From positions 124,001-188,000 of the forward strand of contig NZ_MVDD01000003.1 of the NCBI RefSeq assembly GCF_002843315.1: a stretch of 64,000 nucleotides of DNA, written 5' to 3'. Each line of letters begins with the position of its first letter. Position 1 is the stretch's first letter. The notes under the pieces are model-generated. The model saw only the letters and a program-made list of their open reading frames with translations. It was not told the DNA's origin and did not search any database. The DNA comes from Labilibaculum filiforme. GTDB lineage: Bacteria; Bacteroidota; Bacteroidia; Bacteroidales; Marinifilaceae. Position numbers and translations under genes: made by a program. This document shows, piece after piece, positions 1-64,000 of this stretch.

Positions 1-929
1 TTATAACCATTACAACTTCTACCTTCCCAAGTAATTGTTTTACCTCCATCAAACTCATAACTAGCCATTTGTGTATCGAACCATTCCCAATCGTCATCAG
101 AATGGTGTAAACGACCACCTGTACTAACCACCCGTGTAGGATAGTTAACACCTAAAGCCCAACGACAAATATCAATTTCGTGCGTTCCATTGTTGTGAAT
201 TTCTCCTGTTCCCCAAGTTCTAAACCAATGCCAATTATAAGGATGAATATTATCCCGATAATCTTCACGAGGTGCAGGTCCTTGCCATAAATCCCAATTT
301 AATGAGGATGGAATATTAACAACTTTGCCCTTACCGATAGGTTTACGAGTATTCGCATAAAAAGCCTTAGCTGCGTAAACATCTCCAATTACTCCTTCTC
401 CAATTTCTTTCACTGCCAAAGCGGAAGTAAAAGAAGATCGTTGTTGATTGCCCATTTGCACCACTTTATTGTACTTTTTTTGTGCTGCTACTAATAATTC
501 ATTTTCGTGAGGATTGTGACTACACGGTTTTTCAACATATACATGTTTACCCGCTTGCAAAGCCATAATTGCCATTGGTGCATGCCAATGTTCTGGTGTA
601 GCAATCACTACAGCGTCCACCTCTTTATCTTCCAATATTTTTCGAAAATCCTGCTCCATTTTAGGAGAGTAACCGATATTTTGCTCACAATATCCTTGGA
701 ATTTCTCCATGCGGGATTTATCTGCATCACAAATATAAATTACTCGTGCATTTTTATTGCCTGCTACAGCTGGAACTAATCCATGAGATCGCCCACCTGT
801 GCCTAATATTGCAACATTAACCATTTCGTTTGAACCTAAAATACTTCCAAAGGCACTTGTTGAACTTAGTAAACTTATACCCGCTGCACCTACTGCTGCA
901 TTTCTTATAAAATTTCTTCTCGAGACCAT
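1..929 (-). CDS. Gfo/Idh/MocA family oxidoreductase, Tat-exported (3' end outside window)
   Basis: Translation from the ATG at 927-929 begins MVSRRNFIRNAAVGAAG, a twin-arginine export signal (S-R-R-N-F) followed by a hydrophobic segment. The Rossmann motif GTGGRSHG comes near residue 46 and the family's EKP motif (VYVEKPC) near residue 127, which in this family lies by the nicotinamide and carries the catalytic Lys. About 309 codons are present and the C-terminus runs past base 1. Members are NAD(P)-dependent sugar dehydrogenases or GH109-like glycosidases; the exported Bacteroidota group often sits beside DUF1080 proteins. Here it follows the DUF1080 gene with only 29 bases between them, so the two are probably co-transcribed. 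The exact substrate cannot be read from the sequence. Confidence 0.9.
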   Translation of the reverse strand, partial: MVSRRNFIRNAAVGAAGISLLSSTSAFGSILGSNEMVNVAILGTGGRSHGLVPAVAGNKNARVIYICDADKSRMEKFQGYCEQNIGYSPKMEQDFRKILEDKEVDAVVIATPEHWHAPMAIMALQAGKHVYVEKPCSHNPHENELLVAAQKKYNKVVQMGNQQRSSFTSALAVKEIGEGVIGDVYAAKAFYANTRKPIGKGKVVNIPSSLNWDLWQGPAPREDYRDNIHPYNWHWFRTWGTGEIHNNGTHEIDICRWALGVNYPTRVVSTGGRLHHSDDDWEWFDTQMASYEFDGGKTITWEGRSCNGY

Positions 930-958
930 TTTGTAATAATTATTTTATAGATGAAAGT

Positions 959-2320
959 TTACAACTCCTTAATTTTAATGTTCTTAAAATGAACCTCATC
1001 GCCATGATCCTGAAGCAAGAGTAAGCCCTCTTTCGCCTCTCCAAAATTTGGCCACTTGGCATATTTACTATAAACTACCAATTCCCTCCATTCTTGGGTT
1101 CCTCTTTCATACTCGACCACTTTACAACCGTTCAACCAGTGCTGAACATGTTTACCATCTACCACAATTCTTGCGCGATTCCAGCTGTTTCCATTCACAT
1201 ACTTATTCGTATACAATGATGGAATATATTCTTGAGCATTTGCTTTCATTAAATCATACAATGAACCAAGAGTACGTTTGCCTCCAACACCCATTTTTGC
1301 ATCTGGATGGTTTTTATCATCCAATATCTGGAACTCACAACCAATTGCCGATCCTTTTCCTTTATTTAATTCTGTATCCACAAAATATTTGATTCCACTG
1401 TTTGCACCTTCTGTAATTTTAAAATCCAGCTCAAGAATAAAATTTGAATAAGCTCTTGTAGTTACAATATCGCCTCCGTTCTCAGATTCTCCACCACCAG
1501 AAGCATGTACTGTTAAAATACCATCATTCATGCTCCATCCTTTGGCAGGAAAATCATCTTTTTTAGCTCCACGCCATCCCTTAGTAGATTTACCATCCCA
1601 AAGCATTTTCCATCCACTATGTTTTTCTTCTTCGCTTAAAGTGTTTAGCAAATAACTAACAACAGGAGCTGTTGTTTTAAATTTATAATCTTCTGCTATT
1701 TCTTTAATTGTAATGTTTTTCCATCTAGTCGCTTTTCCAATTTTTGCACCTCCACCAGCATGAACCTGTAATGCAACAAATCCTTTTTCAGAGTTTTCCT
1801 CGATAAGATTTGCACAATTTACACCGTTTACCCATGTTGAAATTCGATTTCCGGCTGCAATTACTTTTACCTTATTCCACTCTTGGTTTTTATATGCTTT
1901 TTTTCCTTCTTCATTCAATTCCAAATTATATCGCCAACCTTTTCGACTTTGATCATAAATTCCACCTGTCCATGCACGTGGTGAATCATCTGCCTCAACC
2001 TGAGGTCCAAACACACTATTATCTCCTTTCGACTCATCGTACTGACTTCTAATTTGAACGCCACCATTTAATAAAGAATCCATTTTAATCTCGTATTCAA
2101 GAATAAAATTGGTATACTCATTTATGGTTGCCAAGTAAGTACTTGGTGAACCTTTCGTAGTTATTCCAACAATTACACCATCTTCAACATGAAAATCTGC
2201 ATAACCATTTAAAGCTTTCCAGCCATCTAGATTTTTCCCATTAAAAAGGGATTTTGTTTTTTGAGCATTTACCCCAATGGCAATTAAGAAACAAAGGGGA
2301 AGTAAAAATGTAAACTTCAT
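959..2320 (-). CDS. Tandem DUF1080 (3-keto-disaccharide hydrolase-like) secreted protein
   Basis: 453 aa with an N-terminal signal peptide ending near residue 19 (GVNAQ). Two DUF1080 jelly-roll domains follow, roughly residues 22-207 and 236-452; each opens with the same signature (LFNGKNLDGW and LWDGKSTKGW). The fold resembles GH16 and LamG domains. Some DUF1080 proteins hydrolyse glycosides that were first oxidised at C3, working with a Gfo/Idh/MocA dehydrogenase. The gene directly downstream encodes such a dehydrogenase, so a redox-assisted cleavage pair is a reasonable inference. Two domains in one chain is longer than the usual single-domain protein of about 200-250 aa. It could alternatively act only as a carbohydrate-binding module. 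Confidence 0.85.
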   Translation of the reverse strand: MKFTFLLPLCFLIAIGVNAQKTKSLFNGKNLDGWKALNGYADFHVEDGVIVGITTKGSPSTYLATINEYTNFILEYEIKMDSLLNGGVQIRSQYDESKGDNSVFGPQVEADDSPRAWTGGIYDQSRKGWRYNLELNEEGKKAYKNQEWNKVKVIAAGNRISTWVNGVNCANLIEENSEKGFVALQVHAGGGAKIGKATRWKNITIKEIAEDYKFKTTAPVVSYLLNTLSEEEKHSGWKMLWDGKSTKGWRGAKKDDFPAKGWSMNDGILTVHASGGGESENGGDIVTTRAYSNFILELDFKITEGANSGIKYFVDTELNKGKGSAIGCEFQILDDKNHPDAKMGVGGKRTLGSLYDLMKANAQEYIPSLYTNKYVNGNSWNRARIVVDGKHVQHWLNGCKVVEYERGTQEWRELVVYSKYAKWPNFGEAKEGLLLLQDHGDEVHFKNIKIKEL

Positions 2321-2574
2321 AGGTTAAAATTTATTTACGAATAATTGAATTAATCTTATTGTTACAAGACAAGCATTTTCAAACAAACTTATTTACTCTA
2401 TCTACCTACAAATCTAACCCTTAAACGAACCGTAGCATAGTCATATTTGTGTCATAAAAGAATGTTTTTGTTTCAAATAAATGCTTCCTTTCATTTTTTT
2501 TATAGTTTTACAAAGAGTTATCACGATAAAGAGTTAAATCGATTGAATTGATTCAGCATGTAAAACAGGAATCT
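2321..2574. other. AT-rich intergenic DNA upstream of the DUF1080 operon
   Basis: No open reading frame of note and no RNA gene was recognised. This stretch must carry the promoter of the leftward DUF1080 gene. It lacks the C-tract seen in front of many other transcription units in the window. Confidence 0.4.
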
Positions 2575-2864
2575 GAAACGTCCATGTATAAATCTTTCTA
2601 CACACAGGGATATGATTATTCCAACATGGTAAGTTCCATATGGCAAAAAATTTAAAATTATAATCATATGAAACGTCCATGTCAAAGCAATTTTAACACA
2701 CAGGGAAATGATTATCCCAACATGGTAAGTTCCATATGGCAACTAAAAATCAAATAATAATCATATGAAACGTCCATGTCAAAGCAATTTTAACACACAG
2801 GGAAATGATTATCCCAACATGGTAAGTTCCATATGGCAACTAAAAATCAAATAATAATCATATG
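2575..2864. repeat. Three tandem ~97-bp repeats upstream of the HTCS gene
   Basis: Units start at 2575, 2670 and 2767 (each beginning GAAACGTCCATG), with the last ending near 2864, so the period is 95-97 bases. Units 2 and 3 are almost identical; unit 1 is diverged. Each contains ACACAGGG, CCAACATGG and the palindrome CCATATGG, and ends with TCATATGAAA. CCATGT and ACATGG within a unit can pair around an inner GGGA/TCCC pair, so a folded structure is possible. A fourth copy in inverted orientation lies at 10724-10822. Units 2 and 3 each contain an identical 29-residue reading frame (2668-2757 and 2765-2854), which may be chance. Confidence 0.9.
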
Positions 2865-2895
2865 AAATATTCAATCAAGATCTAACCTAACGCTT

Positions 2896-2901
2896 CCCCC
2901 C
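2896..2901 (+). promoter_or_regulatory. C6 tract just before the HTCS start codon
   Basis: CCCCCC ends two bases before the ATG at 2904. It resembles the C-tracts upstream of other transcription units here, but its position at the start codon is exceptional. Either it lies in the leader of the HTCS mRNA, or the true start is the ATG at 2916. Confidence 0.3.
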
Positions 2902-2903
2902 GT

Positions 2904-5900
2904 ATGAGCTATTGCATGAACTTGTTTCGAATTTCTTTTACAGTTATGGCCTGTTTATTGAGCCTAAACAATTTTGCCCAAAATATACGTTTTGATCATT
3001 TAGATATTAATGATGGTTTGTCGCAGAACAGTGCATTTTGCATGGATATTGATGCTAATGGTTATGTTTGGGTAGGAACTCTTAATGGATTAAACAGATA
3101 TGATGGATACTCGTTTGAAGTATTTAAGCCAAGTATAAATAGGTCGGGAAGTTTAAAAGGCAGCTTATGTTCCGATCTGGTATGTGATTCGGAAGGTAAC
3201 ACCTGGATTGCTACAGTAGATGGAGGACTTAATAAATACGATTACTTACATCAGAGATTCATTCAGTATCACGATTCCTTATTTCCATCTTTTTCAACTA
3301 AGAGTATACAAAAACTTAGTATCGACAAACGTGGCTGGTTATGGCTAAAATCACCCAACACCATAATCGGTTTTAATCCAAAAGATAGCACAATTATTTC
3401 GCCTCTTCCCGAACAGAAAATTTCTAATATTTCTTTACTATTTAACGGAAACATTGCTGCTTGCGGCGATTTTGGATTGTATGAAATCGAGTCTAATACA
3501 AATACCTTGTTTACAATTAATTATCGAATTAAAGAACCCGTTGTAGCGCTAGCTTATTCTAACAGTAAAACAGTAGTATTACATCAGGACAAAATTGATT
3601 TTTACGACAATAAACTTTTGCAAAGAACGCAAAGCTTTTTATTAAAAAACATTGAAAACAGTCTCCCAATTGGTGAAAATTCACAAATATTGGTAGACTC
3701 CAATAAGATTTGGATTGGAAGATTTCAAGCTTTGGTAAAATATGAACTAATAGAAAACCAATTAATATGTAAAGATTACCAATACGATGCTAATAATTCA
3801 AACTCTTTTCGTGGTTATCAGATTACTAAAATTCTTAAAGATAAAGCTGAAAACATATGGATTGGAACCGCTAAACATGGCATAAATATTATTAGCAAAC
3901 GTGTAAATGAATTCAAGCATTTTAATTGGATAAAAAGTCCTTCATCTGAGAAAGAAATTGATTTAGTTAGAGCCATTTGTGCAAGCTCTAAAAATGAATA
4001 CTGGCTTGGGTTTGACAGAACAGGACTTGGAATAATCTACCCAAATGGCAAACAAAAGTTGATTACCACTTACTTAGATTCAAATAATAAAGAACTGGCA
4101 TTGAAAAGTGTTAGAACCATTTTTGAAGACCAGCAAAAAAATATTTGGGTAGCAATGTTAGATGGTTTCTGTATCTACAATAGAAAATCACAACAGTTAG
4201 AACACATCAATCGTTATTTGAAAAGCAAATGGAACAATCGGAGCTATTCTATTAAGCAATTTTCTGACACAGAAGTAGTTATTACTACCGGAACAAAAAT
4301 TGGCATTATTGATTTGGAGAGTAAAACAGAAGAAATATTTCCAAATAATGAAGAGAATAGAACCATTCAGGGAAGTATTAGAGATATTGAAGTGGATGGA
4401 AATAGTATCTGGATAGGATTAGATCAACATGGAATTGCACAAATTAATACACAAACAAAAGAGATTACACACTTCAACACCAATTCAATTGGTTTAAGTG
4501 ACAATAAAGTATATAACCTAAGTAAAATTGGGAATGACCTTTGGATTGCTACCAATAATGGTCTTAATCGATTTAATACAAGCACCAAAAAGGTAGATGA
4601 AATTTTTTACGAAGAACACGGCTTAGCAAACAATATTGTTTACAGCTTAAATCCTGATGAAGACAACAATTTATGGATGAGTACTAATAGAGGAATTAGT
4701 AAATTAAATTTAACAACTAAACAATTCTGTACCTATTTAAAAAGTGATGCTTTTATGGATGATGCATCGTTTCAAGCAACAGATGGAAGTATATTTTATG
4801 GAGGATACAATGGTGTAATACACTTTAAACCAAAACAACTTCAAATCAGTAAAACAAAACCAAATCCATTTATTGAAAACTTTAGCTTACACAATAAAAT
4901 TATTCTGCCAAATTCAATAATAGACGATAGAGTTTTATTGAAACAACATATTAACCAAAGTGATCGCATACAACTGAACTATTCTGAGAATACTTTTTCA
5001 TTTAATTTTAAAACCATTCCTTTTGAAATACCCAATTCTAATAAATACAGGTACAAACTAGAGAATTGGCAAAACGAATGGCAGGATGGAGATAATAAAT
5101 CAGCTATTTACACCAATGTATTACCTGGCGAATATCTGTTTAAACTATCCGTATCTAATTCGGAAGAGAATTGGTCTCCTGCTAAAGAAATACAAATTAT
5201 AATTACTCCTCCTTATTGGAAAAAATTATGGTTTAAGTTAATGCTAACGGGTATTTTCCTAGTATTTCTATTTACCACCTACAGATTGCGTGTTTACCAA
5301 ATTCAAGAACGAAATAAGCTCTTAAAACAAAAGGTGGATGAACAAACGAAAGATATTGTGAAACAAAATAAAGAGATACAAAAAATATCGGAGCAGTTGC
5401 ATGAAGCTGATGAAGCAAAACTTCGTTTTTTCACAAATATATCCCATGAATTTAGAACCCCTTTAACCTTAATTTTAGGGTACTTAGAAGAACTAGATGA
5501 AGGCAAATCATTCCATATTAAAAAGACCATAAAAAACAACGCACTTCGTTTGCTTCGACTGGTTAATCAGCTAATTGAATTCCGTAAACTCGACCAAGAT
5601 CAACTAAAACTGGAAGTTTCTTCTTTTGAATTAAATCGTTTTGTAGGAGACATCGTTGAATCATTTAAAAAGTTAGCGAGTAATAAAAATATTGCTCTTG
5701 CCTATGAACCTTATAAAAATAGAATTCCTGTTTGGTTGGATGTCGACAAAACAGAAAAAATTCTATTTAATTTGATCTCAAATGCCGTAAAGTATACTTC
5801 TGCAAACAATTCTATAAGTGTATCAACGCATGATAATTTAGAACTGTTTGAAATCAAAGTGATAGATTCTGGCATAGGTATATCCGAAGAGGAAATTACT

Positions 5901-6920
5901 CAAATTTTTAATCGGTTTTTTAGAAGTAAAAACAGCAATGAATCAGGACATGGAATTGGCTTAGCATTGGCCAAAGGCCTTACTGAAATGCAATATGGCA
6001 ACTTATCTGCTAGCTCCGTAAAAGGGAAAGGATCTACCTTCACAGTTCAATTTAGGAAAGGAAAAGATCATTTTAAAAACAATGAATTTGCTTCAGAAAA
6101 ACAAGTAAAAGCTTATCTACCTGAGAAACAGGAAGAAATTATTAGTGTAGGAAAACAACTTAATAATGTATTTGAAAAAAGGATTTTATTGGTTGAAGAT
6201 GACGAGGAACTACGCAATTTCCTTCAAAAAATTCTTTCCGATCAGTTTTCGATAACTAGTGCGGAAAATGGTTTGGATGCAATTCAAAAATTAGAAAATA
6301 TAATTCCTGATTTAATTGTTTCGGATATCTCTATGCCTAAAATGGATGGAATAACATTTTGTAAAAAGGTAAAAGAGAATCCGCTTACAGCTAAAATTCC
6401 TTTCATACTATTAACGGCCAAAACAGATTCAATTACCCATATCGAAGGATTTAAACTAGGCATAGATGACTATATTGAAAAACCTTTCAACAAACAGGTT
6501 CTAATAGCGCGTATCGAAGCTCTTATAAACAATCGAGAAAAACTATTTCAGGCTCCGATTGAAAGAAGAACAATGGCCAAATTGGATAAATCTAAATTTA
6601 GTAAAAACGATGTTCAGTTTTGGAAAAAAACAAACACGATAATCAATCGTAATTATAGCAATCCTAATTTCACAACTGAGGTTTTAAGTGAAAATAGTAA
6701 CATGAGTCGATCAACTTTCTACCGAAAATTTAAAGGACTATGCGGAGAAAACGCCGCCGATTACATTCGCAAAATTAGATTGCATAAAGCGGCTGAATTA
6801 GTACAAAAAAAAGAACTAAATATTCAACAAATTAGCTTAGAAGTTGGTTTCCAAAGCACAGCTCATTTCCGAACAAAGTTCAAAGAATATTTTGGTGTTA
6901 ATCCATCGGAATATTCCTAA
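2904..6920 (+). CDS. Hybrid two-component system sensor/regulator (HTCS)
   Basis: 1338 aa, typical for the family. Order of parts: N-terminal signal/anchor segment; a periplasmic sensor of beta-propeller repeats (about residues 25-700; motifs such as GYVWVGTLNGLNRYDG and NLWMSTNRGISKL); a Y_Y_Y-like domain (about 690-770); a transmembrane helix near 775-795; a histidine kinase with H848 in SHEFRTPL; an ATPase domain (DSGIGI, GHGIGLALAK); a receiver domain with acidic pocket D1099/D1100 and phospho-acceptor D1141 (SDISMP); and an AraC-type DNA-binding domain to the end. HTCS proteins bind an oligosaccharide in the periplasm and switch on a polysaccharide utilization locus, so this is the likely main activator of the enzymes here. 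The start could also be the ATG at 2916. Confidence 0.96.
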   Translation: MSYCMNLFRISFTVMACLLSLNNFAQNIRFDHLDINDGLSQNSAFCMDIDANGYVWVGTLNGLNRYDGYSFEVFKPSINRSGSLKGSLCSDLVCDSEGNTWIATVDGGLNKYDYLHQRFIQYHDSLFPSFSTKSIQKLSIDKRGWLWLKSPNTIIGFNPKDSTIISPLPEQKISNISLLFNGNIAACGDFGLYEIESNTNTLFTINYRIKEPVVALAYSNSKTVVLHQDKIDFYDNKLLQRTQSFLLKNIENSLPIGENSQILVDSNKIWIGRFQALVKYELIENQLICKDYQYDANNSNSFRGYQITKILKDKAENIWIGTAKHGINIISKRVNEFKHFNWIKSPSSEKEIDLVRAICASSKNEYWLGFDRTGLGIIYPNGKQKLITTYLDSNNKELALKSVRTIFEDQQKNIWVAMLDGFCIYNRKSQQLEHINRYLKSKWNNRSYSIKQFSDTEVVITTGTKIGIIDLESKTEEIFPNNEENRTIQGSIRDIEVDGNSIWIGLDQHGIAQINTQTKEITHFNTNSIGLSDNKVYNLSKIGNDLWIATNNGLNRFNTSTKKVDEIFYEEHGLANNIVYSLNPDEDNNLWMSTNRGISKLNLTTKQFCTYLKSDAFMDDASFQATDGSIFYGGYNGVIHFKPKQLQISKTKPNPFIENFSLHNKIILPNSIIDDRVLLKQHINQSDRIQLNYSENTFSFNFKTIPFEIPNSNKYRYKLENWQNEWQDGDNKSAIYTNVLPGEYLFKLSVSNSEENWSPAKEIQIIITPPYWKKLWFKLMLTGIFLVFLFTTYRLRVYQIQERNKLLKQKVDEQTKDIVKQNKEIQKISEQLHEADEAKLRFFTNISHEFRTPLTLILGYLEELDEGKSFHIKKTIKNNALRLLRLVNQLIEFRKLDQDQLKLEVSSFELNRFVGDIVESFKKLASNKNIALAYEPYKNRIPVWLDVDKTEKILFNLISNAVKYTSANNSISVSTHDNLELFEIKVIDSGIGISEEEITQIFNRFFRSKNSNESGHGIGLALAKGLTEMQYGNLSASSVKGKGSTFTVQFRKGKDHFKNNEFASEKQVKAYLPEKQEEIISVGKQLNNVFEKRILLVEDDEELRNFLQKILSDQFSITSAENGLDAIQKLENIIPDLIVSDISMPKMDGITFCKKVKENPLTAKIPFILLTAKTDSITHIEGFKLGIDDYIEKPFNKQVLIARIEALINNREKLFQAPIERRTMAKLDKSKFSKNDVQFWKKTNTIINRNYSNPNFTTEVLSENSNMSRSTFYRKFKGLCGENAADYIRKIRLHKAAELVQKKELNIQQISLEVGFQSTAHFRTKFKEYFGVNPSEYS

Positions 6921-6950
6921 CGCACATTTAAATAACTAATAAAAGAATAT

Positions 6951-6955
6951 CCCCC
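6951..6955 (+). promoter_or_regulatory. C5 tract upstream of GH43 gene
   Basis: TATCCCCCTCTTTTCGCC lies 74 bases before the ATG at 7030, almost the same spacing as the C6 tract before the GH2 gene that starts at 15051. It is part of the recurring C-tract pattern described in the findings. Confidence 0.35.
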
Positions 6956-7029
6956 TCTTTTCGCCCTAAATTATTACCATTTCGAAGGTTCCTATTTATA
7001 ACTTTAAACCTAAATTAAACCTTTCGAAA

Positions 7030-8379
7030 ATGCTTATTACAAAAAGAAAACTATTTACTTTTGCAATCTTCCTATTCGCAGGATTTTTGAATGCAAACGC
7101 ACAAAATCCATTGGTGACACATCTATTTACAGCCGATCCAACAGCTCGTGTTTTTAACGGCAAACTATATGTATTTCCATCCAGTGACACTTATCCTCCT
7201 GCCGGACGAGAAGCAGAATTTCCTCGATTTTGTATGCCAGGATACCATGCTTTCTCATTGGAAAATGGTTCTACATGGAAAGATCATGGCTGGGTTTTAA
7301 AAGAAAATGATGTGCCTTGGGGCGAAAAAGACACCTACGCAATGTGGGCTCCGGATTGTATTGAGAAAGATGGAAAATATTACTACTACTATCCTGCAAA
7401 ACCAAAAAACGACAAAGCCTTTAGAAGAATTGGTGTTGGTGTTTCCGACCATCCAACAGGGCCATTTAAGTGGGAAAAAAGCTTCATAAAAGATGTAACT
7501 GGTATTGATCCCGGCTTACTTTTAGACGATGATAACAAAGCTTATTTATTTTTTGGTGGTGGTCATGAATTATACGTTGCTCCTCTTAAAAATAATATGA
7601 AAGAAGTTGCAGCCGAACCAATCCTAGTTGAGGGATTGCCTGCAGGATACAAAGAGGGTTCGTTCCCGTTTAAAAAAGATAGTGTTTACTATCTAACTTT
7701 TGCTCATGTTTTTCCTGATGAGGGATACACAATTGGCTATGCAACAAGCAGTAAGCCGATGGGGCCTTATCAATACAGAGGAAAAATAATGGATAATATT
7801 CACAATGGAACCAACCATCATTCTGTTGTAAAATATAATGATCAATGGATCCTTTTCTATCACTCCTGGGACATTAGCGGTTTCAATAAACTACGCTCGA
7901 TGTGTGCCGACTACATGGAATTTAAAAAGGATGGAACTATAACGAAAGTAAAACCAAGCCTTCGCGGAATAGGAACTCCTCAAGTAAACGACACCATACA
8001 AATTGACCGATACAATGAAATATCTGGGGCGAACACCACATTTGTTGGTGGCGACGAACCAAACGGTTGGATGGTTTGCGATGCAAAAATGATGAGCTAT
8101 GTGAGGTTTGATCGGGTAAAATTAGATGGAGCCACTACAATTAAAGCACGCGTGGCTAGCGGACAAAGAAACGGTAGTTTCGAAATAAGATTGAACAATC
8201 CGAAAGGTAAATTAATTGCTGAATTCCCTATTAATTATACAGGTGGATGGAGCTCTTGGGAGACAATTGAAACCACTATTAAGGAACCAGTTACCGGGAC
8301 TCACAATCTTGTGGTTGTATTTAAATCGGATTGGGGAAATACAAAATCAGTTAATTTGAATTGGTTGTTGCTTCAATAA
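7030..8379 (+). CDS. Glycoside hydrolase family 43 with C-terminal CBM6-like domain
   Basis: 449 aa with a signal peptide ending near residue 25 (NANAQ). The five-bladed beta-propeller of GH43 spans about residues 27-310. The three expected acidic residues are visible: Asp in TADPTARV, Asp in GIDPGLL and Glu in YKEGSFP. Residues about 320-449 form a beta-sandwich with SYVRFDRVKLDG and a WSSWET block, as in CBM6 modules. GH43 enzymes are mostly alpha-L-arabinofuranosidases or beta-xylosidases, with some exo-galactanases; the subfamily is not settled here. It follows the HTCS gene by 109 bases and has its own C-tract upstream. Likely periplasmic or surface-located. Confidence 0.88.
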   Translation: MLITKRKLFTFAIFLFAGFLNANAQNPLVTHLFTADPTARVFNGKLYVFPSSDTYPPAGREAEFPRFCMPGYHAFSLENGSTWKDHGWVLKENDVPWGEKDTYAMWAPDCIEKDGKYYYYYPAKPKNDKAFRRIGVGVSDHPTGPFKWEKSFIKDVTGIDPGLLLDDDNKAYLFFGGGHELYVAPLKNNMKEVAAEPILVEGLPAGYKEGSFPFKKDSVYYLTFAHVFPDEGYTIGYATSSKPMGPYQYRGKIMDNIHNGTNHHSVVKYNDQWILFYHSWDISGFNKLRSMCADYMEFKKDGTITKVKPSLRGIGTPQVNDTIQIDRYNEISGANTTFVGGDEPNGWMVCDAKMMSYVRFDRVKLDGATTIKARVASGQRNGSFEIRLNNPKGKLIAEFPINYTGGWSSWETIETTIKEPVTGTHNLVVVFKSDWGNTKSVNLNWLLLQ

Positions 8380-8413
8380 GTTTCTTAATTCTTATTTTCA
8401 AATCCTATTTTTA

Positions 8414-8447
8414 AGAATGTCACTATACTTGCGTATAGTGACATTCT
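8414..8447 (+). terminator. Perfect 15-bp hairpin after GH43
   Basis: AGAATGTCACTATAC pairs perfectly with GTATAGTGACATTCT around the loop TTGC. No T-run follows, so it may be a terminator of unusual type, an mRNA-stabilising 3' hairpin, or an operator of the esterase gene at 8547. Confidence 0.55.
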
Positions 8448-8546
8448 GCATAAAGGCTATTCCAAAAATGATGAGTAACTTGCACTTTAACGAAACAAAA
8501 CTCAAAAATAACAGGCAGTTATACGAATACAAATAATGCTTCTCGA

Positions 8547-9464
8547 ATGAAAAAAGCTACAATTCTTTACTTACTAATTACAATTTCATTTTCTGCTTTC
8601 AGTCAAAGCAACATTCTGAAATTATGGACAAATGAAATTCCAAACAGCCAAAATTCAAATGAAAAAGAAATCGTCGAATCGACGGGAATCATTAGAATTT
8701 CGAAAGTACAAATACCAACAATAGAAGTATTTTTACCAGCCAAAAACAACGCAAGCGGACAAGCTGTTTTGATTTGTCCGGGTGGCGGTTATGGCATTTT
8801 AGCTTACGACTGGGAAGGCACTGACATTGCCAAATGGTTGAATTCAAAAGGCATTGCGGCTTTTGTTCTAAAATATCGTTTGCCTGATTCAAAATCGGTA
8901 ATTGAAAGTTATAAGGCACCATTGCAGGATGCAATGAGAGCAATAAGAACAATTCGACACAATGCGGAGCAATACAACATCAATAAAAAGCAAATTGGTG
9001 TAATGGGTTTTTCGGCTGGTGGACACCTAGCCTCTACCCTAGGAACTCACTACAATGATGTATTGTATACTTCGACTGATAGCATTGATACGGAAAGTGC
9101 TCGCCCCAATTTTATGGCTCTTATCTATCCGGTAATTAGCATGCAAAAAGGCATAACTCATTATGGATCCATGAAACATTTATTGGGCGAAAATGCTGAT
9201 GCAGAATTAGTTGATAAATTCTCGAATGAATTACAAGTAACTACAGATACTCCGCCCTCTTTTTTAATTCATGCTTCGGATGACAAAGCCGTTCCCGTAA
9301 AAAATAGCTTGTTAATGTATGAGAAATTAATTGAGAACAATATTTCAACTGAAATGCATATTTACTCAACTGGCGGACATGGTTTTTCCTTAGGACATAA
9401 TAGAGAGCATGTAAGCTCATGGACCGATTTATTTTGCTCTTGGATTAACTCGCTAAACAAATAA
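8547..9464 (+). CDS. Secreted alpha/beta-hydrolase, probable carbohydrate esterase
   Basis: 305 aa with a signal peptide ending near residue 20 (SAFSQ). The oxyanion-hole region CPGGGYGIL, the nucleophile elbow GFSAGGH with S156, the acidic residue in SDDKAVP, and the His in GGHGFS make a full alpha/beta-hydrolase triad. This arrangement (BD-FAE/acetylxylan-esterase-like) is common in exported polysaccharide deacetylases of Bacteroidota. Its place behind a GH43 suggests removal of acetyl or other acyl groups from side chains. The actual ester is unknown. A strong terminator follows. Confidence 0.85.
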   Translation: MKKATILYLLITISFSAFSQSNILKLWTNEIPNSQNSNEKEIVESTGIIRISKVQIPTIEVFLPAKNNASGQAVLICPGGGYGILAYDWEGTDIAKWLNSKGIAAFVLKYRLPDSKSVIESYKAPLQDAMRAIRTIRHNAEQYNINKKQIGVMGFSAGGHLASTLGTHYNDVLYTSTDSIDTESARPNFMALIYPVISMQKGITHYGSMKHLLGENADAELVDKFSNELQVTTDTPPSFLIHASDDKAVPVKNSLLMYEKLIENNISTEMHIYSTGGHGFSLGHNREHVSSWTDLFCSWINSLNK

Positions 9465-9480
9465 AAGATTATTCCTAAAA

Positions 9481-9514
9481 AAAAGCGGAATGACTTATAA
9501 ATCATTCCGCTTTT
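9481..9514. terminator. Bidirectional intrinsic terminator
   Basis: AAAAGCGGAATGA (9481-9493) pairs with TCATTCCGCTTTT (9502-9514). T-runs follow on both strands, suiting the convergent genes that end at 9464 and 9533. Confidence 0.85.
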
Positions 9515-9532
9515 TCTATTTAAAATCAATTG

Positions 9533-10726
9533 CTACAATTTGAAAGCATAACCTACCGAGAACATCATGGAATTCACATTCTGATCAGATAATATTTTAT
9601 AGCTACGTGTCCTAGGTCTTCTACTTTCATATTCGGCCTCAAAAATTAAATAATTTTTATCCGATAATTTATATTTAAAACCTAAACTAGCACAATATCC
9701 AAAGTGGTAATTTTCCATTTCTGCATTTTCCTCTCTTTGTGTTCTAACACTCCTTTGATTTACAATTGTTGAATTAATATTTAATAATACCGAATTTGTA
9801 ATACCTGCGGATAGAAATGGTTGTAATTTTCTTCCTGGAAATTCATATCGTATTTTTAAAGGTATTTTTATGAGATCATATTTTACATCTACATCCAAAA
9901 ACAAATTTTCAGTTAGATCGTAATCTTCAATACGCTCTGAAAAATTAGCTTTTTGATAATTTAATCCTAGTACAACATTCCAAACATAATGCGCCTTTGA
10001 TGGTTTAAATACAAAATTTGCCCCAATAGTAGGACTTGAAGAATTTAAATGTTCATCCGAACCATCTAAACCCATTTTATTGATTGCAATACCTCCAACT
10101 GCTTCCACGAAAATATTCGACTCAGTTGATTTTTCATACTTAACACATTCATTATTAGGGCAAATGCTCTTATTGTATTCAGTAACTATATTAATAATAG
10201 GCTTATAACTAAAATCTACTTGTTTAATTTTGTTTGCCAATTGTGGAGCATCTCTAAAAAAATACAACATTACTCCTCTAAATTTAGAAGAATTCTTTGC
10301 AAAAGTGCCTCCATTTTTCCCTTTATAAATACTCTCTTTATTAGTTAAAGATACTAAGCGTCCCTCTTTCTCTAATATAAAAAACTCATCACTACCGTTC
10401 TTTAAATAGTACAAATTCGCAATTCCTTCAACCAAAATTTCCAAAAAAACAGTCTCTTTTTTTTCAAATAGATCTACCTCTTTAGAGATATAATACTTTT
10501 CACCAATTATTCTATACGTACTGATTTCGTTAGGAGTATATGTTTTTTCATCTGATTCGTTTCGAAAAATACATGACTGTGCATTTTTTAAGTTTGAACG
10601 TAGAACAATTTCACCATAAATTGTATCGTTTTGAAGCGTAACAATGTACCCGGCTCTATAATCAGATTGAGCAAAAACAGTTACTGAAACCACAAACAAT
10701 AAAAGAAAGAATAGAATTTTTTTCAT
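9533..10726 (-). CDS. Outer-membrane beta-barrel-like protein, unknown function
   Basis: 397 aa with a clear signal peptide (VTVFAQ, cleaved near residue 20). Residues about 20-200 are a beta-rich region with the hallmark GYIVTLQNDTIYGEI, often seen at the start of secreted Bacteroidota proteins of unknown role. Residues about 205-397 alternate polar and hydrophobic residues (GVNYQKANFSE, GITNSVLLNIN) and end MMFSVGYAFKL, like a small outer-membrane barrel (OmpA/PorT-like). It does not look like a polysaccharide enzyme, so it may not belong to the sugar locus. Its ATG lies exactly at the edge of an inverted copy of the 97-bp repeat, so the repeat supplies its 5' leader. Confidence 0.75.
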   Translation of the reverse strand: MKKILFFLLLFVVSVTVFAQSDYRAGYIVTLQNDTIYGEIVLRSNLKNAQSCIFRNESDEKTYTPNEISTYRIIGEKYYISKEVDLFEKKETVFLEILVEGIANLYYLKNGSDEFFILEKEGRLVSLTNKESIYKGKNGGTFAKNSSKFRGVMLYFFRDAPQLANKIKQVDFSYKPIINIVTEYNKSICPNNECVKYEKSTESNIFVEAVGGIAINKMGLDGSDEHLNSSSPTIGANFVFKPSKAHYVWNVVLGLNYQKANFSERIEDYDLTENLFLDVDVKYDLIKIPLKIRYEFPGRKLQPFLSAGITNSVLLNINSTIVNQRSVRTQREENAEMENYHFGYCASLGFKYKLSDKNYLIFEAEYESRRPRTRSYKILSDQNVNSMMFSVGYAFKL

Positions 10727-10822
10727 ATGATTATAATTTGTTTTTTAGTTGTCATATGGAACTTACCAAGCTGAAATAATCATCTCCCTGTGTGTAGAAA
10801 GTTTTATACATGGACGTTTCAT
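10724..10822 (-). repeat. Inverted single copy of the 97-bp repeat
   Basis: Read on the minus strand it starts GAAACGTCCATG near 10820, keeps ACACAGGG, GGTAAGTTCCATATG and CAACTAAAAA, and ends CATATGAAA at 10724, where ATG is the start codon of the beta-barrel-like gene. It is a diverged copy of the array at 2575-2864. Confidence 0.85.
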
Positions 10823-11022
10823 ATCTATATTAATTTAATTTTTTAGACCAATAAAGATATAAATTACATCCTCGAAATGAACTTATATATTATTATAACT
10901 TTAATTAATGTTAATTCTAAATAGTTACACATTTGAAATTATGAAACAAAAAACAAGCTCTATTTTGGAACCTATCTTGCAGTAATAAGATTAGTTTTAT
11001 TCCTACTGTCATAAAGTACCCG
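10823..11022. other. AT-rich spacer
   Basis: No gene or RNA recognised. It holds the upstream region of the leftward beta-barrel-like gene and leads into the tandem repeat array. Confidence 0.4.
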
Positions 11023-12400
11023 CTTTTTCACTTTAAGCTTTGTACTTTAATCTTTAGCCTTCGTACTTTGATCTTTCACCTTTATACTTCAAGAATCTAC
11101 CTTATTGATATTCCGACGCAAACAAAAATTGCTTTCCAAAGAATATTTTTACTTGCGTCGGTAATTACTGTCACTTCTATATCCCAGGGTGACATTCGCT
11201 ACGCTCATTTACCCCGGGCTATTGGAATTTGAGCCCTTCAGGCTCGAGAAAGATGCAATTGCTAAGAAATAAAAGTAGATTTCGCGATTCTTCAATTTTG
11301 AACTTTTTCACTTTAACCTTTGTACTTTAATCTTTAGCCTTCGTACTTTGATCTTCCACCTTTATACTTCAAGAATCTACCTTATTGATATTCCAACGCA
11401 AACGAAAATTGCTTTCCAAAGAATATTTTCACCTGCGTCGGTAATTACTGTCACTTCTATATCCCAGGGTGACATTCGCTTCGCTCATTTACCCCGGACT
11501 ATTGGAATTTGAGCCCTTCAGGCTCGAGAAAGATGCGATTGCTAAGAAATAAAAGTAGATTTCGCGATTCTTCAATTTTGAACTTTTTCACTTTAACCTT
11601 TGTACTTTAATCTTTAGCCTTCGTACTTTGATCTTCCACCTTTATACTTCAAGAATCTACCTTATTGATATTCCAACGCAAACGAAAATTGCTTTCCAAA
11701 GAATATTTTCACCTGCGTCGGTAATTACCGTCACTTCTATATCCCAGGGTGACATTCGCTACGCTCATTTACCCCGGGCTATTGGAATTTGAGCCCTTCA
11801 GGCTCGAGAAAACACTTCCCTTTTCACTTCACTACTATTACTGCTTAATTTTCTCAAAATTAGCTTTTTCACTTTAAGCTTTGTACTTTGATCTTTCACC
11901 TTTATACTTCAAGAATCTACCTTATTGATATTCCGACGCAAACAAAAATTGCTTTCCAAAGAATATTTTCACCTGCGTCGGTAATTACTGTCACTTCTAT
12001 ATCCCAGGCTTGCATTCGCTACGCTCATTTACCCCGGGCTATTGGAATTTGAGCCCTTCAGGCTCGAGAAAACACTTCCCTTTTCACTTCACTACTATTA
12101 CTGCTTAATTTTCTCAAAATTCGCTTTTTCACTTTAAGCTTTGTACTTTGATCTTTAGCCTTCGTACTTTGATCTTTCACCTTTATACTTCAAGAATCTA
12201 CCTTATTGTTATTCCGACGCAAACAAAAATTACTTTCCAAAGAATATTTTCACCTGCGTCGGTAATTACTGTCACTTCTATATCCCAGGCTTGCATTCGC
12301 TACGCTCATTTACCCCGGGCTATTGGAATTTGAGCCCTTCAGGCTCGAGAAAGATGCGATTGCTAAGAAATAAAAGTAGATTTCCTGAATTTTGATTTTG
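11023..12400. repeat. Five tandem 260-281-bp repeats with REP-like palindromes
   Basis: Units begin CTTTTTCACTTTAA at 11023, 11303, 11583, 11864 and 12124. Each has three parts: a pyrimidine-rich block of short imperfect repeats (TTTGTACTTTAATCTTTAGC); an inverted repeat of the form CCGACGCAA ... TTGCGTCGG about 35 bases apart; and a GC-rich block with CCCAGGGTGACATTCGCTA, ACCCCGGGC and the hairpin GAGCCCTTCAGGCTC. Units 1, 2 and 5 are followed by one connector (AAGATGC...TAAGAAATAAAAG), units 3 and 4 by another (AACACTTCCCTTTTCACTTC). The GC-rich block resembles REP-type elements moved by Y1/RAYT transposases in Bacteroidota, but no transposase is in the window. Confidence 0.92.
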
Positions 12401-12423
12401 TTCACCCCTCTGTCCTTCGGATA

Positions 12424-12445
12424 TCTCCCCTTAAAAAAAGGGAGA
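12424..12445. other. Small hairpin beside the repeat array
   Basis: TCTCCC pairs with GGGAGA around CTTAAAAAAA. It may be part of the repeat-derived DNA or a weak terminator. Confidence 0.3.
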
Positions 12446-12480
12446 ATTCCCTAATTCATAATTTGGTTTTCGTTTTAAAT

Positions 12481-12527
12481 AGACGATTTTTAGATTGGTT
12501 TATTTAAGATAAAAAATAAAATCGTCT
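12481..12527 (-). terminator. Possible terminator overlapping the GH2 stop codon
   Basis: AGACGATTTT (12481-12490) pairs with AAAATCGTCT (12518-12527) across a 27-base AT-rich loop. The arm overlaps the TAG stop of the leftward GH2 gene. No clean T-run, so this is tentative. Confidence 0.35.
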
Positions 12528-15051
12528 AATTTACAAGCACTTCAAGTTCAGGACTAGATAGCTCTTTTGCCTTGGCTTTCACTTTAATCGTTCCTTTTTC
12601 GAAAGTAGATTGCAAAATTAGTAAGCATTTGCCATTGGCAGTTGTAATTGTATTGGTTTGATAATCCTGAACACTAGATGAAGAACCATTGTCAACACCC
12701 AACAATCGAGCCGGACCAGTAATCTCAAATTCCACTTTTAATTCTTGATTTCTCACCGGAATACCATTTTTATCGGTTAACTGAAGTGTATAATGAATCA
12801 CATCATAGCTATTTGCCAACACTTCCTCTTGATCGGCAAGCAATTCAAGTTTTTGAACCTCCTTGGCAGTTTGGATACTATATGATTCTGTTCCATCTAC
12901 AGCTTTAGCAGTCAATTTCCCCTTTTCATAAGGAATCATGAATTTAATAATATGATCCTCATTACTCGCTAAAGATTGTATGCCCATCGATTTATCATTT
13001 AAAAACAATTCGATTTTCTCTTGATTTGTGTACACTTCCACTGCGATACTATCGTCAATTGAATAATTCCAATGCTCGTTTACCTCTTGCCATCCCCATT
13101 TCTGATGACTTGCCCAATCTTTCTCTTTCTCCACTAATAAGTGAAGCTTTGCATCCCATTTGTAAGGAGATTTCGAGACCAATTGAGTTGCGATATACAC
13201 TTGTGGCTCATCATTCCAAAGCGTTTTAAACATCTGATAAGATGGCTTTTTAAAGCCTGCAAAATCGAGCAACCCACTACTACTTCCTCTTTTGGGCCAA
13301 GCTCGTGATTCTCCCATATAGTTGATCCCTGTCCACAGAAAAATACCCGAAATAAACTTTTTTTCTACCACAGGTTTCCATTCGTGCCATCGTGTCCAAT
13401 TCTCGGTCCCCAAAAATACTTTATCAGGATAATTCTTTTTGCAATAATCATAAACAGCTTGTCGATACGAAAGACCAACAACATCCAAAGCATCGGCATA
13501 TCCGGAAAAATTACTGACACTCGGAATTACCAAATTAGCAGTCACCGGCCTCGATAAATCGACCTCTTTTACCCATTTCGATAAGTTCCGTGCTGTTTCT
13601 GCAACCTGATATTTTCCTTGTGGATGATTCTGAAAATTCGACCTGATTTTCTCAACAGAGAAAGGAGGCTCATCCCAATAATAATTTACATCACCCACCT
13701 TGTTTTTGCCCCAGTATCCTGTTGCATCACCATAGTTAGGGAAAGTCCATTCTATTTCGTTTCCAATGCTCCACATAATAATTGAAGGATGATTTTGATC
13801 CCGTTTCACCATACTTTTTATATCCCGTTCTGCCCACTCCTCAAAACTATTCGTATAACCTTTGGTCACATCCTCTTCCGCTTCCTGATTGTAGTTATTC
13901 CTCTTATCCTTAGGGTTTTGCCACTCATCAAAGGCTTCCTCTTGTACTAAAAATCCCATTTCGTCGCAGATATCTAGAAACTCCGATGAAGCTGGATTAT
14001 GAGCCGTACGAATGGCATTACAACCAGCCTCTTTTAAAGTTTTCAATCTTCGCTCCCATACTCCTCTTGGTACGGCAGCTCCAACCATTCCACCATCGTG
14101 ATGCAAACAAACGCCTTTTAAAAGCATATTTGTACCATTTAAGTAAAATCCTGAATCTTTATCAAACTTAAAACTTCGAATACCAAATGTATTAGAAACC
14201 TCATCAATAGTATTTTTGTCAACAATTACCTCTGAAACCAATCTGTACAAATTCGGATTTTGGGTATCCCAAAGATTTGGTGATAAAACTTCAATTTTTT
14301 GATTTACCTTTTGACTTCCATTTCCCGAAATACTTAAAGCAGTTTCCTGACCACCGATCTCTTTATTCTGGAAATAAACTGTTGTTTTTAATACAATTAA
14401 CTTCTCTTCTTCCAGATCATTTTTAACATCAGTAACAATATGAACTTTTGCCTTATCAGTAGAAACATTGGGCGTTGTAATTTGAGTTCCCCATTGTGGA
14501 ATGTGAACTTTACCGGAAGTCACCAATTTTACATTTCGATAGATTCCAGAACCAGGATACCAACGAGAATCCAAATAAGCCGACCGATCGACTTTAACAG
14601 CAATCACATTCTTTACATCTCCATAATTTAAATAGGCAGTTAAATCGTAAGCAAAGGGTGCATAACCAAATGGTCTTTTACCCAAATAATGTCCGTTGAT
14701 CCAAACTTCTGAATTGGTATAAACCCCATCGAATTCTATTCTTGTTATTTTATTAGTTGCCGCAACTGGCATTGCAAATGATTTGCGATACCATCCAATC
14801 CCTGCAGGTAAGAATGCTGTTGCTCCACCCGTATTTTCCTGAGTAAACGAATGTTCTACACTCCAATCGTGTGGTAATTGCGCATTTCGCCAATCCTTAC
14901 TGTCATATTCAAGTTTGTAGGCATCCACCTCATCCCCTAAATGAAATTTCCATCCAAAGTTGAAATCGTCAACAGTTCTTGCTGATTGATTCACAGATTG
15001 ACAACCTGCAAATAAGCTTACTACTAAGACTAAAAATATTAATTGCTTCAT
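12526..15051 (-). CDS. GH2 beta-galactosidase-like lipoprotein
   Basis: 841 aa with a lipoprotein signal (LVVSLFAGCQS). GH2 order is visible: sugar-binding jelly roll (about 28-190), Ig-like domain (190-300), TIM barrel (300-600), then C-terminal beta-sandwiches (DUF4982-like and Ig-like, 620-841). The acid/base is E432 in WSIGNEIEW and the nucleophile E550 in FLGTENW, so the enzyme should be active. The family includes beta-galactosidases, beta-mannosidases and beta-glucuronidases. Among GH117, GH16 and sulfatases, an exo-beta-galactosidase role on agar/porphyran oligosaccharides is most likely. It has its own upstream C6 tract, 75 bases from the ATG, and appears to be a separate transcription unit from the GH29 gene. 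Confidence 0.9.
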   Translation of the reverse strand: MKQLIFLVLVVSLFAGCQSVNQSARTVDDFNFGWKFHLGDEVDAYKLEYDSKDWRNAQLPHDWSVEHSFTQENTGGATAFLPAGIGWYRKSFAMPVAATNKITRIEFDGVYTNSEVWINGHYLGKRPFGYAPFAYDLTAYLNYGDVKNVIAVKVDRSAYLDSRWYPGSGIYRNVKLVTSGKVHIPQWGTQITTPNVSTDKAKVHIVTDVKNDLEEEKLIVLKTTVYFQNKEIGGQETALSISGNGSQKVNQKIEVLSPNLWDTQNPNLYRLVSEVIVDKNTIDEVSNTFGIRSFKFDKDSGFYLNGTNMLLKGVCLHHDGGMVGAAVPRGVWERRLKTLKEAGCNAIRTAHNPASSEFLDICDEMGFLVQEEAFDEWQNPKDKRNNYNQEAEEDVTKGYTNSFEEWAERDIKSMVKRDQNHPSIIMWSIGNEIEWTFPNYGDATGYWGKNKVGDVNYYWDEPPFSVEKIRSNFQNHPQGKYQVAETARNLSKWVKEVDLSRPVTANLVIPSVSNFSGYADALDVVGLSYRQAVYDYCKKNYPDKVFLGTENWTRWHEWKPVVEKKFISGIFLWTGINYMGESRAWPKRGSSSGLLDFAGFKKPSYQMFKTLWNDEPQVYIATQLVSKSPYKWDAKLHLLVEKEKDWASHQKWGWQEVNEHWNYSIDDSIAVEVYTNQEKIELFLNDKSMGIQSLASNEDHIIKFMIPYEKGKLTAKAVDGTESYSIQTAKEVQKLELLADQEEVLANSYDVIHYTLQLTDKNGIPVRNQELKVEFEITGPARLLGVDNGSSSSVQDYQTNTITTANGKCLLILQSTFEKGTIKVKAKAKELSSPELEVLVN

Positions 15052-15126
15052 TAGTTATATTGAATTAATTCATCAGTAAAACTATAATATGTTCAGAAAA
15101 TTAGCTTGAAAAAATAGTGACTATTA

Positions 15127-15132
15127 GGGGGG
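15127..15132 (-). promoter_or_regulatory. C6 tract (minus strand) upstream of GH2
   Basis: On the coding strand it reads TATTCCCCCCTAATAG, ending 75 bases before the ATG at 15051. Member of the recurring C-tract set. Confidence 0.45.
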
Positions 15133-15141
15133 AATATTAAA

Positions 15142-15176
15142 TAAAAAAACCTGTTGAGACAGAATCCCAACAGGTT
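15142..15176 (-). terminator. Intrinsic terminator after GH29 gene
   Basis: AACCTGTTG (15148-15156) pairs with CAACAGGTT (15168-15176). The run of A at 15143-15149 gives a T-run on the minus strand, directly downstream of the GH29 gene ending at 15202. Confidence 0.8.
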
Positions 15177-15201
15177 ATATAAGTAGTCCCGAAAAATTCC
15201 T

Positions 15202-16707
15202 TTATTTTTTCAATTCAATCTTTAAAGAAAATGCAAAATCGCCAGGTTTTTCTTTTGGCAGTTCAACAGATAAACCATCTTCGGTTAATTCCCATTTCAA
15301 TTCTTCGCCAGTTGCCAACATGCTTACCTTTTCAATTTCTTTAGTTAAAAGATTTTCTTTTTTAGCTAGGCTATGAATCATCATTTTCTCTTTTGGCCAA
15401 TCCAAAGCAATCGCATATAAGTTACCATCCTTAGTAGAGAAACGAATATCTTCTGCAACCGCATCTTTATTCTTATCCTCACTTAAGTGTCCTTCTTTAA
15501 TTTCCTGAGGTCCTTCTCCATATACTTTCCAAGGTCTTGTGCCATAAATAGCTTCACCATTCGCCTTTAGCCATTCTCCCATTTCTAATAAACGAGTTTT
15601 CACACCTTCTGGCATCACTCCATCAGCCTGAGGAGTTACATTCAATAAAACTGCTCCGTTCTTACTAACTACATCAACTAAAAAGTCAATTAATCTGTTG
15701 GTCGTTTTATATTTAGGATCAGAAATATTACACCAAGCTTTCCAGTCAATAGAATCATCGGTTAACCAAGGGAATTCCTTTTTCTCTTTCATTCGAGAAC
15801 GTTCCAAATCCAATACAGCAGTACCTTCGGCCATATCTGTAAATTTGTAAGTACAAACTACTTCACGTCCCCAATCTTGGGCTTTATTATAATAATTTGC
15901 TAAAAATTGTTTGCGATAGGCTTCTTCAATAATATCCATTTTATTATCGAACCAAATAATGTCTGGTTGATATTTGTCCATCAATTCGTTCAATCGATTC
16001 AACCACTCCTCATGAAATTCTTTTTTAGGAGGATTTGGATAATCACCAGTTGCCATTACGAATGAACCTTCTGGAACATATGGTCCATAAAGTCCAGCAT
16101 ATTCGGGATTGCTCGCATCCGTATTTTTATCCCAAGTTGGATACCAAGCATATAACCAATGACGATGATAAGTTGCGATAAACTTCATTCCTTGCTTACG
16201 AACTGCTTTTTCCATTTCACCTACAATATCACGTTTAGGTCCCATGTCCATAGCATCCCACTTTGTTAATTCACTATCCCACATGGCAAAACCATCGGCA
16301 TGCTCGGCAACCGGACCAGCAAATTGAGCTCCCGATTGTTTAAAAAGCTTTGCCCATTCATCTGCATTAAACTTTTCGGCAGTAAACATTGGAATAAAGT
16401 CTTTGTAACCAAAATCTTTTAAGTTGCCATACTTTTCTTCGTGATACTTACGGATCTTATGTCCTTCGGTATACATATGAATAGCATACCATTCCGTTTC
16501 ATGCGCAGGTACCGAGTATGGTCCCCAATGAAAATAGATACCGAACTTGGTATTCAACCACCATTCCGGCACTTTATACTGTTTTAAAGATTCCCAATCT
16601 GCTGTATATTCCGTTTTTACAACAGGCTCTTCAGTTTTAGTTTCCTTAGGTTTAGAATTACAGGAAAATAGTGCTACTGCAAAGAGAATTAATAGATAGT
16701 TTTTCAT
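15202..16707 (-). CDS. GH29 alpha-L-fucosidase/alpha-L-galactosidase-like lipoprotein
   Basis: 501 aa with a lipoprotein signal (FAVALFSCNSK). GH29 features: KFGIYFHWGPYSVPAHETEW near residue 53, the AEHADGFAMWDSE block, MGPKRDIVGE, and the nucleophile D254 in PDIIWFDN. A beta-sandwich closes the protein (about 390-501). GH29 retains alpha-L-fucosidases; some members of gut Bacteroides porphyran loci act as alpha-L-galactosidases after desulfation. The gene lies 52 bases downstream of an SGNH hydrolase and near an S1 sulfatase, so action on desulfated L-galactose is plausible, but fucose cannot be excluded. Three more GH29 genes occur in the window. Confidence 0.92.
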   Translation of the reverse strand: MKNYLLILFAVALFSCNSKPKETKTEEPVVKTEYTADWESLKQYKVPEWWLNTKFGIYFHWGPYSVPAHETEWYAIHMYTEGHKIRKYHEEKYGNLKDFGYKDFIPMFTAEKFNADEWAKLFKQSGAQFAGPVAEHADGFAMWDSELTKWDAMDMGPKRDIVGEMEKAVRKQGMKFIATYHRHWLYAWYPTWDKNTDASNPEYAGLYGPYVPEGSFVMATGDYPNPPKKEFHEEWLNRLNELMDKYQPDIIWFDNKMDIIEEAYRKQFLANYYNKAQDWGREVVCTYKFTDMAEGTAVLDLERSRMKEKKEFPWLTDDSIDWKAWCNISDPKYKTTNRLIDFLVDVVSKNGAVLLNVTPQADGVMPEGVKTRLLEMGEWLKANGEAIYGTRPWKVYGEGPQEIKEGHLSEDKNKDAVAEDIRFSTKDGNLYAIALDWPKEKMMIHSLAKKENLLTKEIEKVSMLATGEELKWELTEDGLSVELPKEKPGDFAFSLKIELKK

Positions 16708-16759
16708 TATTTGTAAGATTTGTTCGAGATTTAAGTTTTATGAAAAAGAAGCTACACTG

Positions 16760-18169
16760 TTAACTTAACACTTTTACAAGGCGATAAGTATGTTTACGTG
16801 GCTTATTTATTTGAAATATTTGATTTCTAAGTTCTTTTAGTTCACCCCAAAGCTGTTTTTCTTTCGGTAAATTTTCAAAATATTCACTTACTGTTTTTAC
16901 ATTGTAATCATACCAACTCTTTCCTTTTTGCTTTTCCAGATTTATATCTAAATAAGCTCTCTTTCCTTCTATTGTGTTAGCACCTTCGTATTTATTTAAC
17001 ATTCGATATTGAACAAACGCGACACTTCTAATTTTCCTATTAACTGTATGATATTTTTCACACAAATCAAAAACTGAAACGGCCTGTTTGTATTGAGGAG
17101 TAGATGAATAATCAGTCATGTTTACTCCATTTTTTAATTGTTTATTCGATAAGGTATCAATAATTACATCATCAATATTTAGCTGATATTTCCCTTTCGA
17201 TAATTTAGAGACAAACAACATCTCTTTATTTAGTTCATCCTGAAAAGGAATTAAATCAAGCGCTGAAGCAAATCTTTCTGTTACTGGAAATGGTAAAGAC
17301 TCCTGAACAAGGTCAAAACTAAATGAACTTTGGTCTTTATGGATCGAAACAGTACAATCTACATTTTTTGTTGCGATCCTATTTTTACTATCAATTGCAA
17401 TCAGAGAAACAAATTCGGACGGCATAACTGTTTTAATAATGTTGTATGCCATTAAAAAATGACCAGGATCACCAGGATGAACTCTATCCGGTCCAACAAT
17501 AGTAGAAGTAGAATCTACGGCCTGCATTTTAAAATTTATCTTTTCCATTGCTGGATTTAAATCAACAATAGGTGCATTATACTTTTTTCCCAGATTGCGA
17601 ACATGAACAGAACATTCCTTGAGTGCATCATTAGCTCCAAAATTATTTTCTTTGGGTATTTTAGCCGTTTGATCGTAAATAGAAGGTGTCATAAATACAG
17701 GGCTGACATTTTCCTCCTTAAATGTTTCGGCTATTTTACTTGTTAAAGACTGATACCCTTCCAGTATTCTTCTTCGCTGTGCTAGCATTGCAGAATCTAT
17801 TGCAATATCCTTTCCGTATAGATGGCTTTGAATGTCGTTCATGCCAGTCATCAAAAATGCATAATTAGGTTGATGAATTAGAATATCCTCATCCATTCTA
17901 TTCATCATTCCAAAAGCAACATCTCCAGATATTCCACAATTGTAAAATTCTACAAATTCATTTGGGAAACGCGTCGCACAAAAAGCATGAACCAACATAT
18001 GATATCGTCCATCTTGCGTTATGCTATTCCCAACGAAACACACCTTATCTCCAGTCTTAAACTTCGCTTGCTTTTGTGCATGTAAGGTGACTGAACCAAA
18101 CAATAATATCACAAAAAAAGCTACCGAACTATAATGCTTTATATTCTTAAACAAAGGTTTCGAATTCAT
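16760..18169 (-). CDS. Secreted SGNH/GDSL-type hydrolase
   Basis: 469 aa with an N-terminal signal (LLFGSVTLHAQ). Block I is FVGNSITQDGRY with S49 as nucleophile; the Asn in place of Asp in the GDSI motif is common in Bacteroidota members. Block III appears as MTGMND and the catalytic pair as DRVHPGDPGH. The domain covers about residues 35-250; the remaining 220 residues are alpha-rich and typical of long SGNH proteins in sugar loci. Family members remove acetyl or other acyl groups from carbohydrates. It lies between a sulfatase gene and a GH29 gene on the same strand; a terminator upstream suggests partial separation from the sulfatase transcript. The acyl group is unknown. Confidence 0.85.
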   Translation of the reverse strand: MNSKPLFKNIKHYSSVAFFVILLFGSVTLHAQKQAKFKTGDKVCFVGNSITQDGRYHMLVHAFCATRFPNEFVEFYNCGISGDVAFGMMNRMDEDILIHQPNYAFLMTGMNDIQSHLYGKDIAIDSAMLAQRRRILEGYQSLTSKIAETFKEENVSPVFMTPSIYDQTAKIPKENNFGANDALKECSVHVRNLGKKYNAPIVDLNPAMEKINFKMQAVDSTSTIVGPDRVHPGDPGHFLMAYNIIKTVMPSEFVSLIAIDSKNRIATKNVDCTVSIHKDQSSFSFDLVQESLPFPVTERFASALDLIPFQDELNKEMLFVSKLSKGKYQLNIDDVIIDTLSNKQLKNGVNMTDYSSTPQYKQAVSVFDLCEKYHTVNRKIRSVAFVQYRMLNKYEGANTIEGKRAYLDINLEKQKGKSWYDYNVKTVSEYFENLPKEKQLWGELKELRNQIFQINKPRKHTYRLVKVLS

Positions 18170-18284
18170 TATTCGTTATTTTACATTACAAAAATACATT
18201 ATACACCACAATAAAATTTGTACAAATACGACTTATCTTGATAAAATACCGTCAATTACATCTTCTAAAAATCACAACAAATAC

Positions 18285-18313
18285 AAAAGGCATCAATATT
18301 CTTGACGCCTTTT
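18285..18313 (-). terminator. Intrinsic terminator after sulfatase gene
   Basis: AAAAGGC-A-TCAA (18285-18296) pairs with TTGA-C-GCCTTTT (18302-18313) with one mismatch. The A-run gives T on the minus strand, just past the sulfatase stop at 18344. Confidence 0.7.
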
Positions 18314-18343
18314 ATATTTTAAATTATTTTTATAATAATCCGA

Positions 18344-19963
18344 TTATTTATCCCAATATTCATCAACTATTTTCTTTATATGCGGAAATTTTTCATCCGT
18401 ATCGCCAATCTCTTCACGTTGCAGCTTCAACTTCTCCTTCATCATTTTTTTCACCTCTGCATAGTTTGGATCATCGTATACATTGTTCATTTCCTTAGGA
18501 TCTTTCGTCAAATCGTATAGTTCCCAAGCTGGAGGAGTATGCCTTGTAAAATCATTTCCCCAAGATGCTTTATTCCATTCTGCATCTGGATTATCGGTAT
18601 CTACCCAATATTTGCCATAAAAGAAAATCAACTTATAATCTTTAGTTCGAATACCAAAATGTGCAGGATTTGCATGACGATGAGCCATGTGCATCCAATA
18701 TCTGTAATAAGTAGCATCGCGCCAGTTTTCAGGTTCTTCCCCCGTTTCTAAAATAGATTTGAAACTTTTTCCTTGCATGTATTCTGGAGCTTTTCCTCCT
18801 GCCAGTTCAATTAAAGTAGGAGCAAAATCGGTATTATTAATAAGAGCATTCGTTCTCTGATCGGCCTTAATTTTCTCCGGACAATGAACAATAAATGGCA
18901 TTCTCATCGATTCTTCGTACATCCACCTCTTGTCAATGTAATCATGTTCACCCAACATAAATCCCTGATCACCAGTATAAACAATAATTGTATTCTCCCA
19001 CAATCCTTCTTTTTTTAAATAAGCAAACAAACGAGCCAAATTATCGTCAACACCTTTCACACAACGTAAATATCTTTTAATGTATTCCTGATAGGTTAAC
19101 TTGGTATATTCAGGATCTGGGATACTTTGATCGATTCCCATATGCATTCCCATATTTCTAAGGGTATCACGGTGAGAAACCGAAGATCCTATTATATGAA
19201 TTAATTCATCGTTATAACCTTTTGTTCCTACAGAACCATTGTTTTGGTTATCGTACAAACTAGCAGGTTCGGGAATAAAAGTATCCTCCAAATAGTCTTT
19301 ATACCTTGGAGCAAACTCAAACATATCATGAGGTGCTTTATAATGATGCATCAAAAAGAATGGCTTGGTCTTATCTCTGTTCTTTAAATAATCTAATGTA
19401 ATATCTGTAATCACATCGGTACTATAACCTTCTGTTTTTATTGTTTCTGTTTCCTTTGTTGCAGGGAACTCATATTTCATCCCTTTCTCGATAAATACCG
19501 GGTTAAAGTATTCTCCCTGTTCACCATGACCAACAAGTACTTTGTAGTAATCAAACGAGGATGGTTCATCATGTAAATGCCATTTCCCAATCATTGCAGT
19601 TTCATATCCCAACTTTTTTAGTTCTTGGGGTAAATATTGCTTATCTCCAATTTCACCTTCCAAATCGAGTACTCCATTTACATTGCTGTACTGACCTGAA
19701 ATAATACACGCTCTACTTGGAGTACAAATAGCATTCGTTACAAAGCAATTGTCAAAAATCATCCCTTCTTTAGCAAATTCATCAATTGTTGGTGTTGGGT
19801 TAAGAGATGCCAAACGACTACCATAAATACCAAATCCTTGTGTCGTATGATCATCGGACATGATATAAATAATATTAGGTTTTTGTTGTACTTCCGGTTG
19901 CTTACAAGAAGTAGAAATTAGACCTAAAACGGCCAAAGAAATTCCAATTAAACTTGTTTTCAT
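18344..19963 (-). CDS. S1-family sulfatase lipoprotein (CTPSRA)
   Basis: 539 aa with a lipoprotein signal (LGLISTSCKQ). C80 in ICTPSRACIISG is the residue expected to become formylglycine. Metal ligands are seen in MSDDHT near the N-terminus and in TGDQGFMLGEHD near residue 345; IGKWHLHDEPSSFDYY carries the conserved Lys/His. The C-terminal subdomain includes LYDLTKDPKEMNNV. Overall it resembles N-acetylglucosamine-6-sulfatase-like S1 groups such as S1_11, which in porphyran loci includes L-galactose-6-sulfate sulfatases; subfamily assignment is by eye only. A C6 tract with an adjacent palindrome lies upstream. It heads the leftward cluster with SGNH and GH29 genes. Confidence 0.92.
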   Translation of the reverse strand: MKTSLIGISLAVLGLISTSCKQPEVQQKPNIIYIMSDDHTTQGFGIYGSRLASLNPTPTIDEFAKEGMIFDNCFVTNAICTPSRACIISGQYSNVNGVLDLEGEIGDKQYLPQELKKLGYETAMIGKWHLHDEPSSFDYYKVLVGHGEQGEYFNPVFIEKGMKYEFPATKETETIKTEGYSTDVITDITLDYLKNRDKTKPFFLMHHYKAPHDMFEFAPRYKDYLEDTFIPEPASLYDNQNNGSVGTKGYNDELIHIIGSSVSHRDTLRNMGMHMGIDQSIPDPEYTKLTYQEYIKRYLRCVKGVDDNLARLFAYLKKEGLWENTIIVYTGDQGFMLGEHDYIDKRWMYEESMRMPFIVHCPEKIKADQRTNALINNTDFAPTLIELAGGKAPEYMQGKSFKSILETGEEPENWRDATYYRYWMHMAHRHANPAHFGIRTKDYKLIFFYGKYWVDTDNPDAEWNKASWGNDFTRHTPPAWELYDLTKDPKEMNNVYDDPNYAEVKKMMKEKLKLQREEIGDTDEKFPHIKKIVDEYWDK

Positions 19964-20118
19964 TGCTTATTTTACTTTTCTGTTATCTGAAATAGCAATA
20001 GAATGTATTTCATTCTATCCGATCTGATTGATAAATTTGATTTAAATTTAACAGATTTACCAATCACTAAAATTAAGCTATATAGAATAAAAATATGCGG
20101 TAAAAACGCATAAGAAAA

Positions 20119-20138
20119 GGGGGGTGAAATCGATTTCA
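20119..20138 (-). promoter_or_regulatory. C6 tract joined to 14-bp palindrome
   Basis: On the minus strand TGAAATCGATTTCA is followed at once by CCCCCC. The palindrome is perfect and suits a dimeric regulator. It lies 155 bases upstream of the sulfatase ATG at 19963. Confidence 0.4.
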
Positions 20139-20350
20139 AGTCACAATTAAACCATATATCAAGCTAAACTTAATTGGAAAAGTAATTATTTCCACAAAAA
20201 ATAAGGCTTACTAAAACCTCAGTAATAAAGCAAAAAGCAACTATTATACTAGAGTCTGCCAATACGATGAAAACGAAAAAATTGCATAACTACCCCCAAG
20301 ATCAAGCTAAAATACAAAAATGTATAGTTTCCTGTAAAGTTAAATTCAGA

Positions 20351-20356
20351 CCCCCC
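20351..20356 (+). promoter_or_regulatory. C6 tract upstream of sulfatase trio
   Basis: AGACCCCCCTTATTTTG lies 120 bases before the ATG at 20477. Member of the recurring C-tract set. Confidence 0.4.
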
Positions 20357-20476
20357 TTATTTTGAACCAAAACATCCCCAAACTTCCTTCTGGTTAATTG
20401 TATTTTTGTATACAATTGATTCATTCAACTTGTTAAATAAATTTCATTTACCCAAAATTGAAAAAATATTATTGAT

Positions 20477-21880
20477 ATGAAAAAAACTGCATTTGCTATT
20501 TTATTCGCCCTCCTATCCTTCTCTGGTATTTCGCAAAAAAATGAAAAACCAAACGTCATCATTATTTTATCAGACGATCAAGGATTTGGTGATGTAGGAT
20601 TTAATGGTTGCACCGATATTCCAACGCCTAATTTAGATCAATTGGCCAATAGCGGAGTAATTTTCACACAAGGATATGCTTCTCATCCCTATTGCAGTCC
20701 AAGTAGAGCTGGATTACTTACCGGACGTTATCAGCAGCGATTCGGACATGAAAATAATTTACCTTATACCGAGGCAAAAGTTGACGATGGACTTCCATTA
20801 AGTGAACTAATGCTTTCGGAATTGTTACAAAAAAATGATTACCAAACTTGTGCTATCGGCAAATGGCATTTGGGAGATTCGATTCAATTTTGGCCAAATA
20901 ACAGAGGTTTTGACGATTGGTTTGGTTTTTGGGGTGGTGGCATGAACTACTGGGGAGATACTGGAAATCAACCTGCTACTGCAGGCGTTCTTCGCGATGG
21001 AAAGGTGGTTCCATCTTCGGAATTAACTTATTTAACCGATGATTTCACAAATGCAGCAATCGATTATATTGACGAATACAATAAAACAGAGAAACCTTTC
21101 TTTATGTATCTGGCTTATAACGCTCCTCATGCTCCTGTTCAAGCAACTAAGCAATACACCGATAAGGTAAAACATATTGAAGATGGAAAGCGCGCGGCTT
21201 ATGCGGCAATGGTTGTTGGTATGGATGCAGGAATTGGTAAAGTAATTGATAAACTGAAGGAAACTGGTGAATACGACAATACCTTAATTTTCTTTTATAG
21301 TGACAATGGCGGACATCTTGGTGGTGCAAGCAGTGCACCCTATCGTGGACACAAAGGAATGTTATTCGAAGGAGGAATTCATATTCCCTTCCTTGTTTCA
21401 TGGCCAAATAAAATTAAAGACAAACAAAAATATAATGAAACCATCTCCGCTTTAGATATTTATCCAACCATTCTTGAAGCCACAGGGATTAAGCATCCTA
21501 ATTCAGAAAAATTAGATGGTGTGAATCTTTTTCCTTACTTAAAAGGCGAAAATAAAAATGCACCGCATGATGTTTTATTCTGGAGATATTCTGATGGTGC
21601 TGGATATGCAGTTCGTAAGGGAAAATATAAAATGGTACTATCTGGATATAAGAAAGAATTCTTTTTATTCGATATTGATAATGACCCATATGAGCACACA
21701 AATTTAAGTGCCGAACTACCAGCAAAACTAGCTGAATTAAAAGGTTTATATGCAGAATGGAACAAAGAAACCGTACCTGCTTTGTGGCAAGATCCACATG
21801 CTCAAAACCTATCCAAAGAGGAACAAAACAGACAAAACTTTATTGATGCTGCTACAAGAGGAGAAATGAAAAAGAAATAA
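20477..21880 (+). CDS. S1-family sulfatase (CSPSRA)
   Basis: 467 aa with a signal peptide ending near residue 19 (FSGISQ). The modified Cys is C73 in PYCSPSRAGLLTGR. LSDDQGFGD and YSDNGGHLGG supply metal ligands; IGKWHLGD and HAPVQA are conserved active-site blocks. A glycine-rich patch FWGGGMNYWGD (about residue 155) is a feature of some substrate-binding loops. The protein resembles exo-acting sulfatases such as S1_16 or S1_19, the latter including iota-carrageenan-active enzymes; this needs a proper subfamily search. First gene of a run of three sulfatase genes; 79 bases separate it from the next start. It ends in a lysine-rich tail. Confidence 0.92.
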   Translation: MKKTAFAILFALLSFSGISQKNEKPNVIIILSDDQGFGDVGFNGCTDIPTPNLDQLANSGVIFTQGYASHPYCSPSRAGLLTGRYQQRFGHENNLPYTEAKVDDGLPLSELMLSELLQKNDYQTCAIGKWHLGDSIQFWPNNRGFDDWFGFWGGGMNYWGDTGNQPATAGVLRDGKVVPSSELTYLTDDFTNAAIDYIDEYNKTEKPFFMYLAYNAPHAPVQATKQYTDKVKHIEDGKRAAYAAMVVGMDAGIGKVIDKLKETGEYDNTLIFFYSDNGGHLGGASSAPYRGHKGMLFEGGIHIPFLVSWPNKIKDKQKYNETISALDIYPTILEATGIKHPNSEKLDGVNLFPYLKGENKNAPHDVLFWRYSDGAGYAVRKGKYKMVLSGYKKEFFLFDIDNDPYEHTNLSAELPAKLAELKGLYAEWNKETVPALWQDPHAQNLSKEEQNRQNFIDAATRGEMKKK

Positions 21881-21959
21881 CAGCAGCTTTAATTTGCTTA
21901 CAATACCTTTTATAAACGAACTGCCTGCAGTTTCAATTACTATACTAAAACTTAATTTT

Positions 21960-23480
21960 ATGAAAAAAATACTACTTACAGTTAATTTGCTGTTTGTTTC
22001 GTTTTTTCTTTTTGCAACGAACCCTCCAAATGTAATTGTTGTACTGGCCGATGATTTGGGACTTGGTGATATTTCACATTACCGACGCATGCATTCAGAC
22101 AATATTATTCTTGAAACCCCGAATATTGATCATCTTGCTAAAGAAGGTGTCGTATTTACCAATGCACACGCTCCTGCTGCACTTTGTGCTCCATCAAGAT
22201 ATGCTATTATGACCGGAAACAGTTGCTACCGTAGTCCGAAACCATGGGGAGTTTGGGGAGCTTATGAAGAATCGCCCATAAAAACCGATCAGTTGACCTT
22301 AGGAAAACTAATGAAACAAGCAGGATACCAAACTGCCTTTTTTGGGAAATGGCATTTAGGCGGTGATTACCTTCGCAAAGAGGACAAAAACACCATTTAT
22401 AGAGGTCCTCGTTATAAACCGGAAGTAGATGTTGACATTACTAAAATTGCAGGAAATGGTCCCAAACAGCAAGGTTTCGATTATAGCCTATGCTTACCAG
22501 CTGGAATTCAAAATGTTCCTTACGCTGTTTATGAAAATGAGAATTGGATGCCTTTAAAGGATGACTCGAAAATCACCTATATCTCGCAAGAAAACATGAG
22601 CAAAATAGATGTTAAATTAGATAAGTCGGAAGGATTAGGAGATTCCAACTGGGATCCTCATAACATGGGACCTCTTTTAGCAGATAAAGCCGTTCATTTC
22701 ATTAACGAACATTCGAATAAAAAAACTCCCTTCTTTATGTACTATTGCTCTCAGGCAGTGCATTTACCACACGCACCATCTGAGGAACTAAATGGCATTA
22801 AAATAGCAGGTACCACTCCATCGAAACACATGGATATGATTAAAGAATTAGACGTGCAAATGGGAATGTTGGTAAGTGCATTAAAAGCACAAGGCGTATA
22901 CGACAATACCATTTTTATATTTACATCGGATAATGGCGGGTTGTTGGGAGATAAAAAAACCTTAGCTTCCGGGCATAGTCCTAGTGACATTTATCGTGGC
23001 GGAAAAAATACTCCTTTTGAAGGCGGACACCGTGTCCCTTTTATTACTGTTTGGCCAAATAAAATTAAAAGTTATAAAGTCTCCAACGAACCAATTTTAG
23101 GACTAGATATTTTGGCGACCCTTGCCTCGGTAACAGGACAAAAAATTACCACAGGTCAAGCAATGGATTCGTACAACCTTCTTCCTATTCTGGAAAATAA
23201 AGAAAAAGCAAGTTCTCATTCCTTTTTAATGGTACAAGGAGGAACAGGAAAAGAGGTGGTTTTAATTGAGGATGCTTGGAAATTGATTATACAAATCAGT
23301 AAAAAAGACAAAACCGATCAAATAAGAACTCCTATTGCGTTGTATAATATCAACGATAATCCGACAGAGAACGAAGAAAAAAATCTGATCCATTCTAAAA
23401 ATCAGCAAAAGCGCATTAAAGCAATGTTCGAAAAATACAATACAATAAGAGAAAATGGTGATGCTACTGGTAACATTTAA
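21960..23480 (+). CDS. S1-family sulfatase (CAPSRY)
   Basis: The start at 21960 is preferred because MKKILLTVNLLFVSFFLFAT is a good signal peptide; an in-frame ATG at 21894 would add 22 residues in front of it. From 21960 the protein has 506 aa. C76 in LCAPSRYAIMTG is the formylglycine site. LADDLGLGD and TSDNGGLLGD are metal-binding segments; FFGKWHLGGD and HLPHAP complete the active site. The sequence CYRSPKPWGVWGAYEESPI after the Cys resembles S1_15-type enzymes (by eye). The next sulfatase gene starts 17 bases downstream, so the two are very likely co-transcribed. Confidence 0.9.
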   Translation: MKKILLTVNLLFVSFFLFATNPPNVIVVLADDLGLGDISHYRRMHSDNIILETPNIDHLAKEGVVFTNAHAPAALCAPSRYAIMTGNSCYRSPKPWGVWGAYEESPIKTDQLTLGKLMKQAGYQTAFFGKWHLGGDYLRKEDKNTIYRGPRYKPEVDVDITKIAGNGPKQQGFDYSLCLPAGIQNVPYAVYENENWMPLKDDSKITYISQENMSKIDVKLDKSEGLGDSNWDPHNMGPLLADKAVHFINEHSNKKTPFFMYYCSQAVHLPHAPSEELNGIKIAGTTPSKHMDMIKELDVQMGMLVSALKAQGVYDNTIFIFTSDNGGLLGDKKTLASGHSPSDIYRGGKNTPFEGGHRVPFITVWPNKIKSYKVSNEPILGLDILATLASVTGQKITTGQAMDSYNLLPILENKEKASSHSFLMVQGGTGKEVVLIEDAWKLIIQISKKDKTDQIRTPIALYNINDNPTENEEKNLIHSKNQQKRIKAMFEKYNTIRENGDATGNI

Positions 23481-23497
23481 TAAGTAAAAACAATACT

Positions 23498-25357
23498 ATG
23501 AACTTTCGAATTATTATAATTGGTCTCCTTACAATCGTTTCGCTTCAGAGCTCTTGCAGTATGGAAAAACCAACAGTACCTCCAAATATTGTTTGGATTA
23601 CATCGGAGGACAACTCTAAACATTATATGAGTTTGTTTGACGAAAATGGAGTGGAAACTCCTAATATTGAAAAACTTGCAGATAACGGAGTGATTTTTAA
23701 TCGTGCCTTTTCGAATGCTGCCGTGTGCAGTGCTGCCCGTTCTACACTTATTGCTAGTTGTTACGGACCTAGATTGGCTTCTCACTACCATCGGAAAATG
23801 GAATGTATTCAATTGCAGGATTCAATGGAAATGTTCCCTTCTTATCTGCGAAAAGCTGGTTATTATACAACAAATAATGCCAAAGAAGATTACAATATCA
23901 TTAAAGCAGATAATGTTTGGGACAACTCTTCGAATAAGGCCAGCTGGAGAAATAGAAAAGAAGGTCAGCCATTTTTTCATGTTCAAAATTTAAATACAAC
24001 TCATGAGGGATGTTTACACTTCACGGAAGATGAATATCCTACACACAAAACAAAATTCAATCCCGATTCATGCTTTGTACAACCAAATCATCCTCAAACA
24101 GATCTATTTAAATACACCAATGCATTCTATCGTGATAGAATCGTGCAAATGGATGAAGAAGTTGGCGATATCATCAATGAATTGAAGAAAGATAGCCTTC
24201 TTGACAATACATTTATCTTTTACTACGGTGATCATGGTGGAATTTTACCAGGAAGTAAAGGTTATTTATACGAAACAGGATTGCAAGTTCCTCTAGTTGT
24301 ATATATTCCTAAAAATTACAGACACTTAATCGATTTAGAAAATGGAAGTATGACTAACGGTTTTGTAAGCTTTGTTGATTTTGGAGCCACAGTACTGAAC
24401 CTTGCTGGTATAGAAGTTCCAAAAAACATGGATGGAAAACCATTCTTAGGTAAAGGCGTGAGCAAAAAACAATTGGAAGACAGGGATGAAACCTACTCTT
24501 ATGCAGATCGATTTGATGAAAAATACGACATGGTAAGAGCGGTTCGAAAAGGCAAATTCAAATACATTAGAAATTACCAGCCTTTTAATTTCGACGCTTT
24601 GATGAATAACTACAGATACAAACAATTGGCGTATCAGGAATGGCGAAATTTGTATGACGCAGGACAACTAAACGATGTGCAAGCTGCCTTTTTTAAACCA
24701 AAACAAGCAGAAGCTTTATACGACGTTGAAGTTGATCCTTTTGAAACAAATAATTTGGCTCTGCATCCTGAATTTGCAACTAAACTTGCAGAAATGAGAA
24801 CCAAATTGGAGACTTGGGAAATGAGTATGCCTGACCTATCGTTTTATCCAGAGTTTTACTTACTAAAAAATGCAATTAAGGATCCTGCAAGTTTTGGACA
24901 AGCACATAAAAACGAACTAAGCAGATACTTTCATATCGCTAACTTATCCCTTGCCGATTTTGCTTCCGTTAAAAGCGAAATAGAATCGTATCTTAAATCA
25001 ACCGATCCTTGGGATAGATACTGGGCATTAATTGTTTGCAGTAGTTTTGGAGAGGCTGATTCTGAATTAATTTCCTTCGCTAAAGAAATCTCTAAAACTG
25101 ATTCGGAACTAATTAATAAAGTACGTGCAGCAGAATTTCTTGGCTTAATAAAAGCCGAAAATCCAGTACAAGCAATTTCAAACGCACTTTATAAATCGAC
25201 AGATGGCGCTGAGGCCTTACTTATTTTGAACACCATTGTGATGCTTCAAGATGGAGATCAGAAATATTCTTTTGACCTGAAGGTTAATAAGATTCAAAAA
25301 GAGGTATTGGAAAATAAACTCGTTGAACAACGATTAATTTATATGCAGCTTTTATAA
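23498..25357 (+). CDS. S1-family sulfatase with variant CSAAR motif and helical C-terminal extension
   Basis: 619 aa with a lipoprotein-like signal (IVSLQSSCSME). C77 in AVCSAARSTLIAS fits the looser C-x-[A/P]-x-R rule, a form frequent in heparan-N-sulfatase-like S1_8 proteins. ITSEDNSKHY and YGDHGGILPG contribute metal ligands. The sulfatase core ends near residue 445. Residues about 470-619 are helical with repeated hydrophobic spacing (RYWALIVCSSFGEADSEL, KVRAAEFLGLIKAENP), resembling HEAT-type repeats, so the chain is longer than the usual 450-520 aa. Last gene of the sulfatase trio; a terminator follows at 25394. Confidence 0.9.
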   Translation: MNFRIIIIGLLTIVSLQSSCSMEKPTVPPNIVWITSEDNSKHYMSLFDENGVETPNIEKLADNGVIFNRAFSNAAVCSAARSTLIASCYGPRLASHYHRKMECIQLQDSMEMFPSYLRKAGYYTTNNAKEDYNIIKADNVWDNSSNKASWRNRKEGQPFFHVQNLNTTHEGCLHFTEDEYPTHKTKFNPDSCFVQPNHPQTDLFKYTNAFYRDRIVQMDEEVGDIINELKKDSLLDNTFIFYYGDHGGILPGSKGYLYETGLQVPLVVYIPKNYRHLIDLENGSMTNGFVSFVDFGATVLNLAGIEVPKNMDGKPFLGKGVSKKQLEDRDETYSYADRFDEKYDMVRAVRKGKFKYIRNYQPFNFDALMNNYRYKQLAYQEWRNLYDAGQLNDVQAAFFKPKQAEALYDVEVDPFETNNLALHPEFATKLAEMRTKLETWEMSMPDLSFYPEFYLLKNAIKDPASFGQAHKNELSRYFHIANLSLADFASVKSEIESYLKSTDPWDRYWALIVCSSFGEADSELISFAKEISKTDSELINKVRAAEFLGLIKAENPVQAISNALYKSTDGAEALLILNTIVMLQDGDQKYSFDLKVNKIQKEVLENKLVEQRLIYMQLL

Positions 25358-25393
25358 GTTTCCGTACAAAGGAAAAATATAACAATTTACTTG

Positions 25394-25436
25394 AAATGAG
25401 TCTTAGAACCATAATGGTTTTTAAGGCTCATTTTTT
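25394..25436 (+). terminator. Intrinsic terminator after sulfatase trio
   Basis: AAATGAG-T-CTTA (25394-25405) pairs with TAAG-G-CTCATTT (25422-25433), with further pairing AACC/GGTT inside; a T-run follows on the plus strand. Confidence 0.75.
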
Positions 25437-25443
25437 ATTGATA

Positions 25444-26664
25444 TCAGAAGTCATTCTCAAAAATGCAATCATTATTCTCCGATTTCAAATGGATGTAATC
25501 TACAGATCCACTTCCATGAAAAATTACTGAAGTACCAACAATCTTACCAATCGATTTTGTATAGTTTCCTGAAAATATAACCTTATCGTTACTTTTCACA
25601 ATCACATTTCGATCCTTATTAATAATCTCGGCATCAACCCAATGGTTGTGATCAACTACAAAATTAGTCAAATCGGAATTATTACCATTCACTAACTTTT
25701 CTCCCAATTGGTAATAACTAAACCGACTACATCCTTCCCCAACAAACTTAAATTGAATGCTTCCTTCGCTTCCCTCCAGAATTAGGCTGGTAGAATAGCA
25801 ACGAACTGCTGGCCAATAGGAACTATTTTTAAAACGAGTTTTATATCTGAAAGAATCACCCGAGAATTCTGTTTTAGCAAAACAATCGATACGAACCACA
25901 ACTATTTCGCTCGTATCAATACCAAGAGATCCGATGCTTTTCGATGAAGCATGAAAAACGCCATCACAAACATTTTTATTTATGGGTACCGGATAGTATC
26001 GATCAATTAAATCGGGTTTAAAATAATGTGCAAATATTTGCCAATCATGAGTCGGAATAAAAACAGCTACCGTATCCGAAACTACTGTATTTTCCACTTG
26101 AAGAAATGCTTGAAAATTTCCAGGATATTCATAAAAATGCGCATGTTTTTGTTCTTTTTTTATGGGAAGCTTTTTGGTTCCATCCCCAAAATTCAAGAAA
26201 ATATTCTCTTTTGCTGTAGGAATTGTAAACTCAAAAAATGCTGTGCCCGGGCACCTTCCCTCCTGTTTTACCAACGCCAGTGTACATTTCTGAATCAATT
26301 CTGATTTATCGGAAGTCGTATTCGAAGCAATAAACCAAATCGCGCAGGCAATTGCAACAAGACCTATTGAAAATACCAAAACCAATTTATAGCTATTGAC
26401 TATTGATTTTTGTTTTTCCTGAACATCAGCATATCCCGATAAAGCTTCCAGTGTACTATTTTGTGGTGCATAATCATCTGCTGTTTTTACCTTTCCAAAA
26501 AAGCGTTTTAAGGTCGCTACACTTATTAAAATTTTCGTTTCCTGATGAATTACAAAACTCAAATCCTCATAATCCCTATTTTTCCAGAATTGACTTTTCC
26601 CTTTAGCGAACTTCCGTTCGACAACACGTTTCAGTTTTTTATATGAATGCTTCTGATTATACAA
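25444..26664 (-). CDS. Membrane-anchored HTH-like regulator with PKD and lectin-like periplasmic part
   Basis: 406 aa, no signal peptide. Residues 1-80 are basic and helical; ISVATLKRFFGKVKTADDY looks like a helix-turn-helix recognition segment. A transmembrane helix follows at about 93-113 (LVFSIGLVAIACAIWF). The outer part has a PKD-like domain (about 130-205; FLNFGDGTKK and YEYPGNFQ) and a beta-sandwich region (about 225-400) resembling LamG/DUF1080 sugar-binding folds (VVVRIDCFAKTEF, VIFHGSGSVDYIHLK). The order suggests a one-component sensor with cytoplasmic DNA binding and periplasmic glycan binding. Not a family I can name. It lies head-to-head with the FAD/GH117 operon (177 bases between starts). 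Confidence 0.65.
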   Translation of the reverse strand: MYNQKHSYKKLKRVVERKFAKGKSQFWKNRDYEDLSFVIHQETKILISVATLKRFFGKVKTADDYAPQNSTLEALSGYADVQEKQKSIVNSYKLVLVFSIGLVAIACAIWFIASNTTSDKSELIQKCTLALVKQEGRCPGTAFFEFTIPTAKENIFLNFGDGTKKLPIKKEQKHAHFYEYPGNFQAFLQVENTVVSDTVAVFIPTHDWQIFAHYFKPDLIDRYYPVPINKNVCDGVFHASSKSIGSLGIDTSEIVVVRIDCFAKTEFSGDSFRYKTRFKNSSYWPAVRCYSTSLILEGSEGSIQFKFVGEGCSRFSYYQLGEKLVNGNNSDLTNFVVDHNHWVDAEIINKDRNVIVKSNDKVIFSGNYTKSIGKIVGTSVIFHGSGSVDYIHLKSENNDCIFENDF

Positions 26665-26841
26665 TAAAAGACAGATTAATTGAAATAAAATACAAGCTGA
26701 TTATCAGTACGATAACTTGTTCATTCTTTTGATTTACCATTGAACACGCTAAGATCGAAATAATTTGTCACTATTCAATAAGTTTAAACTTAGAAGAGAT
26801 TCAAATAAACAAAATAATCCCAAATCATAAAAACTTAACCA
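26665..26841. promoter_or_regulatory. Divergent promoter region, regulator/FAD operon
   Basis: 177 AT-rich bases between the starts of the membrane regulator-like gene and the GH117 operon. No C-tract is present, unlike other units, which would fit separate control by the neighbouring regulator. Confidence 0.35.
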
Positions 26842-28659
26842 ATGAAAAAAAGGAAACTACTAAAACTAAGCTTCACAAGTATTCTCTTACTGTTTATTCT
26901 ACTGCTTGCAGGAATTACAAAAGCTCAAAATCGTCTTTTAATAGAAGCCGAATCATTTGAAAATAAAGGAGGCTGGAAAGTTGATCAGCAATATTTCGAT
27001 ATTATGGGCTCATCTTATTTGTTAGCTCACGGTATGGGGGAAGCTGTTGAGGATGCAACTACTAAAATTACATTCCCATCAAAAGGGAAATACTATATCT
27101 GGCTTAGAACAAAAGATTGGGCTCCTTACCCAATTGGTCCTGGAAAATTTACATTAAAAATTGGCAATGAATACCTTAAAGAGTTTGGTGCTACTGGAGA
27201 AAAAGGCTGGAAATGGTACGAAGGTGGCTCCATCACAATAAAAGAACCAGCTGATGTTCAATTAGTTCTAAAGGATCTTACCGGATTTGCAGGACGATGC
27301 GATGCTATTTATTTTTCCTCTAACAAAAAAGATGTTCCTCCTAATAATTTAGAAAGCATGAATTCATGGCGTAAAAAATTACTTGGATTAACAGAAACTC
27401 CAGAAACAAAAGGAAAATACGATTTAGTGGTTGTTGGCGGTGGAATGGCTGGAATTTGTTCAGCAATAACAGCTTCTCGCAGTGGTTTAAAAGTTGCTTT
27501 GATTCAAAACAGACCCGTTTTAGGTGGAAATAATAGTTCTGAAATTCGTGTACATTTAATGGGCTATATTGATAGAGATAACCATTATCCTGCATTGGGA
27601 AGAATCGTGCGCGAATTGGACAATGGAGATCCTCATAATGCAAACATTGATGGCGAAAAATATGGTGATCAGCGCAAGGAAAGCGTAGTAAATTTTGAAA
27701 AAAACATCGACCTCTTCTTAAATATGCATGCCTATGATGTAGAGATGGAAGGCGACAAAATTAAAGCAGTAATCGCACGCCATATTTCCACCAACCAAGA
27801 ATTACGTTTTGAAGGGCGATTTTTTGTAGACTGTACTGGTGATGGATCTATTGGTTTTAAAGCTGGAGCAGATTGCAGGTATGGAAGAGAAAGTAAATCC
27901 GAAACGGGAGAATCCTTGGCACGCGACACAGCCGATACATTTTGTTTGGGAACATCGAACATGTGGCATGCTTCAAAATTCGAAGAAACCTCTACTTTTC
28001 CAGAAACAGCTTGGGCACTTCACTTTACCAAAGATTACTTTTTGGATGGCCCTACTTCGGAATGGTTTTGGGAAACAGGATTTGATAACTTCGATGCACT
28101 CACCGAAGCAGAGGAAATTCGGGATCATAACTTCAGAGCCATTTATGGAAACTGGTCGTACCTTAAAAATAATTTGAAAGAAAAATATCGTAATTATAAA
28201 TTAGATTGGGTAGGATTTATTGGTGGAAAAAGAGAATCCAGAAGGCTTATGGGCGACTATATTTTTAGTGAAATGGATCGTGATCATACAAATTCAATAC
28301 AAGCGGATGCATTTATTCCTACTACTTGGTCCATTGACTTACATTATCCGCAAGACGAAAATAGTAAGTATTTTAAAGGACAGGAATTTCTTTCAAAGGC
28401 GGTTCATAAAAGGGTAAAACCAGCACACATTCCCTATCGTTGTTTGTATTCAAGAAATATTAATAACTTGTTTATGGCCGGCAGAAATATCAGCACAACT
28501 CATGTTAGATTTGGTTCGACCCGAGTAATGCGTACCACAGGTTTAATGGGAGAAGTAGTTGGTTATGCCACTAGTTTAGCCATTAAGCATGGAACTGATG
28601 CTAGAGGCGTTTATGAAAAGCATTTAGAGGAACTTAAAAGCATTTTGAAAGGAGAATAA
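26842..28659 (+). CDS. Secreted FAD-dependent oxidoreductase with N-terminal beta-sandwich domain
   Basis: 605 aa with a signal peptide ending near residue 29 (GITKAQ). Residues about 30-160 form a carbohydrate-binding- or golvesin-like beta-sandwich (LLIEAESFENKGGW, YYIWLRTKDW). A FAD_oxidored-type domain follows: the dinucleotide motif VVGGGMAGICSA near residue 196, PVLGGNNSSEIR, FVDCTGDGSIG, and a final MAGRNISTTHVRFG. Exported flavoproteins of this kind recur in polysaccharide loci, but their reaction is mostly unproven; oxidation of a sugar or a glycosidic product is possible. First gene of an operon with GH117, a propeller enzyme and a sulfatase (gaps 44, 6 and 5 bases), which links it to anhydro-galactose-containing substrates. 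Confidence 0.88.
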   Translation: MKKRKLLKLSFTSILLLFILLLAGITKAQNRLLIEAESFENKGGWKVDQQYFDIMGSSYLLAHGMGEAVEDATTKITFPSKGKYYIWLRTKDWAPYPIGPGKFTLKIGNEYLKEFGATGEKGWKWYEGGSITIKEPADVQLVLKDLTGFAGRCDAIYFSSNKKDVPPNNLESMNSWRKKLLGLTETPETKGKYDLVVVGGGMAGICSAITASRSGLKVALIQNRPVLGGNNSSEIRVHLMGYIDRDNHYPALGRIVRELDNGDPHNANIDGEKYGDQRKESVVNFEKNIDLFLNMHAYDVEMEGDKIKAVIARHISTNQELRFEGRFFVDCTGDGSIGFKAGADCRYGRESKSETGESLARDTADTFCLGTSNMWHASKFEETSTFPETAWALHFTKDYFLDGPTSEWFWETGFDNFDALTEAEEIRDHNFRAIYGNWSYLKNNLKEKYRNYKLDWVGFIGGKRESRRLMGDYIFSEMDRDHTNSIQADAFIPTTWSIDLHYPQDENSKYFKGQEFLSKAVHKRVKPAHIPYRCLYSRNINNLFMAGRNISTTHVRFGSTRVMRTTGLMGEVVGYATSLAIKHGTDARGVYEKHLEELKSILKGE

Positions 28660-28703
28660 GTAAAAACTGTTTACTTCAATCAATAGTATCACACAATAAA
28701 TCC

Positions 28704-29987
28704 ATGAAAATGAATAAACTTTCAATAGCACTTCTATTCGCAGTTGCACTTTTTGCATCCTGCAATAGGAAACATCCCCAATCCGAATCTAAAGCATCCT
28801 TCCCATACTCCATTACTTCCGAAGCCGCGAACAGAGAAATGAGTGCTGCCATGAAACGAAGCTTTGAAAATTACAGTGGAGTTCATCCTGCTGATAATGA
28901 GCTATATACTCAATTCAAATACACTGAATTAAAAGGCTTAGATTACAAGGAACACGATGGAACAATTTCGCGTCGCGATCCATCCAAGGTAATCTTTGAA
29001 AATGGCAAATACTATGTGTGGTACACGTATCGAAATACAATAACTCCACCCATTGGAGCCAAGCGAGCTGCCGAAAGTACAGATAGCATTCCTTCTACGG
29101 ATTGGGATTTATCGGAAATTTGGTACGCTACTAGCGATGATGGTTTTACTTGGGAAGAACAAGGTGTTGCAATCCCTCGGCCTCCAAAACCTGAAGTTGG
29201 CTGGCGTTCTGTTTCTACAACAGACATCTTAAAATGGAAAGAAAAATATTATTTGTATTACCAAGGCTTTATGGAAGCAAGCGGAAAAAGTGGAGACTAT
29301 TGCCCTGTAGCAATGTCGTACGCCGACTCTCCTAACGGACCTTGGACACCAGTTAAAGGTGCGGTAATTGAGAATGGACCAGAAGGTTCGTGGGATCAGT
29401 ATGCCATTCATGATCCATACCCATTGGTACACGATGGTAAAATTTATATCTATTATAAATCTGCCTTCAACCGTCCGGGAAATGTATGGGTTGCAGGAGG
29501 TTTAGCTATTGCAGAAAATCCACTGGGACCATTTAAAAAACACCCTTTAAATCCTGTATTGAACTCGGGGCATGAAGTAAGTCTCTTCCCTTTTAGAGAA
29601 GGTGTAGCAGCAATTACAGTAAAAGATGGCAACGAGCACTTTACCATTCAATATGCCAAGGATTGGGTGAATTTTGAAATAGCATCCATTTGTGAATTGG
29701 TACCTATTGCACCAGGGCCATTTGTTCCTGATGCTTTTACCGATACTAAAAATGGTCGCGGTATATCTTGGGGTTTGTCTCACTTTATAAATGCTGGTCA
29801 ATCAGGAAAAAACTCACATTCGATATTGGCACGTTTCGATTGCGATTTGAGCCTTGACATTGATGATCCAGCAATGAAAACTACGGGTATCTATCACGAT
29901 TTAAGTGTGTACTTTAAACAGGGATTGAATAAAAATCAATTGGATAGAATTACGAAAGAAAATAGATTGCGACAACATACAAACTAA
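28704..29987 (+). CDS. GH117 exo-alpha-1,3-(3,6-anhydro)-galactosidase lipoprotein
   Basis: 427 aa with a lipoprotein signal (AVALFASCNRK). Strong GH117 signatures: NELYTQFKYTELKG, the catalytic-site Asp D92 in SRRDPSKVIFENGKYYVWY, WDQYAIHDPYPLV, and the acidic residue in NSGHEVSLFPF. The N-terminal helical segment (AANREMSAAMKRSFENY) corresponds to the part used for dimer swapping in characterised members. GH117 enzymes release 3,6-anhydro-L-galactose from the non-reducing end of neoagaro-oligosaccharides; some may act on related anhydro-galactose linkages. It is followed after 6 bases by a propeller enzyme, an arrangement repeated at 49376-51715. Confidence 0.95.
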   Translation: MKMNKLSIALLFAVALFASCNRKHPQSESKASFPYSITSEAANREMSAAMKRSFENYSGVHPADNELYTQFKYTELKGLDYKEHDGTISRRDPSKVIFENGKYYVWYTYRNTITPPIGAKRAAESTDSIPSTDWDLSEIWYATSDDGFTWEEQGVAIPRPPKPEVGWRSVSTTDILKWKEKYYLYYQGFMEASGKSGDYCPVAMSYADSPNGPWTPVKGAVIENGPEGSWDQYAIHDPYPLVHDGKIYIYYKSAFNRPGNVWVAGGLAIAENPLGPFKKHPLNPVLNSGHEVSLFPFREGVAAITVKDGNEHFTIQYAKDWVNFEIASICELVPIAPGPFVPDAFTDTKNGRGISWGLSHFINAGQSGKNSHSILARFDCDLSLDIDDPAMKTTGIYHDLSVYFKQGLNKNQLDRITKENRLRQHTN

Positions 29988-29993
29988 TTTATC

Positions 29994-31103
29994 ATGAAAA
30001 GATTGATTCTTATAATGCTTATTATAAGCACAATAAATGCTTGCAAACAAGAGAAAAAAGTAAGCCCGGATTATAAAATAGAATTCGGCAAAGTAGCCAA
30101 AAACTCTGTTTTTTCAGGAGGCGACAGTTTAAGTCATTGGGGTGGCTCTGTTGTAAAAGGCAATGATGAACTATACCATATGTTGTACTCCCGTTGGCCA
30201 AAAAACATTGGTTGGGAATGGGTCAACTACTCAGAAATAGCTCATGCAACATCAGCATCTCCTTTTGGTCCTTATAAATTTAAAGATGTAGCACTTGCTG
30301 AACGAAGCACCGATTTTTGGGATGGCTCGTGTACACATAATCCTACGGTGCATCATTTTAATGGCAAATACTACCTCTATTATATGGGAAATATTGGTGA
30401 TAAAAAGATTGTAAGTGTTCCTGGTAAAGCCCAAATTAATTGGATGCACAGAAACAACCAACGCATTGGTGTTGCTGTTGCTGATGATCCAAACGGTCCG
30501 TGGAAAAGATTTGACCAGCCTGTTCTTGATATTACTCACGGAGATTCATTGGCTCCTGATGCCTTAATGACATCAAACCCATCGGTTTGCCAGATGCCTG
30601 ATGGTAAAATTCTGATGGTGTATAAAGCGGTTGGTAAAAAATTCCCATTGCCACAAGGAGGACCTGTTGTTCACATGGTAGCAATTGCTGATCGTCCTAC
30701 TGGGCCATTCAAAAAATATCCAGATCCTGTTTTTCTAGAAGAAGGTGTTCGTTTTCCTGCCGAAGATCCTTATATCTGGTATCAGGATGGCAGATATCGC
30801 GCTATTGTTAAATACATTAAAGAGGAAGGAAAAACACGAGCTTTTTCTTTGGTTCATTACGATTCGGTAGATGGTATACATTGGAACAAAGCCAAAAATT
30901 TCGAAATTTCCGATCGCAGCATTACTTGGGAAGATGGAAGCACGCAACAATTCGATCATTTAGAACGCCCACAGGTTATCATCGAAAATGGAGTTCCTAT
31001 TGCACTTACCTGCGCTGCTGACACCTACGATGAAAACCATGTGAGACAATCATTTAACCTTCAAATTCCATTGATAATCACTAAAGAATACAACGAACAA
31101 TAA
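29994..31103 (+). CDS. Beta-propeller glycoside hydrolase-like lipoprotein (GH43/GH117-like fold)
   Basis: 369 aa with a lipoprotein signal (IISTINACKQE). Five-bladed propeller repeats are evident: [73 protein letters not shown]. Asp and Glu residues in these blades could form the active site, but I cannot assign a named family. It is a paralogue of the protein at 49376-50413: both share the HNP block, the QR-x-G-x-AVAD block and KRFDQPV. Both sit 6 bases behind a GH117, so a linked step is likely, for example removal of another terminal galactose-derived unit. Confidence 0.82.
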   Translation: MKRLILIMLIISTINACKQEKKVSPDYKIEFGKVAKNSVFSGGDSLSHWGGSVVKGNDELYHMLYSRWPKNIGWEWVNYSEIAHATSASPFGPYKFKDVALAERSTDFWDGSCTHNPTVHHFNGKYYLYYMGNIGDKKIVSVPGKAQINWMHRNNQRIGVAVADDPNGPWKRFDQPVLDITHGDSLAPDALMTSNPSVCQMPDGKILMVYKAVGKKFPLPQGGPVVHMVAIADRPTGPFKKYPDPVFLEEGVRFPAEDPYIWYQDGRYRAIVKYIKEEGKTRAFSLVHYDSVDGIHWNKAKNFEISDRSITWEDGSTQQFDHLERPQVIIENGVPIALTCAADTYDENHVRQSFNLQIPLIITKEYNEQ

Positions 31104-31108
31104 AGCAA

Positions 31109-32542
31109 ATGAACCAATTCATATTCACACTCTCGATCATTCTATCTAGCCTAATTTTAAGAGCACAAGACCGACCAAATATTATATGGATTAACGGTGA
31201 TGATTTGGGTGCAGAACTTTCTTGTTACGGTAATCCTGATGTTAAAACGCCAAATATGGATCAACTGGCAATACAAGGAACAAGATTTACCAGTGCCTAT
31301 TCTAATGCTTCGGTTTGTTCAGCTAGTCGTTCTTCCATGATTACAGGAATGTACCCAACGGCAATAAATTGTCAGGATCATAGAACTATAAACAGGACTG
31401 AATTACCCGAAGGAATTCCAACCATAGTTGAATATTTTCAAAATGCAGGCTATTTCTGTACGAATGCTAGTGCCAAGAATTGGGACAAAAAAGGGAAAGA
31501 AGATTATAATTTTTTAGACAAAGTAAATTACGATGGAACGGATTGGAAACAAAGAGCAAAAGATCAGCCATTTTTTGCTCAAGTACAAATCAGCGATCCT
31601 CATCGCAGCTTTCATCACGATGCTGAAAATCCTATAAATCCGAAGACCGTAAAAAGTCTGCCTAAGTGTTACCCAGACCATCCTTTACTAAAAGCCGATT
31701 GGGCTTGGTATTTGGAAAGTGTGCAACATTGTGACCATTATGTTGGTGAAATTTTGAAACGAATAGAAGCGGAAGGTTTAGCCGAAAATACGATTGTTAT
31801 TCTATTTGGTGATCATGGTCGACCTCATTTACGCGACAAGCAATTCTTATACGAAGGCGGAATAAAAATCCCGTTAATTATTCGTTATCCGAATAAAATA
31901 AAAGCCAATAAAATTGATAATCAATTAGTAAGCTTGGTTGATGTGGCTGCCACTTCTCTTCAGCTAGCAGGAATTGCTGTTCCTGATTATATGCATGGTC
32001 AGGTATTTTTGGGAGAGAAAGCTGAAAAACGGGAATACATTTATGCTTTTAGACAACGAACTGGAGATGCTGCCGATAACATTCGAAGTATTTGCGATGG
32101 CAAATATAAACTAATTTGGAATCGAATGCCTAACACTCCGTGGATGCAGTTAAGTAGTTACAAGAAGCTTCAGTATCCTGCCTTTACCTTGTATCAGCAA
32201 CTTTATAAGGAAGGAAAATTAAACGATGCCTACAAACAATTTATGGCACCTGCTCGACCCGAAATTGAGCTTTTTGATCTGGAAAAAGATCCCATGGAAT
32301 TGAATAATTTGGCGAGTAATAAGAATTATAAATCCGTAAAGGAAAAACTTTTTGAAAAGCTTTCGAACAAAATGGAAGAATTTGAAAGAAATCTGATTCT
32401 AGAATCAGATGAAACCATTAGCCAAGCAAAAGCAACAAGTGCAGTTTATTTTAAGGAAAGTATGGAGAAAAGAAATCTCAATGAGCATATCAGCAATTCA
32501 GATTTATTAAAATACTGGGAAAATTTGCTATTGAAACCATAA
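31109..32542 (+). CDS. S1-family sulfatase (CSASRS), S1_8-like
   Basis: 477 aa with a signal peptide ending near residue 20 (LILRAQ). The formylglycine site is C70 in SVCSASRSSMITGMYP. INGDDLGAEL and FGDHGRPHLRDK provide metal ligands. The C-terminal half (IELFDLEKDPMELNNL) is typical of exported sulfatases of the heparan-N-sulfatase-like branch, as is the Ala in the motif; here the substrate is more likely a sulfated galactan fragment. Fourth gene of the FAD-GH117-propeller operon, starting 5 bases after the previous stop. A very strong terminator follows. Confidence 0.92.
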   Translation: MNQFIFTLSIILSSLILRAQDRPNIIWINGDDLGAELSCYGNPDVKTPNMDQLAIQGTRFTSAYSNASVCSASRSSMITGMYPTAINCQDHRTINRTELPEGIPTIVEYFQNAGYFCTNASAKNWDKKGKEDYNFLDKVNYDGTDWKQRAKDQPFFAQVQISDPHRSFHHDAENPINPKTVKSLPKCYPDHPLLKADWAWYLESVQHCDHYVGEILKRIEAEGLAENTIVILFGDHGRPHLRDKQFLYEGGIKIPLIIRYPNKIKANKIDNQLVSLVDVAATSLQLAGIAVPDYMHGQVFLGEKAEKREYIYAFRQRTGDAADNIRSICDGKYKLIWNRMPNTPWMQLSSYKKLQYPAFTLYQQLYKEGKLNDAYKQFMAPARPEIELFDLEKDPMELNNLASNKNYKSVKEKLFEKLSNKMEEFERNLILESDETISQAKATSAVYFKESMEKRNLNEHISNSDLLKYWENLLLKP

Positions 32543-32564
32543 AATAAACAAGTTCAAACCTAAA

Positions 32565-32606
32565 AAAGGCATTTGTCATTAGAGAAATCTAATGACAAAT
32601 GCCTTT
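32565..32606. terminator. Strong bidirectional terminator, 19-bp stem with GAAA loop
   Basis: 32565-32583 (beginning AAAGGCATTTG) pairs perfectly with 32588-32606 around a GAAA tetraloop. It separates the converging sulfatase and GH2 genes. Confidence 0.9.
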
Positions 32607-32622
32607 CCTTTTTAGATCGTTC

Positions 32623-35544
32623 CTATTTTGAAAACCATTCACTTAATTCAAATGCATTTAACCAAACACCTTTGTTTGTTTTTGCATCCTTAAATACAAC
32701 TTTTACAGGATTAACTCCATCGGAACAAAATACTGTTTCTGCAGTAGCTACAGGAGTAAATTGCATCTCCTTCCCTTCGGTTACTTTTACAACAGAAGAA
32801 AGTGTATCATCAACATTTATGGAAATCTCTTTTGCGTAGGGCAAAAGATGAATATGTAAACTCTTTAGCTTATCTACATTCGTATCCATTTCATCGGTAT
32901 TGGTTCTGGGAGCATGATGCCAGGAAGTTAACTTGTAGGTCCCTTTGGGTAGCTTAGAAAACTCGAGCGTAATACCCTCTTTATCCAAACCAATAACTCC
33001 TTCACCATAAGCAAAACCATACTTTCCAATTACATTCATTTCGCCCAACCAACGCAAAACACCATTGGTAGAATTAGCATATACTTTCGCTTCTACACCG
33101 CCCAATAAGTCCAATTTTGTAGTAGATGGTTGATTATCTTCAGCACTCCAAGCTGTCCAGCCAAACTGCACCAACTGATCGGGAGCTCCCATATCCACTC
33201 GAATTTTTTCAAAATCGTAAATAGGTTTTGCATTTGCCAAAATCCTATCATTTTCTTTGTAAACCGAATTAAATGTGACACTTGCAGACTTTAAGCCTTT
33301 ACTTTTCGCACTTAATTTTATTAGTCCGGGATTTGTACCTGCTTGAATCAAAACTGGAGCTTCTCCTGTTTCAATAAACATTGGATTGGCATTAATTCCT
33401 GCTTTATCGCAATAAATACTGGCTGGACCAGAAATCGAAAATGCAACCTCTCCTACCGAATCGCGAACTAGAGTTCCATTTTTATCTACCACCTGAGCGT
33501 AAGCCACTAAAATATCCGATCCATCGGCTTCAAACTTACGACCTAAAGTATCCAAAACAATTCGTAAACTTCTTGATTTTTCAGGTGTTCGAATAGTTTT
33601 CGAAACATATTCTTTTCCATCTTTATAACCTATAGCTTTCAGCTCTCCAGCTTCAAACTTGCTCACTTCAAACCAATAAGGAGGATGATCTAATCCATAG
33701 TAAATAGAATCATTCATTGGCTTTTGTTTGGCTATTGACTTTCCATTAACAAAAAGCTCTACCTCATCGGCATTGCTATAAATAGTTAAGCTTTTGGTAC
33801 TTGTTTTCCAATCTTCTTCGATATGCAAATACGGCTCTTTTCTCATCTCGGAAGGATACCAAAGCAAGCCTTTTTTAGGCTGACGAAAAATGGTCATTGC
33901 ACCACTTCTGGTTCTATCTTTCCTACTTTTGTACTTCGGATGAGTAGGATGAAAAGTATAATATGCATGAGCGGTCCACGATATAATCCCTATCATTTTA
34001 GGATCTCTTTTGTGAATGGCAACTTCCACTGGTCCCGAATGACCTTCCATAGCCAACATTGGTTCCGATCGATCCCAAATAAATGGACCATACAACATAT
34101 TTGCATTGATATCGGTCAAGCCAGAGCTCTGCCATCCGGTCCAGCGAGATCCTTGCGAAGCGGTTAAACGAGTAGGATCTTCCTGCTTTATTGCATAATG
34201 TGCCCGAGGAACATATCCTCTATGATTTACACCAGCTCCCCAAATTACAATGGAAGGATGATTTCTATGATTGCGAACCATAATTCTGGCTGCCTTTTCG
34301 AAATTATCCCACCACAACGGATTGTTAGAAATTGTACTCCACGTTGGAGCCTCTTCGTACACCAAAATACCTAACTCATCACAAGCATTCATTAACGCAT
34401 TATCGTGAGGATAATGAGCAGTTCGAACCACATTAAATCCCAACTGCTTAAATTGAAGCATATCCTTGTAATGCAAAGAGTTAGGAAGCGCATCGCCAAT
34501 ATAAGCGTAATGTTGATGACGGTTAAAACCAATCAAATCAATAGGCTTTCCATTAAGGATAAAACCCAATTCATTATCCAATCGAAAACTTCTGATTCCC
34601 AACTTGTTTTCTAAACAATCAACACTCTTCCCATCAACAATAACCTCTGTATTTACCCGATACAAATAAGGGTTTTCAATATCCCACAAATGTAAATTAT
34701 CTTCTATTCCGCCAATTTGATCAAATTCAACATCAGCCCCAGCTTTAATTTCTTGCTCCGAAACCAATTTCAACACAACAATATTATCGGCATCAATAAT
34801 TCGATTAATTACCTTGCATGTTTTTTGCTCGCTAGCTTCATTACGAACAACTGTTTTAATATCAATCGTCGCATTCCTATTAACAGGATCAACTGTAGGT
34901 GTGGTAATGGTAATTCCTGCTTTTAAAGCTTCGTAGTTATAGGTAATGTGTACCCGATCTGTCTCTACCAAATAAACATCACGATACAAACCACTAAATT
35001 TCACATAGTCGAAAGGACCAGCATCTGGTGGAATTGCATCATTTCTTCGATTATCTACTTGTAAAGTGATTTGATTTTTGACACCTCGATTAACAAAATC
35101 CGAAATATCGAAATGAAATGGAGTATATCCAGTAACTGCAAACTGACCAACATGCTTTCCATTTACCCATAAATCGCTTACCTGATGAGCTCCTTCAAAT
35201 TCAAGAAACACCTTCTTATTAGGATCTTTAGTTACGCTTATATTTTTTCGATACCATCCCACATTCCGTTGAAAAGTAGGCTGATCTTTCCCATCTTCGC
35301 AAAAATCAAGCGTAAGAGATGTAGGTTTAAGTGTATGCGGAACACTCACCGTTTCCCATGCATCATCGTTAAAATCAGCTAGAAAATACTTTCCTTCGGC
35401 ATTCCCCAAATGAAATTTCCAACCGGTATTGATACATTGCTTTGTTCGATTAGAATCAGGATAAGCTTTTGGCAATTCTGTCGCGTTTACCAGCAAACAA
35501 TTCAATAAAAAGACAAAGCTTACGAATAGTTTTAATTTTCCCAT
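32623..35544 (-). CDS. GH2-family protein lacking the canonical acid/base Glu
   Basis: 973 aa with a signal peptide (LLNCLLVNATE). GH2 layout: jelly roll (about 35-200), Ig-like (200-320), TIM barrel (320-590), then Ig-like domains and a C-terminal beta-sandwich (about 800-973; WLGEMNVIGKYGFAYGEG) that may bind sugar. Where GH2 enzymes carry W-S-x-G-N-E, this one has IWGAGVNHRG, so the acid/base position is N440. The nucleophile appears intact as E500 in LAMEGHSG. It may use another residue, act on an activated substrate, or belong to an atypical subgroup. A single-gene unit; the divergent neighbour is a sulfatase. Confidence 0.88.
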   Translation of the reverse strand: MGKLKLFVSFVFLLNCLLVNATELPKAYPDSNRTKQCINTGWKFHLGNAEGKYFLADFNDDAWETVSVPHTLKPTSLTLDFCEDGKDQPTFQRNVGWYRKNISVTKDPNKKVFLEFEGAHQVSDLWVNGKHVGQFAVTGYTPFHFDISDFVNRGVKNQITLQVDNRRNDAIPPDAGPFDYVKFSGLYRDVYLVETDRVHITYNYEALKAGITITTPTVDPVNRNATIDIKTVVRNEASEQKTCKVINRIIDADNIVVLKLVSEQEIKAGADVEFDQIGGIEDNLHLWDIENPYLYRVNTEVIVDGKSVDCLENKLGIRSFRLDNELGFILNGKPIDLIGFNRHQHYAYIGDALPNSLHYKDMLQFKQLGFNVVRTAHYPHDNALMNACDELGILVYEEAPTWSTISNNPLWWDNFEKAARIMVRNHRNHPSIVIWGAGVNHRGYVPRAHYAIKQEDPTRLTASQGSRWTGWQSSGLTDINANMLYGPFIWDRSEPMLAMEGHSGPVEVAIHKRDPKMIGIISWTAHAYYTFHPTHPKYKSRKDRTRSGAMTIFRQPKKGLLWYPSEMRKEPYLHIEEDWKTSTKSLTIYSNADEVELFVNGKSIAKQKPMNDSIYYGLDHPPYWFEVSKFEAGELKAIGYKDGKEYVSKTIRTPEKSRSLRIVLDTLGRKFEADGSDILVAYAQVVDKNGTLVRDSVGEVAFSISGPASIYCDKAGINANPMFIETGEAPVLIQAGTNPGLIKLSAKSKGLKSASVTFNSVYKENDRILANAKPIYDFEKIRVDMGAPDQLVQFGWTAWSAEDNQPSTTKLDLLGGVEAKVYANSTNGVLRWLGEMNVIGKYGFAYGEGVIGLDKEGITLEFSKLPKGTYKLTSWHHAPRTNTDEMDTNVDKLKSLHIHLLPYAKEISINVDDTLSSVVKVTEGKEMQFTPVATAETVFCSDGVNPVKVVFKDAKTNKGVWLNAFELSEWFSK

Positions 35545-36092
35545 AGTGATATATTAATTACAGTTTATTATCGGTTTATAATAATACTTGATTTATTGCA
35601 GTGGAAAGGGGAAAATATAAACCTAAAAGAAGGGATATTTAAGAAATATATGACAAATAAGGATAGTCTGAGCTCTTAATTGAAAAGAATCCGAAATTAT
35701 AAAGAATAAAAAGAAAGAATCCAGATGGTCGAACTTAGAATAAAATTAAATTCCTTTTTTTAACATTTTGCAAATTATAAAGTCAATTTTTATTTACGAT
35801 AATAAAAACGATAAAAAATTATCGCGGAAATATTTTGTAAAGTTTTTTTATTAGTAATCGCCTCATTTACTGTTGTTTTTAAATTTTAACTTTTTTAGAT
35901 CTTCCAAAAAATGTATGTCCCCTTTCGATTTCAGAAAGTAATTTTAATCCATACTCACAATTTCCCCCCTCATCAAAGTAGAAATTGTTCATTTGCAAAC
36001 GATGTCAATTCCATAAATTTATCTGGTTATCGAATAGAAAATAAGCACAAAGACTTTATCTATTCTTTCAGGACTTCTAATACAAAAAACAA
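35545..36092. promoter_or_regulatory. Divergent promoter region between GH2 and sulfatase genes
   Basis: 548 AT-rich bases without a convincing gene; a 61-codon frame (35911-36096) overlaps the sulfatase start and lacks any recognisable feature. C-tracts are present for both directions: CCCCCC at 35964-35969 (plus) and a weaker GGGG at 35608-35611 (CCCC on the minus strand, 63 bases before the GH2 ATG). Confidence 0.45.
35964..35969 (+). promoter_or_regulatory. C6 tract upstream of sulfatase
   Basis: ACAATTTCCCCCCTCATC, 123 bases before the ATG at 36093. Member of the recurring C-tract set. Confidence 0.4.
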
Positions 36093-37748
36093 ATGAACAT
36101 TTTAAAAAATAAAAAAAGACTACTAAAAATTGTCTTTACAGTAAGCCTGTTGGCAATTTCATTTCATTCTTTTTCGAAAACTAAAAAAGATAAAAACAAG
36201 CCAAATATTATTGTGGTATTTGCCGATGATATTAGTGCTCGAGAAATTCCCATATACGGATCGAGTGTTTGGAGCCCGCCCGAAGGAGGAAATACATCCG
36301 ATACCAACTACAGAGCAAAAACTCCAGTGATGGATAAAATGGCAAAGGATGGATGCTGGTTTTCTACAGCATGGGGCGCAACCGTATGTTCTCCTAGTCG
36401 TGCTATGATGATGACCGGCCGTTATGCTCATCTTCATAAATGGTGGCATAACGGAGATCTTGGAAGAGGCATCAACGAGAAAGGGAAAAAAGGAATTTGG
36501 CCGCTTTACGAAAGTTGCCCTCACACCATTGGTTTTGTTGCCAAAAAAGCTGGATATGCAACATATTGGGCTGGGAAAACACAAATGAAAGGTAGCGACG
36601 TTCGTCTATTTGGTTTTGATGAAGGTTGTTTAACTCCTGGAGAACAAGGTGCTGAAAAGAATCCTTATACCGATTTTGTGGTTAGTAATAAGGTCGTAAA
36701 TGGCAAAAAACTTTTAATTAATGAAGATACTGGAAAAGAAGTTAAATACTATGCTCAAACCGGTTGGTACTGGAAACCTCATATTCGTTTAATGAATCAT
36801 CCGGCAGCAAGCAATAGCTTGGAATGGTGGCCAAATACTGCCGAAACTCAAAACGATTTTGGCTTGAATACCTATGGTCCGGACGTAGAATTAGACTTTA
36901 TTTTTGATTTTATGGATAGAAAGAATAAGGAGGACAAGCCTTTCTTTATCTACCACACAAGTCACTTAGGACATGATGGATGGGATTTTTTTAATCCGGA
37001 AACCAAAAACAAATGGCCTGGCACACCAAAACTGGAATGGAAAAACGGTAAATATATTAGAACAACTCCGAATGTAACTGGAGATAATGGTGTTTACGAT
37101 ACCCATGGAACAGTTACTGAATCGGGAATTCATAATCAAATCAACTACCTTGACTACCAATTATGGCAATACATAAATAAGCTTAAAGAAATGCAAATTG
37201 AGGACAATACAATTTTAGTTTTTTGCGCTGATAATGGGACTAGTAAATATGGAAAAGGAAGTCAGGAATCACAAAAAGGCGTTCATGTCCCCTTAATTAT
37301 TTATGCTCCAGGTTTTGAGTTAACCAAACAAGGGAAACAGGATATCCTAGTAAATCTTTCGGATATATTACCAACCATTGCATCTATTACCGGAGTAAAA
37401 ATACCCGATGATTATGAAATTAATGGAGTTAGTTTATGGCCTTACCTTACTACTAACCAAACAGAACATCGGGAATGGATTTATGCCTACAAAAAAAACA
37501 AACAATTAATTCGAAATAATAAAGTTTTACATGATGGCGATGGGAAATGGTACGATGTTCGTGAATATCCTGACGATTTGATCAGCTTTCCGATTATTCC
37601 TAAAAATACATCTGCAAACAAATACAAAGTAGAACAAGAAAAATTGCAGAAAATTCTTCCTCAATTTGACTTACATGAGGCAGAACATGATGCTCCCAAG
37701 AATGCTAAGAACAAAATAATCAGTGATCTTGAATTGAATAAAAAATAA
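36093..37748 (+). CDS. S1-family sulfatase (CSPSRA), large insert type
   Basis: 551 aa with an N-terminal hydrophobic signal (IVFTVSLLAISFHSFS). C99 in TVCSPSRAMMMTGRY is the formylglycine site. VFADDISAREIPIYG and CADNGTSKYG give metal ligands; YWAGKTQMKG replaces the common GKWHLG, so the Lys is kept but the next His is not. Insertions around HKWWHNGDLGRG and GWYWKPHIRLMNHPA suggest a distinct substrate pocket. Subfamily not assigned. First gene of an operon with the BNR protein and a GH29 (gaps 64 and 19 bases), under a C6 tract. Confidence 0.9.
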   Translation: MNILKNKKRLLKIVFTVSLLAISFHSFSKTKKDKNKPNIIVVFADDISAREIPIYGSSVWSPPEGGNTSDTNYRAKTPVMDKMAKDGCWFSTAWGATVCSPSRAMMMTGRYAHLHKWWHNGDLGRGINEKGKKGIWPLYESCPHTIGFVAKKAGYATYWAGKTQMKGSDVRLFGFDEGCLTPGEQGAEKNPYTDFVVSNKVVNGKKLLINEDTGKEVKYYAQTGWYWKPHIRLMNHPAASNSLEWWPNTAETQNDFGLNTYGPDVELDFIFDFMDRKNKEDKPFFIYHTSHLGHDGWDFFNPETKNKWPGTPKLEWKNGKYIRTTPNVTGDNGVYDTHGTVTESGIHNQINYLDYQLWQYINKLKEMQIEDNTILVFCADNGTSKYGKGSQESQKGVHVPLIIYAPGFELTKQGKQDILVNLSDILPTIASITGVKIPDDYEINGVSLWPYLTTNQTEHREWIYAYKKNKQLIRNNKVLHDGDGKWYDVREYPDDLISFPIIPKNTSANKYKVEQEKLQKILPQFDLHEAEHDAPKNAKNKIISDLELNKK

Positions 37749-37812
37749 AATTAAAAAAACATAGGCAACTATCCTTAATTCCAGTTGTCTTCACTACTAA
37801 ACAAATAAATTT

Positions 37813-40704
37813 ATGAATTACATCCGCAGAACAATAATTATAAGCTTCCTGCTTTCTTTATCATTTGTAACAACGGCTCAACTTGATGAAGTCTATTTTA
37901 AAAAACTACAAACAGAAAAAGTGACCTCGAGTGATGAAGTAGAATGGACACAATTTGGTCCAGGCATGTCAGGATACTGTGAGGAATTTTGGTGTCATCC
38001 AACTGATGAAAATGTGATGTTTATGTCTCCAGACATGTATAATAGTTATGGTTCCTGGGACAATGGGAAATCATGGCAAACTATAAAAGATGTGGATGGT
38101 AATGGCAAAGACATGCGAAGAATTCAGTCCATCACCTTCTCGCATCAGAATGCTAAATTTGGATTGGCCATTGATGTACGTGGTCATTTATACAGAAGTT
38201 GGGATAAAGGGCGAAACTGGCAAAGGGATGCTTCTAAAGATTTTGGTGGAAAACATTCCGAATTAGCTGTTGATCCATCAAACGATAACAATTGGTATAT
38301 GGGAGGTGGTGATTTTTGGAATGTAAAAGCCAATCATCGCAGCAAAGACAATACTCTTGGTTACGTATACCCATATGCTGCCTACGGACATATTTATAAA
38401 AGTACCGACAAAGGTCATACTTGGCAGAAAAAAACTAATGGACTGCCATCAACACTTGATGTTGGTAAAATTATTGTTGATCCTACAAACTCTAATAATA
38501 TTCTTGCTGCAACCAATTCGGGTGTGTATAGAAGTACAGACCAAGGGGAAAACTGGACTTTAAGTGGTTCCGGATTACCTAACAATCTGCCTCGTGACAT
38601 GGATTATTATTATAATAAAAAGGACAATGAATTTGTGCTATACGTATTGGAACAAACTGTTTTTAAACCAAATGGAAATTCAATATCTTCGATAGGTGGA
38701 GTGTACAAAAGTACCGATCATGGAGCAAGTTGGACAAGTATAACTGGTAACCTGGCAATTGACTTAACACTGGTTACAAGTTACACTTCGCGTGATAAAT
38801 ATTATAAATCAGTTGCTTTTTGGTTGGGTATCACAAAAGAACAAGCCAAAACAAAATATCCAAACTACCCAAATAAAGCATTATCAGTTTTTAACCGGAT
38901 AAAAGTTAATCCTAATAATAAAGATGAAATTTACTTGAATCACAACGTAAAGCACGACATGGCGTTTGGTCCTGGAGACATCTGGAAAACTAGTAATGGA
39001 GGTTCAAAATGGATTGCAACTGCCCGAACAGGATCCTATTGGATTGATAACAAGGATAATAATTACTGGACAAATATCCGAAACAATCCTACTGACATGA
39101 ACACCACATTTGCTCACCTTCATCACCACATGACAGAACGGGAAGAAACCTGGGGAAACCGTTTCCTTGAAATCAACAGTAAAGGAGAAGTTTTTGCCTG
39201 TATTGAACAACAAGTTATGCGTTCGAACAACAATGGAGAAAGCTGGCAACAAGTAGATGATAACGAAACCAAGTCAGGAAGCAAAAATTGGATCGGCCGA
39301 GGAGATAGTAACCTTCCCGGACGCTACATGCTTTTAGAAACAGGTATCAAAGAAAGATACTTATTTTGCAGCGGTGAGCATGGTTTATGGGAATCTGGCT
39401 ATTTAGATGGATACCCTGATAAAATGGCTATCCCTGTTCATCAAATCGAAGGTCAAAATAATACAAATGGAGCTACTTCCATTGCGTCAGTAGCAGTCAA
39501 TCCAAAAAATCCGGATGAAATATACATCTTAATGTTCCGACAAGATCACAGAGGTCAGCTAAGAAAATCAACCAACGGTGGAAAAACCTGGCAAAATGTT
39601 TCGAAACCTGTAAATTGGAGTGCCGATGAATCTGGCGATATGATGTTTCAATACTCCTTACTGCTTGATTACAAGAACCCTAAGAATATTTATTTTTGTA
39701 TGCCCGAAAATGCAATCGCAGAAGTAAGCAGTAATAATGTTCCGAGCGCATTTAAAGATTTTGGTGTTTACCGAAGTCTTAACGGAGGTTCTTCTTTTAC
39801 GATTGAAAACACGGGTCTTCCAGCTAACTCTAGTGTCCGTAGAATTATTATGGATCCAACAACACCAACCACCTTATATGCTGCAGTAAACGAAAGTAAA
39901 ACAAAAGTAAAAGGTGGCTTATTTAAAACAACAGATCAGGGTAATCATTGGACAAAAATGACGATTCCAGGCGAAATACTATCTGTAAACAACGTATTTA
40001 TCGATAGAAACACTAAAAACATATTTATTTCGTGTGGTAGGTACGAAGGAACAATGGGCGAAGGTGGTGTGTGGAAAAGTACAGATAAAGGGAAAAACTG
40101 GACTAAAATATTTGAAATGCCATACATTTGGCAAACAGAAACGTCTCCTGTAAATTCGAAGATTATTACTGTAGTTGCAGCTCTTCCTCATGAAAACAAA
40201 GGAGCATCAATCTTTAACCCTGGTGCTTATCTTTCTTTAGACGGAGGCGATTCGTGGAAGAAAATTAATAATAACATAGGACAACCTGATGAAATCCCTG
40301 ATTTTAAACCAGATCCATATACCGAAGGGATTTATTGGTGCGCACTAAAAGGCAGTGGATGGTCTGTTGGATATAGTAAAAACATCACTGAAGGTTGGGC
40401 TAAAGAGAATCTTAAAAATGATGTTGTAGGAATTAACATCCTGGATTTGAACAACGAAAGCATTAAACTTTTCCCTAATCCGGTTAAAGACATCTGCAAT
40501 ATTGATATAAAACTTGATAACAAAAATGCCGATGTTCAAATTGATATAATTAATATGAATGCTCAATCCGTACTACATCTTCAAAAAAATACGTCAGAAA
40601 GAATTAGTTTCTCAACACAAAACTTAACCCCAGGTATGTATATCGTATCTATAAAGATGAATAATACTGAATATAGTAGACGATTCATGAAAATATCAGA
40701 ATAG
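37813..40704 (+). CDS. BNR/sortilin-type beta-propeller protein with T9SS C-terminal sorting domain
   Basis: 963 aa with a signal peptide (LSFVTTAQ). Asp-box/BNR motifs recur along the chain: YKSTDKGHTW, YRSTDQGENW, YKSTDHGASW, RKSTNGGKTW, WKSTDKGKNW. This indicates one or two seven- to ten-bladed propellers, as in GH74 xyloglucanases, sialidases and sortilin-like proteins. Residues about 885-963 form a type A T9SS sorting domain (IKLFPNPVKD, LTPGMYIVSI), so the protein should be secreted or attached to the cell surface. It is the only T9SS cargo seen here. An enzymatic role is possible but no catalytic set can be named; surface glycan binding is an alternative. Confidence 0.87.
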   Translation: MNYIRRTIIISFLLSLSFVTTAQLDEVYFKKLQTEKVTSSDEVEWTQFGPGMSGYCEEFWCHPTDENVMFMSPDMYNSYGSWDNGKSWQTIKDVDGNGKDMRRIQSITFSHQNAKFGLAIDVRGHLYRSWDKGRNWQRDASKDFGGKHSELAVDPSNDNNWYMGGGDFWNVKANHRSKDNTLGYVYPYAAYGHIYKSTDKGHTWQKKTNGLPSTLDVGKIIVDPTNSNNILAATNSGVYRSTDQGENWTLSGSGLPNNLPRDMDYYYNKKDNEFVLYVLEQTVFKPNGNSISSIGGVYKSTDHGASWTSITGNLAIDLTLVTSYTSRDKYYKSVAFWLGITKEQAKTKYPNYPNKALSVFNRIKVNPNNKDEIYLNHNVKHDMAFGPGDIWKTSNGGSKWIATARTGSYWIDNKDNNYWTNIRNNPTDMNTTFAHLHHHMTEREETWGNRFLEINSKGEVFACIEQQVMRSNNNGESWQQVDDNETKSGSKNWIGRGDSNLPGRYMLLETGIKERYLFCSGEHGLWESGYLDGYPDKMAIPVHQIEGQNNTNGATSIASVAVNPKNPDEIYILMFRQDHRGQLRKSTNGGKTWQNVSKPVNWSADESGDMMFQYSLLLDYKNPKNIYFCMPENAIAEVSSNNVPSAFKDFGVYRSLNGGSSFTIENTGLPANSSVRRIIMDPTTPTTLYAAVNESKTKVKGGLFKTTDQGNHWTKMTIPGEILSVNNVFIDRNTKNIFISCGRYEGTMGEGGVWKSTDKGKNWTKIFEMPYIWQTETSPVNSKIITVVAALPHENKGASIFNPGAYLSLDGGDSWKKINNNIGQPDEIPDFKPDPYTEGIYWCALKGSGWSVGYSKNITEGWAKENLKNDVVGINILDLNNESIKLFPNPVKDICNIDIKLDNKNADVQIDIINMNAQSVLHLQKNTSERISFSTQNLTPGMYIVSIKMNNTEYSRRFMKISE

Positions 40705-40723
40705 ACAAACTAAAAAAACTATT

Positions 40724-42244
40724 ATGAAGCACATTGAATACGCCATTATTTTTGCACTTTTTTTCTCCCTAAAAATAAGTAATGCACAAGAAAAATATAC
40801 CGCAGACTGGGAAAGTTTAAAAAAACACAAAGCAGCACCCGAATGGTTCGCCGATACTAAATTGGGCATCTATTTTCATTGGGGAGTTTATTCTGTTCCT
40901 GCAAAAGGTGGTGAGTGGTATCCTCGATGGATGTATGTTCCCGATCGCGAAAATCTTTGGGGAAGCGAAATATATGAAGAACACAAAGCAACTTATGGCG
41001 AAAATTTTGATTATCATGATTTTATTTCGATGTGGAAAGCTCCAAAATTTAATGCCAAAGAATGGGTAGACTTATTTGAAGGCATGGGAGCTAAATTTAT
41101 TGGTTCCATAGCAGAGCACCACGATGGATTTTCATTATGGAACAGCGAAATAAACGAATGGAACTCTGCAAATATGGGACCTCACATTGATGTGGTAAAA
41201 GCAATTGCTGAAGAAACCCAAAAGCGCGATTTAAAGTTTATGGCAACTTTTCATCATGGTTTTCACAACCTATTTTACCCAAAACCTGAAAATTCATTTT
41301 TGCGTCCGGTTAGTAAGTACAGTTTGGTTTACGACAATTGCGAAGTTCCGCAAGATGAAAAATATCGCAAACTTTATTGCAATATGGATTATGACGAAGC
41401 TCAAGACTTATGGTTAGCAAAATTAAATGAGGTAATAGAAACATATTGTCCTGATTATATTTGGATGGATTTCGGACAACGTTTTATCGATGAGAAGCAC
41501 CGCCAACAATTTTTAGCGAATTATTTTAATAAAGCTACCGAAACAAATAAAGAAGTAGTGGTTAACACAAAAGGCGATTTTTTTCCTGCCGAATTGGCTG
41601 TTGTTAATGTAGAACGTGCAACCATGGAGGACATCACTCCAAAGGTTTGGATTACCGATTTTATTTTGGGAAGTGCGTGGTGTTACGATAAAACAAAACG
41701 TACCGCTATTCATCCTGAAAAAGCAATTCGCATGCTGGCTGATGTGGTAAGTAAAAATGGAATTATGCTTTTATCGGCTGGACCCATGGCTGATGGAACC
41801 ATTCCAGAAGAACAAATTAAAGCAATGGAAGGTATTGGTGCTTGGATGAAATTATACGGCGAAGCCATTTACAAAACAAGACCATTTGTTACGTTTGGAG
41901 AAGGAACTACTGAATTAAAACGAGATCCTGAAGATGCATGGAACGAATATGGAGCCATTAAACAAGGTTTAAGTGAGCTAAATGCTCAAGATATTCGATA
42001 CACGCAAAAAGGAAAAATTGTTTATGCAATTCAATTAGGGTGGCCTGGAGCAAATAAGGAGACACTATTAACAAGCTTTGCAGACAAAGCAAAACATTTT
42101 AAAATTACATCCATTTCTGTTTTAGGAAGTACCGAAAAAATTGCTTGGAAAAGAACAAAACAAGGTTTAAAAGTAACATCGCCTAAACAAAAACCAATGC
42201 AAACAGATGCTGCTTTGGTTTATAAAATTGAAATCGAAAAGTAA
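40724..42244 (+). CDS. GH29 alpha-L-fucosidase/alpha-L-galactosidase-like enzyme
   Basis: 506 aa with a signal peptide ending near residue 22 (ISNAQ), so periplasmic rather than a lipoprotein. GH29 blocks: [33 protein letters not shown], and the nucleophile D249 in YIWMDFGQ. The usual W-F-D-N/G appears as W-M-D-F. A C-terminal beta-sandwich follows from about residue 390. It is the third gene of the sulfatase-BNR-GH29 operon and ends at a strong terminator. The substrate (alpha-L-fucose or alpha-L-galactose) cannot be decided from sequence alone. Confidence 0.92.
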   Translation: MKHIEYAIIFALFFSLKISNAQEKYTADWESLKKHKAAPEWFADTKLGIYFHWGVYSVPAKGGEWYPRWMYVPDRENLWGSEIYEEHKATYGENFDYHDFISMWKAPKFNAKEWVDLFEGMGAKFIGSIAEHHDGFSLWNSEINEWNSANMGPHIDVVKAIAEETQKRDLKFMATFHHGFHNLFYPKPENSFLRPVSKYSLVYDNCEVPQDEKYRKLYCNMDYDEAQDLWLAKLNEVIETYCPDYIWMDFGQRFIDEKHRQQFLANYFNKATETNKEVVVNTKGDFFPAELAVVNVERATMEDITPKVWITDFILGSAWCYDKTKRTAIHPEKAIRMLADVVSKNGIMLLSAGPMADGTIPEEQIKAMEGIGAWMKLYGEAIYKTRPFVTFGEGTTELKRDPEDAWNEYGAIKQGLSELNAQDIRYTQKGKIVYAIQLGWPGANKETLLTSFADKAKHFKITSISVLGSTEKIAWKRTKQGLKVTSPKQKPMQTDAALVYKIEIEK

Positions 42245-42255
42245 AAATTAATAGC

Positions 42256-42292
42256 AGAAGGGTTTTTCAATGACTGAAAAACCCTTCTTTTT
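42256..42292 (+). terminator. Intrinsic terminator after GH29
   Basis: AGAAGGGTTTTTCA (42256-42269) pairs perfectly with TGAAAAACCCTTCT (42275-42288), followed by a T-run. Confidence 0.9.
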
Positions 42293-42301
42293 GTAGATAC
42301 A

Positions 42302-42307
42302 CCCCCC
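42302..42307 (+). promoter_or_regulatory. C6 tract upstream of GH43/GH3 unit
   Basis: GATACACCCCCCATTTTC lies 88 bases before the ATG at 42396 and directly after the preceding terminator, so it is in a short true promoter region. Member of the recurring C-tract set. Confidence 0.45.
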
Positions 42308-42395
42308 ATTTTCAAATAATTCACGCCACTTGATCTAAATCACTACACCTATCTTTACAAAAGGATTCTATTTTAATAGTCCAACATTATAAGAA

Positions 42396-43718
42396 ATGAA
42401 CAGATACTTTACTTTTTTATCAGCAATCGCCTTGTTTTTAACTTTTACAAGTTGGGCACAAAATCCAATTGTTCCTGCTGGAATGTATATTGCCGATCCG
42501 GAAGCTCATGTCTGGCAAGATGGTAAAATCTACGTCTATGGCTCTCGAGACGAAAGTGATGACTTTTGGTGTTCATACAAACATCATGTTCTATTTTCGG
42601 ATAATTTACAAGATTGGAATGTGATCGAAAATTCATTTGCTTCGAAAGGAGAATTTGACCAGGTGGATTACCACGATCAACTACTATTTGCTCCTGATTG
42701 TGCCTATAAAAATGGGACTTACTATTTGTATTACTGTTCTCCGAAAACATTATGCGAAGGTGTCGCAAGAAGCAAATCTCCTTTAGGTCCATTCTCTGCG
42801 GGAAAAGAAATTATAGGTGCAAATCAAATTGATCCTGCTGTTTTGGTTGACGACGATGGACAAGCTTACTACTATTGGGGACAAGGAAAACCTAAAGTTG
42901 CTAAACTAAAAGCAAACATGACAGAAATTGACTCCTCAACGATAACTCTTCCTTTGGATGAAGCTGGAAACAAAGCCTTTCATGAAGGTTCATCTATCCG
43001 AAAAATTGGAGACTGGTACTATTTTGTTTGTGCCGATGATAGCAGAGAAAATCGTCCAACTTGTTTGGGATATGCTACTAGTAAAAATCCAATGGGACCA
43101 TTTGAATACAAGGGAGTTATCATCGATAATATTGGTTGTGATCCTGCGGTATGGAACAATCATGGTTCTATTGAAAAATTTAAAGATCAGTGGTATGTTT
43201 TTTACCATCGATCAACCCACAATTCTCAGAAATTCCGCAAAGCTTGTATCGAACCTATCAAAATCAATAAGGATGGAACAATTGATGAAGTAGAAATGAC
43301 AACGCAAGGTGCTGGAAAAGCATTAGCTGCAGGCGATTTAATGCAAGCAGAAAGAGCTTGTTTGTTATCTGGCAAAGTATTTATCGACGAAAGTAAATCC
43401 AACGACATTCCCAATGAAGAGTTAACAAATATTGCTGAAGGTGATTACGCTGTCTACAAATATTTGAACTTCGAAAAGCAACTAAAGAACTTTCGAATTA
43501 AAACGAATGTATCCAATAATGGCTTGGTGGAATTAAGATTGGATGAGCCTGACGGTACACTAATTGGAAGCTGTAACTTATCGAAAACAATGAATAAAAC
43601 AGCCTTTCAAATTTCGAACTGTGAAATAGAGTCAGTCAAAGGAAAGCATGCCTTATACTTAGTATTTAAAGGTGAAAACAATTCATTTTTTACCATCGAC
43701 TGGTTTCAATTCTATTAA
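42396..43718 (+). CDS. Glycoside hydrolase family 43 with C-terminal CBM6-like domain
   Basis: 440 aa with a signal peptide ending near residue 21 (FTSWAQ). GH43 acids: Asp in YIADPEAHVW, Asp in QIDPAVLVDDDG and Glu in FHEGSSIRK. C-terminal residues about 320-440 match a CBM6-type beta-sandwich (YKYLNFEKQLKNFRIK, VELRLDEPDGTLIG). It is related in build to the GH43 at 7030-8379 but clearly diverged. Typical activities are alpha-L-arabinofuranosidase, beta-xylosidase or exo-galactanase. It is followed after 64 bases by a GH3, with which it probably forms a two-gene unit. Confidence 0.9.
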   Translation: MNRYFTFLSAIALFLTFTSWAQNPIVPAGMYIADPEAHVWQDGKIYVYGSRDESDDFWCSYKHHVLFSDNLQDWNVIENSFASKGEFDQVDYHDQLLFAPDCAYKNGTYYLYYCSPKTLCEGVARSKSPLGPFSAGKEIIGANQIDPAVLVDDDGQAYYYWGQGKPKVAKLKANMTEIDSSTITLPLDEAGNKAFHEGSSIRKIGDWYYFVCADDSRENRPTCLGYATSKNPMGPFEYKGVIIDNIGCDPAVWNNHGSIEKFKDQWYVFYHRSTHNSQKFRKACIEPIKINKDGTIDEVEMTTQGAGKALAAGDLMQAERACLLSGKVFIDESKSNDIPNEELTNIAEGDYAVYKYLNFEKQLKNFRIKTNVSNNGLVELRLDEPDGTLIGSCNLSKTMNKTAFQISNCEIESVKGKHALYLVFKGENNSFFTIDWFQFY

Positions 43719-43782
43719 AATTGAAAACTTCCTTTAAGCCAATAAAAATAGGAAAATCTAAATTGTAAAAACTAAATAAATA

Positions 43783-46167
43783 ATGAAGAAACTCAAACAA
43801 TCTTTACTCTCTCGTGCATCTTTTGTACTGATTTGCCTTAGTAGCATTTTAGGATGCCAAAGCGAAGCAGTTCAGGAAAAAGGAATGCAATCTTTTTCAA
43901 ACGCAGAACTTGAAGCGAAAGCTTTAGCAATAATGAGTCAAATGACTTTGGATGAAAAACTAGCTCAGATAGAGGGAATTCGTCCAAATGATTTAATGAT
44001 TGATGGCAAATTATCTCTTGAAAAATGTAGAGAAATCATTCCTCATGGCATTGGACACTTTTGCCAATTCTCATCGTCTTTGACCAAGAGTCCGGAAGAA
44101 TTAAGAGATTTTGTTCGCGAGATTCAGAATTATTTAATGACAGAAACCAGAACTAAAATTCCAGCTATTTTTCATGAAGAAGCCATCACTGGATTTGCGA
44201 CTCAGGGAGCAACAACTTTCCCTCAACAAATTGGTATGGGCTGTTCCTGGAATGAAGCTCAAATCACCAAAAATTCAGCTTCTACAAGACGAAATATGAG
44301 AGCTGCAGGTGCAACTTACGCCCTTTCTCCTATGCTTGACCTTAGTCGCACTGCTCATTGGGAACGAATTGAGGAAAGTTATGGTGAGGATGCCTATTTG
44401 ACTTCTGCTTTAGGATTAGCCTTTGTAAACGGATTACAAGGTGAAGACATTCGCAATGGTGTTGCAGCTACCACGAAACACTTTGCAGGATACGGAACAC
44501 AAAACAATAATCCTAAGGAATTTTACGAAGAATATTTAATGCCACACGAAGTGGTAATTAAAAAAGGAAACGTAAAAAGTGTAATGCCATCGTACGGCAG
44601 ATTTAAAGGAGAAGCGGTAGTGACTAGCAAAGAAATGCTAAGAACAATTTTACGAGAAAAACTAGGTTTTGATGGCCTTGTTGTGAGCGATTACGGTGCG
44701 GTAAACCTTACCTATTCGGGTCACAAATTGGCATCTTCAGCAAAGGAAGCTGCAGTTATGGCTTTAAATGCAGGTACCGATATTGAACTTGCAAAACCAA
44801 TCGCGTTTCCGTATTTGCCAGAAGCTTTAAAAGAAGGATTGATTAATCAGGCAACAATTGATGATGCTGTAAAACGCTCCTTAATCATGAAAGCTCGTTT
44901 GGGCTTATTGGATGAAAATCCTGCAATTGGAGTCGATGGAGAATTGGATTTTGATCCTCCTGCAAATCGTAAGTTGGCATACGAATCTGCTTGTCAATCG
45001 ATCGTTTTACTAAAAAATGATGGTATTCTGCCTCTTAAAAGCGATGTGAAAAAGATTGCTTTGGTTGGACCCAATGCAGCAACTGTTCATGGTTTATTGG
45101 GCGATTACACCTATCAATCGATGATTTCGTTTTGGTGGAGTAAAGAATTTGATCCTAACAACCCTAAATTAATCAGCTTAAGCGAAGGATTACACAATGC
45201 TCTTGGAAAAGACGTAAACATTGAACATGAACGCGGTTGCGATTGGAGTGCTCCTTTAGAATCTGTGATTAAAAAAGACGGATTGGGTGATAGTCGTTTG
45301 GCTAAAGTGAAGATGCTTACAATTAAAGATGTACCTCAGCCAGATCTTGCAAATGCGATTAAAATCTCGAAAGAAAGTGATGTGATTATCGCCGTTATGG
45401 GAGAAAATATTTACTTGTGTGGCGAAGGACGCGAAAGAAAAGGAATTCGTTTACCAGGCGAACAAGAAGCTTTTGTAAAGAAATTAATCGCTACCGGAAA
45501 ACCTGTTATTCTGGTAATGTACGGTGGACGTCCGCAAGTTGTTAATGAACTAGAAAAAGGTTGTGCTGCCATTGTTCAAGGATGGTTCCCTGGAGAAGAA
45601 GGTGGACAAGCAATTGCTGATATTATGACTGGCAAGGTTAATCCATCTGCAAAATTGTGTATTACTTACCCTAAATCGGAAGATAAAAAAGAAGTGAATT
45701 ACAAGAATGGATACGTTCATGATCAACCTCAATATCCTTTCGGTTATGGTTTGTCGTACACAAATTACACGTATAGTGATTTGAAAATGAATGCTAGCGC
45801 TAAAATTACTGATGAGCGTTTTGAAATTGCTTTTAAAGTAAAAAATACAGGAGAAAAAGATGGAACTGAGATTGTTCAGTTATATGTTTCTCCAAAGGAT
45901 GAAAATTCGGATATGAAGCCGATTCAATTGAAAGGTTTTCAGCGTGTAGACTTAAAAGCTGGAGAAGAAAAAGCAGTGAAATTCCTGGTATCTCCTGAAC
46001 AATTGGTTCAATACATCGATGAGCAATGGATTGTTGAATCTGGAAAATATGAGTTTAAAGTGGCTGCATCATGTACTGATATCCGCTTAAGCGAAACAAT
46101 TGAGCTAAAAGGCGATGCCAAAATTTTAGAGAATGGACGCTCGGTATTTTTCTCTAAAAATCAATAA
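43783..46167 (+). CDS. GH3 beta-glycosidase lipoprotein
   Basis: 794 aa with a lipoprotein signal (LICLSSILGCQS). GH3 N-terminal TIM barrel (about 45-395) with the nucleophile D303 in LVVSDYGAV and substrate-binding ATTKHFAGYG; the (alpha/beta)6 sandwich follows (about 400-665; MGENIYLCGEGRERKGI), then a fibronectin III-like domain (690-790). Such three-part GH3 enzymes are mostly beta-glucosidases or beta-xylosidases. Its partner GH43 hints at xylose- or arabinose-containing side chains rather than the galactan backbone. A bidirectional terminator follows. Confidence 0.93.
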   Translation: MKKLKQSLLSRASFVLICLSSILGCQSEAVQEKGMQSFSNAELEAKALAIMSQMTLDEKLAQIEGIRPNDLMIDGKLSLEKCREIIPHGIGHFCQFSSSLTKSPEELRDFVREIQNYLMTETRTKIPAIFHEEAITGFATQGATTFPQQIGMGCSWNEAQITKNSASTRRNMRAAGATYALSPMLDLSRTAHWERIEESYGEDAYLTSALGLAFVNGLQGEDIRNGVAATTKHFAGYGTQNNNPKEFYEEYLMPHEVVIKKGNVKSVMPSYGRFKGEAVVTSKEMLRTILREKLGFDGLVVSDYGAVNLTYSGHKLASSAKEAAVMALNAGTDIELAKPIAFPYLPEALKEGLINQATIDDAVKRSLIMKARLGLLDENPAIGVDGELDFDPPANRKLAYESACQSIVLLKNDGILPLKSDVKKIALVGPNAATVHGLLGDYTYQSMISFWWSKEFDPNNPKLISLSEGLHNALGKDVNIEHERGCDWSAPLESVIKKDGLGDSRLAKVKMLTIKDVPQPDLANAIKISKESDVIIAVMGENIYLCGEGRERKGIRLPGEQEAFVKKLIATGKPVILVMYGGRPQVVNELEKGCAAIVQGWFPGEEGGQAIADIMTGKVNPSAKLCITYPKSEDKKEVNYKNGYVHDQPQYPFGYGLSYTNYTYSDLKMNASAKITDERFEIAFKVKNTGEKDGTEIVQLYVSPKDENSDMKPIQLKGFQRVDLKAGEEKAVKFLVSPEQLVQYIDEQWIVESGKYEFKVAASCTDIRLSETIELKGDAKILENGRSVFFSKNQ

Positions 46168-46196
46168 AGAATAAACCAAAAGCCATTTTTTAATAC

Positions 46197-46233
46197 AAAA
46201 CCCAGAATGTGTACCATCACAATTCTGGGTTTT
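46197..46233. terminator. Bidirectional intrinsic terminator
   Basis: AAAACCCAGAAT (46197-46208) pairs with ATTCTGGGTTTT (46222-46233), with GTG/CAC possible inside. It lies between the converging GH3 and GH29 genes. Confidence 0.85.
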
Positions 46234-46285
46234 CTTTTTGCTGATTTTATTACTGTGGTAGTAGTCTCTCAATAAATAATTGAGT

Positions 46286-47812
46286 TTACTCCAATTCCAA
46301 TTTTAATACTGTTGCAATTGGATTGTACTCCACATCAGGCATTTTAAGTAATAATGTTTGAGTAGTAAGCTCCCACTCAATGTCTATATCTGCTCCCATC
46401 AACTTAATTTTTTTAATTGGTGAAGGAGGTAAATTGCGATGAAATCCACCAATTGCTCTCATTTTTATGGTTTTTCCTGCTTTAGGAACGCCTAAAAAGA
46501 AGACATACATCGATTTTTGGTCTTTGGCAACCGTATAACGAACGTCTTCGGCAGTATAGTTTACTTTTGCCGATTGACCATCGTGCGAAGCATCCGAAGC
46601 ATTGGCATTACCATATCCAAAAATCTTAAATGGTCGTGTTCCATAAACCGCTTCGCCGTAAACATCCATCCAAGCACCAATATCTTTTAAAATATCTCGC
46701 TGTTCCTGATTAATAACACCATCTGCACGAGGAGATATATTGAGCAAAACAGTTCCATTCTTGCTCCACACATCAATCATGTTACGCACAACCAAAGCTG
46801 CATTCTTGTATTTTTCGCCCTCCACGTACATCCAACGACTTTCACTCAAAGTGATATCCGTCATCCATGGCAATGGATAAATATCTCTGCGACCTCCTTG
46901 CTCCAAGTCATCGATACCAATTTCTAAAGGTATATCCTGATGCTTACTGCAAACAACAACTTCCTTATTGTGTTTCAGCCCATTGTTAAAATGATAGGCC
47001 AACATCTCATTGATTTTATCTTCTGGAATCATATTTAACCACGAATCGTACCAAAGAATGTCAGGGTGATATTGATCTACAACCTCTTCCACTTGATCTA
47101 ACCAATACTGATTGAAATCCTCAATATTTTCCCAATTACCGAATAACTTGCGTAGTTTCGGATCGGTTGTAGCAGTTGGAAGATCGGGATGATAAGGGTA
47201 ATGGCTGTTGAAACCATTTCTTCCCCAACGCTCTGGAGTATTGGCATTCCGCTGACCATTACGAGCATGATGAAAAGTAGCAAGGGTCTTAATGTTGCGC
47301 TTCTTTAATGAAGCAAACAGGTCACCTAAAATATCACGTTTTGGTCCCATATCGGCAGCATTCCACGGATTAACTTTACTATTCCACATGGCAAAACCAT
47401 CGTGATGAATGGCTACCGGACCGGCAAATTTAGCTCCTGTATTTAGAAACAGGTCAGCCCACTCTTCAGGATCAAAATGTTCGGCTGTAAACATTGGAAT
47501 AAACTTCTCGTAACCAAACTCTTCTATCGGACCAAAATTCTTTTCATGAAATTTATTTACATCACTTCCTTTCATGTACATATTTGCAGGATACCAAGCA
47601 CTTCCATAAGCTGGAACACTGTATGGTCCCCAATGAAAATACATCCCCAATTTGGCATCGGCAAACCATTCTGGTGCTGCCTCGTGTTGTTTTAGAGATT
47701 CCCGATTGGGCTCGAAATTCTTTTCCTCCTGGTTTATCGCTTCATTTTTCTGCTTACAAGCCATAACACTTGCAACAAGCACAAATAAAATGATACTATT
47801 TTTAATCTTCAT
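46286..47812 (-). CDS. GH29-family lipoprotein (last gene of six-gene operon)
   Basis: 508 aa with a lipoprotein signal (LVASVMACKQK). GH29 blocks: KLGMYFHWGPYSVPAYG, AIHHDGFAMWNSKVNPWNA, MGPKRDILGD, and nucleophile D256 in DILWYDSWLN. An insertion around RNGQRNANTPERWGRNG distinguishes it from the neighbouring GH29. Downstream of the next GH29 by 28 bases. Two different GH29 enzymes in one operon suggest two linkages or two forms of the sugar (for example with and without sulfate or methyl). Confidence 0.92.
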   Translation of the reverse strand: MKIKNSIILFVLVASVMACKQKNEAINQEEKNFEPNRESLKQHEAAPEWFADAKLGMYFHWGPYSVPAYGSAWYPANMYMKGSDVNKFHEKNFGPIEEFGYEKFIPMFTAEHFDPEEWADLFLNTGAKFAGPVAIHHDGFAMWNSKVNPWNAADMGPKRDILGDLFASLKKRNIKTLATFHHARNGQRNANTPERWGRNGFNSHYPYHPDLPTATTDPKLRKLFGNWENIEDFNQYWLDQVEEVVDQYHPDILWYDSWLNMIPEDKINEMLAYHFNNGLKHNKEVVVCSKHQDIPLEIGIDDLEQGGRRDIYPLPWMTDITLSESRWMYVEGEKYKNAALVVRNMIDVWSKNGTVLLNISPRADGVINQEQRDILKDIGAWMDVYGEAVYGTRPFKIFGYGNANASDASHDGQSAKVNYTAEDVRYTVAKDQKSMYVFFLGVPKAGKTIKMRAIGGFHRNLPPSPIKKIKLMGADIDIEWELTTQTLLLKMPDVEYNPIATVLKLELE

Positions 47813-47840
47813 CGTGTTGAATTACAGTTATATTTCCCTC

Positions 47841-49355
47841 TTATAATTTTCTTTCGCGTTTTATTCTAAACACAAAAGCGTGCTCGCAAGGTTTTTCTTC
47901 TGGCAATTGAATATCTAAACTCAACTGCTTACGATCGAATTTAATATCCCCCTTATAACCAATCAATTCTATCTTTGTAATTTCCTCATTATATTCTGCA
48001 TCGCCCAAAGATTTAATTGACAATATACCCGACTCAGGCCATCCCAAAGCAATGGCATACAGTTGTCCATCACGTTGCGTAAAACGGATATCATCATCGC
48101 TAAAACCATCAAATTTCTGATCCGCTAAATGACCGGTTTTTGTTTCTGTTGATCCTTCTCCGTAAATCAACCAAGGGCGACTTTTGTAAATAGCTTCACC
48201 ATTCAATTTCAACCATTGCCCCATTTCACGTAAACGCTTTTGTTGTTCTTCTGGAATAAAACCATCAGGGTGTGGTGCAACATTCAACAACAAACAACCA
48301 TTCTTACTAACGATATCTACAAGATCATCTATTAAGCGGTTCGTAGTATATAACTCAATATCCTGAGACCAGCTCCACGTTTTTCCAGAAATAGAGGTGT
48401 CGGTCAACCAAGGCTCTGGATAAATCTCAGGCATACGCGAACGCTCCAAATCTACGGTTCCTGTTCCCAATGGGAAATCAGGACGCTTAAAAGTCAACAC
48501 AAATTCCTGCTCATTCTTAGCCGCGTGATTATAGGCATAAGCCATCATTTTTTGACGCACTGTTTCTGATAGTATTTTTACGCGATTATCAAACCATAAT
48601 AAGTCTGGTGAATAATTATCTACAACTTCTTTCACTTTCTCTAACCAAAGCTTCTCAAAATTTTTACTTGGCATAGGATTTACGGTATAAAAACCTTCAG
48701 TCCCTTCTACTTTCCACGCCGATGACGGTAATTTTTCTCCATAAATGGAATTTTCGTCAGCGGTATAACAGTCCGTATCTTTCATCCAAGTAGGAAACCA
48801 ACCCCATAACCACGAATGATGAAGACTGACCACATATTTAAGCCCTCGTTTACGGATGGCCTTCTCCAATTCTCTGACCACATCACGTTTAGGTCCCATA
48901 TCTGCCGCGTTCCAAGGATTAACTTCAGAATCCCACATCGAGAAACCATCAGCGTGTTCCCCGGCTGGCCCTGCAAATTGAGCACCTGCCTCTACAAAAA
49001 GATCTGCCCATTCGTCAGCATTAAACTTTTCGGCTGTAAACATGGGAATGAAATCTTTATAACCAAACTTATCCAAAGATCCATAATTTTCTAAATGAAA
49101 TTTATGGTTAGGATGCCAACTATTATACATATTGGTGCCGTACCAGTCACTTTGTCCGGTGGCTTTTGGCACCGAGTAAACTCCCCAGTGAGTATAAATA
49201 CCAAATTTAGCGTCCTGAAACCAAGTAGGACATTCATACTGCTTTAAGGATTCCCAATTGGGCTCGAAATTCTTAATTTCTTCTTTGGTATCATGCTTAC
49301 ATGCAGCTATTGCAGCAACCAACAGAACCAATAGTAAAACTCTATTCAATCTCAT
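47841..49355 (-). CDS. GH29-family lipoprotein
   Basis: 504 aa with a lipoprotein signal ([11 protein letters not shown]). GH29 blocks: [47 protein letters not shown], and nucleophile D256 in DLLWFDNRV. It is closer in pattern to the GH29 at 15202-16707 (shared [21 protein letters not shown]) than to the adjacent one at 46286. It starts 20 bases after the propeller gene. Role expected: removal of terminal alpha-L-fucose or alpha-L-galactose in the periplasm. Confidence 0.92.
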
Positions 49356-49375
49356 TCTATTTATTTTATATGATT

Positions 49376-50413
49376 TTATTTTTTAGCCTTGCTTACGTCT
49401 ATTTTTAACACGGCTCCTGAATGTTTTCGATCTTCTCGCATAATTGCATTAAAAAGATATTCTGGCTGGCCATTTTTCCATAGTACCTGCACTCGTTCGT
49501 ATCTACATTTCTCACAAACAGGAAAATAATGATCTCCTTTATGATGACTCCGCTGATATTCTCCCCAATGCAATCCATCATCTGATTCCAGATAAAGACC
49601 ACTCAACCAGTCATAATTCCCCATATCCCGAATCAGGCAATGAAATTTATTCTTATAATGAAAAAAGTATGGATCTTCAGTTTGACCACCTCGCTCCGGA
49701 AAATCAATTACAGGATTCCCTGCATATTTCACATATGGACCTTCGAGTGTTTTCGACATAGCAACACCTGTCTTTCTTCTATCATCGTTTCGACGATCCC
49801 AAGAACGATAATAAATCCAATATTCCCCATTGGGGTGTTTCATAAAGGAAGGATTTACGGTACAGTATCCATCCCAAGCCATTGTGTCGCGAGAAACATC
49901 AACAACTGGTTGATCGAATCTTTTCCACGGACCGTATGGTGAATCGGCAACAGCCATTCCTACACGTTGAGTATTCGCAGCCTTCCCTTTCTTTCGCCAA
50001 TTATCTTGGCGCAAAGTATCGTTCCCAATATAAAGCATTACATATTTACCATCTACATAATTAATGTTAGGATTGTGGATGGTATGTGCATCCCATTTGC
50101 CTTTTCGACCTTCCAAAATAACCCCCAATTTTTTATAAGGACCTTCGGGATGATCAGCAACTGCATGTGCAATTTTACTATGGGTTAGCCAATTCCCATT
50201 TTTTTCCCAAGTAGAATAATACACATGAACTTTGCCTTCCTTATCGTAAATAGGTGCACATCCCCAAACAATACTGTCCTTACTTTCGAGAATAAACTTT
50301 CCTTTTTCGGCCAAACATGGAGTAAGCCAAGAATCTTTAGGCTGTTGCTTCTGCTGTGCCATAGTTGTAAACACGGTTAACATCAGAACCGAAATGACAG
50401 TAATTAGTTTCAT
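49376..50413 (-). CDS. Beta-propeller glycoside hydrolase-like protein (paralogue of 29994-31103)
   Basis: 345 aa with a signal peptide (TVFTTMAQ). Blade motifs: [87 protein letters not shown]. The conserved HNP, DSPYGPW and EDPY blocks match its paralogue downstream of the other GH117. It could be a retaining or inverting exo-glycosidase of the five-bladed-propeller superfamily (GH43/62/117 group); no family number is claimed. It starts 6 bases after the GH117 stop. Confidence 0.82.
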
Positions 50414-50419
50414 AAGTAG

Positions 50420-51715
50420 TTAGTTTATATTGATTTTTAATTCTTCAGTCTGTTTCTTAATACGTTCTTTTTGTTTCTGGTTTAGTGCATGTTTAAAGTG
50501 AAACTCAGGACTATAATTGTAATGGTGATCTTTCATTCCCTGGTCGTCCACATCCTGACTTAAATCACAATCGAAGCGTACAAGCATTGTGTGGTTCCAA
50601 TTGCCATCGGCATTTATAATATGTGAAATTCCCCAAGTAATTCCTCTACCATTTTTAGTATCCGTAAAGGCATCTGGAACAAACGGACCAGCTGCAACAG
50701 GCAATAATTCTGTGATAGATGCAATTTCGAAATTCACCCAGTCTTTAGCATACTGAATGGTATTGTGCTCCTGACCATCGCGCTGAACAATGGCAGCAAC
50801 TCCTTCTTTAAATGGAAACAATGTTGTTTCATGACCAGAATTGACTACCGGATTAAGCGGATGTTTTATGAATGGTCCAAGTGGATCTTCAGCAATAGCC
50901 AGACCTTGCATGCGTATTTTTGATGGTTTTAACTCTGGCCTTTTATCAAAATCGCCTTTATAGTATAAATAGATTTTACCATCGTGTACCAATGGATATG
51001 GATCGTGAATTGAATATTGATCCCAAGCACCTTCTGGACCATTAGGAATAACAATTTTACCAGTATGCGTCCAAGGACCATCCGGAGAGTCTGCATAGGC
51101 AACTGAAACGGGGCAAAAATCACCACGTAACCCACTTGCCTCCATAAATGCCTGGAAGTATAAATAGTATTTGCCTTTCCATTTTAAAATATCTGTTGTA
51201 GTAACAGAACGCCAGCCCGGTTGAGGTTTTGGCGGACGAGCTACAGCAATACCTTGTTCTTCCCAGGTAAAACCATCTTCGGAAGTAGCATACCAGATAT
51301 CCGATAAATCCCAGTCTGCTGAAGGAATTACATCGGTAGCCTCTTTAGCTCTTGCCATCCCAACTGGTTTTACCGGAGATTTACGCCCTGTATAATACAC
51401 ATAGTACTTTCCATTTTCGAAAATCACTTTCGAAGGATCTCGACGCGTTATTGTACCATCACCATCATTATAATCGAAACCTTTCAATTTCGTGTATTTA
51501 AACTGCGTGTACAATTCTGTTTGCTCAGGACGAATATTATCGTAAGCATCGTAATTACGTTTAACTGCTGCACTTAAAGGACGATTTGGTTTCTCTGCTG
51601 GAATAAAGAATGGGAATTCTTCGTTTACAGTATCTTGAGTAGCCACGGTTTCTTGTTTTTGTTGGCAAGATATAAAGGCTAAGCTTGCCACTAAAAAAAT
51701 TACTATTTTTATCAT
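50420..51715 (-). CDS. GH117 exo-alpha-1,3-(3,6-anhydro)-galactosidase lipoprotein
   Basis: 431 aa with a lipoprotein signal (VASLAFISCQQK). GH117 signatures: RPLSAAVKRNYDAYDNIRP, ELYTQFKYTKLKGFDYNDGD, TRRDPSKVIFENGKYYVYY, WDQYSIHDPYPLVHDGK, NSGHETTLFPFKEG and GRGITWGISH. It is closer to the characterised Zobellia neoagarobiose hydrolase pattern (as remembered) than the copy at 28704, for example in GHETT and GIAVARPPKPQPGWRSV. It lies 33 bases after the beta-helix gene in the six-gene operon. Confidence 0.95.
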   Translation of the reverse strand: MIKIVIFLVASLAFISCQQKQETVATQDTVNEEFPFFIPAEKPNRPLSAAVKRNYDAYDNIRPEQTELYTQFKYTKLKGFDYNDGDGTITRRDPSKVIFENGKYYVYYTGRKSPVKPVGMARAKEATDVIPSADWDLSDIWYATSEDGFTWEEQGIAVARPPKPQPGWRSVTTTDILKWKGKYYLYFQAFMEASGLRGDFCPVSVAYADSPDGPWTHTGKIVIPNGPEGAWDQYSIHDPYPLVHDGKIYLYYKGDFDKRPELKPSKIRMQGLAIAEDPLGPFIKHPLNPVVNSGHETTLFPFKEGVAAIVQRDGQEHNTIQYAKDWVNFEIASITELLPVAAGPFVPDAFTDTKNGRGITWGISHIINADGNWNHTMLVRFDCDLSQDVDDQGMKDHHYNYSPEFHFKHALNQKQKERIKKQTEELKININ

Positions 51716-51748
51716 AGTTATTAATTTACCTTATTCAACTTTTACAGA

Positions 51749-53752
51749 TTAAAGTTCATTATTTGTTATTTTATATTCTTTAAAAGCACTTCCTACATTC
51801 CTATAATCAGTTCCGGGAGTCCATGCAAAACCCTCTGGAGACCAGTCAATACCAGGAACCCAATATTCTCCGCCCAGTTCGTACGCGCCCAAGTCGGGTG
51901 TTACTCCAATAAAACCATCAGTGATTCCTTCTACTTGGTTTCCAGAATCGATTAAAGGAGAATCATCAAGCGGAACAAACATTTTACCTTTTTCGAAATG
52001 GAAAGGAACATTGGTAAATTGCCAATTATTTTTAAAATCATTATCAGCTTGACTGCCTAAATATTCTTTTTCGTCTACGCGATATTTTGTTCCGTTTCCA
52101 GAATGCCACCATGGGCGAACATCAGAAATATTGTTGTATAAAATATTGTCTTTCACATTGTATTGTTCCCCATCTATTTTAGGAACCCAACAATCTATCA
52201 TTGCTTGCTCCATAGGACCAACATTCCAGAAAGTGTTGTTGTAAATTTTATTTTCGATAGCATTCCAATTAAAATGTAATCCTCCCCATTCTACATCCCA
52301 CACAACATTATGATGGACGATATAACCTGCAGTATTATTATCCAAATAAATACCTGTTGCTTTTTTTCCTGCATGGGTATCGGCGTAAGCATCATGAAAC
52401 CAATTATGGTGTAGTTCTATATTTTTGGGAATACTTCTTCCTGTCACATAAAATAATCCACCGTCGGCACCTGAAATCAAGCACTTTTGAACATGATTAT
52501 AGGCAAACTCACTATCATTACCAGTAACTTTTGCACCATCACGTGCCGAACCGTATAAAGAATTTCGAATAATTTTACTGCGTACCCCTTGGCTGTTAAG
52601 TATATGAGCATGAATACCAATGGTATTAAAATATTGGATAATGCAATTTTCAAGCTTGGTATCTTCAGCATCATTACTGATGTACAAGCCTGTGACAGAA
52701 CCATGTTCCAGCACACATTTTTCAATCAGATTATTATTTCCTTCCAATACCTGAATTGCAGCATCACTCACAGCTGCTCCATTTAGATTTGTAACCAATC
52801 TTTCGGCTCCATGTTTTACCATGCAATTGGTAAGTTTATTGTAATTTCCCTTAAGCGTTACCATACCTCCAAAAAAGTTAAGCTTGTGCAGGTGAATATA
52901 ATTCTTGTTAATCTCAACCGTATTGCTTCTAACAGCAACTTCTACCAAGTCATTATTCGGATTACTACCTTCAGGAGCATAAAAGTAAAGCTCTTTATTT
53001 TTTGCATCGTAGTACCATTCGCGAGGTGCATCCAAAGCTTCTAACTTATTCATCAAATAAAAGATTCCTCTATGCCCATTTTCAAAGCGTTTTGGACTGT
53101 GTGTTGTACCAAAAGGCCACTTATCAGGCAAAGTTTCAAAATGAACACGGTGTAATTCTTTATCGTAATCGGTAATGGTTCGTTCCCAACTACAACCACT
53201 ATGCGCACCTAAATAGTGAATGATACCTCCCGTCCAGTCAAGATCCTGAATTTCGTTATTGCTAATAAAAGACATAGACCATGTTTCCTTATCCATATCG
53301 ATGTATTTAGCATCTAGCGAATATTCATTGTTATCCACATCGTTTGGCCAACGAGCTATCTGCATTTTTCTATGGTTCCAATAAACATTATTAGCATCGC
53401 CCATAGATAATGTAATACCCGATTTTTTATAAATATTTCCATTGTATTTTTCCCAATTAGACACTTCATCTGTGGCTGAAATAATAACAATGTCATTTTC
53501 AAAGCAAGTGAATGTGATTGGTTTTGTTACAGTTCCCGAATTTTTAGGATGAATACTTTCCCGATAAGTCCCCTTATGGATGTAACAGAAATCTCCTTTT
53601 TTCATAATATCCGCAGCCTGAGCGATGCGTTTAAAGGGATTTTCAACTGAACCATCTCCCTGAGAATTGCTGTTACAATCTACATGGTATTCTTTAGCAA
53701 TAACACTAAATGATATTGCAAATAAAAACAGTACTAAAAATGCTTTTTTCAT
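51749..53752 (-). CDS. Secreted right-handed parallel beta-helix protein
   Basis: 667 aa with a signal peptide (ISFSVIAKE). An N-terminal DUF1565-like segment (HVDCNSNSQGDGSVENPF, DFCYIHKGTYRES) leads into a beta-helix of about residues 270-560 with stacked N/V/I repeats (NKLTNCMVKHGAERL, NLIEKCVLEHGSVTGLY, KIIRNSLYGSARDGAKV). The fold is shared by pectate lyases, iota-carrageenases (GH82), GH28, GH110 and GH120. No catalytic set could be matched to one of these. Its place directly after a GH2 gene (2 bases between stop and start) and before GH117 argues for a galactan-related enzyme, perhaps an exo-alpha- or beta-galactosidase. Confidence 0.83.
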   Translation of the reverse strand: MKKAFLVLFLFAISFSVIAKEYHVDCNSNSQGDGSVENPFKRIAQAADIMKKGDFCYIHKGTYRESIHPKNSGTVTKPITFTCFENDIVIISATDEVSNWEKYNGNIYKKSGITLSMGDANNVYWNHRKMQIARWPNDVDNNEYSLDAKYIDMDKETWSMSFISNNEIQDLDWTGGIIHYLGAHSGCSWERTITDYDKELHRVHFETLPDKWPFGTTHSPKRFENGHRGIFYLMNKLEALDAPREWYYDAKNKELYFYAPEGSNPNNDLVEVAVRSNTVEINKNYIHLHKLNFFGGMVTLKGNYNKLTNCMVKHGAERLVTNLNGAAVSDAAIQVLEGNNNLIEKCVLEHGSVTGLYISNDAEDTKLENCIIQYFNTIGIHAHILNSQGVRSKIIRNSLYGSARDGAKVTGNDSEFAYNHVQKCLISGADGGLFYVTGRSIPKNIELHHNWFHDAYADTHAGKKATGIYLDNNTAGYIVHHNVVWDVEWGGLHFNWNAIENKIYNNTFWNVGPMEQAMIDCWVPKIDGEQYNVKDNILYNNISDVRPWWHSGNGTKYRVDEKEYLGSQADNDFKNNWQFTNVPFHFEKGKMFVPLDDSPLIDSGNQVEGITDGFIGVTPDLGAYELGGEYWVPGIDWSPEGFAWTPGTDYRNVGSAFKEYKITNNEL

Positions 53753-53754
53753 AT

Positions 53755-56619
53755 TTAAAATTCAAAGGTTAATTCTATCACAATAGGCTCATCGTCATTA
53801 CCCAAATAATTTTCCGAGTTTCCATGCGGTCCCATACTATCACATTCTTGAAATTTAGTGCCAATGCCCGGAATATTCTTTACAAAAGAAATATCGCCAT
53901 CTGGAAATTTCGGAGAAAGCCTGCCTTTAGGATCTCCACTCGGATTTTCAGGAGTTAACATCCGTAAAAAAGTGTGCTTTGACTTACAATAAACTGTAAA
54001 ACCGTTGCTGTTTTTCCCTTTTACTTTCGCCCAATACAAACTCGAAAAGAATCCTTTAAATTCAGGATACACAAAGCCCGACTCGCCAGTAATAGTATTG
54101 TTGTAATCGTTCTCCCACACCTGTAATTTGGTTCCTTTCATTCGGTTGCGCCACACCCGGTAAGGTCCATCGCCGAACCATTTCATACCTGCAACCTCCT
54201 GTTCCGGAAACGAAAAAGTAATTCCTTTGTAGTCCTTAACTATTTTCTTGCCTTTAATTTCCACCTTCAGGTCTAACAAACCATTCGGATAAACTGTCCA
54301 TTTAATAAGGTCTGAACTATACTCTTTGTGACTAGCCCAATTCGGCGACTTGTCCGTTTTTTCGAATACTACTGATATCTCTACCCTATCTTTTAAAGAT
54401 GTAAGCGTCAACTTTTCTATTTTATCTTTATGACCAAGAATTATCGGTCCATTACTAAAAGGAATTAATTGATCTCCCTTTTTTACTTCTAGTAACAATC
54501 CTGTTTTTTCAGAAAAAAGAAACTCGATTCCCTTCGCTTTCACTTTTATTTCCTCATCCTTTGTTTCTGTTACTAACGCTCCCGATCCGGTATAGTTTAT
54601 TTTTGATTCATTAAACTGTTTTGGCGTTTGAATGGGATAAGTCCACGTAAAGATTTCCATTCCATGCTGATCGACAGCCTTTAAATTCAAGACATCTGCA
54701 TTTTTCCAATTTCGCGGTAGCTCTACAGTAAAACTCCCTTTCTCACCAACCTCAAGATGAGGAAGTTTCACCATACTTTCTTCCAAAATAGAGCATTGTA
54801 CAGAAGCATTGGGACCATCGAACTTTACCCATTGAGCAATCATTTTACATTGGTCAAGATTGGTAAAATGATACCTATTCTCTACTCTAAATTTGCCAGT
54901 AAAGCTTTCGCGGATATAACGATCTTCGATATAAATTGGCGACCAAACCTCTTTGATCGTAAAGTAGCTCGCTTCTTTCTCTCCATATGGGCCAACAATT
55001 CCATCTGCGGCATGATTCCCATCGGTATCCAACATCCCATTCTTATCGGTTCGAACTACTGCTTCGTCGGCAAAATCCCAAAGAAAACCACCTGCTGCAA
55101 TAGGAATATTCCACATCATTTTCCAATAATCTTCTAAACCTGCACCATGACCTCCATCGTATAAGCCGTGTAAAAACTCGGTAGGAAAATAAATTTTATC
55201 TTTTGCATAAGTATCGTAAGCAAAAATGTGAAAGCTAGGATAATGCATTGTATTGGTTTTTCTGAAAATATTCCAAGGATGAATCACCTCACGATTTTGA
55301 ATATCCCACTTTGCATAGTCATCGTCCAATTCCTTATTCCAACCCGTTTCGTTCCCATTTGCCCAAATTAAAATAGAGGGATGATTCACATCTCGAACCA
55401 CTAATTCTTTCACAAGCTTTCGTCCAACTTTTGTATCTAAATGCGGACTGTGCCAAGTACACAACTCGTCAATCACAAATAAACCAAGCGAATCACACAC
55501 CTCTAAAAAATGTACATCCGGCGGATAATGTGACATACGTACCGCATTCATATTCATATCTTTCATCATCTTCACATGCTCAATACTTAATTCTTTTGAA
55601 CAAGTTCTTCCCGATTCGGGATAAAAAGAATGACGATTAACCCCTTTAAACTTAATTCGCACGCCATTTACATAAACTCCGTCCCCTTCAAGTACTTCAA
55701 CCGTACGAAAACCAATGCGTTGCTTCACTTGGTGCAACAACTCATTATTTTTATCGAACAATTCTATCTGCAAGCTATAAAGTGTAGGTAGTTCTGGATT
55801 CCAGGATTTTATATCATTTGCTTTTGCAGAGAATCTCCACATCGTTTTTTCTTTTCGAATCAATTTCGTTTGAATATCCTGTAACTTGTTCCCTTTTAAA
55901 TCGAAAAGAGCCAACTTTATTTGATCTCCTTTTTTTGATTCCATAAAAACATCCGCAATAATTTCCCCATCTGCTTTGGCATCAATAGCAACACGATTAA
56001 TATTCTCTTTGGGAGAAACTTGAAGATATACCGGACGATAAATGCCACCAAAAACCCAAAAATCAGCTTTTCGCTCGGCAAAATTGATCGTTTCGTTAGA
56101 GGAAACCTTATTTACTTTAACTTCCAATAAATTATTAGCTCCATAGGTAAGCAAATCGGTAATTGTATATTTGAATTCGTAGAATGCTCCCTGATGGATT
56201 TCTCCTGCCAACTTCCCATTTATCTTAACCTCTGCATCCGTCATCACTCCTTCAAACACAATTTTAACATCCTTATTCTTCCAATTCTTAGGAACTGCAA
56301 ATTGATGTTTATACAATGCATGTTCCTGGTGTCGTTTATCTTCATCATCTTGCCCATAATTATAGTGCCCGAAACCTTGTAGCTCCCAACAGGAAGGAAC
56401 TCCAATAGTAGTCCACTTGCCACTATTCATTCCGTCCGAAACAAAAAATTCCCAGTCTACTGTATTATCTTTATCAGTACCCGACAAATACTCAATTTGA
56501 GTACTTTTATCCGACAAAACAGTATGTCTACTCAAATTCACTTGAGCCCTCATATTGCTTGCCATTAAAATGGAGATGAAAATCAAACTTACAATGAGTT
56601 TGGCATAAATCTTATTCAT
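53755..56619 (-). CDS. GH2 LacZ-like beta-galactosidase (first gene of six-gene operon)
   Basis: The start at 56619 (MNKIYAKLIVSLIFISILMA) is preferred because it gives a normal signal peptide; an upstream in-frame ATG at 56682 would add 21 residues. 954 aa from 56619. LacZ-type five-domain order: jelly roll, Ig-like, TIM barrel with acid/base E424 in ANGNETGWN and nucleophile E481 in FPTEFLHGLYDGG, a second Ig-like domain, and a large C-terminal beta-sandwich (VKAKGIEFLFSEKTGLL, RVWRNRMKGTKLQVWEND). Expected to remove beta-galactosyl ends from galactan oligosaccharides. No C-tract is present upstream. A membrane regulator gene diverges from it. Confidence 0.9.
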   Translation of the reverse strand: MNKIYAKLIVSLIFISILMASNMRAQVNLSRHTVLSDKSTQIEYLSGTDKDNTVDWEFFVSDGMNSGKWTTIGVPSCWELQGFGHYNYGQDDEDKRHQEHALYKHQFAVPKNWKNKDVKIVFEGVMTDAEVKINGKLAGEIHQGAFYEFKYTITDLLTYGANNLLEVKVNKVSSNETINFAERKADFWVFGGIYRPVYLQVSPKENINRVAIDAKADGEIIADVFMESKKGDQIKLALFDLKGNKLQDIQTKLIRKEKTMWRFSAKANDIKSWNPELPTLYSLQIELFDKNNELLHQVKQRIGFRTVEVLEGDGVYVNGVRIKFKGVNRHSFYPESGRTCSKELSIEHVKMMKDMNMNAVRMSHYPPDVHFLEVCDSLGLFVIDELCTWHSPHLDTKVGRKLVKELVVRDVNHPSILIWANGNETGWNKELDDDYAKWDIQNREVIHPWNIFRKTNTMHYPSFHIFAYDTYAKDKIYFPTEFLHGLYDGGHGAGLEDYWKMMWNIPIAAGGFLWDFADEAVVRTDKNGMLDTDGNHAADGIVGPYGEKEASYFTIKEVWSPIYIEDRYIRESFTGKFRVENRYHFTNLDQCKMIAQWVKFDGPNASVQCSILEESMVKLPHLEVGEKGSFTVELPRNWKNADVLNLKAVDQHGMEIFTWTYPIQTPKQFNESKINYTGSGALVTETKDEEIKVKAKGIEFLFSEKTGLLLEVKKGDQLIPFSNGPIILGHKDKIEKLTLTSLKDRVEISVVFEKTDKSPNWASHKEYSSDLIKWTVYPNGLLDLKVEIKGKKIVKDYKGITFSFPEQEVAGMKWFGDGPYRVWRNRMKGTKLQVWENDYNNTITGESGFVYPEFKGFFSSLYWAKVKGKNSNGFTVYCKSKHTFLRMLTPENPSGDPKGRLSPKFPDGDISFVKNIPGIGTKFQECDSMGPHGNSENYLGNDDEPIVIELTFEF

Positions 56620-56834
56620 AAATTCTTGATTAAAATTATTCAATTTGTAATTTACATAGAAACCCTTACTTATCTCTATCAAATAAAGACTAAAACCAAT
56701 AAAATAGCTACCTTTAACCTCACTTTAACTGTAGCTATAACGGTTACAAACCCACACCTATAATAAAGGTTTACAGAACAATAAGTCGAATTAGCCTAAC
56801 TCTCGACAAAGCACTATTTAAAGAATAAATTAAT
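56620..56834. promoter_or_regulatory. Divergent promoter region, six-gene operon/regulator
   Basis: 215 bases between the starts of the leftward GH2 operon and the rightward membrane regulator. No C-tract or clear operator was recognised. The geometry is the same as at 26665-26841: a membrane regulator divergent from a GH117-containing operon. Confidence 0.35.
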
Positions 56835-57986
56835 ATGCCCGCAAAGGATAAAAAACTGGAAATAACAGAACAAATTGTTGGAAGTAACACCTTTAAAAAC
56901 GCTCCAACAAGCATTGCTATTTTAAGGTATTTAGTTCAGGCAAATATCGAAGATCGATTCTTAAAAGAAAGTGTTATTGACATAGAGTTTTTTGGCACCA
57001 AAGCAGATGCTGAAAACAATAATCCTCGGGTACGAGTAACTATTTATAACCTTAGAAATAAACTAAAAAACTACTACGAACGAGAAGGTGCAAATGATTT
57101 ATTGCAAATTAAAATTGACAAAGGCCAATATTCCGTTCGTTTCGAAAAACAAAACTTTAAAAGAAAACGAATTTCGATTCCTCGATACAAACAGCTTATT
57201 CCTTACAGTTTATTATTACTTTCTCTTATCGCATTAATTTTTTCGCACCTTCCTGCTTCATCGCCTAAACTTTGGAAAGACTTCTTCAACAATAAACATT
57301 CTACCAATTTATTTATTGGTGATGCTTTTGGTTACGGAGGAAAAACCATATCCGGCATGGCTGGTTGGACCCGCGATTTCAGCATCAACAGTTTAGATGA
57401 ATATTATGCTTTACTAGAAGAAAAACCAGAATTAAAGTCAACAACAAATCCAACCAATTTCTTCTATTCCACACGTATGGCTGAAAATGCAACCCACGAC
57501 TTGGCACGTTTTTTTACAAAATGGAATCAAAATTTTGAAATTAAATACGGTACTCGTACCTCTTTCTCCGACATAAAAGAAGGAAATACTATTTACGTTG
57601 GGCGATTAAAAGACCAAAAGAATTTTGTTTACCTGTTTAATGAAGGCAATCCTTATTTTAAAATCAAAGATAAATTCGTAGAATTTAAAGGACATCCCAA
57701 TATTCCAGACACTACCATTTTTGCAGGTTCTATAGAAACAGAATTAGACTATACAGTGGTATCCCGAATTCCAGGACCGAACCATACAGAACAATTTTTA
57801 TTCTTTTCGGATCACGATATTGGTGTAATGGCTACCGTAGAATACTTTACAAATGCAGATTCTATTAAATTCTTCTCGAATAAATACTTAAAACAAAAAC
57901 CTTATTTTACCGCCATTTACAAAACAAAAGGAAAAGGACGAATTAATCTGGACTTAGAAACAATACTAGTTGTTCCATTTGAATAA
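56835..57986 (+). CDS. Membrane-anchored winged-helix one-component regulator
   Basis: 383 aa without a signal peptide. Residues about 20-115 match a winged-helix domain known from CadC-like regulators and adenylate cyclases: APTSIAILRYLV, then NNPRVRVTIYNLRNKLKNYY and LLQIKIDKGQYSVRFEK. A transmembrane helix spans about 125-145 (LIPYSLLLLSLIALIFSHL). The periplasmic part (about 150-383) is a mixed alpha/beta domain (TNLFIGDAFGYGGKTISG, NTIYVGRLKDQKNFVYLF) I cannot name. The layout is that of a one-component sensor: ligand outside, DNA binding inside. It diverges from the GH2-GH117-GH29 operon by 215 bases and may control it. Confidence 0.78.
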   Translation: MPAKDKKLEITEQIVGSNTFKNAPTSIAILRYLVQANIEDRFLKESVIDIEFFGTKADAENNNPRVRVTIYNLRNKLKNYYEREGANDLLQIKIDKGQYSVRFEKQNFKRKRISIPRYKQLIPYSLLLLSLIALIFSHLPASSPKLWKDFFNNKHSTNLFIGDAFGYGGKTISGMAGWTRDFSINSLDEYYALLEEKPELKSTTNPTNFFYSTRMAENATHDLARFFTKWNQNFEIKYGTRTSFSDIKEGNTIYVGRLKDQKNFVYLFNEGNPYFKIKDKFVEFKGHPNIPDTTIFAGSIETELDYTVVSRIPGPNHTEQFLFFSDHDIGVMATVEYFTNADSIKFFSNKYLKQKPYFTAIYKTKGKGRINLDLETILVVPFE

Positions 57987-58005
57987 TAAAACAAATTCCT
58001 AAGGC

Positions 58006-58037
58006 AAAAAAACCGAAACAGCACGTTACTGTTTCGG
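58006..58037. terminator. Intrinsic terminator
   Basis: CCGAAACAG (58013-58021) pairs with CTGTTTCGG (58029-58037). The A7 run at 58006-58012 gives a T-run on the minus strand for the sulfatase gene; it may also stop the regulator gene ending at 57986. Confidence 0.8.
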
Positions 58038-58062
58038 GATTTTCACTTATCACTAATCTAAC

Positions 58063-59859
58063 TTACAATCTTTCTACAAGAAAATAGTAAGCCATTTCCT
58101 TCTCTCCTTTATCGTTGGTAAAACTTCCATAAAAATTCATTTTACCTGCAACTAATTCAATTTCTACCTCAGCAGCCTTATTGTCTTTTGTAAAAGCACA
58201 TGGGTATTCCTTCCCATCAACAACAATCATTGGATTTGTTAAAGATAAAGATTTTCCAGCCTCGATAATTTCTGTATAACTAGTTGCCTTAACACCTTCA
58301 ATGGCTGCATCCATTTCCAAATTACTTTCTACCGGGTAACGCGAAATAGAAAATTTGTAGGTTCCTGCTCTCACCACTTCGGTAAAAAATTCGCCTTGGG
58401 TAAACGACAATCCTTCGCGAATATAATTCTGATTCCAAGGAATATTTTGTTCGCTGTGCATATCATGACAAGTTAAATGCGTTGGATTTTCATGCTCATC
58501 CCCTATTTTCATCAATGAATATTCAAAATCGGCTTCAGTACTTTTCCACCATTGATCGTAAAAAGAATTCATTTCGGTAACCACCTCTGGGTAAGCTTGC
58601 GCAACATTAACATTCTGCCCAGGATCCTCATTAATATCGTACAACTCATCGCCATCAATCAATCGCCAACGAGTGGTCATCACACAAGAATTTCTTCCTT
58701 TTTTAGGCCACTGAATACGTTGCGTATCGGTCACTAACATTCTTGTATCAAAATCAACATTTGTACTATCTCCTTCAATCAAATTTTTTAATGAAGTTCC
58801 ATCTAAAGTAGCATTGCTTGTATTTTTAATACCACACAAATCAGCTAATGTTGGCAACAAATCTACATGAGCAGTCAATGAATTAACATCAACTCCCTTT
58901 CTTTTAATTCCCTCTGGCCAACTTATAAATAATGGAACACGATGCCCTCCATCGTAGTGACTTCCTTTTGTACCTCGCATTCCGGCGTTATATCCATAAG
59001 TTCTTCCCTCATTTTTATCGTACGAATAACCTGCTGCAGTTCCATTATCTGTCATAAAAATAAAAATGGTGTTTTTTGCCAGTCCTTTTTCTTCCAGATG
59101 CTTTCTCAATTTTCCTACTTGCTCATCCAAATTCGTAATCATGCCATAAAACCGCTTCTGCCTTGGTTGTAAATCTGCATTCTCATACATTTCATAGTAC
59201 TCTTCGGGCACATTGTAAGGACCATGTGGTGCGTTTAAGGATAGATACAAAAAGAAGGGTTTATCCTGATTTTCATCCACAAATTTAGTCGCCTCATCGA
59301 ACCAAACATCGGTGCAATATCCTTTCACCTTTTCTGGTTTTCCATTTCTGAAATAAGTATCATCAAAATAGTCATTGTCCCAATAATCAGGCGTTTGACC
59401 TACACCACCACCGCCATTATAAAAGGCTGTCTGAAATCCTCTATCCTGAGGTCGAAATGGATACATATCTCCTAAATGCCATTTTCCCAACATTGCTGTT
59501 GTGTAACCACCCTCCGAAAAAACATCAGCAATACTTGTTTCTTTCTCGTTTAGTAAAGAACATCCACCAATAGTATGCCAGGTTCCATTACGATTCGAAT
59601 TACGCCCAGTCATTAATCCTGCACGAGTTGGAGTACAGGTGGTTCCACTATGAAAATTTGTTAATCGCACGCTCTCGGAATGCAATTGATCAATGTTTGG
59701 CGTTTTAATAATCGGATTTCCCGTACAAGCTAAATCACCATAGCCCTGATCATCGGTTACCAATAAAATCACATTTGGTTTTTCAATCTTTTCTTTCGAT
59801 TGACATCCGAAACATGCAATCGTCATTAAAAGAGCTCCCAATAGAGTTTTCATTTTCAT
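58063..59859 (-). CDS. S1-family sulfatase with CTPTR motif and C-terminal extension
   Basis: 598 aa with a lipoprotein signal (TIACFGCQSKE). The formylglycine site is C75 in TTCTPTRAGLMTGR; Thr replaces the usual Ser of C-x-P-S-R. VTDDQGYGD and MTDNGTAAGY give metal ligands, LGKWHLGD and NAPHGPYN the remaining blocks. The sulfatase core ends near residue 455. About 140 further residues form a beta-rich domain (GEFFTEVVRAGTYKFSIS, VEIELVAGKMNFYGSF), an accessory module of unknown binding role. It follows the GH16 gene by 36 bases, so it probably acts on products of that endo-enzyme. Confidence 0.91.
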   Translation of the reverse strand: MKMKTLLGALLMTIACFGCQSKEKIEKPNVILLVTDDQGYGDLACTGNPIIKTPNIDQLHSESVRLTNFHSGTTCTPTRAGLMTGRNSNRNGTWHTIGGCSLLNEKETSIADVFSEGGYTTAMLGKWHLGDMYPFRPQDRGFQTAFYNGGGGVGQTPDYWDNDYFDDTYFRNGKPEKVKGYCTDVWFDEATKFVDENQDKPFFLYLSLNAPHGPYNVPEEYYEMYENADLQPRQKRFYGMITNLDEQVGKLRKHLEEKGLAKNTIFIFMTDNGTAAGYSYDKNEGRTYGYNAGMRGTKGSHYDGGHRVPLFISWPEGIKRKGVDVNSLTAHVDLLPTLADLCGIKNTSNATLDGTSLKNLIEGDSTNVDFDTRMLVTDTQRIQWPKKGRNSCVMTTRWRLIDGDELYDINEDPGQNVNVAQAYPEVVTEMNSFYDQWWKSTEADFEYSLMKIGDEHENPTHLTCHDMHSEQNIPWNQNYIREGLSFTQGEFFTEVVRAGTYKFSISRYPVESNLEMDAAIEGVKATSYTEIIEAGKSLSLTNPMIVVDGKEYPCAFTKDNKAAEVEIELVAGKMNFYGSFTNDKGEKEMAYYFLVERL

Positions 59860-59895
59860 TATACTGATATTTAATTAGCTGTTTGTCTGTCTGTA

Positions 59896-61056
59896 CTAAA
59901 AAATGGTTTGTCCCATTTTAAATTCTGATTTAGAAACGTATTTTGCCTGAACGCTATGTGGCTTTTTATTTTTTAAAACGTCCATTTTAACTTCTAAATA
60001 ATTACTGCCATATCCTGCATAAACAGGTAACTTTTCCTGATGAAAAACATTCCCTTCCTCATCTAAAAACAAGAACTCAATCCTTCTGTTTTTATTCGCT
60101 TTATAAATAAAATCAATCCGTAAAGCGGTTCCTTGATTATTTGCTGTAAGTTCTATATTTTCCTTAAAAATTGCTTCTTTATAAGTTGATTTCTCCTTTT
60201 GATCCATCTTTACCAATTCATAAGACCTTACCCAATCGTAAAAGGCAGTGTTAATGTCATTGTTCAGTAAATCTTCGTTTGAAGGTGCTGGTTGCCAATC
60301 GTAAGTTTCGGTCACCATGTTTATTTTCATGGGTCTATCAAATGGTTTTGATGAAATATCGGTACGAATCATTACCGTATCAAACAACTGATTATCAGCA
60401 TAATAAAGCACCTCATTTGCATTTTTCCACCAAGCTCCATAGGTATGAAACTCTTCCGAAACCTCAGAGTTTAAAGTTGCTCCTGTTCCCTTCGACATAA
60501 ATGTCTCTTTTTTTTCTCCTGGCTTTACGTATCTAAAATGAGTATTAGAATTCATGCCATTTCTAAACTTCTTATGAACCGTTCCTCCACCTATACATTC
60601 CTGAATATCCAGTTCCTGACTGTAAGAATCTCGTGTATCTTCAGTATCGGCATAAGGTACTTTATCATTAGACATCCAAAAAGTAGTCGACATGGCAATT
60701 TTAGATGCTTTCGCATGACATTCGTAATAGCCGTAATATGCCTCAGATGATTTTGAAGATACCGCTCCGCCATAAATCGTAAAATCTTTAACTGGCTTGT
60801 CCAACACTCCACTTTTTATTTCCAAATTTCCATTTTTTACGGATATTGCTTCAGGAACAAACATAGCAGGAGCTCTTCCCTGCCATCCGTTAAAGGTATC
60901 GTACCATTTTTTAGAATTTAATTGATTGCCATTAAACTCATCGGAAAAGCTTCCATTCAACACCCAACGGTAACCCTTTGGTGGAATTGGAGGATCTGCA
61001 AAAGTATTTGTTGTTAAAAACGCAAATAGAAATAGAATTAGATATTTTCGATTCAT
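59896..61056 (-). CDS. GH16 endo-beta-galactanase (porphyranase/agarase-like)
   Basis: The start at 61056 (MNRKYLILFLFAFLTTNTFA) gives a clean signal peptide; an in-frame ATG at 61089 would add 11 residues. 386 aa from 61056. The GH16 active site E-x-D-x-x-E is seen as ELDIQE with E148, D150 and E153. GYRWVLNGSFSDEFNGNQLN near the mature N-terminus and MNSNTHFRYVKPGEK resemble algal-galactan GH16 enzymes (beta-agarase or beta-porphyranase groups). A C-terminal beta-sandwich of about 110 residues follows. It is the only clear endo-acting enzyme in the window. Upstream is a C5 tract; downstream in the operon is a sulfatase. Confidence 0.9.
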   Translation of the reverse strand: MNRKYLILFLFAFLTTNTFADPPIPPKGYRWVLNGSFSDEFNGNQLNSKKWYDTFNGWQGRAPAMFVPEAISVKNGNLEIKSGVLDKPVKDFTIYGGAVSSKSSEAYYGYYECHAKASKIAMSTTFWMSNDKVPYADTEDTRDSYSQELDIQECIGGGTVHKKFRNGMNSNTHFRYVKPGEKKETFMSKGTGATLNSEVSEEFHTYGAWWKNANEVLYYADNQLFDTVMIRTDISSKPFDRPMKINMVTETYDWQPAPSNEDLLNNDINTAFYDWVRSYELVKMDQKEKSTYKEAIFKENIELTANNQGTALRIDFIYKANKNRRIEFLFLDEEGNVFHQEKLPVYAGYGSNYLEVKMDVLKNKKPHSVQAKYVSKSEFKMGQTIF

Positions 61057-61137
61057 AATATAAAATTTAAAATAATGTTCAGAAAACAATATTACAATCT
61101 CCTGCCAACAATCAAGAAATAAATCCTATACATAAAA

Positions 61138-61142
61138 GGGGG
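61138..61142 (-). promoter_or_regulatory. C5 tract (minus strand) upstream of GH16
   Basis: Reads AAATGCCCCCTTTTATG on the coding strand, 81 bases before the ATG at 61056. Member of the recurring C-tract set. Confidence 0.4.
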
Positions 61143-61177
61143 CATTTGAATACATTTCCCCATGCAATTACACAAAT

Positions 61178-61183
61178 CCCCCC
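61178..61183 (+). promoter_or_regulatory. C6 tract upstream of LacZ-type GH2
   Basis: CAAATCCCCCCTACAATTG, 104 bases before the ATG at 61288. Downstream, TTG (61209-61211) and TATTTTTAC (61228-61236) stand 16 bases apart, a possible Bacteroidota-type promoter. Member of the recurring C-tract set. Confidence 0.4.
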
Positions 61184-61263
61184 TACAATTGGCATGAAAC
61201 GAACTGCTTGTTACAAAAGTTCAAAGTATTTTTACTGATGGAATATTAAAGCGAATTATTTAG

Positions 61264-64000
<2,737 letters not shown>

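What the first reader, a model, noticed from the sequence alone, without database searches (positions are those of the whole stretch)
2896..61183. C5-C6 tracts on the coding strand upstream of nine transcription units
In this AT-rich DNA, runs of six C occur at 2896, 15127 (minus), 20119 (minus), 20351, 35964, 42302 and 61178, and runs of five at 6951 and 61138 (minus). All lie in gaps before HTCS, GH43, GH2, sulfatase or GH16 genes, and the C-rich strand is always the coding strand of the next gene. Spacing to the start codon is mostly 74-123 bases (74, 75, 81, 88, 104, 120, 123), with outliers at 155 and 2. A T- or A-rich stretch usually follows. By eye I found no C6/G6 run inside a gene and only a few C5/G5 runs (27036, 47948, 50122). 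This looks like a shared operator, perhaps for the HTCS AraC domain, or a promoter-associated element.
Basis: partly seen in the sequence, partly recalled or inferred. Interest (0 to 1): 0.7.

Follow-up and report, generated by a model that had tools for sequence, protein, structure and literature searches.

The report
C-tract operator of a seaweed-sugar regulon
Short runs of five or six C's sit at a fixed distance in front of promoters across a roughly 100-kb seaweed-polysaccharide gene cluster, and they look like the switch site of one sugar-sensing regulator encoded just outside the window.

Summary
C6 alone is not the signal, because 58 of 91 fetched C6+ runs lie in genes. The signal is a composite: C5-C6, a weak C-rich half-site 20-22 nt on, and a Bacteroidota -7 box (TAnnTTT[A/G]) starting about 42-45 nt after the run. 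Seven of ten intergenic runs in the window have the exact box at 42-44 nt. Genome-wide, 10 of 18 places with this composite lie within about 100 kb spanning the window. A syntenic cluster in a same-genus genome has the run at 11 of 13 counterparts, while flanks diverged. The operator tracks a second hybrid two-component regulator, HTCS2 (C3:198468-202664, about 10 kb past the window). It does not track the window's own HTCS, which is a remnant in that relative and was not found in four other genomes with HTCS2. Best reading: the activator operator of HTCS2 for a red-algal galactan (porphyran-like) regulon, a new member of the known direct-repeat HTCS operators. Binding is untested.

The parts
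6951..7006 (+). operator-promoter of the GH43/CBM6 gene 7030-8379: C5 run to end of -7 box
   Evidence: exact box at +43; run kept in G003 at 69295
15077..15132 (-). operator-promoter of the GH2 gene 12526-15051
   Evidence: C6, exact box at +42; this gene has only a 36% hit in G003
20068..20124 (-). operator-promoter of the sulfatase gene 18344-19963
   Evidence: C6, exact box at +43; kept in G003 at 82822
20351..20408 (+). operator-promoter of the sulfatase genes from 20477
   Evidence: C6, exact TATTTTTG at +44; kept in G003 at 82964
35579..35634 (-). weaker candidate operator-promoter of the GH2 gene 32623-35544
   Evidence: profile score 17.0 with a model trained on other genomes; only CCC in the distal half-site
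35964..36021 (+). operator-promoter of the sulfatase gene 36093-37748
   Evidence: C6, exact box at +44; counterpart in G003 at 105363 before the fucosidase gene that follows there
42302..42357 (+). operator-promoter of the GH43/CBM6 gene 42396-43718
   Evidence: C6, exact box at +42; the G003 orthologue has no promoter gap
61087..61142 (-). operator-promoter of the GH16 gene 59896-61089
   Evidence: C5, box with one mismatch at +43; run and TAATATTG kept in G003 at 119009
61178..61234 (+). operator-promoter of the GH2 gene from 61288
   Evidence: C6, exact box at +43; kept in G003 at 119050
2904..6920 (+). HTCS1, the HTCS inside the window; not the preferred owner of the operator
   Evidence: Reg_prop, Y_Y_Y, HisKA, HATPase_c, Response_reg, HTH_18; remnant in G003
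2896..2901 (+).
   Evidence: no box at +42 to +44; no C5+ run on the G001 contig with the HTCS1 start
20293..20297 (+). C5 58 nt upstream of the 20351 operator; doubtful, left out of the site counts
   Evidence: only a one-mismatch box at +43

Best explanation
The C-tracts are the promoter-distal half-site of an activator operator. On the coding strand each functional copy reads: A/T-rich bases, C5-C6, usually T, a weaker C-rich half-site centred 20-22 nt on, then a primary-sigma -7 box TAnnTTT[A/G] starting about 42-45 nt after the run. The likely binder is the AraC-type output domain of HTCS2 (C3:198468-202664, about 10 kb past the window end). When its sensor meets an oligosaccharide of a red-algal sulfated galactan (porphyran-like), HTCS2 would be phosphorylated, bind both half-sites on one face of the DNA and recruit RNA polymerase at about 16 promoters over about 100 kb. 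Shown by computation: the composite, its spacing, clustering, conservation and co-occurrence with HTCS2. Inferred: binding, activation, inducer and transcription starts.
For: Exact box at +42 to +44 for 7 of 10 intergenic runs, P 2.6e-8 allowing 10 offsets. 10 of 18 genome-wide composite places lie in C3:106-198 kb; the reversed pattern gives 8 hits in the whole genome. 11 of 13 sites have a counterpart in G003 with all five Cs identical, while 23 upstream columns are 36% identical. Second half-site: C at +21 in 33 of 56 sites, 0 of 2000 shuffles. Of 80 HTCS loci, the four with an output domain at least 80% identical to HTCS2 hold 9 composites, the other 76 hold 7. Clusters near HTCS2 in G080, G083 and G434, weakly G081. 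HTCS1 is a remnant in G003 and not found in G080-G083.
Against: No binding, expression or start-site data. The half-site distance (best 23-24 bp) is longer than the published 21 bp average. The reversed-sequence control of the profile scan gave one high score, 19.7. Several transcription units of the window have no operator in that scan. G081 gives only weak clustering (2 of 28, P 0.03) and the G082 HTCS2 contig (6 kb) has no composite. Not every other regulator of the genome was tested.
Confidence: 0.82

Rival explanations
1. The operator belongs to the HTCS inside the window (HTCS1, 2904-6920), alone or shared with HTCS2.
For: HTCS1 lies in the cluster and a C5 operator stands directly after it at 6951.
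Against: G003 keeps the operators but only a 201-residue C-terminal piece of HTCS1 was found. No HTCS1 relative at E 1e-55 in G080-G083, which carry operators. G001 has HTCS1 (79%) but no close HTCS2 and 2 hits against 9 control hits, though it is highly fragmented. The recognition helices differ.
Confidence: 0.08
2. Another DNA-binding protein, or an alternative sigma factor, reads the C-run.
For: Co-occurrence with HTCS2 does not prove contact; other regulators of these genomes were not surveyed.
Against: The downstream box fits the primary sigma factor (PMC7366714 passages), and 42-45 nt is too far for a -35 element (general knowledge). The composite is concentrated around this cluster rather than spread over the genome and recurs near HTCS2 orthologues.
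Confidence: 0.08
3. The tracts act in RNA (5' leader) or are compositional noise.
For: Runs lie 74-155 nt before start codons in the composite sites of the window; RNA-level control of polysaccharide loci is reported (PMC11697453, search listing only).
Against: Spacing is tight to the -7 box (41-46 nt in 45 exact sites) and loose to the start codon, so the run lies upstream of the predicted transcript. Shuffles and whole-genome controls speak against noise.
Confidence: 0.02

Closest known systems
Predicted HTCS operators of Bacteroides thetaiotaomicron (Ravcheev et al. 2013, PMC3878776; passages read)
   Same: Two half-sites as a direct repeat about two helical turns apart, upstream of PUL operons, beside an HTCS gene, inferred by comparative genomics.
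   Different: Distal half-site is a near-homopolymeric C5-C6; proximal one weak; best spacing 23-24 bp against a 21 bp average; fixed distance to the -7 box shown here; marine Bacteroidales. Their logos were not available for comparison.
Primary sigma (sigma-ABfr) promoter of Bacteroidota, TAnnTTTG at -7 and TTTG near -33 (PMC7366714; passages read)
   Same: -7 box TAnnTTT[A/G] downstream of the operators.
   Different: TTTG at the -33 place in 0 of 23 operator promoters with exact TAnnTTTG against 7 of 73 control sites, not a significant difference; the proximal half-site falls there.

Membership tests
HTCS operator (direct-repeat kind) | Two conserved half-sites as direct repeat, about 21 bp apart | tested here: met
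   C excess at +20 to +22, 0 of 2000 shuffles; but best self-match at 23-24 bp and the proximal half-site is weak
HTCS operator (direct-repeat kind) | Upstream of operons of one PUL, susC/susD included | tested here: met
   C3:196247 (-) precedes the SusC-type receptor gene (C3:193038-196136), followed by a SusD-family gene
HTCS operator (direct-repeat kind) | Conserved in genomes with the orthologous HTCS, not otherwise | tested here: met
   weak for G081 and not assessable on the short G082 contig
HTCS operator (direct-repeat kind) | Bound by the HTCS AraC-type domain | not testable with these tools
   needs gel shift or footprint
sigma-ABfr promoter | TAnnTTTG-like -7 box | tested here: met
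   45 of 56 sites exact for TAnnTTT[A/G], 11 with one mismatch; box presence was a selection criterion
sigma-ABfr promoter | TTTG at -33 | tested here: inconclusive
   0 of 23 operator promoters, 7 of 73 control sites

The most novel reading that the evidence does not exclude
One AraC-type HTCS reads a nearly homopolymeric C5-C6 (G5-G6) tract as its main half-site, perhaps by DNA shape as much as by base contacts. Through it the regulator commands about 16 promoters over 100 kb, a regulon that has absorbed the neighbourhood of a second, decaying HTCS. The C-tract grammar would then let red-algal galactan regulons be read straight from sequence across marine Bacteroidales.
Probability: 0.4. Interest if true: 0.6.

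Novelty: new member of a known kind. Interest (0 to 1): 0.5.

Why it matters
The HTCS operators described in the papers read here are predictions from Bacteroides. This gives a sharp, testable operator-promoter grammar for one HTCS lineage in marine Bacteroidales, assigns it to a regulator by presence and absence across genomes, and outlines a large regulon for a red-algal galactan from sequence alone. It also corrects the natural assumption that the HTCS nearest the genes is their regulator. No C-tract HTCS operator appeared in the listings of eight searches or the passages read; the library holds open-licence papers only, and RegPrecise and paper supplements could not be consulted.

Tried and rejected
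C6 alone as the marker: rejected; 58 of 91 fetched C6+ runs lie in genes, 49 of them with the C strand opposite to the gene.

2896 and 20293 as operators: rejected for lack of an exact box at the right distance. 20293 has a one-mismatch box at +43 and was dropped by hand before the counts; one duplicate (the same site in L135 and L214) was also dropped, leaving 56 of 58 sites.

Raw pattern counts per genome: uninformative. Many of the 40 genomes have as many hits as their reversed controls; only local clustering discriminates.

Distant regulon members: the 8 composite places elsewhere in the genome were read. Five lie in genes, one in what looks like a dispersed repeat, two precede genes and have a similar site in G003 (L232, L234) but were not pursued.

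Missing -33 TTTG as a sign of activator dependence: direction as expected, not significant. Structure prediction and fold searches were not used.

Its structured fields were garbled; in re-checking I corrected the number of genomes behind the 56 sites (six, not seven) and the width of the upstream flank (23 columns, not 24), and ran.
Full report
Observation. Ten lie between genes, and all seven C6 runs do. Shuffled intergenic DNA gives 2.6 C5+ and 0.5 C6+ runs against 10 and 7 observed; no shuffle of 1000 reached either. In 7 of 7 C6 cases the C strand is the coding strand of the next gene. Apart from 2896 (before an HTCS), the next genes encode GH43/CBM6, GH2, GH16 and sulfatase proteins.

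C6 is not enough. The genome has 140 overlapping C6 matches (100 were listed). Of 91 distinct C6+ runs in the window and the stretches (the control stretches were picked between listed places), 58 lie in genes, 26 upstream on the coding strand (7 in the window) and 7 elsewhere.

The composite. Seven of the ten intergenic C5+ runs of the window are followed by an exact TAnnTTT[A/G] starting 42-44 nt after the last C. One more (61138) has it with one mismatch at 43; 20293 also has a one-mismatch box at 43; 2896 has none there. Upstream DNA has the exact box at 0.43% of positions. The spacing was first noticed by eye, so I allow 10 offsets: P for 7 of 10 is 2.6e-8. Of 19 upstream C6 runs fetched outside the window, one has the box in that place: L028, C3:198299, 10 kb past the window. 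Searching the whole genome for C5-N(42-45)-TAnnTTTR gives 18 distinct places, 10 of them in C3:106-198 kb (the window is C3:124001-188000); the reversed pattern gives 8 hits genome-wide. Of the 8 places elsewhere, 5 are inside genes.

Conservation. Genome G003 of the same genus carries the cluster in synteny at about C1:40-148 kb; most matched proteins are 70-94% identical. Ten of its 23 composite places lie there. Of 13 sites in the 144-kb region of the window's genome with a C5+ run and a box (at most one mismatch), 11 have a run at the corresponding promoter of G003; for the other two, G003 lacks a close orthologue of the gene (15127) or the promoter gap (42302). In the 11 pairs, which were chosen for having a run in both, the five Cs are always identical, the 23 columns upstream 36%, the spacer 45-58% and the box region 65%.

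Second half-site. Aligning 56 sites from six genomes (13, 13, 12, 8, 8 and 2 sites) on the end of the run shows an excess of C at +20 to +22 (33 of 56 at +21), which was not used to choose the sites. Shuffles reach this in 0 of 2000 trials for all sites, 1 of 2000 for the window's genome alone, and 0 of 2000 without G003 and G080. The two halves match each other best at 23-24 bp. Predicted HTCS motifs of B. thetaiotaomicron are direct repeats averaging 21 bp between sites (PMC3878776, passages). Profiles trained on the other genomes find 17 places scoring 13 or more in the 144-kb region, 17 of 17 intergenic and upstream on the coding strand; the best in-gene score is 11.7. The reversed sequence gave one score of 19.7, then 12.4. 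In G003, 14 places score 15 or more, all intergenic, against two reversed scores of 17.3 and 15.0. Nine of the 17 are in the window, including a weaker one at 35631 (-).

Which regulator. The cluster has two HTCSs: HTCS1 in the window (2904-6920) and HTCS2 at C3:198468-202664, 10 kb beyond it. In G003 only a C-terminal piece of HTCS1 was found (201 residues, 79% identical, with a stop in the match), while HTCS2 is intact (74% overall, 92% over its output half). HTCS2 orthologues (68-85% over the output half) occur in Labilibaculum sp. MAG11 (G080), Carboxylicivirga sp. (G083), Bacteroidales SZUA-582 (G082), Saccharicrinis aurantiacus (G081) and in G434, the only other match at E 1e-88 among 393 genomes drawn from the order. 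HTCS1 relatives at E 1e-55 were absent from G080-G083. Of 80 HTCS loci with up to 10 kb on each side, the four whose output domain is at least 80% identical to that of HTCS2 hold 9 composites (4, 2, 0, 3; the 0 is a 6-kb contig) and no reversed control hit; the other 76 hold 7, with 6 reversed control hits. Composite places cluster near HTCS2 in G080 (7 of 12), G083 (9 of 21) and G434 (3 of 16), weakly in G081 (2 of 28, P 0.03). A Paludibacter MAG (G448) whose domain is 54% identical has 2 of 7 on the HTCS contig. G001 has HTCS1 but no close HTCS2 (best 49%), and 2 hits against 9 control hits, though it is in about 1180 contigs. Across the HTCS2 orthologues aligned, the output domain is nearly invariant in its second half and keeps CHIP followed by DK; HTCS1 differs in both. 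That motif marks HTCSs whose DNA binding is held off until phosphorylation (PMC11253607, passages).

Mechanism. The C-run lies about 50 nt upstream of the -7 box and the proximal half-site falls near the -33 position, the usual place for an AraC-type activator that touches RNA polymerase (general knowledge, no call). The -7 box is that of the primary sigma factor (PMC7366714, passages). I infer that glycan-activated HTCS2 binds both half-sites and recruits polymerase. The substrate is inferred from a protein with beta-porphyranase domains (C3:107750-109891), which has its own weak operator copy (C3:109974, score 13.1), and from the sulfatase, GH2, GH16 and alpha-L-fucosidase-family proteins around it.

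Limits. There are no binding, expression or start-site data. Several transcription units of the window show no operator in the scan. Some stretches behind searches were fetched because they held the pattern; in the loci fetched for HTCS2 itself (L132-L135), 9 of 14 upstream C5+ runs and 0 of 12 in-gene runs have the exact box. G082 and G001 are fragmented. The published HTCS logos were not available. Eight paper searches listed no C-tract operator for an HTCS.

Verdict. A real and conserved operator-promoter element, best read as the HTCS2 operator of a red-algal galactan regulon; a new member of a known kind.

Noticed in passing
window 11023-12384: Intergenic tandem array of about 4.9 copies of a 280-bp unit that itself contains 21-bp repeats, between an outer-membrane-protein gene and a GH2 gene.
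   Followed up: no
L124, G003:C1:68657-69259: HTCS1 of the same-genus genome G003 is reduced to a C-terminal piece while the promoters around it keep the C-tract operators.
   Followed up: partly
L231:3954; L238:4311; L239:3687: An apparently dispersed intergenic element containing CCCCCTGTGTGTCA and CATGGACGTTTCATATG, in G000 and twice in G003, with a similar stretch in G004.
   Followed up: no
L232:3945 and L234:3907, with counterparts L241:4132 and L240:4126: Two C5 plus box promoters far from the cluster, each before a gene and with a similar site in G003; the downstream genes look unrelated to polysaccharide use.
   Followed up: partly
window 2904-6920: HTCS1 has AKIP where HTCS2 has CHIP, and lacks the following DK, so it departs from the conserved inhibitory interface of HTCSs (PMC11253607 passages).
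   Followed up: no
fetched stretches of the whole genome: C6/G6 runs inside genes are strand-biased: 49 of 58 have the G-run on the coding strand.
   Followed up: no
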